A stretch of DNA of 64,000 bases, from NCBI RefSeq assembly GCF_005887635.2, contig NZ_CP040818.1, forward strand, positions 1,952,501 through 2,016,500. Direction: 5' to 3'. Both the position numbers and the translations under genes were made by a program. Positions 1 through 64,000 of this stretch are shown piece by piece. Source of the DNA: Paroceanicella profunda. GTDB taxonomy: Bacteria > Pseudomonadota > Alphaproteobacteria > Rhodobacterales > Rhodobacteraceae. The notes beneath the pieces are model-generated. The model saw only the letters and a list, made by a program, of their open reading frames with translations, was not told the DNA's origin and did no database searches. How positions within the stretch are numbered: the first letter of the stretch is position 1; each line of letters starts with the position of its first letter.

Positions 1-431
1 AGCGTCGCCGGATCACGCTCCGCGAGGATGGCGGCCAGCCCGTCGCGCCCCGCCTCGCGGCGCAGCGCATCGCCCCGGGCGCGGATTTCGGGCGGAGTTT
101 CGGGGATCTCGGCCAGCCCCTCGGTGAGGGCGAGGAAGTAGAGACCGGTGCCGCCGACGAAGATCGGCGTCTCCACCTCCGCCATCAGGGCGGTGACCGC
201 CCGCAGCCAGTGCCCGGCCGACCAGGCCTCGCGGAAGCCCACCCCGCCGTAAAGCCGGTGCGGCGCCTGCGCCTCGTCCTGCGCCGAGGGGCGGGCGGTG
301 AGCACGCGCCAGTCCGCGTAGACCTGCAGCGCATCGGCGTTCACGATGGTTCCGCCGGTCTCGGCGGCGAGGGCGAGGGCGAGGGCGGACTTGCCGGAGG
401 CCGTGGGCCCGGCGATCAGGATCGCGGTCAT
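1..431 (-). CDS. miaA: tRNA dimethylallyltransferase MiaA, C-terminus missing
   Basis: Transfers a dimethylallyl group to A37 of tRNAs that read UNN codons. The protein begins [17 protein letters not shown], with the P-loop GPTASGKS at residues 8-15. It continues with [18 protein letters not shown] and [12 protein letters not shown], both conserved in MiaA (substrate-binding NADS/A-Q-Y and VGGTGLY). Only about 143 residues are inside the window; the gene runs off the left edge, and the family is normally near 300 residues. The ATG at 431 is the only start in front of the P-loop. Transcription is leftward. The family call is secure. Confidence 0.95.
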
Positions 432-1111
432 CTCCGGCGCTCCGGGTGCGCTTGGGGCAGGGGCTGTCTCATGCCCGTGCCCTTAGCCGAGGCGGCGGGC
501 CTTGTCATCCCTGCGCGGGGCCAGTGGCGCCAAGGGGGCACGGCGAGCGCCGTCAGTGCAGCGGAAGCGACTGGTGACACCGGAGCAGGGGCGGCCGGGC
601 CCGTGGCGGGAGGTGCCGCCGCCGGGCGGACCGGAGGTGGGGCGGTCGGGCCCGTGGCGGAAGGTGCTGCCGCCGGGCGGGCCTGAGGTGCGGCGGTCGG
701 GCCCGTGGCGGGAGATGCTGCCGCCGGGCGGGCCGGAGGTGGGGCGGTCGGGCCCTTGGCGGGAGATGCTGCCGCCGGGCGGGCCGGAGGTGGGGCGGTC
801 GGGCCCGTGGCGGGAAATGCTGTCGCCGGGCGGACCGGACGCACTGGTGCCGTCAGGTCAGTCGGAGAGGCTGCCAGCCCCCGGGCAGGCCGGAGGCGTG
901 GCGGAGGCGGTGCCCCCGGCCCGTCCGGGGGCTGCCGGAGAGGCGGCTGGCAATGGTTCGGGGGCGGCTTCGGGCGTCGGGGCACGGGGGATGTGGGTGT
1001 CAGCGGAGCGGCGGGTGGAGGGTTTGACGCGGTGGCGCGGCAGGCGCGTTCCGCCGGTGCGGTGGGGAAGCCCGCGTTGCCGGAGGGACGTCGCGCGCCC
1101 TGGCCGGGGGG
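432..1111. other. 680-base gene-free stretch, GC-rich
   Basis: Lies between the start of miaA and the end of the symporter-type kinase; both genes read leftward. It contains a 51-base tandem array (annotated separately) and otherwise GC-rich sequence with no convincing start, Shine-Dalgarno or family match. Long Pro/Ala/Arg/Gly-rich reading frames cross it in several frames only because the repeat unit is a multiple of three and stop codons are rare at this GC content. Confidence 0.6.
591..840. repeat. 51-base tandem repeat, about five copies
   Basis: The core CCCGTGGCGG recurs at 600, 651, 702, (CCCTTGGCGG) 753 and 804, exactly 51 bases apart. Each copy also carries GCTGCCGCCGGGCGG and GGAGGTGGGGCGGTCGGG with a few substitutions. 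51 is 17 codons, so every frame stays open, but the resulting peptides are low-complexity and unsupported by a ribosome binding site. Confidence 0.9.
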
Positions 1112-3859
1112 TCAGGTTTCCGGCGAAGTGGCGGCGCGCACCCGGGTCTGCGGGGAGTCGGCGCGGGGTCTGGCTGCCGGGGGCCTCGCCGCTGCCGGGG
1201 CCGCGGGGCGGGCGAGGGAGACGCGGAAGATCGCCCCGCGCCGGCTGCTGCGCAGGGTGAGGTCGCCGCCGAAGTTGCGCATGATCTCGCGGCTGATCGG
1301 CAGGCCGAGCCCGGCGCCGCGGCTGTCGGAGAGGCCCCGGGCGCGGGCGAACTTCTCGAAGATCTGCTCCGCGTCGCCGGCCGGCACGCCCGGCCCGTCA
1401 TCCGCCACGTCCACGGTGATCCCCCCGGGCCCGGCATGGATGGTGAGCGCCAGCGCCGCCTCGGAGCCCGCGTATTTCACCGCGTTGGAGATGAGGTTGA
1501 TGAACACCTGGGCCAGCCTGTCGCGCTGGGCCATCACCACCGCGTCGCGCTGGCGGGGCGAGCGGGTGATGCGCAGGCCGGAGCGGGCGGTGAGCGCCTC
1601 CGTGGCCGAGAGGGCGCGGTCCAGCACGTCCTCCAGGTCCACCTCTTCCAGCTCCCAGGCCACGCGGCGGCTCTCGAGGAAGCCCAGGTCGAGGATCTCG
1701 TCCAGCAGCCGGGTGAGGCGCTGGCTCTCGTCGTTGATGATGCCGAGGAAGCGGCGGGCCTGCTCCGGCGGCAGGTCGCGGTTCTCACGCAGGATGTCGG
1801 AGAAGGAGCGGATGGAGGTCATCGGCGTGCGCAGCTCGTGGCTCACCTGGGCGAGGAAGGCGTCGCGCTGCTCGCCCAGTTCCTGCAGGCGGATGTTGGC
1901 GAGGCGCAGCTCGGCTGCGGTCTCCTCCAGCTCGCGCGACTTCTCCTCCAGCCGGTGGGAGTATTCCACGATCTGCGCGGTTTCGTCGGCGATGGAGATG
2001 AGCGCGTCCATGGAGATGGTCTCGCCCGAGGCGATCTGGCCCACCATCGCATGGGCCGAGGCCGCGCCCACCGCGCCGGCCAGGTCGCGCTCCAGCCGCT
2101 CGATCAGCGCGTCGTCGGGGCGCGGCAGGCCGGCGGGAAGGCCCTGGTCGCGGGCAAGCTCGGTGAACAGCCGGTGCGCGGGCACGGTGCCCAGGATGCG
2201 CTGGGCCAGGGTGAACAGGTCCTCCGAGGTGGCGTAGCGGCGGATGTAGGCGCCGGGAGCGACGGTCTGCATGCGGAACACGTCGACGAAGAGCGCCGCC
2301 TGCAGCCGCTCCAGCGGGCTGGGCAGGGTGACGAGGCTCACCCCCACGAGCACCGCCACGTTCACGCTCATCGACCAGAACAGCGCATGGGCCAGCGGGT
2401 CCACCCCCTCCAGCCCGAACAGCGCCTGCGGGCGCAGCGCGGCGATGCCCCAGGGGCCGTGGGCCAGGATGCCGGGCGCGCCCAGCCCCGCCTCGAAGCT
2501 CGGCAGCAGCAGCGTGTAGACCCAGATGGCGAAGCCCGCGGCAATGGCGGCCAGCGCCGCGGGCCGGGTGGCACCGCGCCAGAACACCCCGGCCACCAGG
2601 CTGGGCAGGATCTGCGCCACCCCGGTGAAGGCCACCAGCCCGATGGAGGCCAGCGCGGCGGAGCCGCCGGAGGCCCGGAAATACACGTAGCCCAGCAGCA
2701 GCAGCACGATGATGCTGGCCCGCCGGCTGATCAGCAGCATGGCGCGCACGTCACCGGAGGTCTTGGTCTCGTCGGAGGTGAAGCGCAGCCAGATCGGCAT
2801 GATGATGTGGTTGGAGACCATGGTCGACAGCGCGATGGTCGCCACGATCACCATGGAGGTGGCCGAGGAGAACCCGCCGATCAGCGCCACCAGCGCCAGC
2901 ACGTCCTGGCCGGCCATCAGCGGCAGGGTGAGCACGAACATGTCCGGGTTCGAGCCCGCGGGCAGCAGCGCCAGCCCGGTCACCGCGATGGGCAGCACGA
3001 AGAGGCAGATCAGCAGCAGGTAGAGCGGGAAGGCCCAGGCGGCGGTGGCGAGGTGGCGCTCGTCCACGTTCTCCACCACCGTCACCTGGAACATGCGCGG
3101 CAGGCAGATGACCGCGGCGGCGGAGAGCAGGGTGATGGTGAGCCAGCGCGCGCCGAAACTCTCCGGCGCGGCCAGCGCGGGGGGCATGTCGGCGAACACC
3201 TGGCCGGGCCCGCCGCCCAGCCCGAACACCACGAACAGCCCCACCGCCACGAGGGCGACCAGCTTGATCACCGCCTCCAGCGCGATGGCGGTCACCACGC
3301 CGTGGTGGCGCTCGTTCGCGTCCACGTTGCGGGTGCCGAAGAGGATGGTGAAGAGCGCGAGCCCCGCCGCGATCCAGAAGCCCGCGCCATCGGGCGGGAT
3401 GCCCTCGCGCGCCGGGGCGAACACGGTGAAGCTCAGCGTGAGGGACTGGAGCTGCAGCGCGATGTAGGGGGTGGAGGCGACCACGGCGAGCACGGTCACC
3501 AGCACCGCCAGCGTGTTCGACTTGCCGTAGCGCGAGGAGACGAGATCGGCGATCGAGGTGATGCGCTGCAGCCGCCCGATGCGCACCAGCTTGCGCAGGA
3601 ACCACCACCAGCCGATGAACACGATCACCGGGCCGGTGTAGATCGCCACGAACTCCAGCCCCGAGCGCGCGGCGGAGCCCACGGCGCCGTAGAAGGTCCA
3701 GCCGGTGCAGTAGACCGAGATGGAGAGCGTGTAGACCAGCGGCGACTGCAGCCAGTCCAGCCGCCCGCGCCGCGCTCGCCGGTCCGCCACGAAGGCCACG
3801 GCGAACAGCAGCACGACATAGGCCGTGCACACGCCGATGATCAGGTTGGAGGAGATCAA
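1112..3859 (-). CDS. Sensor histidine kinase with N-terminal sodium:solute symporter domain (CbrA-like)
   Basis: A membrane sensor whose first about 500 residues form a multi-helix SSS/SLC5-type permease, beginning (L)ISSNLIIGVCTAYVVLL, followed by a linker with coiled-coil character. The kinase core has the HisKA phospho-acceptor in SHELRTP (His about 674), an N-box with ISNAVKY, and HATPase boxes DDGPGVP and RGAGLGLP. The length of 915 residues fits CbrA-type kinases. I chose the TTG at 3859 because it overlaps the stop of the upstream small gene as TTGA; a longer upstream frame exists but would overlap that gene. Such kinases can respond to, or transport, small metabolites such as amino acids. 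The ligand here is unknown. Its likely partner is the response regulator two genes upstream. Confidence 0.9.
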   Translation of the reverse strand: MISSNLIIGVCTAYVVLLFAVAFVADRRARRGRLDWLQSPLVYTLSISVYCTGWTFYGAVGSAARSGLEFVAIYTGPVIVFIGWWWFLRKLVRIGRLQRITSIADLVSSRYGKSNTLAVLVTVLAVVASTPYIALQLQSLTLSFTVFAPAREGIPPDGAGFWIAAGLALFTILFGTRNVDANERHHGVVTAIALEAVIKLVALVAVGLFVVFGLGGGPGQVFADMPPALAAPESFGARWLTITLLSAAAVICLPRMFQVTVVENVDERHLATAAWAFPLYLLLICLFVLPIAVTGLALLPAGSNPDMFVLTLPLMAGQDVLALVALIGGFSSATSMVIVATIALSTMVSNHIIMPIWLRFTSDETKTSGDVRAMLLISRRASIIVLLLLGYVYFRASGGSAALASIGLVAFTGVAQILPSLVAGVFWRGATRPAALAAIAAGFAIWVYTLLLPSFEAGLGAPGILAHGPWGIAALRPQALFGLEGVDPLAHALFWSMSVNVAVLVGVSLVTLPSPLERLQAALFVDVFRMQTVAPGAYIRRYATSEDLFTLAQRILGTVPAHRLFTELARDQGLPAGLPRPDDALIERLERDLAGAVGAASAHAMVGQIASGETISMDALISIADETAQIVEYSHRLEEKSRELEETAAELRLANIRLQELGEQRDAFLAQVSHELRTPMTSIRSFSDILRENRDLPPEQARRFLGIINDESQRLTRLLDEILDLGFLESRRVAWELEEVDLEDVLDRALSATEALTARSGLRITRSPRQRDAVVMAQRDRLAQVFINLISNAVKYAGSEAALALTIHAGPGGITVDVADDGPGVPAGDAEQIFEKFARARGLSDSRGAGLGLPISREIMRNFGGDLTLRSSRRGAIFRVSLARPAAPAAARPPAARPRADSPQTRVRAATSPET

Positions 3860-4125
3860 GGCGCCTCGCCGCGCGCCAGCCCGCGCGACAGCCGGAAGGC
3901 CGCGAACACCAGCAGGCACCACACTCCGAAGACGTAGACGACGATCACCGGCAGGCCGAACAGCGCCTGCGGCCCGGCGAACAGCCGGATGCAGGGCGGC
4001 ATGAACAGGAACACCGCCAGCAGCGGCAGCACCAGCGCGCGGTCCTGCAACTGGCGGGCGCGCTGGCGCGCGGCGCCCGGGTCGGCGGCCGGCGCGGGCT
4101 CGCTCGCCGGCGCGTCCGCGCTCAC
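3856..4125 (-). CDS. Small two-helix membrane protein coupled to the symporter-type kinase
   Basis: An 89-residue protein starting at GTG 4125, whose start overlaps the response regulator stop (GTGA) and whose stop overlaps the kinase start (TTGA). An Ala/Pro-rich N-terminus precedes two hydrophobic segments, about residues 32-48 (ALVLPLLAVFLFMPPCI) and 56-75 (LFGLPVIVVYVFGVWCLLVF). The C-terminus is basic. Its size and topology resemble the small partner subunits encoded before SSS symporters such as the YjcH/DUF485 and DUF4212 families, but I do not recognise it as a member. Tight coupling on both sides suggests a role with the kinase, perhaps as an accessory subunit of its permease half. 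This is inference. Confidence 0.75.
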   Translation of the reverse strand: MSADAPASEPAPAADPGAARQRARQLQDRALVLPLLAVFLFMPPCIRLFAGPQALFGLPVIVVYVFGVWCLLVFAAFRLSRGLARGEAP

Positions 4126-4499
4126 GGCGCGGTGCGGGCGGCCAGCCGGCGCGCGCTCTCCACCACGTGGGAATTCAGGAACGGCTTGGTGATGAACAGG
4201 TCCACGCCCAGCTTCTCGGCGGTGTCGCGGTCCCGCGCCTGGCCGCGCGCGGTGAGCATGATGACCGGGGTGCGGGCGGTGGTCTTCCCGGCGCGGATGG
4301 CGCGGAGGATCTCGAACCCGTCGCATTGCGGCAGCATCACGTCGAGGATCACCAGGTCCGGGGCTTCCCGCGCGATGCGGTCAAGGGCGGCGGCGCCGTC
4401 CTGCTCGCTGGTCACGTCGAAACCTTCGCGCCCCAGCAGCCATGCCAGCGACTCGATGATGTTCGGCTCATCCTCGATGATGAGTACGCGGCGCGTCAC
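4122..4499 (-). CDS. Single-domain response regulator (CheY-like receiver)
   Basis: A 125-residue stand-alone receiver: VLIIEDEPN at the N-terminus, phospho-acceptor Asp53 in LVILDVMLP, switch Thr83 in IMLTA and Lys105 in ITKPF. There is no output domain. The GTG at 4499 is preceded by a strong GGGGAGGGG; a longer upstream frame lacks conserved sequence. It is first in the operon with the small membrane protein and the symporter-type kinase, so it is the probable phosphorylation target. Without a DNA-binding domain it must act through protein contacts or pass the phosphate on. Confidence 0.9.
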   Translation of the reverse strand: MTRRVLIIEDEPNIIESLAWLLGREGFDVTSEQDGAAALDRIAREAPDLVILDVMLPQCDGFEILRAIRAGKTTARTPVIMLTARGQARDRDTAEKLGVDLFITKPFLNSHVVESARRLAARTAP

Positions 4500-5084
4500 G
4501 ACGCGACCCCTCCCCTGTCTCCGGGCTCTGCAGCGGCCCTGTTCCGGACAGGGATCATCACCCGGGAGGGCCGGGGCTGGCAAATGCTTTCTGGAACCGG
4601 TGGACCAAATGGGCCCATACGCGCCACCCCGGAGCGCGCGGCTGCCCGGCGGGGCCGCGGCTTTCCCCGGTCGGCAGGACCCGTGGGACAGCGCGGCAGG
4701 GGCAGCGGGACAGCGCGGCGGGGCGGGGACAGTGCGGCGGGGCAGTGGGACAGCGCGGCAGGGAGGGGACAGTGCGGTGGGGACAGCGGAGCAGCGCGAC
4801 GGGGCGTGGACAGTGCGGCGGGGACAGTGGAACAGCGCGGCGGGGAGGGGATAGTGCGGCGGGGACAGTGGAACAGCGCGGCGGGGAGGGGACAGCGCGG
4901 CGAGGGCAACGGCAGCGGGATAGCGCGACGGGGAGGGGATGGCGCAGGGGTGGGAGTGGAACAGTGGGGCGGCGGCAGCCGGGCAGCCGCAGCGGTCCAG
5001 CGCGGCGGGGGAAATGGGACACCGCGGCAGCGGAAGCGCGACAGCGCGACGGGGGAGTGGCCGTGCGCGCGGCGAAGGTTTCCG
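4500..5084. other. 585-base gene-free stretch between two leftward genes
   Basis: Separates the end of the ScfR-like regulator (5085) from the start of the response regulator (4499). Most of it is the degenerate repeat block listed next. Positions 4500-4670 should hold the promoter of the signalling operon, but no clear -35/-10 pair stands out. Long frames across it are products of the repeat. Confidence 0.5.
4680..5060. repeat. Degenerate tandem repeat, about 21/41-base unit
   Basis: The motif ACAGYGCGGCGGGG recurs throughout. The clearest pair is an almost identical 41-base block starting near 4812 and 4853 (AGTGCGGCGGGGACAGTGG followed by AACAGCGCGGCGGGG). Copies become more diverged toward 5060. 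No coding or regulatory role can be assigned. Confidence 0.8.
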
Positions 5085-6395
5085 TCAGGACAGCACGGAG
5101 GGCTCCGCGCGCGCCACGCAGGTCTGGCGCGGGCACATCCGGCAGCCGGGGCCGGGGCCGACCGGTTCGGGCGGAACCTCCCCCGGCGGGGCCGCCATGT
5201 CGGCCCGGCGGGCCAGCACCAGCGGCACCAGAAGCATCGAGCCCTGCCAGACCGGCCGCGCCCCGAAGCCCGGCGGCACCAGCGGCGTGGCGAGGGCGAG
5301 GGCGAGGTATTCCGCCCCGTCGGGCAGCGCACAGGTGGCGGCGCGCGGCTCTCCCGGGTGGCTCAGCGCGTCGAACAACGGCCAGAGCGGGCAGCCGCGC
5401 CCGTGGCGGGGCAGCGGCAGGCCGGGCAGGGGGCGGCGCATCAGCACATGACCGGCGGCGCTCACCTGCAGGCAGGCCATGGGCGGGGCCTCCAGCCCGT
5501 CGCGCCGCAGGGTGGCGAGGCGGCGGAACACCCGCTCCGGTGGCACGGCGAAGACCGCGGCCAGCCGCAGCGGGTCATGGCGCAGCTCCGCCGCGCGGGC
5601 GGCGAACTCGGCAAGCGGCAGCAGCCGGGCATCGGCGGCATAGCGCGCGAGATGCGCCTCCGCCAACCGCCGGGCCGGGGCGGACCCCAACGCCTCGTGC
5701 TCCAGCAGCGGGGCGAGATCCGCGCCCGGATCGGCGTCGAGCGCGGGGAACTGGTGCTCATGCGCGTCGAGGAACTGGTCCAGCGCCTCCTCCGGCGTGG
5801 CCGCCGGGGCGGTGGCCGTCGCGGCGGAATCGAAATAGGTCGCCAGCGCCTGCGCCACTTCGGTGAGCCGGGCGCTCTCCTGGGCGAGAATGTCGTGGAA
5901 CCGGCCGCGCTGGGCGGCGCTCATCTCGCCCGGGTCCGCCAGGATGTCGGTGGTCGAGCGGATGGCGGTGACGTTGGTGAGGATCTCGTGCACCGACTGC
6001 CCGAGGAACGGGTCATGCGCCAGCCGGTCCGACAGCGCGGTGACCGCGCGGCGCAGGCGCTGGCTCTCGTCCAGCATCCCCGCGAGCAGGCGCGCCCAGT
6101 CCGGGAACCGGCCGATGAGATCCTCCGTCCGGGCGGTCTCCACCCCGTGGGCGGTGGCGGCTTCCTGCAGGGCGGCGAGCAGCCCCTGCTCGGCCGCGCC
6201 GGTGAAATCGGCCGGCGGCATGTCCAGCGCCCGGGCGAGCGCGAGCAGCACGCGCCCCGCCACCGCACGGCGATTCTTCTCGATGAGATTGAGATAGGAC
6301 GGCGAAATGCCCGCCCGCGCCGCCAGATCGACCTGGGTGAGGCCGAGCGCGAGGCGGCGTTCGCGGATGCGCAGGCCGGCCAGAGATCCCGGCAT
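5085..6395 (-). CDS. XRE-family short-chain fatty acyl regulator (ScfR/RamB-like)
   Basis: A 436-residue DNA-binding regulator. Residues 5-62 form an XRE helix-turn-helix (LRIRERRLALGLTQVDLA, then ISPSYLNLIEKN). The C-terminus carries the Cys-rich signature CRMCPRQTCVARAEP typical of the DUF2083 domain in ScfR/RamB/PrpC-type regulators of acetate and propionate metabolism. The middle part has the usual ImmA/IrrE-like position but no evident HExxH. It is divergent from the ABC transporter and acs genes across an AT-rich 210-base region, which supports a role in controlling short-chain acyl or acetate use. The effector is unknown. Confidence 0.88.
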   Translation of the reverse strand: MPGSLAGLRIRERRLALGLTQVDLAARAGISPSYLNLIEKNRRAVAGRVLLALARALDMPPADFTGAAEQGLLAALQEAATAHGVETARTEDLIGRFPDWARLLAGMLDESQRLRRAVTALSDRLAHDPFLGQSVHEILTNVTAIRSTTDILADPGEMSAAQRGRFHDILAQESARLTEVAQALATYFDSAATATAPAATPEEALDQFLDAHEHQFPALDADPGADLAPLLEHEALGSAPARRLAEAHLARYAADARLLPLAEFAARAAELRHDPLRLAAVFAVPPERVFRRLATLRRDGLEAPPMACLQVSAAGHVLMRRPLPGLPLPRHGRGCPLWPLFDALSHPGEPRAATCALPDGAEYLALALATPLVPPGFGARPVWQGSMLLVPLVLARRADMAAPPGEVPPEPVGPGPGCRMCPRQTCVARAEPSVLS

Positions 6396-6605
6396 CGTGA
6401 TTTCACCCTTCGGTTCAACGATTTACCGCGCCGCAATGTAAATTATTGACATATTTGCAGCGCAACACCGTCAAAATATTACAATATTATGCAATCAAAG
6501 CAATAACTTGTTTGAGGATTTACAATTCGGCCTGACAATGGCTCGCCAGAATAGGCAACGCGCTCGGGGTGTCCGGGCGGAGTATAGTCAAATGGGAGGA
6601 TCCGC
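6396..6605. promoter_or_regulatory. Divergent AT-rich control region of the scfR-like gene and the ABC/acs operon
   Basis: This is a strikingly AT-rich island in GC-rich DNA. It holds TGTAAAT at 6437-6443 and its inverse ATTTACA at 6518-6524. TTGC-AGC-GCAA lies at 6455-6465, resembling TTTGCAAA-type sites reported for the RamB/ScfR family. Two AATATT hexamers lie two bases apart around 6475-6489. A perfect -35 hexamer TTGACA sits at 6446-6451 on the plus strand, but no good -10 lies 17 bases on. GGGAGGA precedes the rightward ATG at 6606. Binding by the divergent regulator is inferred. Confidence 0.6.
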
Positions 6606-7949
6606 ATGTCGGGTAACAGATTCACGCGTCGTGGGCTGCTGAAGACCGGTGCCACTCTGGGCGTGGGGCTCGCCGCCCCGTCGTTCTTCGTGCGCGGCGC
6701 GAACGCCTATGTCAACGAACCCACGGGCGGCACGGTCACCCTCGGGTTCAACGTGCCGCAGACCGGCCCCTACGCCGACGAAGGCGCCGACCAGCTCCGC
6801 GCCTACAAGCTCGCCGTCATGCATCTCAACGGCGAGGGCGACGGCGGCATGCTCAACACCTTCTCCTCGAAGGCGCTGAAGGGCAACGGCATCCTGGGCA
6901 AGAAGGTGGCCTATGTCACCGGCGACACCCAGACCAAGTCCGACGCCGCCCGCGCCGCCGCCAAGGCGATGATCGAGAAGGACCGGGCGGTGATGATCAC
7001 CGGCGGCTCCTCCTCCGGCGTGGCCGTCGCCGTACAGGGCCTGTGCCAGGAGGCGGGGGTCATCTTCATGGCCGGCCTCACCCATTCGAACGACACCACC
7101 GGCAAGGACCGCAAGAAGAACGGCTTCCGCCACTTCTTCAACGCCTACATGTCGGCCGCCGCGCTCGCCCCCGTGCTCAAGGAGGCCTATGGCACCGACC
7201 GGCGCGCCTATCACCTCACCGCCGACTACACCTGGGGCTGGACCCAGGAGGAGAGCATCGCCGCCTCCACCGAGGCGATCGGCTGGGAGACAGTGCAGAA
7301 GGTACGCACCCCGCTCGGCGCCGGCGACTTCTCGCAGTACATCACCCCGGTGCTCAACTCCGGCGCCGACGTGCTGATCCTGAACCACTACGGCAAGGAC
7401 ATGGTGAACTCGCTCACCCAGGCCGTGCAGTTCGGCCTGCGCGACAAGCAGGTGAACGGCAAGCAGTTCGAGATCGTGGTGCCGCTCTACTCCGAGCTGA
7501 TGGCCCAGGGCGCGGGCGAGAACGTGAAGGGCATCTACGGCTCGGCGAACTGGGACTGGAAGCTGCCGGACGAGGCCACCCAGGCCTTCACCAAGTCCTT
7601 CGGGCAGGAATACGGCTCTCCCCCCTCCCAGGCCGCGCAGACCGGCTACGTGCAGGCGATCCTCTATGCCGATGCGGTGGAGCGCGCGGGCTCCTTCAAC
7701 CCCTGCGACGTGATCTCGGCGCTGGAGGATTTCGAGTTCGACGGGCTGGGCAACGGCCCCACGCTCTACCGCGGCGCCGACCACCAGTGCTTCAAGAAGG
7801 TGCTCGTGGTGAAGGGGGCGGAGAACCCGACCAACCAGTACGACCTGCTGGAAGTCGTCTCCGAGGTGCCCACGGACGAGGTCACCTACGCCCCCGACCA
7901 CCCGATGTTCGCCGGCGGCGAGCTCGGCTCGTGCAACCCGGGCGCCTGA
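6606..7949 (+). CDS. Branched-chain-type ABC transporter substrate-binding protein, Tat-exported
   Basis: A periplasmic receptor of the HAAT/LivK family, 447 residues. The N-terminus NRFTRRGLLKTGATLG is a twin-arginine signal (Arg8-Arg9), probably cleaved after GANA. The mature part has VTLGFNVPQTGPYADEGADQ and ITGGSSSGVAVAVQGLC, typical of Peripla_BP_6 receptors. It is first of a run encoding two permeases, two ATPases and acetyl-CoA synthetase. The neighbours suggest a ligand feeding acyl-CoA synthesis, perhaps a short carboxylate, rather than leucine. This is inference only. Confidence 0.9.
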   Translation: MSGNRFTRRGLLKTGATLGVGLAAPSFFVRGANAYVNEPTGGTVTLGFNVPQTGPYADEGADQLRAYKLAVMHLNGEGDGGMLNTFSSKALKGNGILGKKVAYVTGDTQTKSDAARAAAKAMIEKDRAVMITGGSSSGVAVAVQGLCQEAGVIFMAGLTHSNDTTGKDRKKNGFRHFFNAYMSAAALAPVLKEAYGTDRRAYHLTADYTWGWTQEESIAASTEAIGWETVQKVRTPLGAGDFSQYITPVLNSGADVLILNHYGKDMVNSLTQAVQFGLRDKQVNGKQFEIVVPLYSELMAQGAGENVKGIYGSANWDWKLPDEATQAFTKSFGQEYGSPPSQAAQTGYVQAILYADAVERAGSFNPCDVISALEDFEFDGLGNGPTLYRGADHQCFKKVLVVKGAENPTNQYDLLEVVSEVPTDEVTYAPDHPMFAGGELGSCNPGA

Positions 7950-8029
7950 GCGCAGCCTGACATCCGCCGGCCGGGGCCTCCCCGGCCGGCCCGACGATAT
8001 CAACCGGCATCACGGGGGAGACACCGGCG

Positions 8030-9058
8030 ATGGACGCCATCCTGTTGCAGATCCTCAACGGCCTCGACAAGGGCTCGGCCTATGCGCTGATCGCCCTCGG
8101 CCTCACACTCATCTTCGGCACGCTGGGCGTGGTGAACTTCGCCCATGGCGCGCTGTTCATGATCGGCGCCTTCTGCGCGGTGAGCATGCAGAAGCTGCTC
8201 TCGCTCGAGAAGATCGTCCTCAGCGAGACCGCGAAAACCCCCTGGGGCACGCCCGCCGAGATCCGCACCCCCTACATCACCGACTGGTTCGGCGATTTCG
8301 GATCGGTCATGCTGGATTACTCCGTGCTCGTGTCCATCCTGCTCGCCATCCCGCTGATGATGCTGGTGGGCGTGGTGATGGAGCGCGGGCTCATCAAGCA
8401 CTTCTACAAGCGCCCGCACGCGGAGCAGATCCTGGTCACCTTCGGCCTCGCCATCGTGCTGCAGGAGATCATCAAGTCCTGGTTCGGGGCGAACCCGATC
8501 CCGCAATCGGCGCCGGACTCGCTGCGCGGCATGATGGATTTCGGCGCCTGGCTGGGCTTCCAGGCGGGCACCATCGTCTACCCGCTCTGGCGCTTCGTCT
8601 ACTTCCTCTTCGCCGTGGGCATCGTGGGCGCGGTGTTCTGCTTCCTGCAGTTCACCACCTTCGGCATGGTGGTGCGCGCCGGCATGGCCGACCGGGAGAC
8701 CGTGGGCCTGCTGGGCATCGACATCGACAAGCGCTTCACCTTCATGTTCGGGCTCGCCGCGGTGGTGGCCGGGCTGGCGGGGGCGATGTTCACGCCCATC
8801 GTCTCGCCGGATTACCACATGGGCATGGACTTCCTCGTGCTCTCCTTCGTGGTGGTGGTGGTCGGCGGCATGGGCTCGCTGCCCGGCGCGGTGCTGGCCG
8901 GCTTCCTGCTCGGCATCCTGCAGAGCTTCGCCTCCATGAACGAGGTGAAGCAGATTTTCCCCGGCATCGACCAGATCATCATCTATCTCGTCGCCATTGC
9001 CGTCATCCTTCTGCGACCCCGTGGCCTGATGGGCCGCAAGGGTGTGATGGAGACCTGA
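8030..9058 (+). CDS. livH: Branched-chain-type ABC permease, LivH family
   Basis: An inner-membrane channel subunit of 342 residues. The LivH hallmarks are seen: [29 protein letters not shown] near the N-terminus and [19 protein letters not shown] near residue 285. About eight hydrophobic segments are present. It pairs with the LivM-type permease that starts two bases after its stop. The name is used for family only; the substrate is not established. Confidence 0.92.
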
Positions 9059-9059
9059 C

Positions 9060-10229
9060 ATGATCGAGAAACTGCGAACCAACGACACGCTCATCATGGT
9101 GGCCTTCACCGCCATGGTGCTGCTCGGCCCGATCATCCTGGCGCCCTTCGGCGCCGGCTACCCGGACCTGCTGCAGCGCTTCGCGATCTTCGGGATCTTC
9201 GCGGTGGGCTTCAACATCCTGTTCGGGCTGACCGGCTACCTCTCCTTCGGCCATGCCGCCTTCCTCGGGGTCGGCTCCTACATGGCGGTGTGGAGCTTCA
9301 AGCTCCTGTCCATGTCGGTGATCCCGGCGATCCTGCTGGCGGTGGCGCTGTCCGGCGCCTTCGCGCTGGTGATCGGCTTCGTGTGCCTGCGCCGCTCGGG
9401 CATCTACTTCTCCATCCTCACGCTGGCCTTCGCGCAGATGTGCTACAACCTCGCCTATTCGGTGCTCACCCCGATCACCAATGGCGAGACCGGGCTGAAG
9501 GTGCTCTCCTCCGACCCGCGGATCTTCGACGGGGTGCATGAGGGCGGCCAACTGCCGCTGCCCAGCCTGCTGGGCCTGCGCATGAACGACACCTGGCGGG
9601 GCGAGTTCCTCGGCATGGACGTGCAGTTCAACGTGGGCTTCTACTTCTGCGCGCTGCTGCTGATCCTGGCCTTCTACATCTCGCTGCGCATCTTCCGTTC
9701 GCCCTTCGGGCTGATGCTGCGCGCCATCCGCACCAACCAGAACCGGCTGAACTACACCGGCATCAACACCCGCCCCTACGCCCTGTCGGCCTTCGTGATC
9801 TCGGGCATGTATGCCGGGCTCGCCGGCGGGCTGATGGCCTGCACGGACCCGCTGGCCGGCGCCGAGCGCATGCAGTGGACCGCGAGCGGCGAGGTGGTGC
9901 TGATGACCATTCTCGGCGGCGTGGGCACGCTGATCGGGCCGGTTCTGGGCGCGGGCTTCATCAAGTACTTCGAGAACATCTTCTCCAAGATCAACGACAA
10001 CGTGCTGTCCGGCTTCCTCGACTTCCTGCCCGAGCAGCTGCGCGAGGTGGTGGTCTGGATCGGCGGCGCCTTCGTGGGCGAGGGCTGGAACCTCACCCTC
10101 GGGCTCCTGTTCATGATCATCGTCATCTTCCTGCCCGGCGGGCTGGTGGAAGGGTTCAACCGCATCATCGCCTGGTTCACCCGCCCCAAGGGCGGCGACA
10201 AGGCGACCGCCCGCGTGCCGGCCGAGTGA
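9060..10229 (+). CDS. livM: Branched-chain-type ABC permease, LivM family
   Basis: The second permease subunit, 389 residues. It contains [30 protein letters not shown] and [24 protein letters not shown], both conserved in LivM proteins. A loop of about 45 residues around 150-185 is longer than in the E. coli homologue. The start is two bases past the livH stop, so the genes are co-translated. The substrate is not known. Confidence 0.92.
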
Positions 10230-10240
10230 GGGAGGGCAGA

Positions 10241-10999
10241 ATGGGAATTCTCGAAGTCCAGAACGTCAACAAGCGCTTCGGCGGCCTGCAGGCGCTCAAC
10301 AACGTGAACCTGAGCGTGCGCGAAGGCTCCGTGCACGCCATCATCGGGCCGAACGGCGCCGGCAAGTCCACCCTGCTCAACTGCTTCGTGGGCCGGCTGA
10401 TGCCCGACACCGGCTCGGTGATGTTCAACGGCCAGTCCCTGCTGGGGCTGAAGCCGCACGAGATCAACCAGCACGGGGTGAGCCGGGTGTTCCAGACCCC
10501 GGAGATCTTCACCGACCTCTCGCTGTGGGAGAACGTGATGATCGCCAGTTTCGCGCGGCGCGACGGGGCCTTCCGGCTCAACGCGCTCGGCCGGGTGGCG
10601 CGCGACGGCGAGATCCGCGATCATGCCGCGCACAATCTGGAGGATGTCGGCCTCGCCTCCAAGCGCAACATGATCGCCTCCACCCTGTCGCGCGGCGACA
10701 AACGGCGGCTGGAGCTGGCGATGTGCCTGGCGCAGGAACCCAAGCTCCTGCTGCTCGACGAGCCCACCGCCGGCATGAGCCGCGCGGACACCAACAACAC
10801 CATCGACCTGCTCAAGCGCATCGGCGAGGCCCGCGGCATCACCAAGGTGGTGATCGAGCATGACATGCACGTGGTCTTCTCGCTGGCCGACCGCATCACC
10901 GTGATGGCTCAGGGCACCCCGATCGTCGAGGACGCGCCGGAGAACATCAAGGGCAACCCCAAGGTTCAGGAAGCCTATCTCGGAGGAGCACACGCATGA
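10241..10999 (+). CDS. livG: Branched-chain-type ABC ATPase, LivG family
   Basis: A cytoplasmic ATPase of 252 residues starting MGILEVQNVNKRFGGLQAL. Walker A is GPNGAGKST, and Walker B is LLLLDEPTAGMS, followed by the LivG-typical VIEHDMHVVFSLADRI. The signature loop reads LSRGDKRRLELAM instead of LSGG, a variant seen in LivG proteins. The ATG at 10241 follows GGGAGGGCAG; a longer frame upstream belongs to the livM region and is spurious. It overlaps the next gene by four bases. Confidence 0.93.
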   Translation: MGILEVQNVNKRFGGLQALNNVNLSVREGSVHAIIGPNGAGKSTLLNCFVGRLMPDTGSVMFNGQSLLGLKPHEINQHGVSRVFQTPEIFTDLSLWENVMIASFARRDGAFRLNALGRVARDGEIRDHAAHNLEDVGLASKRNMIASTLSRGDKRRLELAMCLAQEPKLLLLDEPTAGMSRADTNNTIDLLKRIGEARGITKVVIEHDMHVVFSLADRITVMAQGTPIVEDAPENIKGNPKVQEAYLGGAHA

Positions 11000-11763
11000 G
11001 CCCGCTCGATCAAGGACCCCGACCGATGGACAAGAACGCCAACCATGCCAGCACCGCGCCCGCCTTCTTCTCGGTCTGGGACATGCACGCCTATTACGGC
11101 GAGAGCTACATCGTGCAGGGCGTGACCTTCAACATCCACGAGGGCGAGGTGGTGGCCCTTCTGGGCCGCAACGGCGCCGGCAAGACCTCCACCCTGCGCA
11201 CCATCGCCCGGGTGGACACGCCGGCGCTGCGCCATGGCGAGATCTGGCTGGACCACCAGCCCCTGCACACGATGCGCGCCCACCAGGCCGCGAACCTCGG
11301 CGTGGGCCTCGTGCCGGAGGACCGGCGCATCATCCCCGGGCTCACGGTGGAGGAGAACCTGCAGCTCGCCCAGATCACCGGGCCGAAGGGCTGGACGCTG
11401 GACCGCATCTACGAGAGCTTCCCGCGCCTGGCCGAGCGCCGCAAACAGGAGGCCATCACCATGTCCGGCGGCGAGCAGCAGATGCTGGCCGTGGCCCGGG
11501 CGCTGGCGCGTGACCTGAAGCTCCTGCTGCTCGACGAGCCCTACGAGGGCCTCGCTCCGGTCATCGTGCAGGAGATCGAGCGCATCGTCGCCTCGATCAA
11601 GGAACTCGGCATCACCACCATCCTGGTGGAGCAGAACGCGGTGGCCGCCCTGCAGCTCGCGGACCGCGCCATCATTCTCGACATGGGAACCGTGGTGTTC
11701 GACGGCACCGCCAAGGAGGTGCTCGACAATACCGATCTGCGGCACGAGTATCTCGCCATCTGA
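10996..11763 (+). CDS. livF: Branched-chain-type ABC ATPase, LivF family
   Basis: The second ATPase, 255 residues. Walker A is GRNGAGKTS, the signature [15 protein letters not shown], Walker [14 protein letters not shown], and the LivF-like [16 protein letters not shown]. About 25 extra residues precede the usual start ([15 protein letters not shown]), so an internal ATG at 11026 is an alternative. The ATG at 10996 overlaps the livG stop as ATGA, which favours the longer form. Confidence 0.92.
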
Positions 11764-11825
11764 TCCGGCGGGGCCTCCCGAGTCCCCCCGGCAAGAGAAC
11801 AGAAAGTTCAGGAGAGGAGCCCGCG

Positions 11826-13763
11826 ATGAACGACATGCGCACCCCATCCGCTGACACGGTTTCGCATGCGCTGGTCGACGACGCGACCTATCGCACCATG
11901 TACCAGGCCTCGGTGAGCGACCCCGACGCCTTCTGGGGCGAACACGGCAAGCGCATCGACTGGATCAAGCCCTACACGAAGGTGAAGAACACCTCGTTCG
12001 ACTATCACAACGTCTCGATCAAGTGGTTCGAGGACGGCACGCTGAACGTGGCGGCGAACTGCATCGACCGCCACCTGCCCGAGCGCGCCCACCAGACCGC
12101 GATCATCTGGGAGAGCGACGACCCCGGCGTCTCCCAGCACATCAGCTATCAGGAACTTCACGAGCAGGTCTGCCGCTTCGCCAACGTGCTGCACGCCATG
12201 GGGGTGAAGAAGGGCGACCGCGTGGTGCTCTACCTGCCGATGATCCCGCAGGCGGCCTATGCGATGCTGGCCTGCGCGCGCATAGGGGCGGTGCATTCCA
12301 TCGTCTTCGCCGGCTTCTCGCCGGATGCGCTGGGCAGCCGGGTGGCCGATTGCGGCGCGAAGCTGGTGATCACCGCCGACGAGGCGCCGCGCGGCGGCCG
12401 CCAGACCGCGCTGAAGGCGAACGCGGACAAGGCGCTGGCAAAGCTGCCGGAGGTGAAGCTGCTGGTGGTGCGCCGCACCGGGGGCGACGTGGCCTGGAAC
12501 CCGGAGCGGGACGTGTGGCTGCATGAGGAGATGGAGCGCGTCTCCGCGCATTGCGAGCCGGTGGAGGTGGGCGCGGAAGACCCGCTGTTCATCCTCTACA
12601 CCTCCGGCTCCACCGGAAAGCCCAAGGGCGTGCTGCACACCACCGGCGGCTATCTCGTCTACGCCTCGATGACCCATCAATACGTGTTCGACTATCATGA
12701 CGGCGACATCTACTGGTGCACCGCCGATGTGGGCTGGGTGACCGGGCACAGCTACATCGTCTACGGCCCGCTCGCCAACGGGGCCACCACGCTGATGTTC
12801 GAGGGCGTGCCCACCTGGCCCGACGCCTCGCGCTGCTGGCAGGTGTGCGAGAAGCACAAGGTGAACATCTTCTACACCGCCCCCACCGCCATCCGCGCGC
12901 TGATGGGCCAGGGCGACCAGTTCGTGGAGGGCATCGACCTCTCCTCGCTCCGCGTGCTCGGCTCGGTGGGCGAGCCGATCAACCCGGAGGCCTGGGAGTG
13001 GTATGACCGGGTAGTGGGCAAGGGGCGCTGCCCCATCGTCGACACCTGGTGGCAGACGGAGACCGGCGGCATCCTGATCGCGCCTCTCCCCGGCGCCACG
13101 CCCACCAAGCCCGGCTCGGCCACGCGGCCGTTCTTCGGCGTGCAGCCCGCCGTGCTGGACCCGCATTCCGGCGAGGAGATCACCGGGACCGTGGCCGAGG
13201 GCGTGCTCGCCATCACCGACAGCTGGCCCGGCCAGATGCGCACCGTCTACGGCGACCATGACCGGTTCGTCTCCACCTATTTCGAGCAGTACAAGGGCAG
13301 CTACTTCACCGGTGACGGCTGCCGGCGCGACGAGGACGGCTATTACTGGATCACCGGCCGGGTGGACGACGTGATCAACGTCTCCGGCCACCGGATGGGC
13401 ACGGCGGAGGTGGAGAGCGCCCTGGTGGCGCATCCGAAGGTCTCCGAGAGCGCCGTGGTCGGCTTCCCGCACCGCATCAAGGGCCAGGGCATCTACGCCT
13501 ATGTCACCCTGATGCACGGGGAGGAGCCCTCGGAGGAGTTGCGCAAGGAACTCGTTGCCTGGGTGCGCTCGGAAATCGGGCCCATCGCCTCGCCGGACCT
13601 GATCCAGTGGGCGCCGGGCCTGCCGAAAACCCGCTCCGGCAAGATCATGCGCCGCATCCTGCGCAAGATCGCGGAGAACGATTACGCCGCGCTGGGCGAC
13701 ACCTCCACCCTCGCGGACCCAGGGGTGGTCGACGACCTCATCGAGAACCGCATGAACCGCTGA
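11826..13763 (+). CDS. acs: Acetyl-CoA synthetase (acetate--CoA ligase, AMP-forming)
   Basis: Converts acetate, ATP and CoA to acetyl-CoA via acetyl-AMP. At 645 residues it has the family's length. Motifs present are [11 protein letters not shown] (phosphate loop), [10 protein letters not shown], the Acs-typical [16 protein letters not shown], and [15 protein letters not shown] with the catalytic, acetylation-regulated lysine at 606. GGAGAGGAGC precedes the ATG. It closes the transporter operon, 62 bases after livF, and is followed by a hairpin terminator. It probably activates the imported compound or acetate derived from it. Confidence 0.96.
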
Positions 13764-13781
13764 GCCGGCCCCGGACATGCG

Positions 13782-13812
13782 AACGGCGCCCCTTGCCGGG
13801 GGCGCCGTTTTT
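13782..13812 (+). terminator. Rho-independent terminator after acs
   Basis: AACGGCGCCCC and GGGGCGCCGTT form an 11-base stem around a short loop, followed by TTTTT, 19 bases after the acs stop. It also separates acs from the convergent lipoprotein gene. Confidence 0.9.
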
Positions 13813-13827
13813 CGATCCTGCCCGGGC

Positions 13828-14577
13828 TCACTCCGCGTGGGTGTCGTAGGGCGGGCCATTGCGCAGCGGGGGCGGAACGCCCGGGGGCTTGCCGCCGGGC
13901 TTCGGCCCGCCGCCGCTGCCACCACCGCCGCCGCCGCCGGGACCGTGGCCACCGCCGCCACCTCCGCCGGGACCGTGGCCACCGCCGCCACCTCCGCCGG
14001 GACCGTGGCCACCGCCGCCTCCCGGCCCGTGGCCGCCACCGTGGCCATGCCCCCCGTGCCCGCCATGCCCGTCATGAGGCGGGCGGTAGTAGCCGGGGCC
14101 ATAGCTGGGCCAGGGGCGATAGTAATAGGGCGCCCAGACCCCGACATAGGGCGATACCCCCCAGGGGCCGGCGGAGACGCCGTAACTGCCGTAGTAGGCC
14201 GGCCGGGTGCGGTAATAATCGTAGCGCCCGTCCTCATAGGCCTGCAGGAAGCTGGCGCGCGTCTCCGGCGGGCAGTCGACCGGGATGGCGCGGCCGCCGC
14301 GCCCCAGGTCATAGGCCCGGGAGGGCGTGCACCAGGCCAGCAGGCCCTCGTTGTAGCCGAGATCCCAGAGCACGTCCTGCGGGGGGCCGTAATCCGCGCA
14401 TTGCTGCGCCCGGCGGTCCAGCGCATCGCGCGAGCGGCCGGCGGCGCCGTCCTCGTAGCCGAGGTTGCGCCAGTTCTGCGGCGTGCAGGACTGCGCGTCC
14501 AGCGGCTCCGGTGGCAGGGCCGAGCAGCCTGACACCAGGGTCAGAAGCGTGAACAGGAGAAGGATCATGTGTCGCAT
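13828..14577 (-). CDS. DUF2799 lipoprotein with Gly/His-rich C-terminal tail
   Basis: A 249-residue exported lipoprotein. MRHMILLLFTLLTLVSGC is a signal peptide ending in lipobox LVSG-Cys18. The domain that follows has the DUF2799 pattern: W-x-x-LGYEDGAAGR, C-x-x-YG, LGYNEGLLAWC, AYDLGRGG, CPPE, FLQAYEDGRYDYY. A Tyr/Pro/Trp-rich stretch leads to a tail of HGGHGGHGHGGGHGPGGGG-type repeats encoded by 30-base units (13939-14010). The His-rich tail could bind metal, which is inference. The function of DUF2799 is unknown to me. An ATG at 14568 is an alternative start. Confidence 0.85.
   Translation of the reverse strand: MRHMILLLFTLLTLVSGCSALPPEPLDAQSCTPQNWRNLGYEDGAAGRSRDALDRRAQQCADYGPPQDVLWDLGYNEGLLAWCTPSRAYDLGRGGRAIPVDCPPETRASFLQAYEDGRYDYYRTRPAYYGSYGVSAGPWGVSPYVGVWAPYYYRPWPSYGPGYYRPPHDGHGGHGGHGHGGGHGPGGGGGHGPGGGGGGGHGPGGGGGGGHGPGGGGGGGSGGGPKPGGKPPGVPPPLRNGPPYDTHAE
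13939..14030 (-). repeat. 30-base repeats inside the lipoprotein tail
   Basis: GGGACCGTGGCC recurs at about 13939, 13969 and 13999, with intervening CCGCCGCCACCTCCGCC. In the gene this gives ten-residue Gly-rich repeats with one His each. The unit is in frame, so copy-number change would lengthen or shorten the tail without breaking it. Confidence 0.85.
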
Positions 14578-14726
14578 GACGTGAGTATACTCCAGCCGCG
14601 GCGCCCGTGACAGCGAGGAACCATCACTCAAACGTGGGCGGGCGCACACTCCGTCGCTCCGGCTTGCCATCGGGCCCCCGCGCGGGCACACATGGCCCCG
14701 TTCCGCCCGGCAGACAGGAGACCGAG

Positions 14727-15122
14727 ATGGCCAAGGCAATCCACAGCATGATCCGCGTGCTCGACGAGGCGCGCTCCCTGGCCTTCTACCGCGCGGCCTT
14801 CGGGCTGGAGGTGGCGGACCGGCTGGCGTTCGACGGCTTCACCCTCATCTACCTCTCCAACGCGGAGACGGGCTTCGAGCTGGAGCTTACCGTGAACACG
14901 GGCCGTACCGAGCCTTACGCGCTCGGCGACGGCTACGGCCATCTGGCGGTGAGCGTGGAGGACGTGGCGGCCGAACACGCGCGCTTCGAGGCGGCGGGCC
15001 TCGGCCCCCGCAAGCTGGTGGAGATGAGCCTTGAGGGCGCCGTGGTGGCGAAGTTCTTCTTCGTGGCGGACCCGGACGGCTACCTCATCGAGGTGCTCCA
15101 GCGCGGCGGCCGCTATCTCTGA
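14727..15122 (+). CDS. VOC-family glyoxalase I-like protein
   Basis: A 131-residue protein of the lactoylglutathione lyase type, which isomerises the methylglyoxal-glutathione adduct. All four metal ligands of E. coli GloA have counterparts: His6 (AIHSMIRV), Glu53 (FELELTVN), His72 (GYGHLAV) and Glu122 (DPDGYLIEVL). The length matches GloA. It stands alone, with ACAGGAGACC before the ATG. A related VOC dioxygenase or isomerase activity cannot be excluded, but the ligand set favours glyoxalase. Confidence 0.85.
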   Translation: MAKAIHSMIRVLDEARSLAFYRAAFGLEVADRLAFDGFTLIYLSNAETGFELELTVNTGRTEPYALGDGYGHLAVSVEDVAAEHARFEAAGLGPRKLVEMSLEGAVVAKFFFVADPDGYLIEVLQRGGRYL

Positions 15123-15201
15123 CACCCCCGCTTCCGGAGGCGGGATGTTTCGCGTATGGTCCGCCGCGGCGCGCTGATTCTGCCTTCGGGCGCGCCGGTT
15201 C

Positions 15202-15287
15202 GCGGGTGTGGCGGAATGGTAGACGCGACGGACTCAAAATCCGTTTCTGGAGACAGAGTGTCGGTTCGAGTCCGACCACCCGTACCA
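15202..15287 (+). tRNA. tRNA-Leu, anticodon CAA
   Basis: An 86-base class II tRNA with encoded CCA. Acceptor arms are GCGGGTG and CACCCGT, D-stem GCG/CGC, and anticodon stem ACGGA/TCCGT around loop CTCAAAA (anticodon CAA). The 15-base long variable arm is typical of leucine tRNAs, and the T-stem is GTCGG/CCGAC with loop TTCGAGT. The first pair is G1:U72. The gene reads UUG codons. Confidence 0.97.
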
Positions 15288-15542
15288 GCGCCCCGGCGCC
15301 TGACAGGAAGCCGCAGGCCCTAGCCGGACAGGCCGCGGGCGCCGCCCCTCCGCGCTTCTGACCGGCTGTGAACGGCGCCTGCCGGGGGGGCCGCTCCTTC
15401 GCTGGCACGCTCCCGGGTACATGGCCAAAGTCGCCTTCCCCCGAGACCGGTCACCCGACGCGCCTTCAGCGGCGGGTCCGTGCCCCGGCTGCCGCATGCC
15501 CGGGCGGGGCCGGCGCGCGGGTGTCCGGCCCGGGGAGCCCGG

Positions 15543-16001
15543 TCAGCGCGAGGCGCGCAGGTAGGGCTCGAAGTTCTCGATCACCTCGTCCTTCTGGCGG
15601 CCGAGCCACTGGCTGATGTCGGTCAGCTCGGCCACGGCCACGCGGTATTCCGGGCTGTCCGGGTCCGCATCGGCCAGGCGGAGCAGGGTTGCGCAATGCC
15701 TGTCGGCGCGCTGCGCGGCATCGCGGATGTCATGGATGTACTGGGCAATGGTGCGGTCGAACAGGTAGCCGGCCTGACGCTCCGTGTCCGAAAGCATCCG
15801 GGCCGTCTCACCGGAGAGGCCCGAGCGGGCCTGGAACTCCTCCAGCGCGTCCTGCACGCACTGGAGGATGCGCAGGCGCCTGTCGAACAGGCGCTCACGC
15901 AGGGCGGCGCGGCTCAGGCGCCATTGCTGCCACGCGATGTAGCAGAGGAACACGGCAAGCATCGGCGTGAGCAACGCCGACACGATCGGTACGAAGGCCA
16001 C
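15543..16001 (-). CDS. Hypothetical single-pass membrane protein
   Basis: A 152-residue protein. Residues 3-25 (FVPIVSALLTPMLAVFLCYIAW) form one membrane segment. The rest is charged and largely helical (WRLSRAALRERLFDRRLRILQCVQDALEEF), suggesting a cytoplasmic coiled-coil-like domain. I do not recognise the family. It lies 24 bases downstream of ettA on the same strand and may be co-transcribed with it. Codon use and GC resemble the neighbours, so it is probably a real gene. Confidence 0.75.
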   Translation of the reverse strand: MAFVPIVSALLTPMLAVFLCYIAWQQWRLSRAALRERLFDRRLRILQCVQDALEEFQARSGLSGETARMLSDTERQAGYLFDRTIAQYIHDIRDAAQRADRHCATLLRLADADPDSPEYRVAVAELTDISQWLGRQKDEVIENFEPYLRASR

Positions 16002-16025
16002 CAGACTGGCTCCCCGATGCCGCGA

Positions 16026-17681
<1,656 letters not shown>

Positions 17682-17832
17682 GTGATGCCTCTTTCGCGTT
17701 CGGGTTTCGCGCGGTTGTAGCGATCCGGGCGAGCGAGCGCAACGGCGCCGACCCGCCTCATTGCCGGTGCGGCGTTGACATGCCCGGGCCGGCTGGCCAA
17801 GAAGGGCCGCTCTTGCGCGGGGAGGACACGAG

Positions 17833-18435
17833 GTGCGTCACGGGTTTCCCACGGCCCTGCCGGGGATGCGGGTCGGGCTGCTCGGCGGATCGTTCGATCC
17901 GCCGCACGGGGGCCATGCCCATATCACCCGCTGGGCCCTGCGCCGGCTGGGGCTGGACCAGGTCTGGTGGCTGGTGAGCCCGGGCAACCCCCTGAAGACC
18001 GAGGGCCCCGCGCCGCTGGCGCGCCGCATGGCCGCCGCGCGCGCGCTTATGCAGCACCCGAAGGTGCGGGTGAGCGACATCGAGACCCGCCTCGGCACCC
18101 GCTACACCGCGGCCACGCTCTCCGCCATGCTGCGCCTCTATCCGGGGGTGCATTTCGTCTGGCTGATGGGGGCGGACAATCTCGCCAGCTTCCATCACTG
18201 GGAGGACTGGCAGCGCATCATGGAAATGGTGCCGATCGGCGTGCTGGCCCGCCCGGGCGGGCAGCTGGCCGCTGGCCTCTCGCCCGCCGCGCGGCGCTAT
18301 GCCCGCTTCCGGCTGCCGCGCGCCGAGGCCGGGCGGCTGGCGCTGGCCCCGTCCCCGGCCTGGACCCTGCTCACCGGGCCGATGCTCGACATCTCCTCCA
18401 GCGAGATCCGCCGCCGCGGCGACTGGGTGCGCTGA
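17833..18435 (+). CDS. nadD: Nicotinate-nucleotide adenylyltransferase
   Basis: Makes deamido-NAD from nicotinate mononucleotide and ATP, a step of NAD synthesis. The 200-residue protein has the nucleotidyl-transferase motif [14 protein letters not shown] (GxFxPxHxGH), [30 protein letters not shown] and the closing ISSSEIRRR motif. The GTG at 17833 follows GGAGGACACGAG and gives the N-terminus [11 protein letters not shown], which resembles other Rhodobacterales NadD proteins. An ATG at 17866 is a shorter alternative. Confidence 0.93.
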
Positions 18436-18948
18436 GGCGCGCCGGCAAGGGGCATCCGAGAGGGGGGCGCTGGTTGGCCGTGGCAGCCTGCAGCCGGCGG
18501 CTTCAGAAATCCTCCGCCGGCACCATGGCGCAGGCGGCATCGGCAGGGCGCAACGCCGTCGCCGGGACATGGTCGTCGGGAGAGCGGCGGGCGACGTCCC
18601 GGTCCGCAACCCCGATGAGTGCCGGGCGGCCCCCGTTCGGGGATCTCGATGAGCGCCGGGCGGGCGGCCCGCCGGTTGTCGCTCTCGCTCCGTGCCCGCC
18701 ATATGCCGCCATGCCGCACCATGACCGGGCCGGGGGCCTGTCTCGTGCGGTCTTTCGGGGGCCGTCCCGATACGGCGACGAGACGGGCGGTCAAGGCATC
18801 CTCCGGCCGGGCCGCGCGGCGCCCGGCGGCGGTGTCGCGCGCCGGTGTCGCAGGGCGGTCACAGCGACAATGTAGCTGTTGCAAAATGAGACAGTGTTCT
18901 GAATAACGGCACGGGGCAGGCCATCTCAGAAGGGGATCGGGAGGACAA
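18436..18948. other. 513-base gene-free stretch before the IclR gene
   Basis: No supported gene. A short direct repeat, CGATGAGYGCCGGGCGG, occurs near 18614 and 18648. Toward the right end the GC falls. A promoter candidate for the IclR gene is TTGCAA (18879-18884), 17 bases, then AATAAC (18902-18907), matching the consensus at about four of six positions each. The IclR start follows 41 bases later. Confidence 0.45.
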
Positions 18949-19677
18949 TTGGACAGCACGTTTCTCAAGGGGTTGCGGGTTCTGACGCATATCGTCGACC
19001 GGGGCGGCCCGTGCGGCGTGACGGCGCTTTCGCGCGAGCTTGGGCTGCCGAAGAGCAATATCCACCGGGTTCTCAAGACGCTGGAAGCCGCCGGACTGGT
19101 GCGCGCGGACCCGGCGACGCGCGGCTATCTTCCCACCCTGCGGCTGTGGGACCTGGGCCTGCGGGTCTACGATTCGGTCGACCTGGAGCGCGAGGCGCAT
19201 GTCCTGCTCGGCGACATCGCCCGCACCACGGGTGAAACCGCGCTCGTCGCGGTGCGTGACGGGCTCTGCGCCCGGGTGATGGCCTCGGCCTGTGCCAATT
19301 CCCCGCGCCGCCCCGAGCAGGGCGAGCGGCTGCCGCTGCATGAGGGCGCCATCGGGCGCATCCTGCTCGCCCATGCCGACATTCCCCATGCCGAGCGCGC
19401 GCTCACCGATGCCGCCCTGCCGCCCGGCGGGCTGGCCTGGCTGCGTGCCGACATGGCCGAAAGCGCGGCCCGGGGCTGCGCGCTGGACCGCGGAGACTGG
19501 TGCGTCGGCCAGTACGGCGTGGCCGCACCCGTGCGCGACATCCGCGGCGGCGTGATGGCCGCGATCGGGGTGACAGGGCCGATCGACCGCTATTCCGAGG
19601 CGAGCCTCGCGCATATGCAGGAACTGGTGACAACCGCGGCCGCCGAACTCTCCAGCCGCTTCGGCTGCGCTGCCTGA
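18949..19677 (+). CDS. IclR-family transcriptional regulator
   Basis: A 242-residue repressor/activator. The N-terminal winged helix is seen in FLKGLRVLTHIVDRGGPCGVTALSRELGLPKSNIHRVLKTLEAAGLV (residues 5-52), and a GAF-like effector domain follows, ending in GVMAAIGVTGPIDRYS. The start is TTG at 18949, directly after GGGAGGAC; no ATG fits. It stands alone between nadD and the phosphonate locus and converges on the latter. Its target is not evident from the sequence. Confidence 0.9.
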   Translation: MDSTFLKGLRVLTHIVDRGGPCGVTALSRELGLPKSNIHRVLKTLEAAGLVRADPATRGYLPTLRLWDLGLRVYDSVDLEREAHVLLGDIARTTGETALVAVRDGLCARVMASACANSPRRPEQGERLPLHEGAIGRILLAHADIPHAERALTDAALPPGGLAWLRADMAESAARGCALDRGDWCVGQYGVAAPVRDIRGGVMAAIGVTGPIDRYSEASLAHMQELVTTAAAELSSRFGCAA

Positions 19678-19865
19678 CGCCGGTCTGGGCCGCGCCGCCT
19701 GAGCTCCGCTTCCACTGGACGGTCTGAGGCGGGTTTCGAATCTGCCGTGCGCTTCCCGGCCCGGCCGCGCCGCCTTGCGCCCGGGGCCGGGCAGGCCGGG
19801 TGCGCGGCCCCGGGGGGCTTCGCGCCGCCTGCCGCGTGCAGGGGCAGGCGGGCCGCCCGGGGGGG

Positions 19866-20480
19866 TCAGCCGCCGTGCTTCTCCAGGAATGCCTCCACGG
19901 AGAGGGTTCGGAAATCCTCCAGCGCGGCGCGCAGGGCGGCATGGTCCCAGTCCCACCAGGCGAGGGCGAGCAGGCGTTCGGAAATCTCCGGCGGGAAGCG
20001 GCGCTTGATCGGCTTCGCCGGCACGCCGGCCACCACCTCGTAGGGCGCCACGTCCTTCGAGACCACGGCGCCCGCGCCCACCACGGCGCCGGTGCCCACC
20101 GTGACCCCGGGCAGCACGATGGACTGGTGGCCGAACCAGGTGTCATGCCCGATCTTCGGGCCCTGCGCGCGGCGCCATTCGAAGAACTCCGCCTCGTCCT
20201 CGGCGTCGTCCCAGTAGGCGGCGGCGCGGTACATGAAATGGTGCAGGCTGGCGCGCCACATCGGGTGATTGGTGGGGCCGATGCGCACGTAGGCGGCGAT
20301 GTTGGCGAAGCGGCCGATATCGGCGTAGGCGATGTCGGAGAAGCGCTCGCAGTAGGAGTAGTCGCCCAGGGTGCTGTCGAGCAGGCGGGCGCCTTCGCCC
20401 ACTTCGGTCCAGCGGCCGAGATGGCCGCCGGAGACCTGCGCCCCGGGGTGGATGGTCGGGGCTTCGGAGAGTTTCTTCAT
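19866..20480 (-). CDS. Hexapeptide-repeat acetyltransferase of the phosphonate locus
   Basis: A left-handed beta-helix transferase of 204 residues. Hexapeptide turns are visible across residues 10-75 ([36 protein letters not shown]) and 118-150 ([24 protein letters not shown]), closed by [14 protein letters not shown]. It resembles the transferase-hexapeptide proteins often found in phn clusters (TIGR03308-like), where N-acetylation of an aminophosphonate or an intermediate is suspected. The ATG at 20478-20480 overlaps the phnE2 stop as ATGA, so it is the last gene of the transporter operon. Confidence 0.88.
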
Positions 20481-21808
20481 TTCGATCCGTCGATGAGCCG
20501 GCGCCGCAGCCGGGAGGAGACATTGTCCATCACGATCACGATGCCGATGATCAGCACGATGATGTACATGGTGTTTTCCCAATCCTGCCCGGTGCGCATG
20601 GTGTCGGCAAGCTTCAGGCCGATGCCGCCTGCACCCAGCATGCCGATGACGGTGGCCGAGCGGGTGTTGGATTCGAGGAAGTAGAGCGACTGCGAGATGA
20701 ACACCGGCAGGATCTGCGGCATGATGCCGAACCAGGTGCGCTGGATCGGGCTGGCGCCGGTGGACTGCATGCCCTCCACCTGCCGGCGGTCGGCGTTCTC
20801 GATGGCTTCGGAGAACAGCTTGCCGAAGGTGCCGGTGTCGGTGAACCAGATGGCCAGGATCCCCGAGAGCGGCCCCAGCCCGAAGGCGCGGATGAAGATC
20901 AGCGACCAGATCAGCGCATCCACCCCGCGCAGGAAGTCGAACAGCCGCTTGAACGGCCCGCGCAGCCAGGCCGAGGGCGTGATGTTGTTCGCCGCGATGA
21001 AGGCCAGCGGCAGGGCGCAGAAGGCGGCCATCAGCGTGCCCACCACCGCCATCAGCACCGTGATGCCGAGCGCCTCGAAGATCTCGCCGTGCTGCCAGTC
21101 CTGGTTGCCGAGAAACTCCGACACCACCAGGGAGAGGTTGGACTGCCCGGGGTCCACCCGGTCTTCGGACGCGATGAGCGCCAGGGCTCCGGTGAAGCCC
21201 ACCCCGCGCAGGGGCGAGTTCCAGTCGAACCAGAAGTTCTCCCAGCCGGTGAAGTAGTTCATCAGCGTCACCTTCGAGCGGGTGACGATGAAGCGGGCAT
21301 AGCTGTCCGGGCGGCCCTCGATCTTGTTCGGCGCCACCTTCAGCCAGGGTTGCGGCGCGGAGAGCAGCACCGGGCCCTCGGGGCGGAAGGCGATGTCGGC
21401 GATGAGGGCGCCGTGGCGGTCGGTCATCCGCAGCCCGTCCGGGCGCAGGGCGATGTCGTAGCCGGCGTTCATCTCCACGTCCCAGCCGGAGGCGGCGGGG
21501 GTGATCCACTCCGGCAGGGTTTCATAGGTGTTGCGGCGGTTGCCCTCCAGCTCCACCTCCAGCGCGGCGGGGTCCTTCAGGCTCATCTCCACGTGGATCT
21601 TGTGGGCGTAGCTGTCGAGCGCCAGCAGCTCGGCCCGGTCGGTGTTCGCCCGGCCGAGGGCGGTGGACACGTCGAAGGCGTTCCAGACATAGACGGTGTA
21701 GAGCGCGAGCAGCAGCAGCCCGCCCAGCCAGGCCGCCTGGCGGCGGCGGTTCGGGGCGAGGGCCTTCGCATGGGTGGCGGCCAGCGTGTCGAAATCGGCG
21801 AGAGCCAT
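20477..21808 (-). CDS. phnE: Phosphonate ABC permease PhnE, second copy, with periplasmic insertion
   Basis: A membrane subunit of the phosphonate importer, 443 residues, against about 260-300 for a plain PhnE. The C-terminal about 220 residues are the BPD_transp_1 permease domain ([19 protein letters not shown], and [20 protein letters not shown]). Between the first helix (residues 26-43) and this domain lie about 170 soluble residues, probably periplasmic. The ATG at 21808 follows GGGAGGGGAGC; a TTG 15 bases upstream would bury this site. It follows the first phnE by 11 bases. Confidence 0.92.
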
Positions 21809-21819
21809 GCTCCCCTCCC

Positions 21820-22740
21820 TCAATGCGCGCCGGGGCCGATCAACCGCCGGCGCAGCATGCCCGAGAGGTTGTCGATGGCGATGATGGTGATGATGAGCAG
21901 GGCCATGATGGCGACGATGTCGGCGCCGTAGCGCCAGTCCACGAAGGTCTTGAACTGCTGGCCCAGGCCGCCGGCGCCCACGAAGCCCATGATGGCGGAA
22001 GCACGCACGTTGATCTCGAAGCGCAGCAGCGCATAGCTCACCCAGTTCGGCATCACCTGCGGCAGGATGGCGAACCAGACCTTCTGGGCCCAGGAGGCCC
22101 CGGCCGCGTCCAGCCCTTCCCAGGCCTTCATGTCGGCGTTCTCGTTCACCTCGGAGTAGAGCTTGCCGAGTGCGCCGATGGTGTGGAAGGCGATGGCGGC
22201 CACCGCCGCGATCGGGTTCTTGCCGATGATGAAGATCAGGAACAGCGCGATGACGATCTCGGGGAAGGCGCGGGCGATGTCCAGCATCCGCCGGGTGGCC
22301 CAGACGATGGCCCGGTTCCGCACCAGGTTGCGCGAGGCCAGGATGCTGAGCGCCGCGCCGATCACGAAGCCGGTCAGCGTGGCGACCACGGCCATGTTCA
22401 CCGTCTCGAGCAGGTAATGCACATACGTGTGGGTGATGCCGTTCTCGGCATGCTGGACCGTGAAGGGAATGGTCCAGAACGACCAGCCCCTGGCCCAGGC
22501 GTCGGAGAGGATCTCGGCCGGATAGTCCAGCACGTGCGAGAAGCCGCCGAAGAAGCTGCCGGAATTGGCGTCCTCCGCCAGCCGGAAGCCGGCCACCAGC
22601 ATCGCCAGCACCAGCACGATCAGGATGCCGGTGTAGCTGCGCCGGCGCAGCTCGCTGCGGTCATAGGCTTCCGCGAGGGCGGCGAGCGGGCCTGCGGCGC
22701 CGCGGTGGGGCGGCTGCCCCGCGTCTGCGTCGAGCGTCAT
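21820..22740 (-). CDS. phnE: Phosphonate ABC permease PhnE, first copy
   Basis: A membrane subunit of the phosphonate importer, 306 residues. After a first helix (GILIVLVLAMLVAGF) it has the permease domain with ETVNMAVVATLTGFVIGAALSILASRN and the EAA-type loop KAWEGLDAAGASWAQKVWFAILPQVM, ending in ASAIMGFVGAGGLGQQFKTF. It probably pairs with the second phnE to form a heterodimeric channel. A hairpin separates it from phnD upstream. Confidence 0.93.
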   Translation of the reverse strand: MTLDADAGQPPHRGAAGPLAALAEAYDRSELRRRSYTGILIVLVLAMLVAGFRLAEDANSGSFFGGFSHVLDYPAEILSDAWARGWSFWTIPFTVQHAENGITHTYVHYLLETVNMAVVATLTGFVIGAALSILASRNLVRNRAIVWATRRMLDIARAFPEIVIALFLIFIIGKNPIAAVAAIAFHTIGALGKLYSEVNENADMKAWEGLDAAGASWAQKVWFAILPQVMPNWVSYALLRFEINVRASAIMGFVGAGGLGQQFKTFVDWRYGADIVAIMALLIITIIAIDNLSGMLRRRLIGPGAH

Positions 22741-22771
22741 GCGAAACCCTCTGCTGGGGGATGAATGGCAA

Positions 22772-22800
22772 AAGGGGCGCGCCCTTCCGGGTGCGCCCCT
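22772..22800 (-). terminator. Intercistronic hairpin between phnD and phnE
   Basis: AGGGGCGCGCCC and GGGTGCGCCCCT pair over 12 bases (one G:T) around a four-base TTCC loop. There is no T-run on the minus strand. Placed right after the binding-protein gene, it may act as an mRNA stabiliser or attenuator that keeps PhnD above the permeases. This is inference from position. Confidence 0.7.
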
Positions 22801-22816
22801 CTCCGGCGGGTGCCGA

Positions 22817-23731
22817 TCAGTTGGTGAGCTTGGCGCGGCGCGCGTCGATCACGGTCTCGTAGAAGGAGGGGTCGACCTCCACGTAGCCCTGGGCCTCACC
22901 GGCCTCGGAGGAATAGAAGCACTCCGGGTCGTCCTTCGGCAGGGCGAGGAGCGAGGCCTTCACCGCGTCCTTGACCTCCTGCGGCAGCGCGTTGCTCACC
23001 ACATTGGGGCCGTTCGGGATCAGCGGCGACTGCCAGATCTGCACGATGTCGTTCATGTCGAGCAGGCCCTTGTCGACCATCTTGCGCAGGTTGCCGTTGG
23101 AGTAGCCCTCGTCCCACTCGCCCACGCCGGAAACCCAGGTCACGCCCGCGTCCACGTCGCCGTTCAGCACCGCGATCACGTTCTGCTCATGGCCGCCGGA
23201 GAAGGAGGTGGAGCCGAAGAAGCTGTTCACGTCGTAACCCTGCTTGGGCAGCGCGACGGAGGGGATCAGGTAGCCCGAGGTGGAGTTCGGGTCGGCGAAG
23301 CCGAGGCGCTTGCCCTTCATGTCCTCGATGGTCTTGATGCCGCTGTCGGCGCGCGCGACCATCACCGAGTAGTAGCCGGTGGAGCCGTCCACCTGCTGGA
23401 CGGTGAGGATCGGGGTCACCGCGTCCGGGTTCTCGAGGTAGACGCCGGCATAGCCGGAGGCGCCGAGCTGGGCGTAGTCCAGGTTGCCGCCGAGCAGGCC
23501 TTCCATCACGCCGGCGTAATCCGCCGCCGGGTAGAGCGACACGGGCACGCCGAGCAGCTCCTCGAAGCGGGTCTTGATGCACTCGTTGGAGCGCAGGCGG
23601 TCGGCCTCGTTCTCGCCGCCGAGGATGCCGATGCGGAATTCCTTGATGCCGCCCATGCCGTCAGCGGAGGCCGATACGGCCGAGAGTGCAACAGCCGCGG
23701 TGCCGGCGGCCAGGATGGATTTGAGGAACAT
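22817..23731 (-). CDS. phnD: Phosphonate ABC substrate-binding protein PhnD
   Basis: A periplasmic receptor for phosphonates, 304 residues. MFLKSILAAGTAAVALSAVSASA is a Sec signal peptide. The mature protein has FRIGILGGENEADRL at its start, LYPAADYAGVMEGL, LDYAQLGASGYAG and the ligand-loop signature FADPNSTSGYLIP, where the Ser-Thr-Ser run binds the phosphonate oxygens in PhnD proteins. The ATG at 23731 heads the signal peptide; the frame extends further upstream only through repeat sequence. Confidence 0.94.
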   Translation of the reverse strand: MFLKSILAAGTAAVALSAVSASADGMGGIKEFRIGILGGENEADRLRSNECIKTRFEELLGVPVSLYPAADYAGVMEGLLGGNLDYAQLGASGYAGVYLENPDAVTPILTVQQVDGSTGYYSVMVARADSGIKTIEDMKGKRLGFADPNSTSGYLIPSVALPKQGYDVNSFFGSTSFSGGHEQNVIAVLNGDVDAGVTWVSGVGEWDEGYSNGNLRKMVDKGLLDMNDIVQIWQSPLIPNGPNVVSNALPQEVKDAVKASLLALPKDDPECFYSSEAGEAQGYVEVDPSFYETVIDARRAKLTN

Positions 23732-24059
23732 GTGTATCTCCAGTCTCAGGATCGCGCCCGCCGAGGCGGGCTGGGATGTCGGGCCCGCCGGGGCGGGGGG
23801 AAGCGGGTCCCACCAGGGTGGGGGGAAGCGTGTCCCGCCGGGGCGGGGGTGATGTCGGCCCCCGCGCCAGCGGGAGGGTCGGGCCCCGCCGGGGCGGGAG
23901 GGCGCTGGTCGTCCGCCCCGGCGGGGCGTCGGTGTTCCCCTCCGGCGAAGCGCGTGCTTCGCCGGGGCGAGGGGGGGCAGGTCGCCCTGCCGGGGCAGGG
24001 TGACGGCGTGCCTCGCCGGGGCGGCGCGTTCAGGCCCCGCCGGGGAGAGGCGTCGGGCG
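23732..24059. repeat. GC-rich degenerate repeat block between phnC and phnD
   Basis: About 300 bases made largely of variants of CCCGCCGGGGCGG spaced 20-45 bases apart (for example at 23776, 23838, 23886, 23915 and 24030). Many variants are locally palindromic (CCCCGCCGGGG), and both strands have runs of four or more G. It splits two genes that are normally adjacent in phnCDE operons. No promoter is visible inside it. Confidence 0.75.
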
Positions 24060-24881
<822 letters not shown>

Positions 24882-24951
24882 GAGTGGCTCCGCGGATGAT
24901 GTCTCTGGGAGGCCGGATACGGGTCCGCGGTGTCGCATTGTTTGCAGTTGG

Positions 24952-24969
24952 GTGGAGCTTTTGTGACAG
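24952..24969 (-). promoter_or_regulatory. Pho-box-like half-site upstream of phnC
   Basis: Read on the minus strand: CTGTCAC, AAAA, GCTCCAC. The first seven bases match the alphaproteobacterial Pho-box half-site (CTGTCAT/C) exactly, but the second half matches at only three positions. It lies 70 bases before the phnC start. PhoB control of phn genes is well established in other bacteria; it is inferred here. Confidence 0.4.
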
Positions 24970-25109
24970 GCGGGCCGCCGGGCCCGGTTTCGGCCTCCGC
25001 GCCCCGGGCGGGGCCCGCCGGGCTGCCGCGCGCGCAGGCAGATGCCCCCAGCGCCGGCAGGGGCGGCGGCGCCGGTGGGCCAGGGGGAGGGGGGCGGAGA
25101 ATCAGCCCG

Positions 25110-25868
25110 TCAGGCGCCGGGGAAGCTCTTCTCGTCGACGACGAGCTGCACCAGGTCGGCGTTGAACCAGGTCCGGCCCAGTTCCACCGGCGCGCGGTCC
25201 GCGCCGATGTTGAGCGACAGCGCGCAGAGCACCGGCGCGCCCTCCGGCAGGCGCAGGGTGCGGGCCACGATGCCGGTGGCGCGCTCCGCCGTCAGCCGGG
25301 TCCACTTGCGGGTGTAGTCCGCCACCCCGCAGCGGCGCAGCGCCTCGGTGACGGAGCGGCTCTCGCGCAGGTGCCTCGGCAGCTCGGGCAGGCGCTCGGC
25401 CGGGAACAGCGAATGCCCGCAGGTGAGCGGCTGGCCGTCGGCGAGGCCGGTGCCCTCGTAGACATGGGCGGGCGCGCCGGGGGCGATCTCCAGATGAGCG
25501 GCCTCGCGCGCGGTCACCGCCAGGGTCTCCAGCCGGGTGATCTCGCGCGCGGGCGTCTGGCCGGCGTCCGTGAGGTTCTGCGCAAAGCGGGTGCGCGTGC
25601 CCAGCCGGTAGTCGACGGGCGCCGTGGCGACGAAGGCCCCCGCGCCGCGCCGCACGTGGATGAGGCCCGCCTCCTGCAGCGCGGCCACCGCCCGGCGCGC
25701 GGTGTGGCGGTTCACCCCGAACCGGTCCGAGAGCGCCGCCTCCGTGGGCAGTTTCGCGCCCGGGGCGTAGCGGCCGGAGGCGATGTCCTCGCGCAGCGCC
25801 TCGCGGATCTGCTCCCAGATCGCCTGTCTGCCGCCGCCCGGCGGGCCCCCGTTCACCATCTCGTCCAT
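25110..25868 (-). CDS. phnF: GntR/HutC-family repressor of phosphonate genes, PhnF
   Basis: A 252-residue regulator. Residues 13-80 form the GntR winged helix (AIWEQIREALREDIASGRYAPGAKLPTEAALSDRFGVNRHTARRAVAALQEAGL), followed by a UTRA ligand domain with VYEGTGLADGQPLTCGHSLFP. It is encoded between phnC and phnG and faces phnG across TGTCTA repeats, the arrangement of PhnF. The ATG at 25868 follows GGAGCAGGT; an upstream in-frame extension is Gly/His/Pro repeat sequence. Confidence 0.92.
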   Translation of the reverse strand: MDEMVNGGPPGGGRQAIWEQIREALREDIASGRYAPGAKLPTEAALSDRFGVNRHTARRAVAALQEAGLIHVRRGAGAFVATAPVDYRLGTRTRFAQNLTDAGQTPAREITRLETLAVTAREAAHLEIAPGAPAHVYEGTGLADGQPLTCGHSLFPAERLPELPRHLRESRSVTEALRRCGVADYTRKWTRLTAERATGIVARTLRLPEGAPVLCALSLNIGADRAPVELGRTWFNADLVQLVVDEKSFPGA

Positions 25869-25939
25869 ACCTGCTCCGTGTCCCTCCGGCCCGTGTCTTT
25901 CTGGCCCGTGTCCTTCTGATCCGTGGCCGGCCGCTCGGC

Positions 25940-25957
25940 CCGTCATGGAAGCGTCAC
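25940..25957 (+). promoter_or_regulatory. Pho-box-like direct repeat upstream of phnG
   Basis: CCGTCAT, GGAA, GCGTCAC: two seven-base half-sites in direct repeat with the 11-base period of PhoB sites. They match CTGTCAT/C at six and five positions. It lies about 85 bases before the phnG start. No clear -10 follows at the expected distance, so the functional assignment is tentative. Confidence 0.45.
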
Positions 25958-25997
25958 CGAACGCCCCCTTGCTTCAAAGGCGATTCGACGCTAAGAA

Positions 25998-26043
25998 TTT
26001 GTCTAGATGTCTAGTTATATAGACAAATCGGGAAGGTGTCTAG
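25998..26043 (+). promoter_or_regulatory. PhnF operator cluster in front of phnG
   Basis: TTTGTCTA (25998-26005) and TAGACAAA (26020-26027) form a perfect eight-base inverted repeat with a 14-base spacer. Direct copies of TGTCTAG start at 26000, 26008 and 26037, the last reaching the GTG start of phnG. GntR/PhnF regulators are known to bind TGTCTA/TAGACA-type sites, so bound protein here would block phnG transcription or initiation. A -10-like TTATAT lies within it at 26015. Confidence 0.75.
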
Positions 26044-26534
26044 TGGAACAGGCGAAAACGGAACCCGCGCTGTCGCGCAACGACGGACCGGCAGAGCAGA
26101 CGACTGCCCGACAGGGCTGGATGGGGCTTCTGGCGCGCGCCGGGGCCGGAGATCTCGCCGCGCTCTGGGCAGAGGCGGGGCTGGCGCCGCGCTTCACCTG
26201 GGCGCGGGCGCCGGAATTCGGCGGCGTGATGGTGCGCGGCCGGGCCGGGGGCTCGGGTGCGCCGTTCAACCTCGGCGAGATGACCGTGACGCGCTGCGCG
26301 CTCACGTTGGAGGGCGGCGCGGTGGGCCATGCCTGCGTGGCCGGGCGGGACCGGGAGAAGGCCCGCATCGCCGCCCTGTGCGACGCGCTGATGCAGACGG
26401 AGGCGGCCGACACGGTGCGCGCCCGCATCCTCGCGCCGCTGGAGGCGCGGATGCAGGCCGCCCGCCAGGCCCGCGCCGCGAAGGCGGCGGCCACGAAGGT
26501 CGATTTCTTCACCATGGTCCGGGGGGACAACTGA
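26043..26534 (+). CDS. phnG: C-P lyase core subunit PhnG
   Basis: A subunit of the PhnGHIJ carbon-phosphorus lyase core, 163 residues from GTG 26043. The PhnG pattern is clear: WMGLLARAGAGDLAALW, RAPEFGGVMVRGRAGGSGAPFNLGEMTVTRC, GHACVAGRDREKARIAALCDAL and TKVDFFTMVRG at the end. GGAAGG lies seven bases before the GTG. An in-frame ATG at 26007 sits inside the operator and lacks a ribosome site, so I prefer the GTG. Its stop overlaps the phnH start (TGATG). Confidence 0.93.
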   Translation: MEQAKTEPALSRNDGPAEQTTARQGWMGLLARAGAGDLAALWAEAGLAPRFTWARAPEFGGVMVRGRAGGSGAPFNLGEMTVTRCALTLEGGAVGHACVAGRDREKARIAALCDALMQTEAADTVRARILAPLEARMQAARQARAAKAAATKVDFFTMVRGDN

Positions 26535-27100
26535 TGCAGGCCGAGACGCTTTCCGGCGGATTCGGGGACACGGCGCGCGACGCCGCCCGCGCCTTCCGCG
26601 CCGTGCTTGACGCGATGGCCCGCCCGGGCACGCTGCACACGCTGGCCGGGGTGGCGCCGCCGGCGCCGCTGCCCGTCGCCTCCGGCGCCGTCGCGCTGAC
26701 GATGTGCGACCCGGAAACCCCGGTCTGGCTGGCGCCGTCGCTGGCCACGCCGCAGGTGGAGGGCTGGTTGCGCTTCCACACCGGCGCGCCGCTTGCCCCG
26801 CGCGATGAGGCGATGTTCGCCTTCGGAGGCTGGGAGGAGATGCTCCCGCTCGACGATTTCGCCATCGGCACGGCGGAGTTCCCGGACCGCTCCGCCACCC
26901 TGGTGGTGAGCCTGCCGGAGCTCGCCGCCACCGGCGCGCGCCTCACCGGGCCGGGCATCCGCGAGGCCGCGGCGCTGAGCCTGCCGGAGACGGCGGCCTT
27001 CGCGCGCAACGCCCTGCTCTACCCGCTGGGGCTGGACTTCATCTTCACCTGCGGCAGCCGCCTCGCGGCGCTGCCGCGCACCACCATCGTGGAGGGCTGA
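26534..27100 (+). CDS. phnH: C-P lyase core subunit PhnH
   Basis: A 188-residue subunit that forms the dimerising part of the PhnGHIJ core. It contains AFRAVLDAMARPGTLHTL near the N-terminus, as in other PhnH proteins, then TPVWLAPSLATPQVEGWLRFHTGAPL and a C-terminal FARNALLYPLGLDFIFTCGSRLAALPRTT. Length and motifs are normal. It is translationally coupled to phnG and lies three bases before phnI. Confidence 0.94.
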   Translation: MQAETLSGGFGDTARDAARAFRAVLDAMARPGTLHTLAGVAPPAPLPVASGAVALTMCDPETPVWLAPSLATPQVEGWLRFHTGAPLAPRDEAMFAFGGWEEMLPLDDFAIGTAEFPDRSATLVVSLPELAATGARLTGPGIREAAALSLPETAAFARNALLYPLGLDFIFTCGSRLAALPRTTIVEG

Positions 27101-27103
27101 CAC

Positions 27104-28207
27104 ATGTATGTTGCCGTGAAGGGTGGCGAGCGCGCCATCGAGAACGCCCACGCTTGGCTGGCGGAGGAGCGCCGGGGCGATGTCACGGTGCCCGAACTCT
27201 CCGTGGCGCAGATCCGCGAGCAGATGCATCTGGCGGTGAGCCGGGTGATGGCCGAGGGCTCGCTCTACGACCCCGACCTCGCCGCGCTCGCCATCAAGCA
27301 GTCGCGCGGAGACCTGATCGAGGCGATCTTTCTCATCCGCGCCTACCGCACCACCCTGCCGCGCTTCGGCGCCAGCCGGCCGGTGGAGACCGCCGGGATG
27401 GCCTGCATCCGCCGGGTGTCGGCCACGTTCAAGGACGCGCCGGGCGGCCAGGTGCTGGGCCCCACCTTCGACTACACGCACCGGCTGCTGGACTTCGCGC
27501 TGGCCGCCGAGGGCGAGGTGCCGCCCGCGCCCGAGGCCGCGCCGGCCGCGGGCCCGGTGCCGCACATCACCGGCTTTCTCAACCGCGAGGGGCTGATCCA
27601 GCAGGAGCACCCCTTCGAGGCCACGCCGCCCGACCTCACCCGCGAGCCGCTGGAAACCCCGGCCGACCGGGCGCTGCGCCTGCAGGCGCTGGCGCGCGGC
27701 GACGAGGGCTTCATCCTCGGCCTGGGCTATTCCACCCAGCGCGGCTACGCGAAGAACCACGCCTTCGTGGCCGAGCTGCGCATCGGCGCGGTGGAGGTGG
27801 CGTTGGACATTCCCGAGCTGGGCTTCGCCGTCACCATCGCCGAGATCGAGGTGACGGAGTGCGAGACAGTGAACCAGTTCAAGGGCTCGAAGGTCGAGCC
27901 GCCGCAGTTCACCCGGGGCTACGGGCTCGCCTTCGGCATGGCCGAGCGCAAGGTGATCTCGATGGCGCTGGTGGACCGGGCGCTGCGCTGGCGCGAGCTG
28001 GGCGAGGATTTCGTCGGCGCCCCGGCGCAGGACGAGGAATTCGTGCTCTACCATTGCGACAGCATTCAGGCGACCGGCTTCGTCGAGCATATCAAGCTGC
28101 CGCATTACGTCGATTTCCAGGCCGAGCTGGAGCTGGTGCGCCGGATGCGGCGCGAGGCCACCGCGGCACAGGCCGAGGCCCAGGCCATGAAGGAGGCCGC
28201 CGAATGA
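27104..28207 (+). CDS. phnI: C-P lyase core subunit PhnI
   Basis: A 367-residue core subunit. PhnI, with PhnG/H/L, joins the phosphonate to ATP ribose, releasing adenine, to give the 5-triphosphoribosyl phosphonate. MYVAVKGGERAIENAHAWL is the typical PhnI start, followed by VAQIREQMHLAVSRVMAEGSLYDPDLAALAIKQS and the conserved LGLGYSTQRGYAKNHAFVAELRIG. The length is normal. The stop overlaps the phnJ start as ATGA. Confidence 0.95.
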   Translation: MYVAVKGGERAIENAHAWLAEERRGDVTVPELSVAQIREQMHLAVSRVMAEGSLYDPDLAALAIKQSRGDLIEAIFLIRAYRTTLPRFGASRPVETAGMACIRRVSATFKDAPGGQVLGPTFDYTHRLLDFALAAEGEVPPAPEAAPAAGPVPHITGFLNREGLIQQEHPFEATPPDLTREPLETPADRALRLQALARGDEGFILGLGYSTQRGYAKNHAFVAELRIGAVEVALDIPELGFAVTIAEIEVTECETVNQFKGSKVEPPQFTRGYGLAFGMAERKVISMALVDRALRWRELGEDFVGAPAQDEEFVLYHCDSIQATGFVEHIKLPHYVDFQAELELVRRMRREATAAQAEAQAMKEAAE

Positions 28208-29082
28208 CCGACATGAGCCAGGATTACAACTTCGCCTATCTCGACGAGCAGACCAAGCGGATGATCCGCCGCGCGCTGCTCAAGGCCGTGGCCATTCCCG
28301 GCTATCAGGTGCCCTTCGCCAGCCGCGAGATGCCGATGCCCTACGGCTGGGGCACCGGCGGCGTGCAGGTGACCGCGGCCTGCCTCACCCCCGAGGACCG
28401 GCTGAAGGTGATCGACCAGGGCGCGGACGACACGACGAACGCCGTCTCCATCCGCAAGTTCTTCGAACGCACGGCGGATGTGGCCGTCACCGAAGCCACG
28501 TCGGAGGCGAGCATCATCCAGACCCGCCACCGCATCCCCGAGGCGGCGCTGACCGAGGAGCAGATCCTCGTCTATCAGGTGCCGATCCCCGAGCCGCTGC
28601 GCTTTCTCGAGCCGCGCGAGAGCGAGACGCGCAAGATGCACGCGCTCGAGGAATACGGGCTGATGCATGTGAAGCTCTACGAGGACATCGCCAAGAACGG
28701 CCACATCGCCACCGCCTTCGCCTATCCGGTGAAGGTGGAGGGGCGCTACGTGATGGACCCCTCGCCGATCCCGAAGTTCGACAACCCCAAGATGGACGAT
28801 TGCCCGGCGCTGCAGCTCTTCGGCGCCGGGCGCGAGCAGCGCATCTACGCGGTGCCGCCCTTCACGAAGGTGGTGAGCCTCGATTTCGAGGACCACCCGT
28901 TCGAGGCCGGCTCCGCCCCGCACGATTGCGCGCTGTGCGGCGCGCCGGACAGCTATCTCGACGAGGTGATCATCGACGATGAGGGCGGGCGGATGTTCGT
29001 CTGCTCGGACACCGACCATTGCAGCACCCGCCGCAAGGCCGGGCACACCGGGGCGCTGGGCGTGCCGGAGGCCTTCGCATGA
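28204..29082 (+). CDS. phnJ: C-P lyase radical SAM subunit PhnJ
   Basis: The catalytic subunit that breaks the carbon-phosphorus bond using S-adenosylmethionine and a 4Fe-4S cluster, 292 residues. Cys242, Cys245 and Cys267 correspond to the cluster ligands and Cys273 to the thiyl-radical Cys272 of E. coli. Gly33 in AIPGYQVPF corresponds to the glycyl position. The non-canonical cysteine pattern (CALC, then CSDTDHC) is the PhnJ hallmark. The ATG at 28204 overlaps the phnI stop, and the longer frame upstream is a shadow of phnI. Confidence 0.96.
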   Translation: MTDMSQDYNFAYLDEQTKRMIRRALLKAVAIPGYQVPFASREMPMPYGWGTGGVQVTAACLTPEDRLKVIDQGADDTTNAVSIRKFFERTADVAVTEATSEASIIQTRHRIPEAALTEEQILVYQVPIPEPLRFLEPRESETRKMHALEEYGLMHVKLYEDIAKNGHIATAFAYPVKVEGRYVMDPSPIPKFDNPKMDDCPALQLFGAGREQRIYAVPPFTKVVSLDFEDHPFEAGSAPHDCALCGAPDSYLDEVIIDDEGGRMFVCSDTDHCSTRRKAGHTGALGVPEAFA

Positions 29083-29411
29083 TAAACCAGCTGCGCCTCT
29101 ACCAGCTCTTTCCGGCGACCGCCGCCGCCTTCCATGCCCGGTTCCGCGACCACGCGGCGCGGATCATGCGCGGCCACGGCTTCCGCATTCTCGCGATGTG
29201 GGAGACGGGGGAGGGCGACAGCCTCGCCTTCGCCTATCTGCTCGCCTGGGCCGACGAGGCCGAGATGGCGGCTGGCTGGGCCGCGTTCATGGCGGATGCG
29301 GACTGGGCGCGCATCAAGCGCGAGACGCTCGAAACCCCGATCGTCGGGCGCATCGAGGACCGTGTCCTGCGCCCCACAGAGTATTCCGCCGCACTGGGAG
29401 ACATCGCATGA
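29079..29411 (+). CDS. NIPSNAP-like small protein inserted in the C-P lyase operon
   Basis: A 110-residue protein starting MINQLRLYQLFPATAAAFHARF. The pattern of an LRLY strand, a helix with HARFRDHAARIMRGHGF, FRILAMWETGEGD, LLAWADEAEMAAGWAAFMADADWARIKRET is that of NIPSNAP/dimeric alpha-beta barrel proteins. Its ATG overlaps the phnJ stop, and its stop overlaps the phnK start, both as ATGA, so it is translated with the C-P lyase genes. No such gene occurs in the E. coli phn operon. A role in binding or removing a reactive product is possible but unproven. Confidence 0.85.
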   Translation: MINQLRLYQLFPATAAAFHARFRDHAARIMRGHGFRILAMWETGEGDSLAFAYLLAWADEAEMAAGWAAFMADADWARIKRETLETPIVGRIEDRVLRPTEYSAALGDIA

Positions 29412-30178
29412 CCCCGCTTCTGGAGGTTCGCAACCTCTCGAAATTCTACGGCCCGCGCATCGGCTGCGCGGATGTCGGCTTCGAGCTCTGGCCCGGCGAG
29501 GTGCTGGGCATCGTGGGCGAGAGCGGCTCGGGCAAGAGCACGCTGCTCTCCTGCCTCGCGGGGCACCTCGTGCCGGACACCGGCTCCGTGGTCTACGACA
29601 CGCGGACGGACGGCCCGCGCGACACGCTCACCATGTCCGAGCCGGAGCGGCGGATGCTCAGCCGCACCGACTGGGCCTATGTGCACCAGAACCCGCGCGA
29701 CGGGCTGCGCATGAACGTCTCCGCCGGGGGCAACGTGGGGGAGCGGCTGATGGCCGTGGGGGCCCGGCACTACGGCAACATCCGCGCCACGGCGACCGAC
29801 TGGCTGGGCCGGGTGGAGATTTCCGACGAGCGCATCGACGACCGGCCCTCGGCGTTTTCGGGCGGCATGCAGCAGCGGCTGCAGATCGCGCGCAATCTTG
29901 TCACCGGCCCGCGGCTGGTGTTCATGGACGAGCCCACGGGGGGCCTGGACGTGAGCGTGCAGGCGCGCCTGCTCGACCTCATCCGGGCGCTGGTGCGCGA
30001 CCTCGGCCTCTCGGCGGTGATCGTGACGCATGATCTCGCGGTGGTCCGGCTGCTGGCCGACCGGCTGATGGTGATGAAGTCGGGGCATGTGGTGGAGGAG
30101 GGCCTGACCGACCAGGTGCTCGACGACCCGCAACACGCCTACACCCAGTTGCTCGTCAGCTCGGTGCTCCATGTCTGA
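29408..30178 (+). CDS. phnK: C-P lyase-associated ATPase PhnK
   Basis: A 256-residue ABC-type ATPase that docks on the PhnGHIJ core rather than on a membrane permease. Walker A is GESGSGKST, the signature FSGGMQQRLQIARNL, Walker B LVFMDEPTGGLDVSVQA and the switch VIVTHDLAVVRL. HQNPRDGLRM is typical of PhnK. It starts at ATG 29408, overlapping the NIPSNAP-like gene. A long hairpin follows its stop. Confidence 0.94.
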   Translation: MTPLLEVRNLSKFYGPRIGCADVGFELWPGEVLGIVGESGSGKSTLLSCLAGHLVPDTGSVVYDTRTDGPRDTLTMSEPERRMLSRTDWAYVHQNPRDGLRMNVSAGGNVGERLMAVGARHYGNIRATATDWLGRVEISDERIDDRPSAFSGGMQQRLQIARNLVTGPRLVFMDEPTGGLDVSVQARLLDLIRALVRDLGLSAVIVTHDLAVVRLLADRLMVMKSGHVVEEGLTDQVLDDPQHAYTQLLVSSVLHV

Positions 30179-30179
30179 G

Positions 30180-30230
30180 GCGCGCATGACGGCGCGTCCC
30201 ACCCGCCCACCCACGCGCCGCCATGCGCGC
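30180..30230 (+). other. Long hairpin between phnK and phnL with C-rich loop
   Basis: GCGCGCATGACGGCGCGT (30180-30197) pairs with 30213-30230 over 18 bases with a single A:C mismatch. The 15-base loop reads CCCACCCGCCCACCC. On the opposite strand the loop is GGGTGGGCGGGTGGG, four G3 runs with one-base spacers, the most stable class of intramolecular quadruplex. It lies entirely in the 69-base gap between phnK and phnL and has no T-run, so it may set relative expression rather than end transcription. Confidence 0.8.
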
Positions 30231-30247
30231 GATCTCAGGGGGATAGG

Positions 30248-30928
30248 ATGATCCAGGTTGAAAACGTCTCCAAGCGCTTCACGCTGCACAACCAGGGCGG
30301 CGCCGAGCTGGAGGTGATGCGCGGCGCGCACCTCGGCGTGGCGCCCGGCGAATGCGTGGCGCTGGTCGGCGCCTCGGGGGCCGGAAAGTCCACGCTGATG
30401 CGGATGATCTACGGCAATTACCTCGCCGCCTCCGGCACCATCCGGGTGGGGGAGCTGGACGTGGTCACGGCCCGCCCGCGCGAGATCATCGCGCTGCGCC
30501 GCGAGGTGCTGGGCTATGTGAGCCAGTTCCTGCGCGTGGTGCCGCGCGTGCCCACGCGCGACGTGGTCGCCGAGCCGCTGCTGGCGCTGGGCCGGCCGGC
30601 GGAGGAGGCCCGCGCCCGGGCCGAGGCGCTGCTGGCCCGGCTCAACATCCCGCAGGCGCTGTGGGAGCTTTCGCCGCTCACCTTCTCGGGCGGCGAGCAG
30701 CAGCGGGTGAACATCGCCCGCGGTTTCGCCCATGACTACCCGGCCCTGCTGCTCGACGAGCCCACCGCCAGCCTGGACGCCACCAACCGCGGCACGGTGC
30801 TGAGCCTGATCGAGGAGGCCAAGGCCCGCGGCGCGGCCATCGTGGGCATCTTCCACGACACGGAGGCCCGCGCCCGGGTGTGCGACCGGGAGGTGGACGT
30901 GAGCGGTTTCGCCCCGAGGGTATCATGA
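30248..30928 (+). CDS. phnL: C-P lyase-associated ATPase PhnL
   Basis: A 226-residue ABC-type ATPase needed with PhnGHI for nucleoside phosphonate formation. Walker A is GASGAGKST, the signature FSGGEQQRVNIARGFAHD, Walker B LLLDEPTASLDATNR and the switch GIFHD. FTLHNQGGAELEVMRG at residues 11-26 is characteristic of PhnL. AGGGGGATAGG precedes the ATG. Its stop overlaps the phnN start as ATGA. Confidence 0.94.
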   Translation: MIQVENVSKRFTLHNQGGAELEVMRGAHLGVAPGECVALVGASGAGKSTLMRMIYGNYLAASGTIRVGELDVVTARPREIIALRREVLGYVSQFLRVVPRVPTRDVVAEPLLALGRPAEEARARAEALLARLNIPQALWELSPLTFSGGEQQRVNIARGFAHDYPALLLDEPTASLDATNRGTVLSLIEEAKARGAAIVGIFHDTEARARVCDREVDVSGFAPRVS

Positions 30929-31530
30929 ACCCCGGCACGCTCATCGTGGTCGTCGGGCCCTCCGGGGCGGGCAAGGACACGCTGATCGATGCCGCCCGCG
31001 CCGCCCGGCCCGACATCTTCTTCCCGCGCCGGGTGATCACCCGGCCGGAGGAGGCTGGCGGCGAGGCCTTCACCGGCGTGAGCGCGCCCGAATTCGCCGC
31101 GCGCGAGGCCGCCGGCGGCTTCGCCACGCTGTGGCACGCGCACGGGCTGGCCTATGGCATCCCCTGCGAGATCGCGCCGGTGCTGGCCTCCGGCCGCCAC
31201 GTGCTGTTCAACGGCTCGCGCAGCGTGATCGGCGCGCTGCGCGCCACCCATTCCGGGCTGCGGGTGATCGTGGTCACCGCGGCGCCGGAGGTTCTGGCCG
31301 AACGCCTCGCCGCGCGCGGGCGCGAGGACGCGGCCGATATCCGCGCCCGGCTGGCCCGGGCCGGCTTCGCCACGCCCGAGGGCCCGGATGTCACCGTGAT
31401 CGACAACGGCCAGCCGCTGGACGCGGCCGTGGCCGCCTTCCTCGCCGCCCTGCCGGGCCCGTCCGCCGCCTCCGCCTCAGCGCCCGCCGCCCCCGCTTCC
31501 ATGCCCCGAAAGGAACCCTCGCGTGCATGA
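30925..31530 (+). CDS. phnN: Ribose 1,5-bisphosphate phosphokinase PhnN
   Basis: Phosphorylates ribose 1,5-bisphosphate to PRPP, returning the sugar of the C-P lyase pathway to metabolism. The 201-residue protein has P-loop VVGPSGAGKDTLIDAAR (residues 8-24), VITRPEEAGGEAF and WHAHGLAYGIP, all typical of PhnN and the guanylate-kinase fold. The C-terminus is Ala/Ser/Pro-rich. The gene order phnL-phnN-phnM differs from the E. coli order L-M-N. It overlaps phnL and phnM at its ends. Confidence 0.93.
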   Translation: MNPGTLIVVVGPSGAGKDTLIDAARAARPDIFFPRRVITRPEEAGGEAFTGVSAPEFAAREAAGGFATLWHAHGLAYGIPCEIAPVLASGRHVLFNGSRSVIGALRATHSGLRVIVVTAAPEVLAERLAARGREDAADIRARLARAGFATPEGPDVTVIDNGQPLDAAVAAFLAALPGPSAASASAPAAPASMPRKEPSRA

Positions 31531-32710
31531 CATGATCGCTTCCGCCCCCGCTTCCGCCGCGCTGGCCGTCGGCGACGCCGAACTGGCCAATGCCCGACTG
31601 GTGCTGCCGGACCGGGTGATGCTCGGGCGCATCGCCGTCTCGCAGGGCGAGATCGTGGAGATCGCCGAGGGGGACGCCGTGCCCGCCGGCGCGCTGGACT
31701 GCGGGGGCGACTGGCTCTCGCCCGGCCTGGTGGAGCTGCACACCGACAACCTGGAGCGCCACATGCGCCCGCGCCCCGGCGTGGACTGGCCGCATGCCGC
31801 CGCCATTCTGGCGCATGACGCGGAGCTGGCCGGCATCGGCATCACCACCGTCTATGACGCCATCCGCGTGGGCTCGGTGCTCTCGGGCAAGAAGAAGAGC
31901 TACGGCCGTTACGCAAGGCAGATGGCGAACGAGATCCTCGCCGCCCGCACGTCCGGGGCGCTGCGCATCAGCCATTTCCTGCACCTGCGCGCGGAGATCT
32001 GCTCGGAGACCCTCACGGAGGAGCTGTCCGAGTTCGGCCCCGCCGACCGGGTGGGCATCCTGAGCCTGATGGACCACACCCCCCACCAGCGCCAGTTCGC
32101 CGACGAGCGCCAGTACCGCACCTATGTGCAGGGCAAGTACGGCTACACCGATGCCGAGTTCGACGCCCATGTGGTGCACCTGCTCGAGGTGAAGCGCCGC
32201 TTCGGCGCGCAGCACGAGGCAGACGCGGTGGCCTCCGCCCGGGCCTGGGGCGCGGTGCTGGCGAGCCATGACGACACCACCACCGACCATGTCGCGGCCT
32301 CGGCGGCGCACGGGGCGGGGCTGGCCGAGTTCCCCACCACGCTGGAGGCGGCGGAGGCCCTGCGCGCCGCCGGCATCGCGGTGATGATGGGCGCGCCCAA
32401 CCTGCTGCGCGGCGGCTCGCACTCGGGCAACGTGGCGGCGCAGACGCTGGCGGATGCCGGGCTGCTGGACATCCTCTCCTCCGACTATGCGCCCGCCAGC
32501 CTGCTGATGGGCGCCGTGCGCCTCGGGCGCGAAGGCGGCGACATGGCTCGCGGCATCCGCATGGTGACCGAGGCGCCGGCCCGGGCCTCCGGCCTCACCG
32601 ACCGCGGCGCCCTCGCGCCAGGGCAGCGCGCAGACCTGGTGCGCTTCGCCACCGCCGAAGGCTTCCCCTTCACGAAGGGTGTCTGGGTGCGCGGCCTGCG
32701 CGTGGCCTGA
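31523..32710 (+). CDS. phnM: Alpha-D-ribose 1-methylphosphonate 5-triphosphate diphosphatase PhnM
   Basis: Removes pyrophosphate from the triphosphoribosyl phosphonate before PhnJ acts. An amidohydrolase of 395 residues, with the metal site VELHTDNLERHMRPRPGVDW, the His pair in LRISHFLHLRAE, SLMDHTPHQRQF, LASHDDTTTDH and the final ILSSDYAPASLL. The GTG at 31523 lies seven bases after AAGGA; an ATG at 31532 is an alternative. It is the last gene of the rightward phn operon. phnO and phnP are not seen in the window. Confidence 0.94.
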   Translation: MHDMIASAPASAALAVGDAELANARLVLPDRVMLGRIAVSQGEIVEIAEGDAVPAGALDCGGDWLSPGLVELHTDNLERHMRPRPGVDWPHAAAILAHDAELAGIGITTVYDAIRVGSVLSGKKKSYGRYARQMANEILAARTSGALRISHFLHLRAEICSETLTEELSEFGPADRVGILSLMDHTPHQRQFADERQYRTYVQGKYGYTDAEFDAHVVHLLEVKRRFGAQHEADAVASARAWGAVLASHDDTTTDHVAASAAHGAGLAEFPTTLEAAEALRAAGIAVMMGAPNLLRGGSHSGNVAAQTLADAGLLDILSSDYAPASLLMGAVRLGREGGDMARGIRMVTEAPARASGLTDRGALAPGQRADLVRFATAEGFPFTKGVWVRGLRVA

Positions 32711-33068
32711 CGCGGCCCGCCCGGGCCGGGGGCGGAGTTTCGCGGGGCAGGCGAGCCCCCGCCCCTCGGGCCGGCAGTCCCGCCGGGCAGACGGCGCTCC
32801 GGCGCCTGCGCCGCGCACGGGGCACCGGACCAGCGCATAGCTGTGGCAGACGGACAGGCCCCCGAGGCCGGGGCGACCTGATGCGCTTCGACCTCGGGCC
32901 GTTGCGGGAGGGCGATGCCGCGGAGCGCCGCGCGCGGATTGTGGGGAATGTCGCGGGTTCGTGGCTCGCGGCCCCGAACGCGCGAGGGACTGCGCCACGC
33001 GCCCTCTGACGAAAGCGCGCTCTCTTCCCGCAGCAGACGCAGCCTCTTCCGGCGCGCGCCCGGCGGCC
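32711..33068. other. 358-base gene-free stretch after phnM
   Basis: Lies between convergent phnM and the glutathione transferase gene. It starts with GC-rich inverted sequence (GCCCGCCCGGGCCGGGGGC) that may end phnM transcription but has no T-run. A 43-codon frame begins at 32881 without a ribosome site or recognisable motif. Nothing else is supported. Confidence 0.5.
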
Positions 33069-33722
33069 TCAGAACTCGACGTCGAGTTCCTCGATCTCCT
33101 CCGGTTCCTCCACCGCGGCCGCGATCCAGGGCTGGAGCAGGGACCAGCTGAGGATGTGCTCGTTATAGGCGGCGGCCGGGCCGTCCAGCGCCACGGCATA
33201 GGTCTGGAACCGGGTGCAGACCGGGGCATACATGGCGTCGGCGATCGTCGGCTCGCCGAACAGGAACGGGCCGCCGTAGCGCTCCATGCACTCGGTCCAG
33301 ATCGCCTTCACCCGCTCGATGTCCGGCCGCGCGCCGGCGAAGATCTTGAATCTGTCGTGCCGGGCCTTGAGGTTCATCGGCAGCGCCGAGCGCAGGTTGT
33401 GGAAGCCGGAGTGGATCTCGCCGCAGATGGAGCGGCAGTGCTGGCGGGCCACCATGTCCTTCGGCAGCAGGCCGGCCTTGGGGAACTTCTCGTTGAGATA
33501 GGCGCCGATGGCCAGCGTGTCCCACACGCTCACCTCGTTGTGGGTGAGGCGGGGCACCAGAACGGAGGGCGACAGCAGCAGCAGCTCGGCGCGCACGGTT
33601 GGGTCGTCCACCGTGACGATCTCCTCGTCGAACTCCAGCCCGGCCATGCGGCACAGCAGCCATCCGCGCAGGGACCAGGACGAATAATTCTTGCTGGAAA
33701 TGGTGAGCGTGGCGCGCGGCAT
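33069..33722 (-). CDS. Glutathione S-transferase family protein
   Basis: A 217-residue protein with an N-terminal thioredoxin-like GST domain (ATLTISSKNYSSWSLRGWLLCRMAGLEFDEE, then SPSVLVPRLTHNEVSVWDTLAIGAYLNEKFP) and a C-terminal helical domain with FLFGEPTIADAMYAPVCTRFQTY. The SSWS stretch at about residues 14-17 supplies the likely glutathione-contacting serine, as in YfcF-type proteins. GGGGAGGAC precedes the ATG at 33722; a start 27 bases upstream would overlap it. The substrate is unknown. It is divergent from phaZ. Confidence 0.9.
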   Translation of the reverse strand: MPRATLTISSKNYSSWSLRGWLLCRMAGLEFDEEIVTVDDPTVRAELLLLSPSVLVPRLTHNEVSVWDTLAIGAYLNEKFPKAGLLPKDMVARQHCRSICGEIHSGFHNLRSALPMNLKARHDRFKIFAGARPDIERVKAIWTECMERYGGPFLFGEPTIADAMYAPVCTRFQTYAVALDGPAAAYNEHILSWSLLQPWIAAAVEEPEEIEELDVEF

Positions 33723-33830
33723 CGGTGTGTCCTCCCCGGGGTACTGCATCTATTGCAACGCACAATTCGCTCGCGGCGCAAGCGAAAAGACATTACGATT
33801 CGCGTGAATTCACCAGGAGGCGGCAAGGGA
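33723..33830. promoter_or_regulatory. Divergent region between the GST gene and phaZ
   Basis: A short region of lower GC. It holds TGCA at 33745-33748 and 33754-33757 (TGCATCTATTGCA) followed by GCGCA and AGCGAA. TGC/GCA-rich sites are bound by PhaR-type regulators of polyhydroxyalkanoate genes in Rhodobacter and Paracoccus, so this is a plausible PhaR target. The evidence is only motif likeness. CAGGAGGCGG precedes the phaZ ATG. Confidence 0.35.
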
Positions 33831-35060
33831 ATGCTCTATCAGCTCTACCAGGCGCAGGACGACATGCTCACCCCCGTGCGCGATGCGGCCGACTGGATGC
33901 GCTCTCTCCTCGACATGTTTTCCGGCGCCCGGGGCACGGAGGCGGGGCCGGGCCTGCCCGAGCGCAGCCTCCGCGCCGGGCTGGAGATGATCAGCCGGCT
34001 GGAACTTTCCCACGTGAGCCCCGCCTTCGGCATCACCAGCGTGCCCTCGGGCAACCGCGATGCGCAGGTGCACGAGGAAGTGGCGCTGGACCTGCCCTTC
34101 GGCCGGCTGCTGCACTTCGTGAAGGACAGCGACGTGCCGCAGCCGAAGGTGCTGGTGGTAGCACCCCTGTCGGGCCATTTCGCCACGCTGCTGCGCGGCA
34201 CGGTGGAGACGCTGCTGCGCGACCATGACGTGTACATCACCGACTGGACGAACGCGCGGGACGTGCCGCTCTCCGCCGGGCGCTTCGGCGTGGAGGATTA
34301 CATCACCTACATCATCCGCTTCCTGGAGCAGATGGGGCCGCGCTCGCACATCCTGGCGGTGTGCCAGCCCTGCGTGCAGGCGCTGGCCGCCGTGGCGGTG
34401 ATGTCGGAGGACAAGCACCCGGCCACGCCGCTGTCCATGACGCTGATGGCCGGACCGATCGACGTGCGCGAGAGCCCGACCACGGTGAACCAGCTCGCCA
34501 ACGAACACCCGATCGAGTGGTTCGAGGACAAGCTGATCGCCACCGTGCCCTGGCGCTACAAGGGCGGCGGGCGGCGGGTGTACCCCGGGTTCGTCCAGCT
34601 CGGCGCCTTCATGACCATGAACATGGACCGGCACAAGAAGACCCACCGGGAGCTTTACGACCATCTCGTGGCCGGGGACGAGGCCTCCGCCGAGCGGATC
34701 AAGACCTTCTACGACGAGTATTTCGCCGTGCTCGACCTCACGGAGGAATTCTACATCGAGACCATCGACATGGTGTTCCAGCGCGCGCTGCTGGCCAAGG
34801 GCGAGCTCACCTACAAGGGCCGCCCGGTGCGCCCCGGCGCCATCATGCGCACGGCCCTGCTCACGGTGGAGGGCGGGCGCGACGACATCTGCGCCATCGG
34901 CCAGACCGCCGCCGCGCATGAGCTGTGCACCGGCCTGCGCCCGCACCTGAAGCGCCACCACCTGCAGGCCAATGTCGGCCATTACGGCGTGTTCAACGGC
35001 CGCAAGTGGCAGAACGAGATCTACCCGCTGGTCCGCAACCTGATGCTCGCGATGGAGTGA
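33831..35060 (+). CDS. phaZ: Intracellular polyhydroxyalkanoate depolymerase
   Basis: Hydrolyses stored polyhydroxybutyrate in granules. The 409-residue protein starts MLYQLYQAQDDMLTPVRDAADW, typical of PhaZ. The nucleophile is Cys178 in HILAVCQPCVQAL, as in Ralstonia PhaZ1. The conserved SMTLMAGPIDVRESPT follows, and a C-terminal GHYGVFNGRKWQNEIYP carries the catalytic histidine. A strong Shine-Dalgarno (AGGAGG) precedes the ATG; the much longer upstream frame is antisense to the GST gene. It suggests the organism stores PHA, in keeping with acs nearby. Confidence 0.95.
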   Translation: MLYQLYQAQDDMLTPVRDAADWMRSLLDMFSGARGTEAGPGLPERSLRAGLEMISRLELSHVSPAFGITSVPSGNRDAQVHEEVALDLPFGRLLHFVKDSDVPQPKVLVVAPLSGHFATLLRGTVETLLRDHDVYITDWTNARDVPLSAGRFGVEDYITYIIRFLEQMGPRSHILAVCQPCVQALAAVAVMSEDKHPATPLSMTLMAGPIDVRESPTTVNQLANEHPIEWFEDKLIATVPWRYKGGGRRVYPGFVQLGAFMTMNMDRHKKTHRELYDHLVAGDEASAERIKTFYDEYFAVLDLTEEFYIETIDMVFQRALLAKGELTYKGRPVRPGAIMRTALLTVEGGRDDICAIGQTAAAHELCTGLRPHLKRHHLQANVGHYGVFNGRKWQNEIYPLVRNLMLAME

Positions 35061-35082
35061 CACCACCCGCGCGGAGGAGCCG

Positions 35083-35691
35083 TTGTCCACGCCGCCTGAC
35101 TGGAACGCCGCCTATGCCGCCAGCGCGGGGAGCCTGTTCGGAGACACGCCGAACCTCTGGCTGGTGATGACCCTCGCGCGTCCGGGCTTCCCGGCGCGCA
35201 CCGCCCTGTTCATCGCCGATGGCGACGGGCGCAACGGCACCTGGGCGGCGCGGCGCGGGCTCTCCGTCACCGCGATCGACATCTCCGCGGAGGCCACCCT
35301 GCAGGCGCGCGAGCGGGACCGGGCGGCAGGTGTCTCCGTGCGGCGCGTGACGGCCGATCTCGCCGGCTGGTCCCCCGATCGCAGCTTCGACGCGGTGTTC
35401 CTGTTCTACCTTCAGGGACCGCCCGCGCAGCGCGAGGCCGCCGTGCGGCTGGGCGCCTGGGCGCTGCGCCCCGGCGGCTGGTTCGTGATGGAGGCCTTCG
35501 CGGCCGCCGGAGAGGGCGGCTGCGGCCCCGCCGACCCGGCGCTGCGCTACGCGGAGGGCGAGCTTTCCTCCTGGCTTGAGGGGTTCACCCGGGAGGACTG
35601 GCTCTTCGGCGAGGTGCGCCTCGACGAGGGCGGGCGCCACCAGGGCCGGGCCCGGGTGGTGCGCATCGCGGCCCGCGCCCCCGGCGGCTGA
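35083..35691 (+). CDS. Class I SAM-dependent methyltransferase (TehB-like)
   Basis: A 202-residue methyltransferase. The SAM-binding glycine motif appears as LFIADGDGRNGTWAARRG (residues 42-59), followed by acidic VTAIDISAEATLQARER, then DAVFLFYLQGPPAQRE in the position of motif IV. The start WNAAYAASAGSLFGDTPN recalls TehB/thiopurine-type methyltransferases. The TTG at 35083 follows GCGGAGGAGCC and lies 22 bases after phaZ, so the two may be co-transcribed. The substrate is unknown. Confidence 0.88.
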   Translation: MSTPPDWNAAYAASAGSLFGDTPNLWLVMTLARPGFPARTALFIADGDGRNGTWAARRGLSVTAIDISAEATLQARERDRAAGVSVRRVTADLAGWSPDRSFDAVFLFYLQGPPAQREAAVRLGAWALRPGGWFVMEAFAAAGEGGCGPADPALRYAEGELSSWLEGFTREDWLFGEVRLDEGGRHQGRARVVRIAARAPGG

Positions 35692-35895
35692 GCCCCGTCC
35701 GGCGCCCCCCTGCGGCTGAAGCCCGCCTGCGTGAACCCTGCCTGCGTTCCCGGCGGCTGAACCCCGCGTGCGCTCCCGGCGGCTGAGCCCTGCCCGCGCC
35801 GCCCTGCGGCTGGGGCCCGCCTGCGCGCCCGGCGGCTGAGGCCCGTCCGCACCCCTCGGCGGCCGGGACTCGCTCGCGCCCCCCGGCGGCTCAAT
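35680..35895. repeat. Degenerate repeat of about 27 bases
   Basis: GCGGCTG followed by A/GGCCC and a CGCC-rich spacer recurs at about 35684, 35713, 35754, 35779, 35806, 35833 and 35860. Spacing is mostly 26-29 bases. The array starts in the last codons of the methyltransferase gene and runs into the gap. Confidence 0.7.
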
Positions 35896-36085
35896 CCCGT
35901 ACGCGAGCACGGGGGGCCATGCGCCTCTCCACAACTGGCCGGGCCCCCTTGGCGGCAGTTCGCGAAGCGCGTTTGGCTACGGGCCGCCGGAAGGTTCCCT
36001 TCGGCGGCGTCTGCCTCTGCGGGGCCCGCTCACCGCGCGGCGCCTGGTGTCGCGCGGCAAGACGGGCCCGGAGCATCCGGCCCGG
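35692..36085. other. 394-base gene-free stretch between convergent genes
   Basis: Lies between the methyltransferase gene and the end of the dipeptide-type permease C gene. The first half is the repeat of about 27 bases. The second half (35896-36085) is ordinary GC-rich DNA with no supported gene and no clear terminator. Confidence 0.5.
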
Positions 36086-36985
36086 TCAGCGCAGGGTGGG
36101 GTCGAAGCGGTCGCGCAACCAGTCGCCGAGCATCGAGATCGACAGGGTGGTGAGCACGATGGCCGCCGCCGGGGCCAGCATGATCCAGGGCGCGGACTGG
36201 ATGTAGTCCCGCCCGTAGCCCACCATGTTGCCCAGGCTCGACATCGGCGGCTGCACCCCCAGCCCGAGGAAGGACAGGCCGGATTCCAGCAGGATCACCT
36301 CCGGGAAGTTCAGCGTCATCGACACGATGAGCGTGGAGGCGATGTTGGGCAGGATGTGGCGCCCGTAGATCCGCCAGGGCGTGGCGCCCAGGTCGCGCAC
36401 CGCGGTGGCGTAGCCCTGTTCGGCGGCCGAGATGGCGAGACCGCGGGCGATGCGGGCGATCCGCTCCCAGCCGTAGAACCCCATCAGGACCACCAGCAGG
36501 GTGAGCGAGTTGCCCAGGAAGGCCAGCATGGCCAGCGCGATGATCATGAAGGGCATGGCCGCCTGCGCGTCGATCAGCATCAGCACCACCTGCTCCACCT
36601 TGCCGCGGAACCAGGCGGCGAGGAAGCCCAGCGTCACGCCCAGGCTGGCCGCGATGAGCGTGGAGAGGAAGGCGATGACCAGCGAGATCCGCACCGAGGC
36701 GATGAGCCGCGAGAGCACGTCGCGCCCCAGTTCGTCCGTGCCCAGCGGATGGGCCCATCCGCCGCCGAAGAACACCGGGGGGGTGAGCCGGGCGCGCAGG
36801 TCCATCGCCAGGTAGTCATAGGGTGCCACATGCGGCGCGAAGGCCACCAGCACCGCGCAGAGCGCCAGCCAGGCGAGGGCGAGGAGGATGCCCGGCGGCC
36901 AGCTCTCGAAGAAGGCGCCGAGCCTGTTCTTGGCGGTGAAGACACTGCCGCTGCTGGTCCCGGTGTCGGTGGAAAGAAGGGTCAT
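36086..36985 (-). CDS. Dipeptide/oligopeptide-type ABC permease, DppC family
   Basis: An inner-membrane subunit of 299 residues. It has an N-terminal helix (GILLALAWLALCAVLVAF), the OppC_N-like PVFFGGGWAHPLGTDELGRDVLSRLIASVRISL, and the EAA loop EQGYATAVRDLGATPWRIYGRHILPNIA. The last subunit gene of the A-D-F-B-C operon, it is separated from permease B by 342 bases of hairpin and microsatellite. The ligand is unknown; nickel, peptide, glutathione and opine importers share this architecture. Confidence 0.92.
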   Translation of the reverse strand: MTLLSTDTGTSSGSVFTAKNRLGAFFESWPPGILLALAWLALCAVLVAFAPHVAPYDYLAMDLRARLTPPVFFGGGWAHPLGTDELGRDVLSRLIASVRISLVIAFLSTLIAASLGVTLGFLAAWFRGKVEQVVLMLIDAQAAMPFMIIALAMLAFLGNSLTLLVVLMGFYGWERIARIARGLAISAAEQGYATAVRDLGATPWRIYGRHILPNIASTLIVSMTLNFPEVILLESGLSFLGLGVQPPMSSLGNMVGYGRDYIQSAPWIMLAPAAAIVLTTLSISMLGDWLRDRFDPTLR

Positions 36986-37191
36986 GGCTGGGGCTCCGGC
37001 TGGGGGATCGGGTGGCGCAGGCGTGGGGGACGGAAGCGGGCGGGCAGGCGGGAGGCGCGGCCGGCAAAGCCGGTCGGTCGGACAGGAGGCCGGCCCGGCG
37101 AAGAAGGCGGGCGGCCCGTGCGGCGGCAGCGGGGGGCCGGCCCGGCCGCGAAGGAATGTTCTGGAAACGGGCGGCGGCGGGGAGCATCTTC

Positions 37192-37266
37192 TCGGGTCGG
37201 GTCGGGTCGGGTCGGGTCGGGTCGGGTCGGGTCGGGTCGGGTCGGGTCGGGTCGGGTCGGGTCGGG
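37192..37266. repeat. (TCGGG)15 perfect pentanucleotide microsatellite
   Basis: Fifteen uninterrupted TCGGG units, 75 bases. The plus strand has 15 G3 runs spaced by two bases, enough for several quadruplexes; the plus strand is the template for the flanking leftward permease genes. The unit is not a multiple of three, and no supported gene covers it. Confidence 0.97.
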
Positions 37267-37290
37267 ATGCGCGCCAGCCGGCGGGTGCCG

Positions 37291-37318
37291 GGCCCGGGGG
37301 CGTCGCGACCCCCGGGCC
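37291..37318 (-). terminator. Hairpin downstream of the permease B gene
   Basis: GGCCCGGGGG and CCCCCGGGCC form a perfect ten-base stem around the eight-base loop CGTCGCGA, nine bases after the permease B stop. There is no T-run. It may stabilise the upstream mRNA or attenuate read-through into permease C. Confidence 0.65.
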
Positions 37319-37327
37319 GGGGCCCCG

Positions 37328-38263
37328 TCAGGCGGGTTTCGCGGCGCGGCCCGTGCGCAGGCGCGGGTCCACCCAGCCGTAGGCCATGTCCACGACGAGA
37401 TTGGCGCCCACCATGGTGAAGCCGATCAGCAGCAGGATGACCTGCACCACCGCGAGGTCCCGGTTCGCCACGGCGGTGACCAGCAGACGCCCCACCCCGG
37501 GCCAGGAGAAGATGCTCTCCACCACCACCGCGCCGGCCACCAGGCTGCCCACCATGAAGCCGATGATGGTGAGCGTGGGAATGGCGGCATTCGGCAGGGC
37601 GTGGCGGATGATCACCTGGTGCCACAGCAGCCCCTTGGCCGAGGCGGTGCGGATATAGGGCTGGCCCAGCGTCTCCAGCATGGCCGAGCGGGTGAACCGC
37701 GCGATCACCGCCGCCCCGATCACCCCCATGGTGACGATGGGCAGCACCGCGTGCCACAGCGTGTCCGAGCCGCCGGAGGGCAGCCAGCGCAGCCGCACCG
37801 CGAAGATCAGCGCCAGCACCAGCCCCATCACGAAGCTCGGCACGGTGAAGCCCATCACCGAGACGGTCATGATCGCCCGGTCGATCACCGTGTTGCGGTG
37901 AAGCGCTGCCCAGATGCCGGCGGGGATGCCGATGAGCATGTTCAGCAGCAGCGCCGGCAGGGTGATGAGCAGCGTGTCGGGCACCCGCTCCAGCACCAGG
38001 TCCAGCGCCGGGCGGCCGTCACGCATCGACAGGCCGAGGTCGCCGTGGGCGATGGCCGAGAAATAGCGCAGATACTGGACCCACAGCGGCTGGTCGAGGC
38101 CCCAGGCGGCGCGGAAGGCCTCGAAGGCCTCCGGCGGCGCCTCGGGTCCGAGGATCGCGATGGCCGGGTCGCCGGACAGGCGCAGCACCACGAAGGCCGC
38201 CGAGACGATCAGTGCCACGGTCACCAGGGCGCGCAGCAGGCGGGAGAGGAAATAGCGCATCAT
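37328..38263 (-). CDS. Dipeptide/oligopeptide-type ABC permease, DppB family
   Basis: An inner-membrane subunit of 311 residues, starting MMRYFLSRLLRALVTVALIVSAAFVVLRLSGDP, the usual DppB N-terminus. The permease signature reads IRTASAKGLLWHQVIIRHALPNAAIP, and SIFSWPGVGRLLVTAVANRD follows near the C-terminus. The start at 38263 is seven bases after the stop of the ATPase gene. The much longer frame upstream lies inside that ATPase gene and is spurious. Confidence 0.93.
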   Translation of the reverse strand: MMRYFLSRLLRALVTVALIVSAAFVVLRLSGDPAIAILGPEAPPEAFEAFRAAWGLDQPLWVQYLRYFSAIAHGDLGLSMRDGRPALDLVLERVPDTLLITLPALLLNMLIGIPAGIWAALHRNTVIDRAIMTVSVMGFTVPSFVMGLVLALIFAVRLRWLPSGGSDTLWHAVLPIVTMGVIGAAVIARFTRSAMLETLGQPYIRTASAKGLLWHQVIIRHALPNAAIPTLTIIGFMVGSLVAGAVVVESIFSWPGVGRLLVTAVANRDLAVVQVILLLIGFTMVGANLVVDMAYGWVDPRLRTGRAAKPA

Positions 38264-38270
38264 GTCCGGT

Positions 38271-39257
38271 TCACTCCGCGGCTTGGACCGCGGGCGCGGT
38301 CGCGAGATGGCAGGCAACGGAACGCCCGGAATCGCGCGCCAGGCGCGGCACCTCGCGGCTGCAGACGGCCATGGCCTGCGGGCAGCGCGGGTGGAAGGGG
38401 CAGCCCGAGGGAACGTCCACCGGGTTCGGGGGGTCGCCCTCCAGCACGATGCGCGCACGCTTGCGCCCGGGCACCGGGATCGCGGAGACGAGGGCCTGCG
38501 TGTAGGGGTGCAGCGGGCGGTGGAACACCTCCTCCGGCGCGCCTTCCTCCACGATCCGCCCGAGATACATCACCGCCACCCGGTCCGACATCTGCCGGAC
38601 CACCTTCAGGTCATGGCTGATGAACAGCGCGGCGAAGCCGGTGCGGGCGCGCAGGTCGTCGAGCAGGTTCAGCACCTGCGCCTGGATGGAGACGTCGAGC
38701 GCGGAGACCGGCTCGTCGCACACCAGCAGGGCCGGGTCGAGGGCAAGGGCGCGGGCGATGACCACCCGCTGGCGCTGGCCGCCGGAAAGCTCGTGCGGGT
38801 AGCGCTCGGCCATGCGCGCGCCGAGGCCCACCTGCTCCATGAGGTCGGCCACGCGCGCGGCGCGCTCCGGTGCGGGCAGGGCGGGCTCATGGATGACGAT
38901 GGGCTCGCCGATCTGCTCGCCCACCTTCATCCGCCGGTCCAGCGCGCCGAGCGGGTCCTGGTAGATCATCTGCATGCGCCGGCGCTGGCGGCGCCAGGCG
39001 GCGTCATGGCGCGCGGTCACGAGGGCGCCGTCGAAACGCACCTCGCCGGCGCCGGGCGGCACGAGGCCGAGCACCAGCCGCGCCGTGGTGGACTTGCCGC
39101 AGCCCGATTCCCCGACGAGCCCGAGCGTCCGCCCGGCGGGAATGTCGAAGTCGAGCCCGTCCACGGCCTTCAGCGTGGCGGGTTTGCCGAACAGGCCGCC
39201 GGGGCGGCGGATGGCGAAGTGGCGCTTGAGGCCACGCACACAGAGCAGCGCGGTCAT
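38271..39257 (-). CDS. Dipeptide/oligopeptide-type ABC ATPase, DppF family
   Basis: A 328-residue ATPase. Walker A is GESGCGKST, the signature LSGGQRQRVVIARALALDP and Walker B LLVCDEPVSALDVSIQAQ. The oligo_HPY C-terminal region is seen in RIVEEGAPEEVFHRPLHPYTQALVSAIPVP and the Cys-containing CPFHPRCPQAMAVCSREVP, which in this family may hold a cluster or metal. CCAGGAGGCC precedes the ATG at 39257. Confidence 0.93.
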   Translation of the reverse strand: MTALLCVRGLKRHFAIRRPGGLFGKPATLKAVDGLDFDIPAGRTLGLVGESGCGKSTTARLVLGLVPPGAGEVRFDGALVTARHDAAWRRQRRRMQMIYQDPLGALDRRMKVGEQIGEPIVIHEPALPAPERAARVADLMEQVGLGARMAERYPHELSGGQRQRVVIARALALDPALLVCDEPVSALDVSIQAQVLNLLDDLRARTGFAALFISHDLKVVRQMSDRVAVMYLGRIVEEGAPEEVFHRPLHPYTQALVSAIPVPGRKRARIVLEGDPPNPVDVPSGCPFHPRCPQAMAVCSREVPRLARDSGRSVACHLATAPAVQAAE

Positions 39258-39423
39258 CGGGCCTCCTGGCTGGCTGGAAACTGGCAGGGTTCGGCATGCG
39301 CCCGCGCTGCCCTGCCCGGGTGGGCCAGGGCGCATCGGGCCGCGACGCCCCGTGAGGATGCATCGGGCGACAGGCCGGCGCGGGAGGGGGACCGGGCTGC
39401 GGCGAAGGTGGGACGCAGCGGCC

Positions 39424-40470
39424 TCATGCGGGCACCTCGCGGGCATGTTCCACCCGTCCCTCGGGCGGCAGGGCGCCGCGGCGCACGGCCTCGATGCGCA
39501 GGCAGGCGGCGCGGTGGTCGCCGCCGGGCACCGGGCGCAGGCCCGGCAGGGTGCCGGAGCAGGCATCGTCGGCGAAGGCGCAGCGCGGCGCGAAGGTGCA
39601 GCCCGGGGGCAGCGCATCCGGCGCGGGCACCGTGCCGGGGATGGCGTCCAGCCGCACGCGCGGGCCGTCGATCACCGGAAGGGCCCGCATCAGCCCGATG
39701 GAATAGGGATGCGCCGGGGCGGAGAACAGCCGCGTCGCGCCGGCGGTCTCGATCACCCGGCCGCAATACATCACCGCCACGCGGTCACAGATGTCGGAGA
39801 CCACGCCGAGGTCATGGGAGATCAGCACCATCGCCATGCCGGTCTCGCGGCGCAGGTCGCCCAGCAGATCGAGGATCTGCGCCTGGATCGTGGCGTCGAG
39901 CGCGGTTGTCGGCTCGTCCGCGATCAGCAGCTCGGGCTCGCCCGCCAGCGCCATGGCGATCATCACGCGCTGGTTCATGCCGCCGGAAAGCTCGTGCGGG
40001 TAGTCGCGCAGGCGCTGGGCGGGGTTGGAGATGCCGACGCGCTCCAGCAGGCGGGTGGCCTCGCGGCGGGCGTCCTTGCCGCGCAGCCCGCGGTGCAGCC
40101 ACAGGGCCTCGCCGATCTGCCGGCCGATGCGGTGCACCGGGTTCAGCGCCGAGGACGGGTCCTGGAAGATGAGCGCGATGCGCCCGCCGCGCAGCCGGGC
40201 GAGGCGCCTTGCCGGCGCGTTCAGGATCTCCTCGCCCGCGAGCTTCACCGAGCCGCGAATCCGCGCGCGGGCGTCGAGCAGGCCGGTGGCCGCGAGCCAG
40301 GTGATCGACTTTCCGCAGCCGGATTCCCCCACGATTCCGAGGGTTTCGCCGCGGTGCACGTCGAGGTCCACCCCGTGCAGCGCGCGCACGAAGCGGCGGC
40401 CGGTGTCGAAATCCACCGTGAGCCCGCGCAGGCTCACGAGGGGTTTGAGCTCATCGAAATGCTCGGTCAT
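39424..40470 (-). CDS. Dipeptide/oligopeptide-type ABC ATPase, DppD family
   Basis: A 348-residue ATPase. Walker A is GESGCGKSI, the signature [19 protein letters not shown] and Walker [19 protein letters not shown]. The C-terminal [14 protein letters not shown] and the cysteine motif [24 protein letters not shown] are as in DppD. 152 GC-rich bases separate it from the binding-protein gene upstream and 166 from the DppF-type gene downstream. Confidence 0.93.
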
Positions 40471-40622
40471 GGCGGGTGCCCTGAACTCCGGGAGTGAGAT
40501 GGGCCGGCGGCCGGAGGGACGGCCACGGGCAGGGGGCAGGCCGGGCGTACCCGGGACGGCGGCGCCGCCCCCGGGCCGGAGCCGGGGGGCGGCGGAGCGG
40601 GCGCGGGCGCCCGGCTGTCACG

Positions 40623-42281
40623 TCAGTTCGCGGGCTTCACGATGGCGAAATTGTCGGCCCGGAAGTCCATCGACTGCAGCGCGGAGGGCTCCCAGGCGAT
40701 GTCGGCCCGCTTGCCGTAGAAGATCGCGTTCTGGTGCAGCACCGTGTAGGCGGGGTCCTCGCGCTCGGCGATCTCGAGCATCCGGCGGAAGGCGGCCCGG
40801 CGGGTTTCGAGGTCGGTCGAGGTCTCGAGCCGGATGCAGAGCGCGTTGAACTCCTCGTTCGTCCATTCGCCGACCTGCTGCTGCTGGCCGTTCTGGCAGT
40901 GCTGGTTGACGATGGAGGCCACCGGGTCCGGGAAGGGCGCGGAGTTCGACCAGTCGCGCACCATGCGCGGCCCGCTCTCGGTGTCGAAGATCTGCTGCCA
41001 GTTCTCCTTCATCTCGATCTGCACGTTGAGGCCGATCTGGCGGAAGGATTCGGCGTTGATCTGCGCGGTGGACACCTGGTTGGTGTAGTAGTTGTTGAGC
41101 ACGCGCATGATGATCGGCTCGCCGTTGTAGCTGGAGTCCTTCACCAGCTTGCGGGCCAGGTCCATGTCGTACTCGGGCACTTTCCAGTCCGACAGGTACA
41201 TGTCGCCGTAGTATTCCCACTGCAGGCCGGCCGGCACCTTGGTGCGGTTGCCCCAGAGCGCCTCGACGATGGAGTCCCGGTCGATGGCGTGGGTCATCGC
41301 CTGGCGAACCTTCACGTCCTTCATCGGGCCGTTGTTCTTGTCGAACACCATCAGGCGGTGGTTGGTGATCGGGCCGCCGACCACGTCGAACTTCGGCTCG
41401 TCGTCGATGAGGGCGATCTGGTCCGGCGGCACGTCGGTGATGAAGTCATACTCGCCCGAGAGCAGGCCGTTCACCCGGCTCGCCACCTCCGGCACCACCA
41501 CGAAGCGCAGCTCCGCGATCGGCGGCTTCCCGCCCCAGTAGTCGTCATGCGCGGCGAGCACGAGCACGTTGTCGGGCTTGAACTCCACCACCTTGTAGGG
41601 GCCGGTGCCGACCGGGTGGCGGGCGTAATCGGCCCAGGTCGGGGCTTCCTCATAGGCGCGTTTCGAGAGGATCTCGGCGCCGTAGCGCGAGATGCGGCCC
41701 TCCAGCGTGGGGTCCGGCACTTCGGAGATGAAGCGCACGGTCATGTCGTCCACCTTCTCCACCCGGTCGAGGTTCGGCCAGGCGCGGCGGGCCACGGCGG
41801 CCACTTCCGGCGGCGGCACCTTGCCGTTGGTGATCTGCGCGACGGTGGAGGTGAACAGCTGCGCGCCGGATTTCTGGGCCTCGATCTGCTCGGGCAGGGT
41901 GCCGAAGCGCTCCGGCGAGAAGGTGAACACCACGTCGTCGGCGGTCATCGTGTCGCCGTTGTGGAACTTCACGCCCTGGCGCAGGGTGAGCTCGACCGTC
42001 CGGTCGTCGATGCGCTTCCAGGAGGTGGCGAGGCCGGGCTTGCGCGGCAGGTCCGGCAGCTGGCGGTCATAGTCGATCAGCGTCTCGAACAGCGAGTAGA
42101 ACACGCGGGCGCCGACGTTGGACTGCTCGCGCAGAACGTCCAGGGCGCCGGCATTCACGATCTGCTGGACCGCGACGGTGATGTGCGGGCGGTCCTGCGC
42201 AAGGATGGGGGAGCTCAGCAGCGTGCTGGCCATGAGGCTCGCGGCAAGGGCGAGGCCGAGGGTGCGGCGGGTGAGGTGCAT
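40623..42281 (-). CDS. Dipeptide/oligopeptide-type ABC substrate-binding protein
   Basis: A periplasmic receptor of the SBP_bac_5 family, 552 residues. MHLTRRTLGLALAASLMASTLLSSPILAQ is the signal peptide. The mature protein shows LTLRQGVKFHNGDTMTADDVVFTF and HPVGTGPYKVVEFKPDN, both family hallmarks, and VRQAMTHAIDRDSIVEALW. First gene of the leftward operon. The ligand cannot be read from the sequence. The ATG at 42281 heads the signal peptide; a longer frame upstream is not supported. Confidence 0.93.
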   Translation of the reverse strand: MHLTRRTLGLALAASLMASTLLSSPILAQDRPHITVAVQQIVNAGALDVLREQSNVGARVFYSLFETLIDYDRQLPDLPRKPGLATSWKRIDDRTVELTLRQGVKFHNGDTMTADDVVFTFSPERFGTLPEQIEAQKSGAQLFTSTVAQITNGKVPPPEVAAVARRAWPNLDRVEKVDDMTVRFISEVPDPTLEGRISRYGAEILSKRAYEEAPTWADYARHPVGTGPYKVVEFKPDNVLVLAAHDDYWGGKPPIAELRFVVVPEVASRVNGLLSGEYDFITDVPPDQIALIDDEPKFDVVGGPITNHRLMVFDKNNGPMKDVKVRQAMTHAIDRDSIVEALWGNRTKVPAGLQWEYYGDMYLSDWKVPEYDMDLARKLVKDSSYNGEPIIMRVLNNYYTNQVSTAQINAESFRQIGLNVQIEMKENWQQIFDTESGPRMVRDWSNSAPFPDPVASIVNQHCQNGQQQQVGEWTNEEFNALCIRLETSTDLETRRAAFRRMLEIAEREDPAYTVLHQNAIFYGKRADIAWEPSALQSMDFRADNFAIVKPAN

Positions 42282-42341
42282 CGGTTGGTCCCGTTCCTGG
42301 AGATGACGGGGCACTGCATGGCGACGCGCGGCAACATCGGC

Positions 42342-42368
42342 GTGACAGGGATGCGACTGTCCTGTCAC
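42342..42368. promoter_or_regulatory. Inverted repeat GTGACAGG-N11-CCTGTCAC upstream of the dipeptide-type operon
   Basis: The eight-base arms at 42342-42349 and 42361-42368 are perfect inverses, 61 bases before the binding-protein start. Each arm contains CTGTCAC, the Pho-box half-site sequence, but in inverted rather than direct orientation, so a dimeric repressor site is as likely as PhoB binding. Confidence 0.5.
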
Positions 42369-42529
42369 AATCCGCGCGGCCCCCCGGCGGCCCGGCGTGC
42401 ACAGCACGCCAGGCAAGCCAGGCTGCATGTCAGGCAAGCCAGGCTGCACGTCGTGGCGAGGCCTGCCGCCACTGCGCATGTGATGCAGGCCCGTTGGCCC
42501 GGCAGCAGGCCCTCGGCGGGTACACCGAT

Positions 42530-42760
42530 AGGTTCCGGCAGGCCGGCCGGGAGCGATGGCCGGGCGGCGTTCCGGCAGGAAGGCTGAGAGCGATGGGCTG
42601 GCGGCGTTCATGCAGGCTGAGAGTGTCGCCGGGAAGGACGCCGGGCAGGCTGACGCTGCCGGCCGGGAGGCACTGGGCAGGCTGAGTTTGCCGGCCGGGA
42701 GGGTGCCGGGCAGGCCGGCTTGCAGTGCTGGCCGGGTGGACAGCGGGCCGGCCGGTCGGG
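42530..42760. repeat. Degenerate GC-rich repeat block
   Basis: Imperfect units of about 35-50 bases built around GGCAGGCTGA and GCCGGCCGGGAGG, with recurrences near 42583, 42611, 42656, 42678 and 42710. The units have diverged and no exact period holds. Confidence 0.55.
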
Positions 42761-42961
42761 GTGCCCGGCCCCGTCAGGCGGTCTCGGGAGGATGGCCCGG
42801 AAAGTGCCCGGCGGTCGGCCCCCGTCGAGGATGTCCGGGACAGGTCGGGAATGCGGTTGGCGGCCCGGCGCGCGCGGCTGTCATCGAACCGCGACATTCC
42901 GCGTGCAAGAGGGGCCCCGGACGGCCCGGGCGCGGGCCGGTGACCCCCGGGGGAGGGACGG

Positions 42962-44395
42962 ATGGACGTGACAGGGGCCCGGCGGGCCGTGATCGTGGTG
43001 TTCGACGGGCTCAGGCCCGACATGGTGACACCGGAGCTGATGCCCGAGCTCGCAGGCTTCGCCGCCGGCGCCGCGTGGTTCCGCGAGGCGCGCTCGGTGT
43101 TTCCCTCCTACACGCGGGTGGCGACGACCAGCATCGCCACCGGCTCCTGGCCGCGGCGCCACGGCATCGTGGGCAACCAGTTCCACCAGCCGGGGCTGAT
43201 TGCGGGCGGTCCGCTCGACACCTCGAACTACGCCCATCTGGAGGCCGCGGCCGTCGCCTGGCCCGGTGGGGCCGTGGGGGTGGAGGATCTCGGCACCAGC
43301 CTCGCGCGCGCCGGCAAGCGGCTCTCCATCGTGCACTGCGGCTCGGCCGGTTCGGCCTTCCTGCTCAACTCCCGGGTGCTGGAGAACGGCCACTGGACCT
43401 TCTCCATCCACGGCGAGGCGCATACCCGCACGCCCGGGGCGGTGCGGGCCTCCGTCGCCCGCCACGGCCCGCTGCCCGGGCCGGAGCTGCCGAAGATCGG
43501 CGCCGTGGAGCGTGCGGCACAGGTGGTCTGCGACACGGTTCTGGCCGAGCAGGCGCCGGACGTGGCCATCGTGTGGTTCCCGGAGCCGGACACCTCCTTC
43601 CACTATTGCCGCATCGGCTCGGAGGACTCGCGCCGCGCGCTCGCCGCCTGCGACACCGCCTTTGCCCGGATCCGCGCCGCGCTGGGGCCCGACACGCTGC
43701 TGATCGCCATGTCCGACCATGGCCAGATCACCGTGGACCGGGAGGTGGACCTCGGCGCCGCCCTGCGCGCCGCAGGCTTCCGCGCCTCCGACCGTCCGGG
43801 GGAGGGCGATGTCTTCGGCTACACCCGGGGGGCCGCGGGTGAGTTGCGCCTGCTCTCCGACCGCCCGGACCCCGCCGCCGTCTCGGACCTCGCGGCCTGG
43901 GCCATGGAGCAGGACTGGCTGGGCCTCCTCTTCTCCCGCGACGGCCTGCCCGGCACCCTGCCGCTTGCGGCGGTGATGGGCGACCACCCCCGTGCGCCCG
44001 ATCTCGTCTACGCCTGCCGCTCCGACCGCACGCCCGACCCGGACGGCCTGCCCGGCCGCGGCGCCTTCACCGGCGGTGTGCCGCTGATGGGCGGCATGCA
44101 TGGCGGGCTGAACCGGCATGAGCTCACCACCCTGCTGGCCCTCTCCGGCCCCGGCATCACGCCGGGTGAGCGGGAGTGCCCGGCCGGCATCGTGGACGTG
44201 ATGCCCACCGTGCTCGCCGCGCTCGGCGTTCCCCAGCAGGGCGCCGAGGGCCGCGTGCTGGAAGAGGCCTGGGGGGCTGCCCCCGCCGCCGTCGAGCGGC
44301 TTTATGACCGTGCCCGCGCGGGCCGTTTCGCCCAGGAACTCCAGCGCCTGGGCTACCGGGACCGGGTGTATCTGCACGAGGGCGCCCGCCTCTGA
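42962..44395 (+). CDS. Alkaline phosphatase superfamily hydrolase (nucleotide pyrophosphatase/phosphodiesterase type)
   Basis: A 477-residue metal-dependent phosphoesterase or phosphodiesterase. Asp15 in VVFDGLRPDM, the probable nucleophile Thr51 in VFPSYTRVATTS, the Asp and His of PEPDTSFHYC, SDHGQ and the final His of GGMHGGLNRHE make up the two-metal site of the NPP/phosphonoacetate-hydrolase group. No signal peptide is seen, so it is probably cytoplasmic. GGGGGAGGGACG precedes the ATG. It is divergent from the dipeptide-type importer and may act on its cargo. The substrate is unknown. Confidence 0.88.
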   Translation: MDVTGARRAVIVVFDGLRPDMVTPELMPELAGFAAGAAWFREARSVFPSYTRVATTSIATGSWPRRHGIVGNQFHQPGLIAGGPLDTSNYAHLEAAAVAWPGGAVGVEDLGTSLARAGKRLSIVHCGSAGSAFLLNSRVLENGHWTFSIHGEAHTRTPGAVRASVARHGPLPGPELPKIGAVERAAQVVCDTVLAEQAPDVAIVWFPEPDTSFHYCRIGSEDSRRALAACDTAFARIRAALGPDTLLIAMSDHGQITVDREVDLGAALRAAGFRASDRPGEGDVFGYTRGAAGELRLLSDRPDPAAVSDLAAWAMEQDWLGLLFSRDGLPGTLPLAAVMGDHPRAPDLVYACRSDRTPDPDGLPGRGAFTGGVPLMGGMHGGLNRHELTTLLALSGPGITPGERECPAGIVDVMPTVLAALGVPQQGAEGRVLEEAWGAAPAAVERLYDRARAGRFAQELQRLGYRDRVYLHEGARL

Positions 44396-44758
44396 GCCCG
44401 CATCAGGCCCGGCCCGCCAGGCCGGCCTCCGCCGCTCGTCCCGCGCCGTGCCGGGTGTCCGGCGCCCGCCCCGCCCGCGGCGCCTGCCCGTCGTCGACAT
44501 CCCGCGCTCCGCCCGGGCGCCGCGACGGCCCGAAGGGGGCTCGATGCCCCCGAGGGACGTTTCCCCCCGGGCTGCCCTCCCCGCACGGGAGCGGGCGGCC
44601 GGGCGTGACCGGGCCGGGGCCGGGAGAAGTGCCGTTCCGGGAGGAGAGGAGAAGACCGCTCGGCGGCGGGACATGGCCAGGGCAGGGTCCGCCCGCCCCG
44701 TCGCGACGGACACGGGGCGACGGCCCCCGGCGCGCGCCCGCCGCCCGGGGCACCGGGG
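44396..44758. other. 363-base gap between convergent genes
   Basis: No gene supported. It contains the first copy of a dispersed element (44477-44562) whose hairpin could end transcription from either side. The rest is GC-rich with no recognisable signal. Confidence 0.5.
44477..44562. repeat. Dispersed hairpin-bearing element, copy 1
   Basis: About 85 bases, best conserved at 44517-44560 (GCGCCGCGACGG, then GGGGGCTCGATGCCCCC, then GAGGGACGT). The hairpin has a six-base perfect stem GGGGGC/GCCCCC and loop TCGAT at 44535-44551. A second copy at 47669-47752 differs by one substitution and one deletion in the conserved 43 bases. Confidence 0.8.
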
Positions 44759-45112
44759 TCAGCGGAATTCGCGAACCACCTCGATCTCGCCCGCGATCGC
44801 GTCGTTGAAGGCGGGGAGGTCCCCGGCCGGGATCCAGTATTCGCGGTGCGCGACGCCGCCCACCGCCTGCACCGTGTAGCCGGCGAGGAAGCTGCGCCGC
44901 ACCTCGAAGCGGGTGACGAAGCCGCTGCCGCTGGCCTTCACGTTCCAGTCCCGCGCGATCTTCACCGCGTATTCCTCGGTGGTGACGGGGTAGAAGATCG
45001 GCTGCTCGGGCAGGCGCGGCGGAAAGGCCCGCATGCCGCTCTCGCGGATGAGGGCGAGTTCTTCCGGCCCCACGGGCCGCCACAGGGTGAGGGTGTCGCG
45101 TGTCGCGTTCAT
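44759..45112 (-). CDS. Small conserved protein of unknown function
   Basis: A 117-residue soluble protein: MNATRDTLTLWRPVGPEELALIRESGMRAFPPRLPEQPIFYPV, IARDWNVKASGSGFVTRFEVRRSFLAGY, YWIPAGDLPAFNDAIAGEIEVVREFR. This pattern recalls short bacterial proteins labelled 'ADP-ribosylation/crystallin J1', a label I would not take as a function. It lies 71 bases after the isomerase gene on the same strand and may be the last gene of that operon. Confidence 0.75.
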   Translation of the reverse strand: MNATRDTLTLWRPVGPEELALIRESGMRAFPPRLPEQPIFYPVTTEEYAVKIARDWNVKASGSGFVTRFEVRRSFLAGYTVQAVGGVAHREYWIPAGDLPAFNDAIAGEIEVVREFR

Positions 45113-45183
45113 GGGCACGATCAGGGCGCGGGCGGGCCGCAAAGGCAAGCCCCCGGCGCGGTGGCACCGGGGGCAGGGGTGGC

Positions 45184-46005
45184 TCAGCGCGCGAGGCCGA
45201 GCGCTTCGAGATAGGCCACGGCGGCGGGCACCTCGGCCTTGTCGCGCAGCTCCAGGTTCAGCCGGGGCTTCGCGTCGATGCGCGCGAGGGCGGCGAAGAG
45301 CGAGCCCCAGAGGATGTTGCCCATGCCCGGGCGCCAGTGCCGGTCGGCGTAGCCGTCGGTGTCCTGGATGTGCACGTGCTCGAGCAGGGAGCCCGCCGCG
45401 AGCACGTGGTGGTCCACCGGCGGCGCGCTGTGCTGGTGATGGGCGATGTTGGCGTGGCCCGTGTCGAGCGACACGCGCACCGAGGGGCTGGCGAGGCTCT
45501 CGGCCAGCGCCACGCGCTCGGCCGGGTCACGGTCTTCGATGTTCTCGATCACCAGCGTGACGCCGAGCGCCTCGGCCCGCGGCAGCAGCGGCTCCAGCGT
45601 GGCGCGGGCATTGTCGGCGGTGCGGTACTGGCCGGGCAGGTGGTGGCGGTTGGTGTAGTCCCAGGTGGTGAAGGGGCTGTGCACCACCATCTGGGTGGCG
45701 CCGATCTCCTCGCAGGCGTCGAGCCCCTGGCCGAGGCGCTTCTGCACCACCGCGCGGATGTCCGCGTCCATCGTGCCGATGGAGAAGCCCCAGAACGGCC
45801 CGTGGATGCCGAGGCGCCCGGTGTAGCCGGCGAGCAGCCGTTTCGTCTTCGCCGCGGTGCCGCGCCAATCGCCTTCCAGCAGGTCGGCGCTGAAGAAATC
45901 CTGGATCTCGAGGTCGCGCTGGTCGGCGATGATCCAGTCGCCGTAGGTTTCGAGCGCGTCGGTGGGCAGGCAGACGCCGAGCAGGGGCAGGGTGTGGTCG
46001 GTCAT
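45184..46005 (-). CDS. TIM-barrel sugar phosphate isomerase/epimerase family protein
   Basis: A 273-residue protein of the AP_endonuc_2/xylose isomerase-like fold. It has GIHGPFWGFSIGTMD, VVHSPFTTWDY, LVIENIEDRDP (catalytic Glu region), RVSLDTGHANIAHHQ (metal-binding Asp/His), and HVHIQDTDGYADRHWRPGMGNILW. GGAGAC precedes the ATG. It lies downstream of the ABC transporter and racemase genes but is separated from them by a 959-base gap, so operon membership is uncertain. Candidate roles include isomerising a sugar or hydroxy-acid intermediate. The substrate is unknown. Confidence 0.85.
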   Translation of the reverse strand: MTDHTLPLLGVCLPTDALETYGDWIIADQRDLEIQDFFSADLLEGDWRGTAAKTKRLLAGYTGRLGIHGPFWGFSIGTMDADIRAVVQKRLGQGLDACEEIGATQMVVHSPFTTWDYTNRHHLPGQYRTADNARATLEPLLPRAEALGVTLVIENIEDRDPAERVALAESLASPSVRVSLDTGHANIAHHQHSAPPVDHHVLAAGSLLEHVHIQDTDGYADRHWRPGMGNILWGSLFAALARIDAKPRLNLELRDKAEVPAAVAYLEALGLAR

Positions 46006-46964
46006 GGAAGTCTCCGTTCCGGGCATGGTGCTTCGCCGCCTAAGCCCGGCGGGTGACAGGACGGAGACGCCCCGATGGCCCTTTGATGACCGCCGCGCGG
46101 GGAGGGGACGCCCGCCTTGCCGAGGGGGCCTCGCGGCCCCCGCAGCGCGGCGGGTGTGGCGAAGGACTGTCGTCCTCCGCCGGCGCGCGGTGCCCCGCGG
46201 TTTCGCATGTGGGTGGCTTTGCCGGCTGGGCGCTTCGGGCGTCCACCGGAGCGGGGCGGGTGGCTGGCGGGGTCTTGTGCGGCCGAGATCGTCTCGCTGT
46301 CGGGAGTCACCGGAAGGCCTGTCGGCGTCTGCGCTGCGCGGGGAAATCGCGCCCATGTCGGGTAGGGGCATCCGATTGCACGGGGCCGCGCCCCCGAGCA
46401 GGTGCGTGAGCCGGACGCCCACCCTGAGTTGGGCGCGAAGGGCCGCGCCCGACCCTGGGTGGGCGCGAGCAACGCTTCTGGTCAGCGGTTTATCCCGAAA
46501 GCCCCGAACGAGGGCTGAACGTCGAGCGACATCGCCATCGCGCCCTCCCGGGGGGAGGGTCGGGCGCGGCCCGGGCTGGTCGCCCGGGCGGTCGAGGCGG
46601 GCCGGGAGGTCATTGCCTTGCCCGAACGTCGTCGGAGACGCACGTTCGGCAAGCAGCAAGCAGCAAGCAGCAAGCAGCAAGCAGCAAGCAGCAAGCAGCA
46701 AGCAGCAAGCAGCAAGCAGCAAGCAGCAAGCAGCAAGCAGCAAGCAGCAAGCAGCAAGCGGCAAGCGGCAAGCGGCAGGCATGCCGGGCAGCAGGCGCAC
46801 CGGGGCACCGGGGCGCCTGACGCGGCATTTGCACGAGGTTCATCCGACGATGACGCGACGCAGTGGCGCCGGACCCGGCCGAGCGGCCCCCCGGGTCCGC
46901 AGGGACGGGCTCCGGCGGGCAACCGCATCGCCCGCCGGCGAGCTGCGGAGCAATGGCCCGCCCG
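46006..46964. other. 959-base gap with heptamer microsatellite
   Basis: The longest gap in the window, between the racemase and isomerase genes on the same strand. It holds the AAGCAGC array (46651-46776) and GC-rich inverted sequence such as GAGGGGGCCTCGCGGCCCCC near 46117. Several long frames exist, but they are repeat-derived or lack any protein-like motif. No gene is supported. Confidence 0.55.
46651..46776. repeat. (AAGCAGC)15(AAGCGGC)3 heptanucleotide microsatellite
   Basis: Fifteen identical AAGCAGC units (46651-46755) followed by three AAGCGGC units (46756-46776). The seven-base unit puts successive copies in different frames, so all frames stay open and give LLAACC- or SKQQAA-type peptides that are not credible proteins. 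Confidence 0.97.
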
Positions 46965-47630
46965 TCAGCCTGTCCCGTTCCCCAGCCCCACCATTGCATG
47001 CGCGAGGCGCACGGCGGCGCGCACGCCGTCGATCACCGGCACGCCATGGGCGGCGGAGAGACGGTCCGCGAGGTCGGCCATCCCGGCGCAGCCGAGCACG
47101 ATGGCGCCGGCGCCATCCTCGGCCACCGCGCGGCCGATCTCGGCGCTCACCTGCGCCTCGGCAGCGCCGCCGAGCTCCTCGAGCGCGAGGACCGGCACCT
47201 CGCTCGCCCGCACCCGGGCGCAGAGCGCGGCGAGCCCGTAGGCCTCGAGGTTCTCCTCGATCACCGGGATCGAGACCGAGAGGGTGGTGACCACCGAGAA
47301 CCGGTGCCCGGAGAGCGCCGCGGCATGGAAGGCGGCCTGGCCGATGCCGAGCACGGGGCCGGGGAAGAGCGCCCGCGCCTCGGCAAGGCCGGTGTCGTCG
47401 AAACAGGCGATGATCGCGGCATCCGCCCCCTCGGCGGCGCCGGCGCGCAGGGCGGCGAAGAGCCCGGGCAGGGCGGCGGCCCCATCCTCGGCCCCCTGGA
47501 TCGAGGCCGGACCGGAGAGCGAGGTGCGTGCGAGGATCTCGACCCCGGCAGGCGCCGCGCCCCGCGCCGCCTCCGCCGCCTTCTCGGTCATCGAGACGGT
47601 GGTGTTCGGGTTGACCAGCAGGAGGCGCAT
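46965..47630 (-). CDS. Aspartate/glutamate/hydantoin racemase family protein
   Basis: A 221-residue protein starting MRLLLVNPNTTVSMTEKAAEAA, the N-terminus of hydantoin racemases. The two active-site cysteines are in AAIIACFDDTGL (about residue 75) and AIVLGCAGMADL (about residue 180), with VLGIGQAAFHAA between them. It lies 143 bases downstream of the last polyamine-type permease gene, so the imported compound may be a hydantoin, ureide or amino acid derivative. This is inferred from neighbours only. Confidence 0.9.
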   Translation of the reverse strand: MRLLLVNPNTTVSMTEKAAEAARGAAPAGVEILARTSLSGPASIQGAEDGAAALPGLFAALRAGAAEGADAAIIACFDDTGLAEARALFPGPVLGIGQAAFHAAALSGHRFSVVTTLSVSIPVIEENLEAYGLAALCARVRASEVPVLALEELGGAAEAQVSAEIGRAVAEDGAGAIVLGCAGMADLADRLSAAHGVPVIDGVRAAVRLAHAMVGLGNGTG

Positions 47631-47668
47631 CTCAGCTCCGCCTCCGGGGGCGCGCGACCGGCCCGCGC

Positions 47669-47752
47669 CGCGGCGCGCCCTGCCGCCGACACCCCGCGCC
47701 AGCGCTGGCGCCGCGACGGCACGAGGGGGCTCGATGCCCCCGAGGGACGTAT
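47669..47752. repeat. Dispersed hairpin-bearing element, copy 2
   Basis: The best conserved part is 47708-47750, with hairpin GGGGGC-TCGAT-GCCCCC at 47725-47741. It lies between permease C (ends 47774) and the racemase gene (starts 47630). The upstream 40 bases are recognisably related to copy 1 at 44477 but more diverged. Confidence 0.8.
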
Positions 47753-47773
47753 CCGGAGAGGGTCGCCATCACC

Positions 47774-48613
47774 TCAGACCATGCCCTTGCCGGCGTCCGA
47801 GGCCCGCCGGGCCCGGCGCCGCTGCGCGATGAAGGCGCCGCCCAGGAACACGCCGATGATGGCGAGCGAGAACAGCGTGGTGAGCGTGCCGAGCGCGTAG
47901 AGCACCGGCGAAGTGACATTGGTCGTCATGCCGAAGATCTCCAGCGGCAGGGTGTTGTAGCTGCCGGCGGTGAGCAGGGTGCGGGCGAATTCGTCGTAGG
48001 ACAGCGTGAAGCCGAACAGCGCCACGCCGATCAGCGAGGGCGCGATGATCGGCAGCACCACGTGGCGGATGGTCTGCCAGGGCGTGGCGCCCTGGTCGCG
48101 CGCGGCCTCCTCGAAGGAGGCGTCGAACCGGTTGAACACCGCGAACATGATCAGCAGGCCGAAGGGCAGGGTCCAGGTGAGCTGGGCGCCGAAGCCGGAG
48201 GTGGACCAGTGCACGTTCAGCCCGGCGATGTTGAAGATCAGCCCCACCCCCAGCGACACCAGGATGGAGGGAATGATCAGCGAGGTGACGATGAGCAGGA
48301 ACAGGACGCCCGAGCCGCGGAACTTCTTGCGAAAGGCGAGCCCGCCCATCACGGAGACCACCACGGTCACCACCATCACCATGAGCCCCAGCACCAGGCT
48401 GCGCCCGAAGCTGCCCCAGATGTCGCCCACCGCCTGCTGCTCGAACAGGTCCGCGAACCAGTGCAGCGAGACGCCGTTCATCGGGAAGGTGAGCCCACCC
48501 TGCGGCCCCTGGAAGCTCAGGATGGCGATGGTGATCGTCGGCCCGTAGAGGAACAGCACGAACAGCGCGAAGATCGCGCCGAGGACGTAGAAGGAGCGCG
48601 GGCGCGGTTCCAT
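47774..48613 (-). CDS. Polyamine-type ABC permease, PotC family
   Basis: An inner-membrane subunit of 279 residues with about six helices. SLHWFADLFEQQAVGDIWGSFGRSLVLGLMVMVVTVVV and the EAA loop FEEAARDQGATPWQTIRHVVLPIIAPSL mark the PotC family. The protein ends with a basic RRRARRASDAGKGMV tail. Its ATG lies one base after the PotB-type stop, so the two are co-translated. The substrate is unknown; the family carries polyamines, Fe(III) chelates and other small cations or amines. Confidence 0.92.
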   Translation of the reverse strand: MEPRPRSFYVLGAIFALFVLFLYGPTITIAILSFQGPQGGLTFPMNGVSLHWFADLFEQQAVGDIWGSFGRSLVLGLMVMVVTVVVSVMGGLAFRKKFRGSGVLFLLIVTSLIIPSILVSLGVGLIFNIAGLNVHWSTSGFGAQLTWTLPFGLLIMFAVFNRFDASFEEAARDQGATPWQTIRHVVLPIIAPSLIGVALFGFTLSYDEFARTLLTAGSYNTLPLEIFGMTTNVTSPVLYALGTLTTLFSLAIIGVFLGGAFIAQRRRARRASDAGKGMV

Positions 48614-48614
48614 C

Positions 48615-49526
48615 TCAGAGCTCCTTGCGGATGTCGACGAAGCGCAGCATCGCCGAGATCATGATGAGGACGGTGAGCAGCAGGATCACCGCGTCGGCGG
48701 CGGCGGCGGGGTATTGCAGCAGCGCGATCTCGTTGGAGATCATCCGCCCCACCGAGGCGGACTGGCCGCCGGACATGAAGCGCACGGTGATGAAGTCGCC
48801 CATCACCAGCGTGACCACGAAGATCGAGCCGATCATGATGCCGGGCTTGGTGAGCGGTATGATCACGTTCCACAGGATCTGGCCGCCGGTGGCGCCCGCG
48901 TCCCGCGCCGCCTCGATCAGGGATTTGTCGATGCGCATCATGGTGTTGAAGATCGGCACCACCATGAAGAGCGTGTAGAGATGCACGAAGGCGAGCACCA
49001 CGGCGAAGTCGGAGAACAGCAGCCATTCCACCGGCTCCGAGACGATCCCGAGATCGAGCAGCACCGAGTTCGCGATGCCGTTGCGGCCCAGGAACGGGAT
49101 CCAGGAGATCATCCGGATGATGTTCGAGGTCCAGAACGGGATGGTGCAGAGCAGGAAGAGCGCGATCTGCCAGGTCTGGGTGCGCACGTGGAAGGCGAGG
49201 AAATAGGCCACCGTGAAGCCGATCGCCAAGGTGAACACCCAGGTGAGCACCGTGTACATCAGCGTGTTGAGATAGACCGAGAGCGTCACCGGCGAGGTGA
49301 GCAGGAACTGGTAATTGTCCCACAGGAAGGCGGGGTAGAAGGACCACTCGGTGGAACCCCAGAAGCTCACCACCACGATGGTGATCACCGGCAGCACCAG
49401 GAAGAAGCCCAGCACCAGCACCAGCGGCGAGGCGAGCGCCCAGGCGGTGACCGCCTCGGGGACGCGGTAGAGCCCGGTGGCCCGGGCGGGGGCCGTTGCG
49501 GGCGCGGTGATCTCGATGTCGCTCAT
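48615..49526 (-). CDS. Polyamine-type ABC permease, PotB family
   Basis: An inner-membrane subunit of 303 residues starting MSDIEITAPATAPARATGLYRVPEAVTAWALASPLVLVLGFFLVLPVITI. The loop IEAARDAGATGGQILWNVIIPLTKPGIMIG is the EAA motif of this family, and LLCTIPFWTSNIIRMISWIPFLGRNGIAN is typical of PotB. The ATG at 49526 starts a well-behaved membrane protein; the longer frame upstream crosses repeat sequence. Confidence 0.92.
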   Translation of the reverse strand: MSDIEITAPATAPARATGLYRVPEAVTAWALASPLVLVLGFFLVLPVITIVVVSFWGSTEWSFYPAFLWDNYQFLLTSPVTLSVYLNTLMYTVLTWVFTLAIGFTVAYFLAFHVRTQTWQIALFLLCTIPFWTSNIIRMISWIPFLGRNGIANSVLLDLGIVSEPVEWLLFSDFAVVLAFVHLYTLFMVVPIFNTMMRIDKSLIEAARDAGATGGQILWNVIIPLTKPGIMIGSIFVVTLVMGDFITVRFMSGGQSASVGRMISNEIALLQYPAAAADAVILLLTVLIMISAMLRFVDIRKEL

Positions 49527-50093
49527 CCTCGGCGCTTCCCTTGCTCTTGAGGGCCCGCGCCGTGGCGCGGGGAGGTGTCGGGCGGGCCGGCGGCCGGTGG
49601 AGCCGCCGGGTGGTGTCTGTCGTCTCCCGGGTGGCGCGGGAGGGCGGCCGCCGGGGGTGCCGACCGCGTCGGAGAGGGGCTGCGCCCCCCGCCTCCGCGA
49701 CGGCGTCGGGTCCCTTCGGGCCCCTCCGGCGCGGGCTCCGGCCGGGCGCTGCCCTCGCGGCTCTGCGCGGCGGCCGGAGCGGGCGCACCGGGTGCGCAGC
49801 ACCCGGCCGGGCCCAAAGTGCAGGACACCGACAGGTGGCCGGAGCACGGGAGGGCTCCCGGTGATGACCGGCTTGCGGACCGGGGGCAATCGCGGGATCT
49901 TCCGTGCCTCGTGCCTCGTGCCTCGTGCCTCGTGCCTCGTGCCTCGTGCCTCGTGCCTCGTGCCTCGTGCCTCGTGCCTCGTGCCTCGTGCCTCGTGCCT
50001 CGTGCCCCGCTGGCCGGATGCCTGCGAGGACGTCCGGCGGCGGGGGTGGTTGCGGAGGCCTGCGCGCCGGGGCGGCAGGCCTCCGCCTGGCCG
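49527..50093. other. 567-base intra-operon gap with heptamer microsatellite
   Basis: Lies between the binding-protein and PotB-type permease genes of the same operon. It contains the GTGCCTC array and GC-rich DNA on both sides. No gene or clear promoter is seen. Such a long leader inside an ABC operon is unusual. Confidence 0.55.
49904..50008. repeat. (GTGCCTC)14 heptanucleotide microsatellite
   Basis: Fourteen perfect GTGCCTC units (49904-50001) followed by one variant GTGCCCC (50002-50008). Repeat-encoded frames give PRASCLV- or LVPRASC-type peptides with no other support. It begins about 85 bases downstream of the binding-protein stop, in the transcribed spacer. Confidence 0.97.
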
Positions 50094-51374
50094 TCAGGCG
50101 GCGATGAACTCGTTCCACTTGCGAACCATGTACTGGTTCTCGTCCATCACCGAGTTCCAGCAGGCCACGTGGCCCATGCGCTCCTCGAAGGAGCCGCCGT
50201 CACGGGTGGCGCCGGCCTTCTCCATCACCTGGCCCTGCGGGTTCACGATGTCCTCCTGCGCGGGCTTGCCCTCGAACCAGTAGCCCCACTCGTCGGCGGT
50301 CATGAATTCCTTCGAGGTCTCGGGCACGGCGGAGTAGTAGCCCTGGCGCATCAGGAAGCCGCCGACCCAACCGGAGAGATACCAGTTGATGTACTCGTAG
50401 GCTGCCTCCAGCTCGAGGCCCGAGAGGTTCTTCGACAGGCCGATCCCGCCGCCCCAGGAGCGGTAGCCCTCCTTCAGCGGCTGGTAGACGCAGGGAATGC
50501 CCTTGGTCTTCACTGCGGTGATGGCGGGCGACCACATGGACTGGATCACCACCTCGCCGGAGGCCATCAGGTTCACGCTCTCGTCGAAGCTCTTCCAGAA
50601 GGCGCGGAACTGGCCGGCCTTCTTCGCCTCGGTGAAGATCGCCATGGTCTTGTCGATCTCCTCGCGGGTCATGTTGCCCTTGTCGCCGTAGGAGATCTCG
50701 CCCATCGCCTCGCAGACCATCGCCGCGTCCATGATGCCGATGGAGGAGATGTCGAGGATCGAGGCCTTGCCCTTGAACTCGGGGTTCAGCAGCTCGGTCC
50801 AGCTGGAGATCGGGCGGCCGATCAGGTCGGGGCGGATGCCCAGCGTGTCGGCGTTGTAGATGGTGGGGATCAGGGTCATCCAGCCGGTCTCGTGATCGGC
50901 GAAGGTCGTGCCGTCCGGCCCGTCCACGAAGCCCACGGTGTGCGGCGCGGTGCCCTGCGCGATCACGCTCCCCGGGGTGAGCTTGCCGGATTTGAAGATG
51001 CCCACGATCTTGTCGTAGTTCTTGATCTTGGAGACATCCATCGGCTGCAGGTTGCCCGACGGCCAGACCTTCTTGCAGATCCAGTACTCGATGTCGGCAA
51101 TGTCGAAGCTGTTGGGCTGGGTGGCGGCGCGCTGGGTGACGGAATCGGAATCGAGCGCGGTCATCTCCAGGGTGAAGCCGAGGTCCTCCTTCACCTTCTG
51201 CGCCACCTCGTTGAGGTTCGACACGCCGGTGCCGAACTGGCGCAGGGTCACGTCCTTGATGTTCTGGGCCCAGATCATCGGCGCGCCGATCGTGGAGCCG
51301 GCCGCGAAGGTGGCCGTCGCGGCGGCACCCTTGAGGAGGCTGCGCCGGCTCACTCCGGTCTTTGTCATGGTCAT
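50094..51374 (-). CDS. Polyamine-type ABC substrate-binding protein, Tat-exported
   Basis: A periplasmic receptor of the PotD/SBP_bac family, 426 residues. MTMTKTGVSRRSLLKGAAATATFAAG is a twin-arginine signal, with probable cleavage near PMIWAQ. The mature part has VTLRQFGTGVSNLNEVAQKVKEDLGF, DIADIEYWICKKVWPSGNLQPMDVSKI and AYEYINWYLSGWVGGFLMRQGYYSAVPET, the last typical of PotD-like proteins. The ATG at 51374 follows GAGGACAAGA; a second ATG six bases later also fits. The ligand is not known. Confidence 0.92.
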   Translation of the reverse strand: MTMTKTGVSRRSLLKGAAATATFAAGSTIGAPMIWAQNIKDVTLRQFGTGVSNLNEVAQKVKEDLGFTLEMTALDSDSVTQRAATQPNSFDIADIEYWICKKVWPSGNLQPMDVSKIKNYDKIVGIFKSGKLTPGSVIAQGTAPHTVGFVDGPDGTTFADHETGWMTLIPTIYNADTLGIRPDLIGRPISSWTELLNPEFKGKASILDISSIGIMDAAMVCEAMGEISYGDKGNMTREEIDKTMAIFTEAKKAGQFRAFWKSFDESVNLMASGEVVIQSMWSPAITAVKTKGIPCVYQPLKEGYRSWGGGIGLSKNLSGLELEAAYEYINWYLSGWVGGFLMRQGYYSAVPETSKEFMTADEWGYWFEGKPAQEDIVNPQGQVMEKAGATRDGGSFEERMGHVACWNSVMDENQYMVRKWNEFIAA

Positions 51375-51409
51375 GGGTCTTGTCCTCTTCCCTGTTGGAG
51401 GTTCTTTGT

Positions 51410-52390
51410 TCAGCTGGCCAGCGGATGCAGGTCCGCGGGGTTCCATGAAAGGGTCACCGGGTCTCCCGGCCCCAGCGGGGCGGCGTAGAACTCCGCCTCC
51501 GGCACCATCGCGGTGAGATCGTCCGCGCCGGCGGTGCGCAGCGCCACGCTCACGCTGTGACCCTGGAATTCGATGCCGCTCACGATGGCGGCCAGCCCGG
51601 CGCCGCCGCGGCTCACCGCGAGGCGGTCGGTGCGGATGGCGTGACGGCGGCCGCCGTCGGTGAGCACGTTGTGCCCGCCCATGAAGCGGGCGACGAACTC
51701 GGTGACGGGCGCGTTGAAGATCTCGCGCGGCGTGCCGGCCTGCTCGATCTTCGCGCGGTTCATCACCACGATCATGTCCGCCAGCGCCAGCGCCTCGTCC
51801 TGGCCGTGGGTCACGTGCACGAAGCTGATGCCGAGCTCGCGCTGCAGGCGCTTGAGCTCGGAGCGCATGCGGATGCGCAGGAACGGGTCGAGCGCGGAGA
51901 GCGGCTCGTCGAGCAGCAGGATCTGCGGCTCGGTGATCAGCGCGCGGGCCAGCGCCACGCGCTGCTGCTGCCCGCCGGAGAGCTGCGCCGGCAGCCGGTC
52001 CGCATAGGCCGAGATGTCCACCAGCTCCAGCAGCTCGCCGGCGCGGCGGTGGCGGGTGGGCTTGTCCACGCCCTTCATCTTGAGGCTGAAGGACACGTTG
52101 TCGATCACGCTCAGGTGCGGGAAGAGCGCGTAGCTCTGGAACATCATCGCGGTGCCGCGCCTTGCCGGGGGCAGGGCGCCGATGCGCTGGCTGCCCAGCA
52201 GGATGTCGCCGTCGCTCACGCTCTCGTGGCCGGCGATCATCCGCAGCGTGGAGGACTTGCCGCAGCCCGAGGGCCCCAGCAGGCAGCAATAGGTGCCCGC
52301 CGGCACCAGCAGCGATATCGCGTCGACCGCCACGGTCTCCCCGTAGCGCTTGGTCAGCGCGACCAGTTCGAGATCAGATGCCTGGCGCAT
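51410..52390 (-). CDS. Polyamine-type ABC ATPase, PotA family
   Basis: A 326-residue ATPase. Walker A is GPSGCGKSS, the signature [19 protein letters not shown] and Walker B ILLLDEPLSALDP, with HVTHGQDEALALADMI as the switch region. The C-terminal about 80 residues (AIRTDRLAVSRGGAGLAAIVSGIEFQGHSVSVAL) form a TOBE domain. First gene of the leftward operon and divergent from the GntR regulator. Confidence 0.93.
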   Translation of the reverse strand: MRQASDLELVALTKRYGETVAVDAISLLVPAGTYCCLLGPSGCGKSSTLRMIAGHESVSDGDILLGSQRIGALPPARRGTAMMFQSYALFPHLSVIDNVSFSLKMKGVDKPTRHRRAGELLELVDISAYADRLPAQLSGGQQQRVALARALITEPQILLLDEPLSALDPFLRIRMRSELKRLQRELGISFVHVTHGQDEALALADMIVVMNRAKIEQAGTPREIFNAPVTEFVARFMGGHNVLTDGGRRHAIRTDRLAVSRGGAGLAAIVSGIEFQGHSVSVALRTAGADDLTAMVPEAEFYAAPLGPGDPVTLSWNPADLHPLAS

Positions 52391-52448
52391 GGGTTTCTCC
52401 GCTGCCGTTCCGGAACCGTCTCCCCGGGGCCATGCAAAGCCCGTGCCA

Positions 52449-52573
52449 ATTGTTTACAATCTTTTAACACATTGAACGGAATGTGAAATCTCAGGTGGCT
52501 GGCCGCAGGCCGATTCCGGGCTGCGCGAAGATTGAGCAGATTGCCAACAATATGATGGAAGATTGCACACAAT
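52449..52573. promoter_or_regulatory. Three ATTG-N4-CAAT palindromes between potA-type and GntR genes
   Basis: ATTGTTTACAAT (52449-52460), ATTGCCAACAAT (52540-52551) and ATTGCACACAAT (52562-52573) share identical arms ATTG/CAAT with a four-base spacer. The last two are 22 bases apart, two helix turns. FCD-type GntR proteins often bind TTGT-ACAA-like palindromes, so these are good candidates for operators of the adjacent regulator. Their presence here argues that the regulator gene starts downstream of them. Confidence 0.7.
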
Positions 52574-52665
52574 TCCCGCTTGTGCCGGCGGCTGGCGGGA
52601 TTACATTCGTGCGCATGCAGGGTCGGCCGCCTGCCAGTCCGGCCGTTTGCAATGGATGGACCGAC

Positions 52666-53355
52666 TTGGCCAAGGACAGCCTTGAGACAGCGCCGCCCGT
52701 CGAGACCGTGAAGCGGGATCTGATGCGCGCCATTCTCGACCACCGGCTGCCCCCCGGCACCCGGCTCACCGAGGAAGCGGCGGCAGCGCATTACGGCGTG
52801 GGGCGCACGGTGGTGCGCACGGCGCTGCTCTCGCTCGCGCATGACGGGCTCGTCACCATCGAGCGCAATCGCGGCGCCTTCGTCGCCCGCCCGGCCCCGC
52901 AGGAAGCGCGGGAGGTGTTCGAGGCCCGCTCGCTGCTGGAACCGCGCGCCGCCCGGCTCGCCGCGCAGCGCGCCACCCCCGCCGACATCGAGGACCTGCG
53001 CCGCCACCTGAGGGAGGAGCACGGCGCGCTCGCCGCGGGGGACACCGGCAGCGCCGTCCTCCTCTCCGGCCAGTTCCACACCCGCATCGCCGAGATCGCC
53101 GCGCAGGAAACCATCGCCAGCTTCGTGCGCGCCCTCGTCTCGCGCTCCTCGCTGGTGATCGCGCTCTACTGGCGCCGGCGCGACACCGTGTGCGAGAGCC
53201 ATGCCCACCATGAACTGCTGTCGGCCATCGGCCGGGGAGACGGCGCCGCCGCGGAGGAACTGATGCAGAGCCACCTCGTGGATCTCCTGTCCGGGCTCGA
53301 CCTGTCGGACGGCATCCGCCCCGTCTCCAGCCTCGCCAAGGCGTTGCAGGGATGA
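52666..53355 (+). CDS. GntR-family transcriptional regulator, FCD subfamily
   Basis: A 229-residue regulator from TTG 52666. The winged helix is ETVKRDLMRAILDHRLPPGTRLTEEAAAAHYGVGRTVVRTALLSLAHDGLVTIERNRGAFV, followed by an FCD ligand domain with EVFEARSLLEPRAARLAA, FHTRIAEIAAQET and the metal-ligand-like ESHAHHELLSAIGRGDGAAAEELMQSHL. The frame is open back to 52483, but that stretch is operator-rich and not protein-like. An ATG near 52615 is an alternative start. Probable controller of the divergent polyamine-type operon. Confidence 0.85.
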   Translation: MAKDSLETAPPVETVKRDLMRAILDHRLPPGTRLTEEAAAAHYGVGRTVVRTALLSLAHDGLVTIERNRGAFVARPAPQEAREVFEARSLLEPRAARLAAQRATPADIEDLRRHLREEHGALAAGDTGSAVLLSGQFHTRIAEIAAQETIASFVRALVSRSSLVIALYWRRRDTVCESHAHHELLSAIGRGDGAAAEELMQSHLVDLLSGLDLSDGIRPVSSLAKALQG

Positions 53356-54188
53356 TGGACATCCGTCCGGTGCGGCAGGACGAAATGCCGCTGATCCTGG
53401 GCTGGGCCCGGGACGAGGGCTGGAACCCGGGGCTGGACGATGCCGCGATGTTCCATGACGCGGACCCGGAGGGCTTTCTCGTCGGCCACATTAGGGGAGA
53501 GCCGGTCGCCGCCATTTCCGTGGTGCGCCAGGGCACGTCCTACGGCTTTCTCGGGCTCTACATCGTGCCGCCGAAATGGCGCCGCCGCGGCCTCGGGCTG
53601 GAGATCTGGAAGGCGGGCATGGAGCGGCTGGAGGGCCGGGTCGTCGGGCTCGACGGCGTGCCGGAGCAGCAGGACAACTACCGTCTCTCCGGCTTCGAGG
53701 AAGCGCATCAGAGCCACCGCTACACCGGCCTGCTTCCCAGCTACATGGGCCGCGCCAACGTCGAGCCGGTGGGGCACAGGAACCTCGCGCCGGCGCTCAG
53801 CTTCGACCGCAAGGTCGCCGGGGTGCAGCGCACTACCTACATCGGCCGGATGCTGACCGACAGCGTCACCCGCCGCTCGGTGGCAGTGGTCGACGGCGGC
53901 GTGCTGCACGGGCTCGCAACCGCGCGCTTCTGCGACACCGGGGTGAAGATCGGCCCGCTGCTGGCCTATGACGGCGACGTGGCGCTCCAGCTCATCTCCG
54001 GCCTCGCGCCCTGGATCGGCCGTGTGCCTGTGTCCATCGACGTGCCCTCGCCGAACCATGAAGGCGTGAAACTGGTGACCGGCCTGGGCCTGAAACCGGT
54101 GTTCCAGACCGCGCGGATGTATCGCGGCCCGGCGCCGAAGGCCGACATCTCCCGCTGTTTTGGCATCGCCACGCTGGAACTCGGCTGA
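53352..54188 (+). CDS. GNAT-family N-acetyltransferase with C-terminal YitH/HolE-like domain
   Basis: A 278-residue protein. Residues 3-130 form a GNAT domain (MDIRPVRQDEMPLILGWARDEGWNPG, and the acetyl-CoA loop IVPPKWRRRGLGLEIW). A second domain of about 120 residues (YIGRMLTDSVTRRSVAVVDGGVLHGLATAR, KLVTGLGLKPVFQTARMYRG) resembles the Acetyltransf_18 half of two-domain GNATs. The ATG at 53352 overlaps the GntR stop, so the regulator and acetyltransferase form one unit. An amine or amino acid acceptor linked to the nearby importer is plausible but unproven. Confidence 0.88.
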   Translation: MMDIRPVRQDEMPLILGWARDEGWNPGLDDAAMFHDADPEGFLVGHIRGEPVAAISVVRQGTSYGFLGLYIVPPKWRRRGLGLEIWKAGMERLEGRVVGLDGVPEQQDNYRLSGFEEAHQSHRYTGLLPSYMGRANVEPVGHRNLAPALSFDRKVAGVQRTTYIGRMLTDSVTRRSVAVVDGGVLHGLATARFCDTGVKIGPLLAYDGDVALQLISGLAPWIGRVPVSIDVPSPNHEGVKLVTGLGLKPVFQTARMYRGPAPKADISRCFGIATLELG

Positions 54189-54719
54189 AACCTGGGGCAC
54201 CGGCTGGCGCCGCGACCGGGCCCGGCGGCATTCATTGCCTGCGGATGGACCCTTGCGGCAGGTCCGGTGCGCAAGCACGCCCGCCTCTCCGCCTCTCCGC
54301 CTCTCCGCCTCTCCGCCTCTCCGCCTCTCCGCCTCTCCGCCTCTCCGCCTCTCCGCCTCTCCGCCTCTCCGCCTCTCCGCCTCTCCGCCTCTCCGCCTCT
54401 CCGCGTTGGTCGGGCGCTCGGGGGCTGATGTCCCCAGCCATTGGCCGGAGGTCCGGGCGGGGCCATGCCCCGGGAGACGCCACGATCGCGCTGGAACACG
54501 GCCTGCCGCCGGTCCCGTCAGGGGCGCGGCTGCCGGGGCAGGGGCGCCCGGGGCCGCTTCTCGGCGTGGCGGCCGGTGGGCCAGCGGCCGCGCCTCGACC
54601 GGGGCAGCACCGGTCTGGTCCTGCGTCGGGACAGGGTCGGGACCCCGTGCGGCGGGGCCGGTTCGCGCCGGGGCGCTGCTCCGGAGGACGGCGGGCGATG
54701 GCCCCGCGTTGCGCGGGGG
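54189..54719. other. 531-base gap between convergent genes with octamer microsatellite
   Basis: Lies between the acetyltransferase and MATE genes, which converge. It contains the GCCTCTCC array at 54283-54402 and GC-rich DNA. The many overlapping frames across it are repeat-derived. No gene is supported. Confidence 0.55.
54283..54402. repeat. (GCCTCTCC)15 perfect octanucleotide microsatellite
   Basis: Fifteen uninterrupted GCCTCTCC units, 120 bases. One strand is a nearly pure pyrimidine tract apart from one G per unit; the other is GGAGAGGC-rich and could form triplex or G-rich structures. The unit of eight bases excludes an in-frame protein repeat. Confidence 0.97.
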
Positions 54720-56099
54720 TCAGCCCCGGGCCAGTTTCCGCCACGCCCCGAAGTGCAGCCCGACGGCGACGAACACCCCGTAGAGGGTCATCGCCACGGC
54801 CACGAGCAGGAGCAGCCGGTCGGGCGTGAGCCCTCCCGCTCCCCCGAGCAGGGCAATGCCGCCGGCCACGATCACGAAGCGCAGCACCGCGCCGAGCACC
54901 GGCATCGCCAGCGTTTCCAGCCCCTGGCTGGCGCAGTAGAGGCACAGCCCGAGACCGAAGAAGAAATAGAGCGGGCTCACCCGGCCGAGGTAGGCGGAGG
55001 CCGCGGCCGCCACGTCCGGATCCGTGGTGAACAGGCTCCACCACAGCTGCGGCCAGAGCGCCAGCACGCTGCCCAGCACCCCCATCGCCACCGAGGTGAG
55101 GAGCGCGCCCGTCCAGGCGGTGCGCACCGCCAGCCCTGCCTTTCCGGCGCCCAGCAGCGTGCCCGACACCACCATGAGCGAGCCGCCGACCCCGAAGATG
55201 ATCGGGATCACGGTGAGTTCGAGGCGCGCGCCGATGCCGTAGCCCGCCAGCCATTCCGGCCCGAACCGCCCGAAGGCGGCGGTGACCACGATGGCGTAGA
55301 GGATGGTGATGGTGGACTGCCCGCCCGCCAGCATGCCCGCGCGCAGCAGCCGGCCCGCGCCGCTGAGCCCGCCCCAGCCGTAGGCGGACAGCCGCAGCTC
55401 CCGCCCCGGGCGTGACAGCACCACCGCCAGGAAGCTGCAGCCCGCCGCATAGGCCAGCACCAGCGCCCCGGCGGCTCCGGGCACGGCCCAGCTTTCCGGG
55501 GCGAAGCGCAGCGCCTGGATGCACAGGAAATGGGTGCTCACCACGGTGAAGGAGCCCATCAGCGGCCGGACCATGTCGCCCGAGCCGCGCAGCGCCGCCC
55601 CCATCATGTTGTAGAGCCAGAGCAGCACGATGCCGGAAAACAGCACCTGCGAATAGGTGACCGCCGCGTCCAGCACCGGCCCCTCGCCCCCCATGAGGGA
55701 GAACAGCATGCGGCCGAGCCCCAGGATGAGCACCGTCTTGATCAGCCCGGCCGAGGCGGCGATGAGCAGCGCGAGGCGCAGCACCACGTTGGCGCGGCGC
55801 AGATCCCCCGCGCCGAGCGCCCGGGCGATGGCCCCGGAAATCGCCCCGCCGATGGCGCCGCCCGCCAGCATCAGCGACAGCATGTAGCAGGGAAAGACGA
55901 GGCTTGCCGCGGCGAAGGGCACCGGGCCCGCGTGGCCGAGGAACGCGCCCTCCACCATCACCAGAACCGACTGGATCAGCGTCGCCCCCATCCCCGGAAT
56001 GCAGAGCCGGAACAGCGTGGCGAGCGGGCGGTCCAGCAGGCGGCGCCGCGCCTCCTGCGAGCCGCGGCGAGGCCCTGCGGCGGGGGCGGTGGTGGCCAT
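54720..56099 (-). CDS. MATE-family multidrug/metabolite exporter
   Basis: A 459-residue inner-membrane antiporter with about 12 hydrophobic segments in two related halves. It starts PLATLFRLCIPGMGATLIQSVLVMVEGAFLGHAGPVPFAAASLVFPCYMLSLMLAGG, the N-terminal MATE repeat, and has GAALRGSGDMVRPLMG, a MATE signature; the second repeat starts near GMLAGGQSTITILYAIVV. I prefer the ATG at 56099; a GTG at 56123 lacks a ribosome site. The adjacent MarR regulator, 97 bases upstream on the same strand, probably controls it. Confidence 0.92.
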   Translation of the reverse strand: MATTAPAAGPRRGSQEARRRLLDRPLATLFRLCIPGMGATLIQSVLVMVEGAFLGHAGPVPFAAASLVFPCYMLSLMLAGGAIGGAISGAIARALGAGDLRRANVVLRLALLIAASAGLIKTVLILGLGRMLFSLMGGEGPVLDAAVTYSQVLFSGIVLLWLYNMMGAALRGSGDMVRPLMGSFTVVSTHFLCIQALRFAPESWAVPGAAGALVLAYAAGCSFLAVVLSRPGRELRLSAYGWGGLSGAGRLLRAGMLAGGQSTITILYAIVVTAAFGRFGPEWLAGYGIGARLELTVIPIIFGVGGSLMVVSGTLLGAGKAGLAVRTAWTGALLTSVAMGVLGSVLALWPQLWWSLFTTDPDVAAAASAYLGRVSPLYFFFGLGLCLYCASQGLETLAMPVLGAVLRFVIVAGGIALLGGAGGLTPDRLLLLVAVAMTLYGVFVAVGLHFGAWRKLARG

Positions 56100-56195
56100 G
56101 TCGGGGAACCCTTGGAGAGGCACGGGGAGAGGGGGCGCCGCGGGACCGCATGCGCGGGGGAGGATGGGCGCCGGAGGCCGGACCGGGCGGCAGGC

Positions 56196-56636
56196 TCAGG
56201 GCGGGGCGGTTTCGTCCTCGGCCTGGTGCAGCAGGCGGGAGGCCTGGTCCAGCATCCGGTCCAGTTCGGTCTTGCCCGATTGCCCGAGCAGGCGCGAGAC
56301 CTCGGCCTGCGCCCCGGCCCAGAGCGGCTCGGCAAGGGCGATGCGGGCCTGGCCCGCGTCGGTGATTCGCACTGCCTTGGTGCGGCCGTCGCAGCCCTGG
56401 CCGATGGAGATCCAGCCTTCGGCCGCCAGCGGCGACAGGGCCCGGGTGATGGAGCTGCGCTCGGCCCCCACCGCGTCGGCCAGTTCGGCGATGCACAGCG
56501 GGCCGCGCGTGCGGATGGTGTCGAGCAGGGTCATCTGGGTGCCCTTCAGACCCGCCTCGCGCAGCGCGGCGTCATAGATCTGCGAGATCTGCCGCGCGAG
56601 GCGGCGCACCCGGAAACATGTGCAATCAGGATCCAT
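56196..56636 (-). CDS. MarR-family transcriptional regulator
   Basis: A 146-residue dimeric winged-helix regulator. The N-terminus MDPDCTCFRVRRLARQISQIYDAALREAGL belongs to a MarR group with conserved early cysteines. The DNA-binding part is LCIAELADAVGAERSSITRALSPLAAEGWI, followed by the wing QGCDGRTKAVRITDAG. It is first in a unit with the MATE exporter, suggesting substrate- or redox-responsive control of efflux. ATGCAC hexamers at 56635-56640 and 56655-56660 flank its start and are possible operator elements. Confidence 0.9.
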   Translation of the reverse strand: MDPDCTCFRVRRLARQISQIYDAALREAGLKGTQMTLLDTIRTRGPLCIAELADAVGAERSSITRALSPLAAEGWISIGQGCDGRTKAVRITDAGQARIALAEPLWAGAQAEVSRLLGQSGKTELDRMLDQASRLLHQAEDETAPP

Positions 56637-56671
56637 GCACCTACACTAATGCGTATGCACGGGTCGGGCAA

Positions 56672-56702
56672 GCGCAGGGCGCCTGCGCCGCCCGCCCTGC
56701 GC
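56672..56702 (-). terminator. Hairpin after the IsdG-like gene
   Basis: GCGCAGGGCG (56672-56681) and CGCCCTGCGC (56693-56702) form a perfect ten-base stem with an 11-base loop, just beyond the end of the monooxygenase gene. No T-run is present. It probably separates the heme locus from the marR gene. Confidence 0.6.
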
Positions 56703-56712
56703 GGCGCCGGTG

Positions 56713-57021
56713 TCAGGCCTCGAGGATCGATTCGAACAGTTCGACCTGCGGGTGCCCCAGCGTCATCGGCTTGTTCTGCCCGGCCCCGGCATGGGCGCGG
56801 CGGAACTGCTCGGACTTCGTCCAGGCCTCGAAGGCGGCGCGGTCCGCCCAGATGGTGTGCGAGGCGTAGAGCGTGTGGTCCTCTGCCGCCGGGCCCTTGA
56901 GCAGGTGGAACGAGACGAAGCCGGGCACTTCGTGGAGGTGGCTCTCGCGGCTGCGCCAGACCTCCTCGAAGGTCTCGGTGGCCTCGGGCAGCACCCGGAA
57001 GCGGTTCATGGCGAGGAACAT
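56713..57021 (-). CDS. Antibiotic biosynthesis monooxygenase/IsdG-like heme-degrading protein
   Basis: A 102-residue dimeric ferredoxin-fold protein: MFLAMNRFRVLPEATETFEEVWRSRESHLHEVPGFVSFHLLKG, then HTIWADRAAFEAWTKSEQFRRAHAG. The Asn6-Arg-Phe start, the Trp near 66 and the His near 77 (FRRAHAG) correspond to the Asn/Trp/His heme-site residues of IsdG/IsdI and HmuQ-type enzymes. It lies 45 bases downstream of hmuV on the same strand, which supports heme breakdown. A general ABM oxygenase activity is the alternative. Confidence 0.85.
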   Translation of the reverse strand: MFLAMNRFRVLPEATETFEEVWRSRESHLHEVPGFVSFHLLKGPAAEDHTLYASHTIWADRAAFEAWTKSEQFRRAHAGAGQNKPMTLGHPQVELFESILEA

Positions 57022-57066
57022 GGCGTGTCTCCTGTGTGGTGTGCCGGCGCGCGGGCCGGCCTGCGG

Positions 57067-57894
57067 TCATCGGGGCGCTTGGCCCGGAACGGGTGTCGGG
57101 GGCGCGCCGTAGCTCGGCAGGATGCGCAGCGTGCCGTCCGGCCCGGTTTCGACGCGGACCTCTGTAGCGTAGAGCTGCCCGAGGCGCGAGGGGGTGCAGA
57201 CCGTGCGCGGCGGCCCGAGCGCCACCAGCCGCCCGGCCTCCATCAGCCCGATCCGGTCCGCGAAGGCGGCGGCGAGGTTGAGGTCATGCAGCACCGCGAC
57301 CACGCCTGCGCCGGCCCGGGCCTCGGCCGCCGCCAGCCGCATGGTGACGATCTGCTGGGCGATGTCGAGGCTGGCGGTGGGCTCGTCCAGCAGCAGCCAG
57401 TGGCCGCCGCCGAGCAGCCGCCCGGCGCGCAGCTGCGCCAGTGTCCGGGCGAGGTGGGCGCGCAACTGCTGCCCCCCCGACAGGCGGGAGAGCGGGACCC
57501 GCGCCCGTGCCTCCAGCCGCGTGTCCGCGAGCACGCCGGAGACCAGCCGCCGGGCCTCCGCCGGGGCGATCTCGCGCGGAATGCCCAGCCCGGCCAGGGC
57601 CTCGACGGTGAAGGGCAGGGCGCTGGCCGGGGCCTGTTCGAGCACCGCCCGGGCCCGGGCCAGCCGCGCCGGGGAGAGGGAGGTGACGGGCGCGCCGGAA
57701 AGCCGCGCCGCGCCGGTGTCGGGCCTCCGGTCGCCCGCCAGGAGCGAGAGCAGGCTGGACTTCCCCGCGCCGTTCGGGCCGCAGAGCGCCAGCAGCTCGC
57801 CCGGGTGCACGGCGAGGGTGATGTCCTGCAGCACCCGCCGTCCGGACAGGACGAGGCCGGCGCCCTCCAGCGTGAGGGCGGCGGGATCAGCCAT
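57067..57894 (-). CDS. hmuV: Hemin ABC importer ATPase HmuV
   Basis: A 275-residue ATPase of the FepC/BtuD/HmuV group. Walker A is GPNGAGKSS, the signature LSGGQQLRAHLARTLAQL and Walker B LLLDEPTASLDIAQQ, with VVAVLHDLNLAAAFADRI. ALTLEGAGLVLSGRRVLQDITLAVHPGELLAL is the typical HmuV N-terminus. It overlaps hmuU by eight bases. It powers transport of heme released into the periplasm. Confidence 0.94.
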   Translation of the reverse strand: MADPAALTLEGAGLVLSGRRVLQDITLAVHPGELLALCGPNGAGKSSLLSLLAGDRRPDTGAARLSGAPVTSLSPARLARARAVLEQAPASALPFTVEALAGLGIPREIAPAEARRLVSGVLADTRLEARARVPLSRLSGGQQLRAHLARTLAQLRAGRLLGGGHWLLLDEPTASLDIAQQIVTMRLAAAEARAGAGVVAVLHDLNLAAAFADRIGLMEAGRLVALGPPRTVCTPSRLGQLYATEVRVETGPDGTLRILPSYGAPPTPVPGQAPR

Positions 57895-58951
57895 GCAGCC
57901 CTCCCCGCCGCCGCAGCAGCAGCCACAGGAAGAACGGCCCGCCGATGAGGCTGGTCGCCAGCCCGATGGGCGGCTCCGCCGGCGGGATGGCGAGGCGGGT
58001 TGCGAGGTCGGCCAGCATGAGGAGCGCGGTTCCCGTGAGCGCGGAGACCGGCAGCACCGCCCGGTGCCCCGGCCCGCACATCAGCCGGGCGAGATGTGGC
58101 GCGACCAGGCCGATGAAGCCGATCGGCCCGGCCGCCGCGGTGGCCGCGCCGGTGGCGAGCGCGGTCCAGAGCCCGGCGCGGAACTTGGCGCGCTCCACGT
58201 CCAGCCCGGCGTGGAAGGCGGCGCGCTCGCCAAGCTGGAACAGGTCCAGCGCGCCGGCCAGCGGCAGGAAGCGCGTGGCGGCCAGCGCGCTCACGCCGAG
58301 CGCCACCAGCGCCACCGGCCAGCCGGCGCCGCCGAGCGAGCCCATCTGCCACAGCGACAGGGTGCGCAGGGCGACGTCGTCGCTCACGTAGATCAACCCG
58401 CCGATGCCGGCGAAGGCGATGGCATTCACCGCCACCCCGGCAAGGATGAGCGTGGCCACCGAGGTGCCGGCCCGGTTCCGGGCGGCGAGAAACACGAAGG
58501 CCGTCACCGCTCCGGCCCCGGCGAAGGCGCCCAGCGGCAGCAGGTAGGGGGCGAGACCGGCGGGGATGCCGCGCGCCCCGCCCATGAGCACGATCACGCT
58601 CACCGCGCCGAGCGCCGCGCCGGCGGTGACGCCGATCAGGCCCGGGTCGGCCAGCGGGTTGCGCAGCACGCCCTGCAGCGTGGCGCCCGACAGCGCCAGG
58701 CTGGTGCCCGCGGCCAGCGCCAGCACCACGCGCGGCGCGCGGATCTGCAGCAGGATGGCCTCATGCGCGGGGCTGCCGTGGCCGGTGAGCACCGCGAGCA
58801 TCTCGGCGGGCGAAATCGCCACGGGCCCCAGCCCCAGCCCGGCGAGGGCCAGCACGACGGTCGCCAGCACCAGCAACGGTACCAGCAGCGCCCGGCCGGG
58901 GCCGGAGCTCACCGGCAGGTCCGCGGTTTCAGAGGCCAAGGCGGTCCGCAT
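57887..58951 (-). CDS. hmuU: Hemin ABC importer permease HmuU
   Basis: A 354-residue permease of the FecCD/BtuC family with about nine to ten helices. RAPRVVLALAAGTSLALSGATLQGVLRNPLADPGLIGVTAGAALGAV is the family hallmark. GPIGFIGLVAPHLARLMCGPGHR is the segment that contacts the ATPase, and RLAIPPAEPPIGLATSLIGGPFFLWLLLRRRG the C-terminus. Its start overlaps the hmuT end by 23 bases. Confidence 0.94.
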   Translation of the reverse strand: MRTALASETADLPVSSGPGRALLVPLLVLATVVLALAGLGLGPVAISPAEMLAVLTGHGSPAHEAILLQIRAPRVVLALAAGTSLALSGATLQGVLRNPLADPGLIGVTAGAALGAVSVIVLMGGARGIPAGLAPYLLPLGAFAGAGAVTAFVFLAARNRAGTSVATLILAGVAVNAIAFAGIGGLIYVSDDVALRTLSLWQMGSLGGAGWPVALVALGVSALAATRFLPLAGALDLFQLGERAAFHAGLDVERAKFRAGLWTALATGAATAAAGPIGFIGLVAPHLARLMCGPGHRAVLPVSALTGTALLMLADLATRLAIPPAEPPIGLATSLIGGPFFLWLLLRRRGGLHG

Positions 58952-59828
58952 CCTCGGGATGCAACGCGCGCATCAGCGCGCGCACCGCCTCCGGTGTGCG
59001 CGGCCCGAAGCCGACCAGCAGCATCCCGTCCATGGCGATCAGCCGCCCGGCTTGCCCGGCAGGGGTCTGGGCGATGTCGGGCCGCGCGAGGATGGCCTGC
59101 GCGCCGCCGTAGCGCCCGAGGAAATCGCTCATCATCAGCACCGCGTCCGGGCGTGCGGCGATGATGGCCTCCATTGTCATCGGCCGGTAGCCTTCGATGC
59201 CCTCCACCGCGTTCACGCCGCTGGCGAGGCGGATCATCTCCTCCGCCTCCGTGCCGGCACCGGCCACCAGCGGGGCGCCCTCCTGCAGCGCCAGGATGAA
59301 GAGCACGCGGGGGTGCGTGGCCAGCCCGTCGGCGAGGCCGGCGAGCCGGGTCATCCGGGCCTGGTACTCCGCGATGAGCGGCGCCGCGCGCTCCGACAGG
59401 CCGAGCGCGTCGGCGACGAACTGCATCTTGCGCGGCACGATGTCGGCGGCGGTGCCGGACGGCCCGGTCCCGATCGCCAGCCCGGCGGCGCGCAACTGCT
59501 CGAGCACCGCCGGCGGGCCGGCCTCGGCGCCGGCCAGCATCAGGTCCGGCGCCTGGGCGAGGATGCCCTCCGCGGGCAGGGCGCGCAGGTAGCCCACCCG
59601 GGGCAGGGCGGCCGCCTCGGGCGGAAAGTTCGAGGTGGTGTCCACCGCGATCACCCGGTCGCCGGCGCCCAGGGCGAAGGCGATCTCGGTGAGGTCTCCG
59701 CCCGCGATCACCACCCGCTCCTGTGCGGCCGCGGCGAGGGGGGCGAGCAGCGCCAGCCCGGCGAGGGCCAGGGCCGGAAACGCCCGCGCCCGGGCCGGCA
59801 GCCCTCCTCCGGTCCGGGCGCGGATCAT
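58929..59828 (-). CDS. hmuT: Periplasmic hemin-binding protein HmuT
   Basis: A 299-residue class III binding protein. A long Sec signal peptide (residues 1-35, ending LAAAAQ) precedes RVVIAGGDLTEIAFALGAGDRVIAVDTTSNFPPEAAALPRVGYLRALPAEGILAQAPDLMLAG, typical of HmuT. The end has PAGQAGRLIAMDGMLLVGFGPRTPEA, also conserved. Its start overlaps the hmuS stop as ATGA. It takes heme from the outer-membrane receptor, which is not in this window. Confidence 0.94.
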   Translation of the reverse strand: MIRARTGGGLPARARAFPALALAGLALLAPLAAAAQERVVIAGGDLTEIAFALGAGDRVIAVDTTSNFPPEAAALPRVGYLRALPAEGILAQAPDLMLAGAEAGPPAVLEQLRAAGLAIGTGPSGTAADIVPRKMQFVADALGLSERAAPLIAEYQARMTRLAGLADGLATHPRVLFILALQEGAPLVAGAGTEAEEMIRLASGVNAVEGIEGYRPMTMEAIIAARPDAVLMMSDFLGRYGGAQAILARPDIAQTPAGQAGRLIAMDGMLLVGFGPRTPEAVRALMRALHPEDADRLGL

Positions 59829-60904
59829 GCCGGCACCGGCGCGCCGAGGCCGGCCGCGATGGCCCGCCAGTCCTCCCGCTCCGGCTGGCCGGGCTTGCGC
59901 GCCCCGAAGACCATGCAGAAGCAGAAGCCGGTGTCGTCGAACAGCTCCACCGAGGTCACGATGCCGTCGGCGGTGGGTTTTCGCACCAGCCAGGCTGCGG
60001 CGACCGCATCGGTGCGCAGGTGCAGGTTGAAGCGCGGGTCGAGCACGTTGATCCAGGGGCCGTGGGGGCGGATGGTTTCCACCGGGCCGGTGTGGATCTG
60101 GATCGTGCCGGCGTTGCCGACGAAGATCATGATGGGCAGGCCCGCGGCGGCGCAGGTTTCCAGCAGCCGGGTTTCGGCGCCGGGGCCGAGGGGCAGCGCG
60201 TGCTCCGGCCCCGCGAGGCGCAGCGCCTGCTGGCGGCCGACGTCGTGCCGGCGCAGCAGGCCGAAGAATTCATGCGTGTCGGTCATCGCCGCCCAGTCGG
60301 CGCGCAGGGCGGCGACATCGATGGCGCTGTCCGGGCGGTCCGGCCGGGAGGGTGCGGCGGGCGTCACGGTCAGCGGCGCACTGGCGGCGGCTTCGGCGGG
60401 CAGCTCCCAGGTCTCGATCAGCGCGTCGAAGGCGATGCGGTCCGTGGCGTCGGTGGCGTAGATCTTCTGGATCGCGGTGCCGCTCGCGTCGAAGAACTGC
60501 AGCGAGAGGCGGTTGCCGGAGGCGACCTCCTCCTCCACCGCGAAGCCCGAGGCCCAGCGGTTCAGGAACAGGCGCAGGTCGATCTCGGCGCCGAGCACGA
60601 AGGCGGCCCCGCCCTCGACGTTCAGCGCCTCGAACCGGCCGTGGCGTTCGTGCACGCAGGCCTCGTTGCGGGTGAGCGACATGATGTCGCCGACGCCGGG
60701 CAGCGCCTCGATCACCGGGGCGAAGCCGCGCTCGGGGTGCGGGCGCAGCCGGCGCGCCTGCCCGCCGGCGCGCTTGGCGTCGACGAGCAGCGCTTCGGGA
60801 ACGCCGAGAGCGGCGGCGGCGTCGCGCGCGCGGCGCGTCCCGCCGTCCGCGACGAGGGCCGTGTAACGGTCGAACAGGGCGGCGGGATCGGGCGAATCGA
60901 GCAT
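59825..60904 (-). CDS. hmuS: Hemin-degrading/handling factor HmuS
   Basis: A 359-residue cytoplasmic heme protein of the HemS/HmuS/ChuX family, made of two related halves. Conserved features include VGDIMSLTRNEACVHERHGRFE in the first half, and FVGNAGTIQIHTGPVETIRPHGPWINVLDPRFNLHLR in the second. The start is ATG 60904 after GGATGGA; an upstream extension is Arg-rich and unlikely. First gene of the leftward hmuSTUV operon, divergent from hemP. It frees iron from heme or passes heme on. Confidence 0.93.
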   Translation of the reverse strand: MLDSPDPAALFDRYTALVADGGTRRARDAAAALGVPEALLVDAKRAGGQARRLRPHPERGFAPVIEALPGVGDIMSLTRNEACVHERHGRFEALNVEGGAAFVLGAEIDLRLFLNRWASGFAVEEEVASGNRLSLQFFDASGTAIQKIYATDATDRIAFDALIETWELPAEAAASAPLTVTPAAPSRPDRPDSAIDVAALRADWAAMTDTHEFFGLLRRHDVGRQQALRLAGPEHALPLGPGAETRLLETCAAAGLPIMIFVGNAGTIQIHTGPVETIRPHGPWINVLDPRFNLHLRTDAVAAAWLVRKPTADGIVTSVELFDDTGFCFCMVFGARKPGQPEREDWRAIAAGLGAPVPA

Positions 60905-61156
60905 AAGGGTCCATCCTCGGAGGTGGGCCCGGGCAGCGCGAAGCCAGCGCAGCGACCGGGCAGGCACGGGGCGCTGGCTCTCCGCACGGCCCTGGCGGGG
61001 GCGGGTGGCTCGACAGCTTCAGCTAGCGTATTCCGATTAAAATTGTCAACATGGCCCTGCGCGGTGAATTGACTAACAAGAGTGTTTTTGTCAGGTTAAT
61101 CGCCGGGGTCGGGGCGATGCACCGGCCCGGCGAATGGCAGCGTGCGGGGAGATCCG
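60905..61156. promoter_or_regulatory. Divergent control region of hmuS and hemP
   Basis: Lower-GC intergenic DNA. For hmuS, read leftward, a perfect -35 TTGACA (61044-61049) is followed by a weak -10 about 17 bases on near 61022. For the rightward unit, TTGACT lies at about 61068, followed by a T-rich stretch. Iron control through a Fur/Irr/IscR-type site is expected for such loci, but I cannot point to a confident box. Confidence 0.5.
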
Positions 61157-61348
61157 ATGATCATCTATCTCGAAACGGCGGCGGCGCGGGGACGTCGCCG
61201 CGCATCCGGGCCGGCCGACCGCCCCGAGGCGCCGCACCGGCCGTGGCGCGGGGAGGGGGTCGACCTGCTGCGTGACAGCCTGACCTGGCTGGTTCCGGTG
61301 GAGATGTCGATCGAACATCTGCTCGACCGCCTGGAGGCGCCGCGATGA
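61157..61348 (+). CDS. Small ORF translationally coupled to hemP
   Basis: A 63-residue protein beginning MIIYLETAAARGRRRASG and ending LVPVEMSIEHLLDRLEAPR. GGGGAGAT lies just before the ATG, and its TGA overlaps the hemP ATG as ATGA. The middle is Arg/Pro-rich; the C-terminal part is amphipathic. I recognise no family. Placement between the iron-type promoter and hemP suggests it is expressed with hemP and may serve as a leader or a partner. A GTG at 61142 is an alternative start. Confidence 0.6.
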   Translation: MIIYLETAAARGRRRASGPADRPEAPHRPWRGEGVDLLRDSLTWLVPVEMSIEHLLDRLEAPR

Positions 61349-61542
61349 CCGACGACCCGCGCCCGGCCGACCTCCCCGCCGCCCCGGAGGTGTCCGAGGA
61401 CCCGCTGCGGGTGTTCGACACCGCTCCGCGCCACGAGGTGCGGGACCTCACCGCCGGCGGCTCGGAGGCGGTGATCCTGCTCGACGGCAAGAGCTACCTG
61501 CTGCGCATCACCCGCCAGGGCAAGCTGATCCTCACCAAGTAG
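61345..61542 (+). CDS. hemP: Hemin uptake protein HemP
   Basis: A 65-residue protein whose C-terminal half has the HemP signature: HEVRDLTAGGSEAVILLDGKSYLLRITRQGKLILTK. HemP proteins accompany heme uptake genes and promote their expression or activity in several proteobacteria. It starts at ATG 61345 overlapping the upstream small ORF and is divergent from hmuSTUV. Confidence 0.93.
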   Translation: MTDDPRPADLPAAPEVSEDPLRVFDTAPRHEVRDLTAGGSEAVILLDGKSYLLRITRQGKLILTK

Positions 61543-61620
61543 CGCCCGCGCCGCCGGTCACCACGCGTGACGGCGGGGCAGGGCGGGACGCGGCCCCGCC
61601 GGATGCGCTGCATCCGGCGA

Positions 61621-61661
61621 CGGAGCGGCTTGCCGCTCCGCGACCGGGGCATGCCCCGGTC
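61621..61661 (+). terminator. Tandem hairpins downstream of hemP
   Basis: CGGAGCGGC-TT-GCCGCTCCG (61621-61640) is immediately followed by the perfect 20-base palindrome GACCGGGGCATGCCCCGGTC (61642-61661). There is no T-run, but two consecutive strong stems about 80 bases after hemP suggest transcript termination or protection. Confidence 0.6.
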
Positions 61662-61805
61662 ATGGGCCGCTGCGTGGCGCTCTCCCCGACCCGTGCGCCT
61701 GGCGGCGGCCAGTGGGGCGTTGCGCTATATTTCGGCACCGGTGCCATTATTGGTTTCGTTCTGTGCATACCGGGGGAATGGCCCGCCCTTATTTCGGGCA
61801 TGGGC

Positions 61806-61823
61806 ATTGACTGGTCAGTCAAT
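61806..61823 (+). promoter_or_regulatory. Operator-like palindrome in the TRAP promoter
   Basis: ATTGACTG-GT-CAGTCAAT is a perfect eight-base inverted repeat with a two-base centre. It overlaps a -35-like TTGACT (61807-61812), with AATGAT (61829-61834) 16 bases on as a possible -10. TTGACTGGTCAGTCAA-like sites are typical of TetR-family repressors. The regulator is not encoded in the window. Confidence 0.6.
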
Positions 61824-61970
61824 TTCCGAATGATGAAGCTCAGTTCCTGAGCGGAGTTCCCACGTGACCGACCACCCGCACCTTCGCGCCTCCCACGCCC
61901 GGCGGCCCTGCGCCGCGTCTGGGTCCAGGCCCCTCTCCCGTGTCGTGCGCCCGATTCCGGCGGGGGCCTG

Positions 61971-62480
61971 ATGCCGGCGGTCCTTCTGGCCTACATCCGC
62001 TGGGTGGAGCGCGTGAACCGGGTGATCGGCCGCGCGGCCATGTACCTGATCTTCGCGATGATGGGCATCCTGCTGTGGTCCTCGGTGTCGAAGGGCTTCT
62101 TCCAGCCCTCGCTCTGGACGCTGGAGATGGCCCAGTTCGTGATGGTGGGCTACTACATCCTCGGCGGCCCCTACTCCATGCAGCTCGGCGACCATGTGCG
62201 CATGGACCTGCTCTACGGCCGCTGGAGCCCGCGCGCCAAGGCCTGGGCGGACGGCATCACCTGCCTGTGCCTGATCGTCTACCTCGCCCTCCTGTTCTAC
62301 GGCGCCGTCTCCAGCACCTCCTACGCGCTGCAATACGGCGAGCGCAGCTACTCCAGCTGGCGGCCCTACATGGCGCCGATCAAGCTGGTGATGTGCGTCG
62401 GCATCTTCCTGATGCTGCTGCAGGCCACCGCCGTCTTCCTGCGCGACATTGCCCGCATCCGCGGCGAGGAGATCGCATGA
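61971..62480 (+). CDS. TRAP transporter small permease, DctQ type
   Basis: A 169-residue membrane protein with four hydrophobic segments (for example AAMYLIFAMMGILLWSSVSKGFF, and ITCLCLIVYLALLFYGAVSS). LEMAQFVMVGYYILGGPYSMQLGDHVRMDLLYGRWSPRAKAW is characteristic of DctQ subunits of the mannitol/chloroaromatic-type TRAP group. It works with the large permease, whose start overlaps its stop (ATGA). The ribosome site (GGCGGGGGCC) is only moderate. Confidence 0.9.
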   Translation: MPAVLLAYIRWVERVNRVIGRAAMYLIFAMMGILLWSSVSKGFFQPSLWTLEMAQFVMVGYYILGGPYSMQLGDHVRMDLLYGRWSPRAKAWADGITCLCLIVYLALLFYGAVSSTSYALQYGERSYSSWRPYMAPIKLVMCVGIFLMLLQATAVFLRDIARIRGEEIA

Positions 62481-63802
62481 GCTACGAGATGATCGCGCTC
62501 ACCATGTTCGCCTCGCTCATGGTGATGCTGCTGACCGGGCAGCGCGTGTTCGGCGCCATCGGCTTCGTGGCGGTGGTGGCCTCGCTGCTGCTCTGGGGCG
62601 ACGGGGGCTCCGAGCTCGCCTTCTCCGCCGCGATGAAGCTGATGAAATGGTATCCGCTGCTCACCCTGCCGCTGTTCATCTTCATGGGCTACATGCTGTC
62701 GGAGAGCGGCATCGCGAGCGATCTCTACCGCGCCTTCCACGTGTGGTTCGGCGGGCTGCGCGGCGGGCTTGCCATCGGCACCATCGGGCTGATGGTGGTG
62801 GTCTCGGCGATGAACGGGCTCTCGGTCGCCGGCATGGCCATCGGGGCGACCATCGCGCTGCCCGAGCTGCTGCGCCGGGGCTATGACAAGGTGATGGTGA
62901 CGGGGGTGGTGCAGGCCGGCTCCTCGCTCGGCATCCTGGTGCCGCCCTCGGTGGTGCTGGTGCTCTACGGCATGATCGCGCGCCAGCCGGTGGGGCAGCT
63001 GTGGCTGGCGGGCGCCGTGCCCGGGCTGCTCATGGCCGGGCTCTTCGTGGCCTATATCGCGGTGCGCTGCTGGCTGCAGCCGTCGCTCGGGCCGGTGCTG
63101 CCGGCCGCGGAGCGCCGCATGCCGCTGTCCGAGAAGCTCGGCCTGCTGCGCGCCGGCATCCTGCCGCTGGCGATCTTCTTCCTGATGACCGGCCTGTTCC
63201 TGATGGGGGTGACGAGCCTGGTGGAAAGCTCCGCCGTCGGCGCCCTCTCCGCCACCGGCGCGGCGCTGATCCGCGGCCGCCTCACCCGCAAGGTGATGGA
63301 GGACACCCTGCGCCAGACGCTGGGCATCTCCTGCATGTTCATGTGGATCATCCTCGCCGCGCTGTGCTTCGGCCAGGTGTTCGACGGGGTGGGCGCCGTG
63401 CGCTCCATCGAGACGCTGTTCGTGGACGAGTGGGGCCTCAGCCCCTGGGAAGTGCTGATCCTGATGCAGGTCACCTACATCATCATGGGCACCTTCCTCG
63501 ACGACACCGCGATGCTGGTGATCGTGGCGCCGCTGTTCATTCCGCTGGTCGGCGCGCTGGGCTTCGACCTGGTGTGGTACGGCGTGCTCTACACCATCAC
63601 CTGCCAGATCGCCTACATGACGCCGCCCTTCGGCTACAACCTGTTCCTGATGCGGGCGATGGCGCCGCCGGAGATCTCGCTGGGCGACATCTACCGCTCC
63701 ATCCTGCCCTTCGCGCTCATCATGCTGCTGGCACTGGCGCTGGTGATGCTGTTTCCGCAAATCGCGCTGTGGCTGCCGCAGCACGTCCAGACGCGGGGCT
63801 GA
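62477..63802 (+). CDS. TRAP transporter large permease, DctM type
   Basis: A 441-residue ion-coupled transporter subunit with about 12 helices. LTLPLFIFMGYMLSESGIASDLY, GGLAIGTIGLMVVVSAMNGLSVAGMAIGATIALPELLRRGYDK and LVPPSVVLVLYGMIARQPVGQLWLAGAVPGLLMA are DctM landmarks, as is IMGTFLDDTAMLVIVAPLFIPLV. The ATG at 62477 overlaps the small-permease stop; the longer frame starting upstream is a shadow of that gene. Carboxylates are the usual cargo of the family. Confidence 0.94.
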   Translation: MSYEMIALTMFASLMVMLLTGQRVFGAIGFVAVVASLLLWGDGGSELAFSAAMKLMKWYPLLTLPLFIFMGYMLSESGIASDLYRAFHVWFGGLRGGLAIGTIGLMVVVSAMNGLSVAGMAIGATIALPELLRRGYDKVMVTGVVQAGSSLGILVPPSVVLVLYGMIARQPVGQLWLAGAVPGLLMAGLFVAYIAVRCWLQPSLGPVLPAAERRMPLSEKLGLLRAGILPLAIFFLMTGLFLMGVTSLVESSAVGALSATGAALIRGRLTRKVMEDTLRQTLGISCMFMWIILAALCFGQVFDGVGAVRSIETLFVDEWGLSPWEVLILMQVTYIIMGTFLDDTAMLVIVAPLFIPLVGALGFDLVWYGVLYTITCQIAYMTPPFGYNLFLMRAMAPPEISLGDIYRSILPFALIMLLALALVMLFPQIALWLPQHVQTRG

Positions 63803-63841
63803 GCCTCCCGCGCGCCGTTTCAAAACAGGGAGATAAAGGCA

Positions 63842-64000
63842 ATGACCAAGAGACGCGACTTTCTGCTCGGGGCGGCCGCCGCCGCCACCGGAACCACCCT
63901 CGCCGCGCCCTACGTGAAGGCGCAGAGCCCGATCAAGTGGCGGCTGCAGACCTATGCCGGCCCGGCGCTGGCCGAGCACGTGATCAAGCCCTCCATCGAC
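63842..64000 (+). CDS. TRAP transporter substrate-binding protein, N-terminus only
   Basis: Only the first 53 residues are in the window. MTKRRDFLLGAAAAATGTTLAAPYVKAQ is a twin-arginine signal (Arg4-Arg5) with probable cleavage after VKAQ. The mature part starts SPIKWRLQTYAGPALAEHVIKPSI, as in DctP proteins of the mannitol/chloroaromatic-type group. It follows the large permease by 39 bases, with GGGAGATAAAGG before the ATG. Cut off by the right edge. Confidence 0.85.
   Translation, partial: MTKRRDFLLGAAAAATGTTLAAPYVKAQSPIKWRLQTYAGPALAEHVIKPSID

Follow-up and report, generated by a model that had tools for sequence, protein, structure and literature searches.

Bacterial tandem repeats of the LSSR kind are built of 5-11 bp units, most commonly heptamers, and are longer than chance would produce (Mrazek, Guo and Shah 2007, as reported in excerpts of PMC4679880 and PMC4692102). 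The ten genomes richest in LSSR, as quoted from PMC4679880, are those of four Burkholderia, two Cyanobacteria, three Actinobacteria and one Xanthomonas. The GGGAATC and GGGGA(C/T)T heptamers of Xanthomonas and Nostoc are described, in sections of PMC4692102, as mostly intergenic, under-represented in divergent gaps and variable between close species, and in Xanthomonas one G-quadruplex-forming unit occupies >180 sites per genome, mostly in ~4 copies. Marine Beggiatoaceae carry 7-bp intergenic TAACTGA direct repeats with one common unit, which the relevant part of PMC4679880 places particularly upstream of start codons. The contingency-locus tetranucleotide tracts of pathogens are characterized in an excerpt of PMC4235727 as perfect, in the majority of at least 15 copies, and mediating phase variation, with Haemophilus influenzae an example host (excerpt of PMC2651432).

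Here we examine four arrays in a window (the whole stretch of DNA analysed, 64,000 bp) from Paraoceanicella profunda D4M1, whose genome of 5.47 Mb was sampled over 1.65 Mb. We conclude, with a probability of about 0.75, that they are ordinary members of a genome-wide set of young, perfect microsatellites with 5-9 bp units, expanded by slippage.

Results

Four perfect arrays stand between positions 37192 and 54404 of the window, as originally predicted. When the window was simulated 20 times with an order-3 Markov model, runs of period 4-12 reaching both 3 copies and 20 bp never appeared; the arrays are genuine and far outside what chance would give. All four also lie outside called genes, as had been claimed, the genes being called with a home-made codon-usage program that was trained on nine genes of the window.

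Array 1, (TCGGG)15.0 at 37192..37266, has a 5-bp unit and occupies a 342-bp spacer (36986..37327) between two peptide-type permease genes on the minus strand, 61 bp past the 3' end of the DppB/OppB-type gene (37328..38263) and 206 bp before the start of the DppC/OppC-type gene (36086..36985); the orthologous spacer in the sister strain SM1341 is 5 bp. Array 2, of 7-bp units, is perfect as (GCAAGCA)15.9 at 46649..46759 and is edged by variant units at 46754..46781, (GCAAGCG)3.4 to 46777 and then a GGCAGGC-type unit, with which TRF counts 19.0 copies at 97% identity to 46781. Its spacer (46006..46964) also holds an interspersed GC-rich element with inverted ends (46440..46574), of a family found in other gaps too; the SM1341 spacer is 692 bp and has, at about that position, a CATCGGG-type 7-mer in ~3 copies.

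Array 3, (CGTGCCT)14.9 at 49903..50006, is perfect, with 7-bp units, in a spacer (49527..50093) that in SM1341 measures 853 bp and carries a 13-bp unit x 10.5. It lies 87 bp past the 3' end of a solute-binding protein gene (SBP_bac_8, 50094..51374, minus strand; PotD/PotF-like by plasmid-match annotation) and 376 bp before the start of an ABC transporter permease gene (48615..49526, minus strand; BPD_transp_1 slightly below the Pfam cut-off), which is followed by a second, BPD_transp_1 permease gene (47774..48613, minus strand). Array 4, (CCGCCTCT)15.5 at 54281..54404, is perfect, with an 8-bp unit, in the convergent spacer (54189..54719; 20 bp in SM1341) between a GNAT acetyltransferase gene (53352..54188, plus strand) and a MATE-family transporter gene (54720..56099, minus strand). 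The idea that two of the arrays share one ABC transporter fails: array 1 separates two peptide-type permease genes, array 3 separates permease and solute-binding protein of a second, PotD-type transporter, and array 2 lies beyond that operon. No RNA family reached the gathering threshold in window positions 35000-57000, and array 3 together with its flanking sequence was unmatched in plasmid records, wider matches being to transporter genes.

Perfect arrays of this class recur across the genome. With thresholds of a perfect 5-9 bp unit, at least 28 bp and at least 3.5 copies, the 1.65 Mb sample held 46, and seven perfect arrays of period 13-18 were found outside that range. Tests of units and positions used 45 of the 53 arrays found, those of period 5-9 without a coding base, and omitted the seven long-period arrays and a 7-mer array at C1:1845368 (15.9 copies, 3-base gene overlap). 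Lengths of the 45 ranged from 31 to 351 bp with no single fixed value, and units were of 7 bp (n=23), 8 bp (n=11), 6 bp (n=6), 9 bp (n=3) and 5 bp (n=2). In 864 kb, the longest runs of period 1/2/3/4 were 11/12/17/15 bp against 10/15/16/15 in one order-3 simulation, and those of period 5/6/7/8/9 were 75/38/351/182/115 bp against 16-22 simulated. Units of 1-4 bp are thus at chance level and those of 5-9 bp well above it, with a sharp lower limit at 5 bp.

In the same 864 kb, TRF gave 19 rows of period 5-9 with three or more copies; internal identity was 100% in 17 of them and 99% (array 2) and 86% in the other two, and rows of longer period were at 66-95%. This perfection, despite divergence of ~9-16% from SM1341 in long aligned blocks and with sister gaps that lack the units or carry others, upholds the proposal of recent or ongoing expansion.

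The near-equal copy numbers on which the original prediction dwelt hold locally and fail as a rule. A fifth neighbouring array, at C1:2022511, has 15.3 copies, and the five neighbours span 14.9-15.9 (within-region permutation p ~0.002, post hoc; p ~0.02 for the run of four, likewise post hoc), a coincidence that weakens if array 2 is taken, with its variants, to have 19 units. Across the 46 sampled arrays copy number runs from 3.9 to 50.1, which speaks against a genome-wide constraint to ~15. The local run of ~15 copies is left unexplained by slippage.

Density was uneven: the 570 kb surrounding the window held 31 arrays, and the other 1,020 kb of chromosome sampled held 21 (p 0.0007, for a region picked because of the window). 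Over the sequence sampled, the sign of the GC skew flips near 1.25 Mb, as at an origin, and near 3.2 Mb, as at a terminus, which places the window mid-arm; we therefore dropped the replication terminus as a cause of the dense arrays at 1.7-2.27 Mb.

Placement was strongly biased. Although intergenic sequence makes up 19-22% of sampled bases, 45 of the 46 arrays of period 5-9 contained no coding base and the other overlapped a called gene by 3 bases. Among 876 gaps, the 44 holding an array of any period were convergent in 22 cases against 11.6 expected at matched length (p 0.0002) and divergent in 4 against 9.3 (p 0.02). Of 17 arrays in tandem gaps, 14 were closer to the upstream gene's end; the count becomes 14 of 18 (sign test ~0.03 by hand) with C1:3973355, which was left out as the closest gene called upstream of it is 3,553 bp off and the downstream one 647 bp. 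The suggestion that the arrays tune downstream subunits is unsupported, because divergent (promoter) gaps are avoided, tandem arrays lie mostly closer to upstream 3' ends, the distance to the downstream gene start is 206-643 bp for arrays 1-3, and no gene lies downstream of array 4.

The units themselves resemble random intergenic words: neither GC skew (p 0.37) nor purine bias (p 0.36) differs, the strand richer in G is the leading one in 16 of 36, and folding gave no clear trend. We therefore rejected a special unit sequence (G-rich strand, purine tract or leading strand) as the cause. Only three unit classes recurred among the 45 arrays, 3, 2 and 2 times. A mismatch-repair-deficient hypermutator was likewise rejected: mutS and mutL scored above cut-off in all 11 genomes searched, including this one, and the 864 kb examined contain no long 1-4 bp runs. 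Since relatives have both genes too, mutS and mutL do not explain the array richness of the genus.

None of the four window arrays is present at the corresponding site in SM1341, where some of the corresponding gaps carry other units. Of 872 gaps tried, 117 had an ortholog there, eight of them array gaps, and the mean alignable fraction was 0.12 in these eight (a value depressed by the arrays themselves) versus 0.49 in 60 other gaps of at least 150 bp. Two sites lay outside the eight: at L139 (second array) the compared SM1341 stretch has no array, and at L175 the match stops and resumes on another contig. SM1341, assembled separately, has perfect arrays of like class, for example a 6-mer x 17.2, as well as the 13-mer; perfection is less strict there, since two of four TRF rows of period 5-9 were imperfect (95 and 96%). 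Four relatives (1-4 contigs, 100 kb each) had no perfect array, and a perfect 5-9 bp array occurred in 4 of a further 79 loci (1.45 Mb, largely from drafts and in part non-Rhodobacterales), including Albimonas and Granulosicoccus, a rarity that is not proven because draft assemblies can collapse arrays. No title about repeats was among the matches listed for literature naming the genus, and the word 'repeat' is absent from the main text of the genome paper.

Discussion

We infer that slippage is the motor of these arrays, that escape from repair sets their lower unit size and that purifying selection filters their positions. Chance short duplications in spacers would serve as seeds, and a seed of a few copies may grow rapidly by strand slippage. 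Bacterial mismatch repair probably has a loop-size limit, with loops of 1-4 bases repaired and loops of at least 5 escaping. Intact MutS/MutL would then clear slipped loops of 1-4 bases and let longer ones pass, which we propose as the reason for the lower limit of 5 bp. Loss by contraction or deletion would outpace blurring by point mutation, and selection would purge arrays from genes and promoter gaps, so that they pile up behind gene ends and between converging genes. The host spacers are probably fast-changing and poor in regulation.

A tentative extension, possible although we would not favour it, is that the genus has an unusually high slippage rate for 5-9 bp units, through a changed polymerase or the lack of a nuclease that processes loops or structures, and that its spacers are constantly rewritten by arrays that are born, swap units and are lost. 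If so, sister species could carry different arrays in one and the same gap, which would serve as a natural test of how large a loop must be to defeat repair.

Seeding by, or import with, mobile or interspersed elements appears unlikely as the general origin, although elements occur in 11 of 44 array gaps and in 34 of 829 other gaps (Mantel-Haenszel p 0.002 at like length), so that seeding may not be purely random. The distant gaps at C1:2022511 and C1:2146758 have one unit in common and another with a single-base difference, in like order, and the units GCTGAGG and GGGCTCC recur elsewhere in SM1341. Nevertheless, 33 of the 44 gaps hold no such element in the sample, unit recurrence is confined to the three classes noted above, and with few heptamer classes coincidences are to be expected (an estimate rather than a computed value).

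That the arrays are products of assembly or error correction, a concern also raised originally, we consider improbable. The D4M1 assembly was made with PacBioToCA/Celera and Illumina correction, and three arrays of 106-107 bp in the draft SM1341 may reflect k-mer-limited collapse there. Against this, the genome was sequenced with both PacBio and Illumina, the 45 arrays share no fixed length, and SM1341 has its own perfect arrays from a separate assembly; moreover, an artefact limited by length would not yield arrays that, like those of the window, agree in copies and not in length (75-124 bp). It is very improbable that a constraint holds copies near 15 and that the arrays tune downstream transporter subunits as contingency-locus-like spacers, for although the five neighbours agree in copy number and subunit genes flank arrays 1 and 3, the sampled copy range, the avoided divergent gaps, the proximity to upstream gene ends, the position of array 4, the 5-bp SM1341 spacer at array 1 and the 19 units of array 2 all oppose it.

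Slippage-driven growth of young arrays thus remains our preferred reading, and it cautions that equal copy numbers in a cluster should not be taken as regulation without a genome-wide background. In this deep-sea bacterium, arrays seem to persist where harm is small rather than to form a fifteen-copy control device. With its sharp 5 bp limit, its scarcity of decayed arrays, promoter gaps that are avoided and units that turn over between sister strains, the genus offers a handy natural system for studying the birth and loss of bacterial microsatellites, and whether escape from repair fixes unit size.

Among known systems, contingency-locus repeats are also perfect tandem repeats (as excerpted from PMC4235727), but the present units are of 5-9 bp, promoter gaps and genes are avoided, and the arrays, judged from gene positions rather than mapped promoters, do not have the contingency-locus placement in a promoter, 5' region or reading frame. 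The TAACTGA repeats of Beggiatoaceae are likewise 7-bp intergenic tandem repeats, whereas units here differ and the placement is opposite to that given in the relevant part of PMC4679880. The Xanthomonas and Nostoc heptamers, in the sections of PMC4692102 that describe them, share 7-bp units, mostly intergenic location, scarcity in divergent gaps and variability between close relatives; here, by contrast, nearly every site has its own unit, with up to 50 copies. As in LSSR, the present arrays exceed chance length and have 5-9 bp units with heptamers commonest (23 of 45). Rhodobacterales do not appear in the top ten quoted from PMC4679880, and the present work measures how gap orientation is biased and how spacers turn over between sister strains. 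We conclude that the arrays are a new example of the known LSSR kind, with units within 5-11 bp and an excess of heptamers.

Results

The four microsatellites that the original prediction described in the window are all present, at the positions it gave and with perfect internal identity. The first, (TCGGG)15.0 at 37192..37266, lies between two peptide-transporter permease genes, and the third, (CGTGCCT)14.9 at 49903..50006, separates the permease gene of a PotD-type transporter from the gene for its solute-binding protein. The second, (GCAAGCA)15.9 at 46649..46759 with adjoining variant units, is located beyond the operon of the PotD-type transporter, and the fourth, an 8-bp unit repeated 15.5 times at 54281..54404, occupies a convergent gap between a GNAT gene and a MATE gene. 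Comparable runs were absent from all 20 order-3 simulations of the window. Two other gaps in the window hold imperfect tandem repeats (579-839 and 4685-4902; units of 51 and 41 bp, 86-91% identical), in contrast with the perfect arrays of 5-9 bp units.

The genome of Paroceanicella profunda comprises 5,468,583 bases, of which the chromosome accounts for 4,039,866; the window spans C1:1952501-2016500. In the D4M1 genome report, Table 1 agrees with this chromosome size, the running text has a different figure, and sequencing is described as PacBio RS plus Illumina (PMC7002103). Within a 1.65-Mb sample that includes the window, we identified 53 perfect arrays (periods from 4 to 24, minimum length 28 bp, minimum 3.5 copies), 46 with units of 5-9 bp and 7 with units of 13-18 bp. 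Copy numbers of the 46 range from 3.9 to 50.1, and thus 15 copies is no rule across the sample, and a constraint on length is not supported. Five neighbouring arrays spanning ~33 kb do carry 14.9-15.9 copies each. Within a 570-kb region, a run of five has p ~0.002 and a run of four p ~0.02; when only arrays of at least 8 copies are considered, these values become 0.014 and 0.077. The local run near 15 copies is a mild, post hoc anomaly, which we leave without explanation.

Coding bases are absent from 45 of the 46 perfect 5-9 bp arrays. Against length-matched expectations, the gaps that hold arrays are convergent more often (22/44, 11.6 expected) and divergent less often (4/44, 9.3 expected), and the four arrays of 5-9 bp units in divergent gaps have at most 8 copies each. 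In tandem gaps, the 3' end of the upstream gene is the closer neighbour for 14 of 17 arrays (sign test, p 0.013), or 14 of 18 when one array previously omitted owing to a distant gene call is included. This is the placement predicted by selection against promoter interference, not by a promoter-tuning role. The proposal that the arrays tune expression of downstream transporter subunits is accordingly not supported by the scarcity of divergent gaps and the proximity of tandem-gap arrays to upstream 3' ends.

Array sites were compared with their counterparts in Oceanicella sp. SM1341, a sister strain available as a draft assembly. The gaps matching the first and fourth window arrays measure just 5 bp and 20 bp there; that matching the third holds a 13-bp unit repeated 10.5 times, and that matching the second has ~3 copies of a related-looking 7-mer. 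At another P. profunda site, (GCTGAGG)22, the counterpart has an 8-bp unit in 11.9 copies. Counting SM1341 arrays of at least 3 copies and at least 21 bp, 2 of 8 orthologous array gaps are occupied; among the 60 orthologous gaps that reach 150 bp and have no P. profunda array, the figure is 1 (Fisher p 0.035, on a small sample). The alignable fraction is 0.12 for array gaps versus 0.49 for other gaps, in part because the array itself cannot be aligned. Three SM1341 arrays, at sampled loci L204, L216 and L227, are each 106-107 bp long, which suggests k-mer-limited collapse in the draft assembly, where we infer that arrays may have been reduced to ~106 bp.

Other repeats were also encountered. 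Two distant convergent gaps on the chromosome (C1:2022511-2022670 and C1:2146758-2146833) have a first heptamer unit in common (TGTTCCC class), and their second units, CCCTGAG and TCCCTGA, are one base apart. A single 21-kb locus of Albimonas donghaensis (L088) contains two intergenic heptamer arrays, at 3099-3129 and 15108-15180, and thus the trait may extend to Albimonas. A GC-rich intergenic interspersed element with inverted ends lies at 46440-46574 of the window and at 18130-18429 of locus L120. It has matches in at most 13 other sampled gaps, its largest linked group comprises 17 of 876 gaps, and it occurs in SM1341 too; possibly, it is MITE-like or structured. A further stretch of ~95 bp (L132:2303-2400, near chromosome position 1202303) has 41 of its 51 listed matches in SM1341, at 74-90% identity.

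Discussion

Our data support the view that these arrays reflect a recent or ongoing expansion process, as had been proposed from the four window arrays. Across 864 kb, runs of period 1-4 match those in a single order-3 simulation, which is far exceeded by runs of period 5-9. Of the 19 TRF rows of period 5-9 in the same 864 kb, 17 are 100% identical, one is 99% (the second window array) and one is 86%. Long aligned blocks of P. profunda and SM1341 differ by ~9-16%, and arrays dating back to the separation of the two species would be expected to have decayed. Thus, the perfect 5-9 bp arrays are either young or constantly homogenised. Counter to this, however, two of the four period 5-9 TRF rows in the SM1341 sample are only 95-96% identical.

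MutS/MutL repair is not known to act on loops of five or more bases. Expansion might arise by slippage, with loops of at least 5 bases escaping this repair, a mechanism that fits both the size spectrum and the mismatch-repair genes, which are intact in P. profunda. To our knowledge, Msh3 is absent from bacteria. In fission yeast, one study links Msh3 with the stability of heptanucleotide repeats (PMC5427490), and two papers relay an earlier proposal that 7 bp corresponds to the length of DNA that the polymerase holds (PMC4679880, PMC4692102). The arrays reported here are a fresh instance of an already known kind of repeat, with clear statistics.
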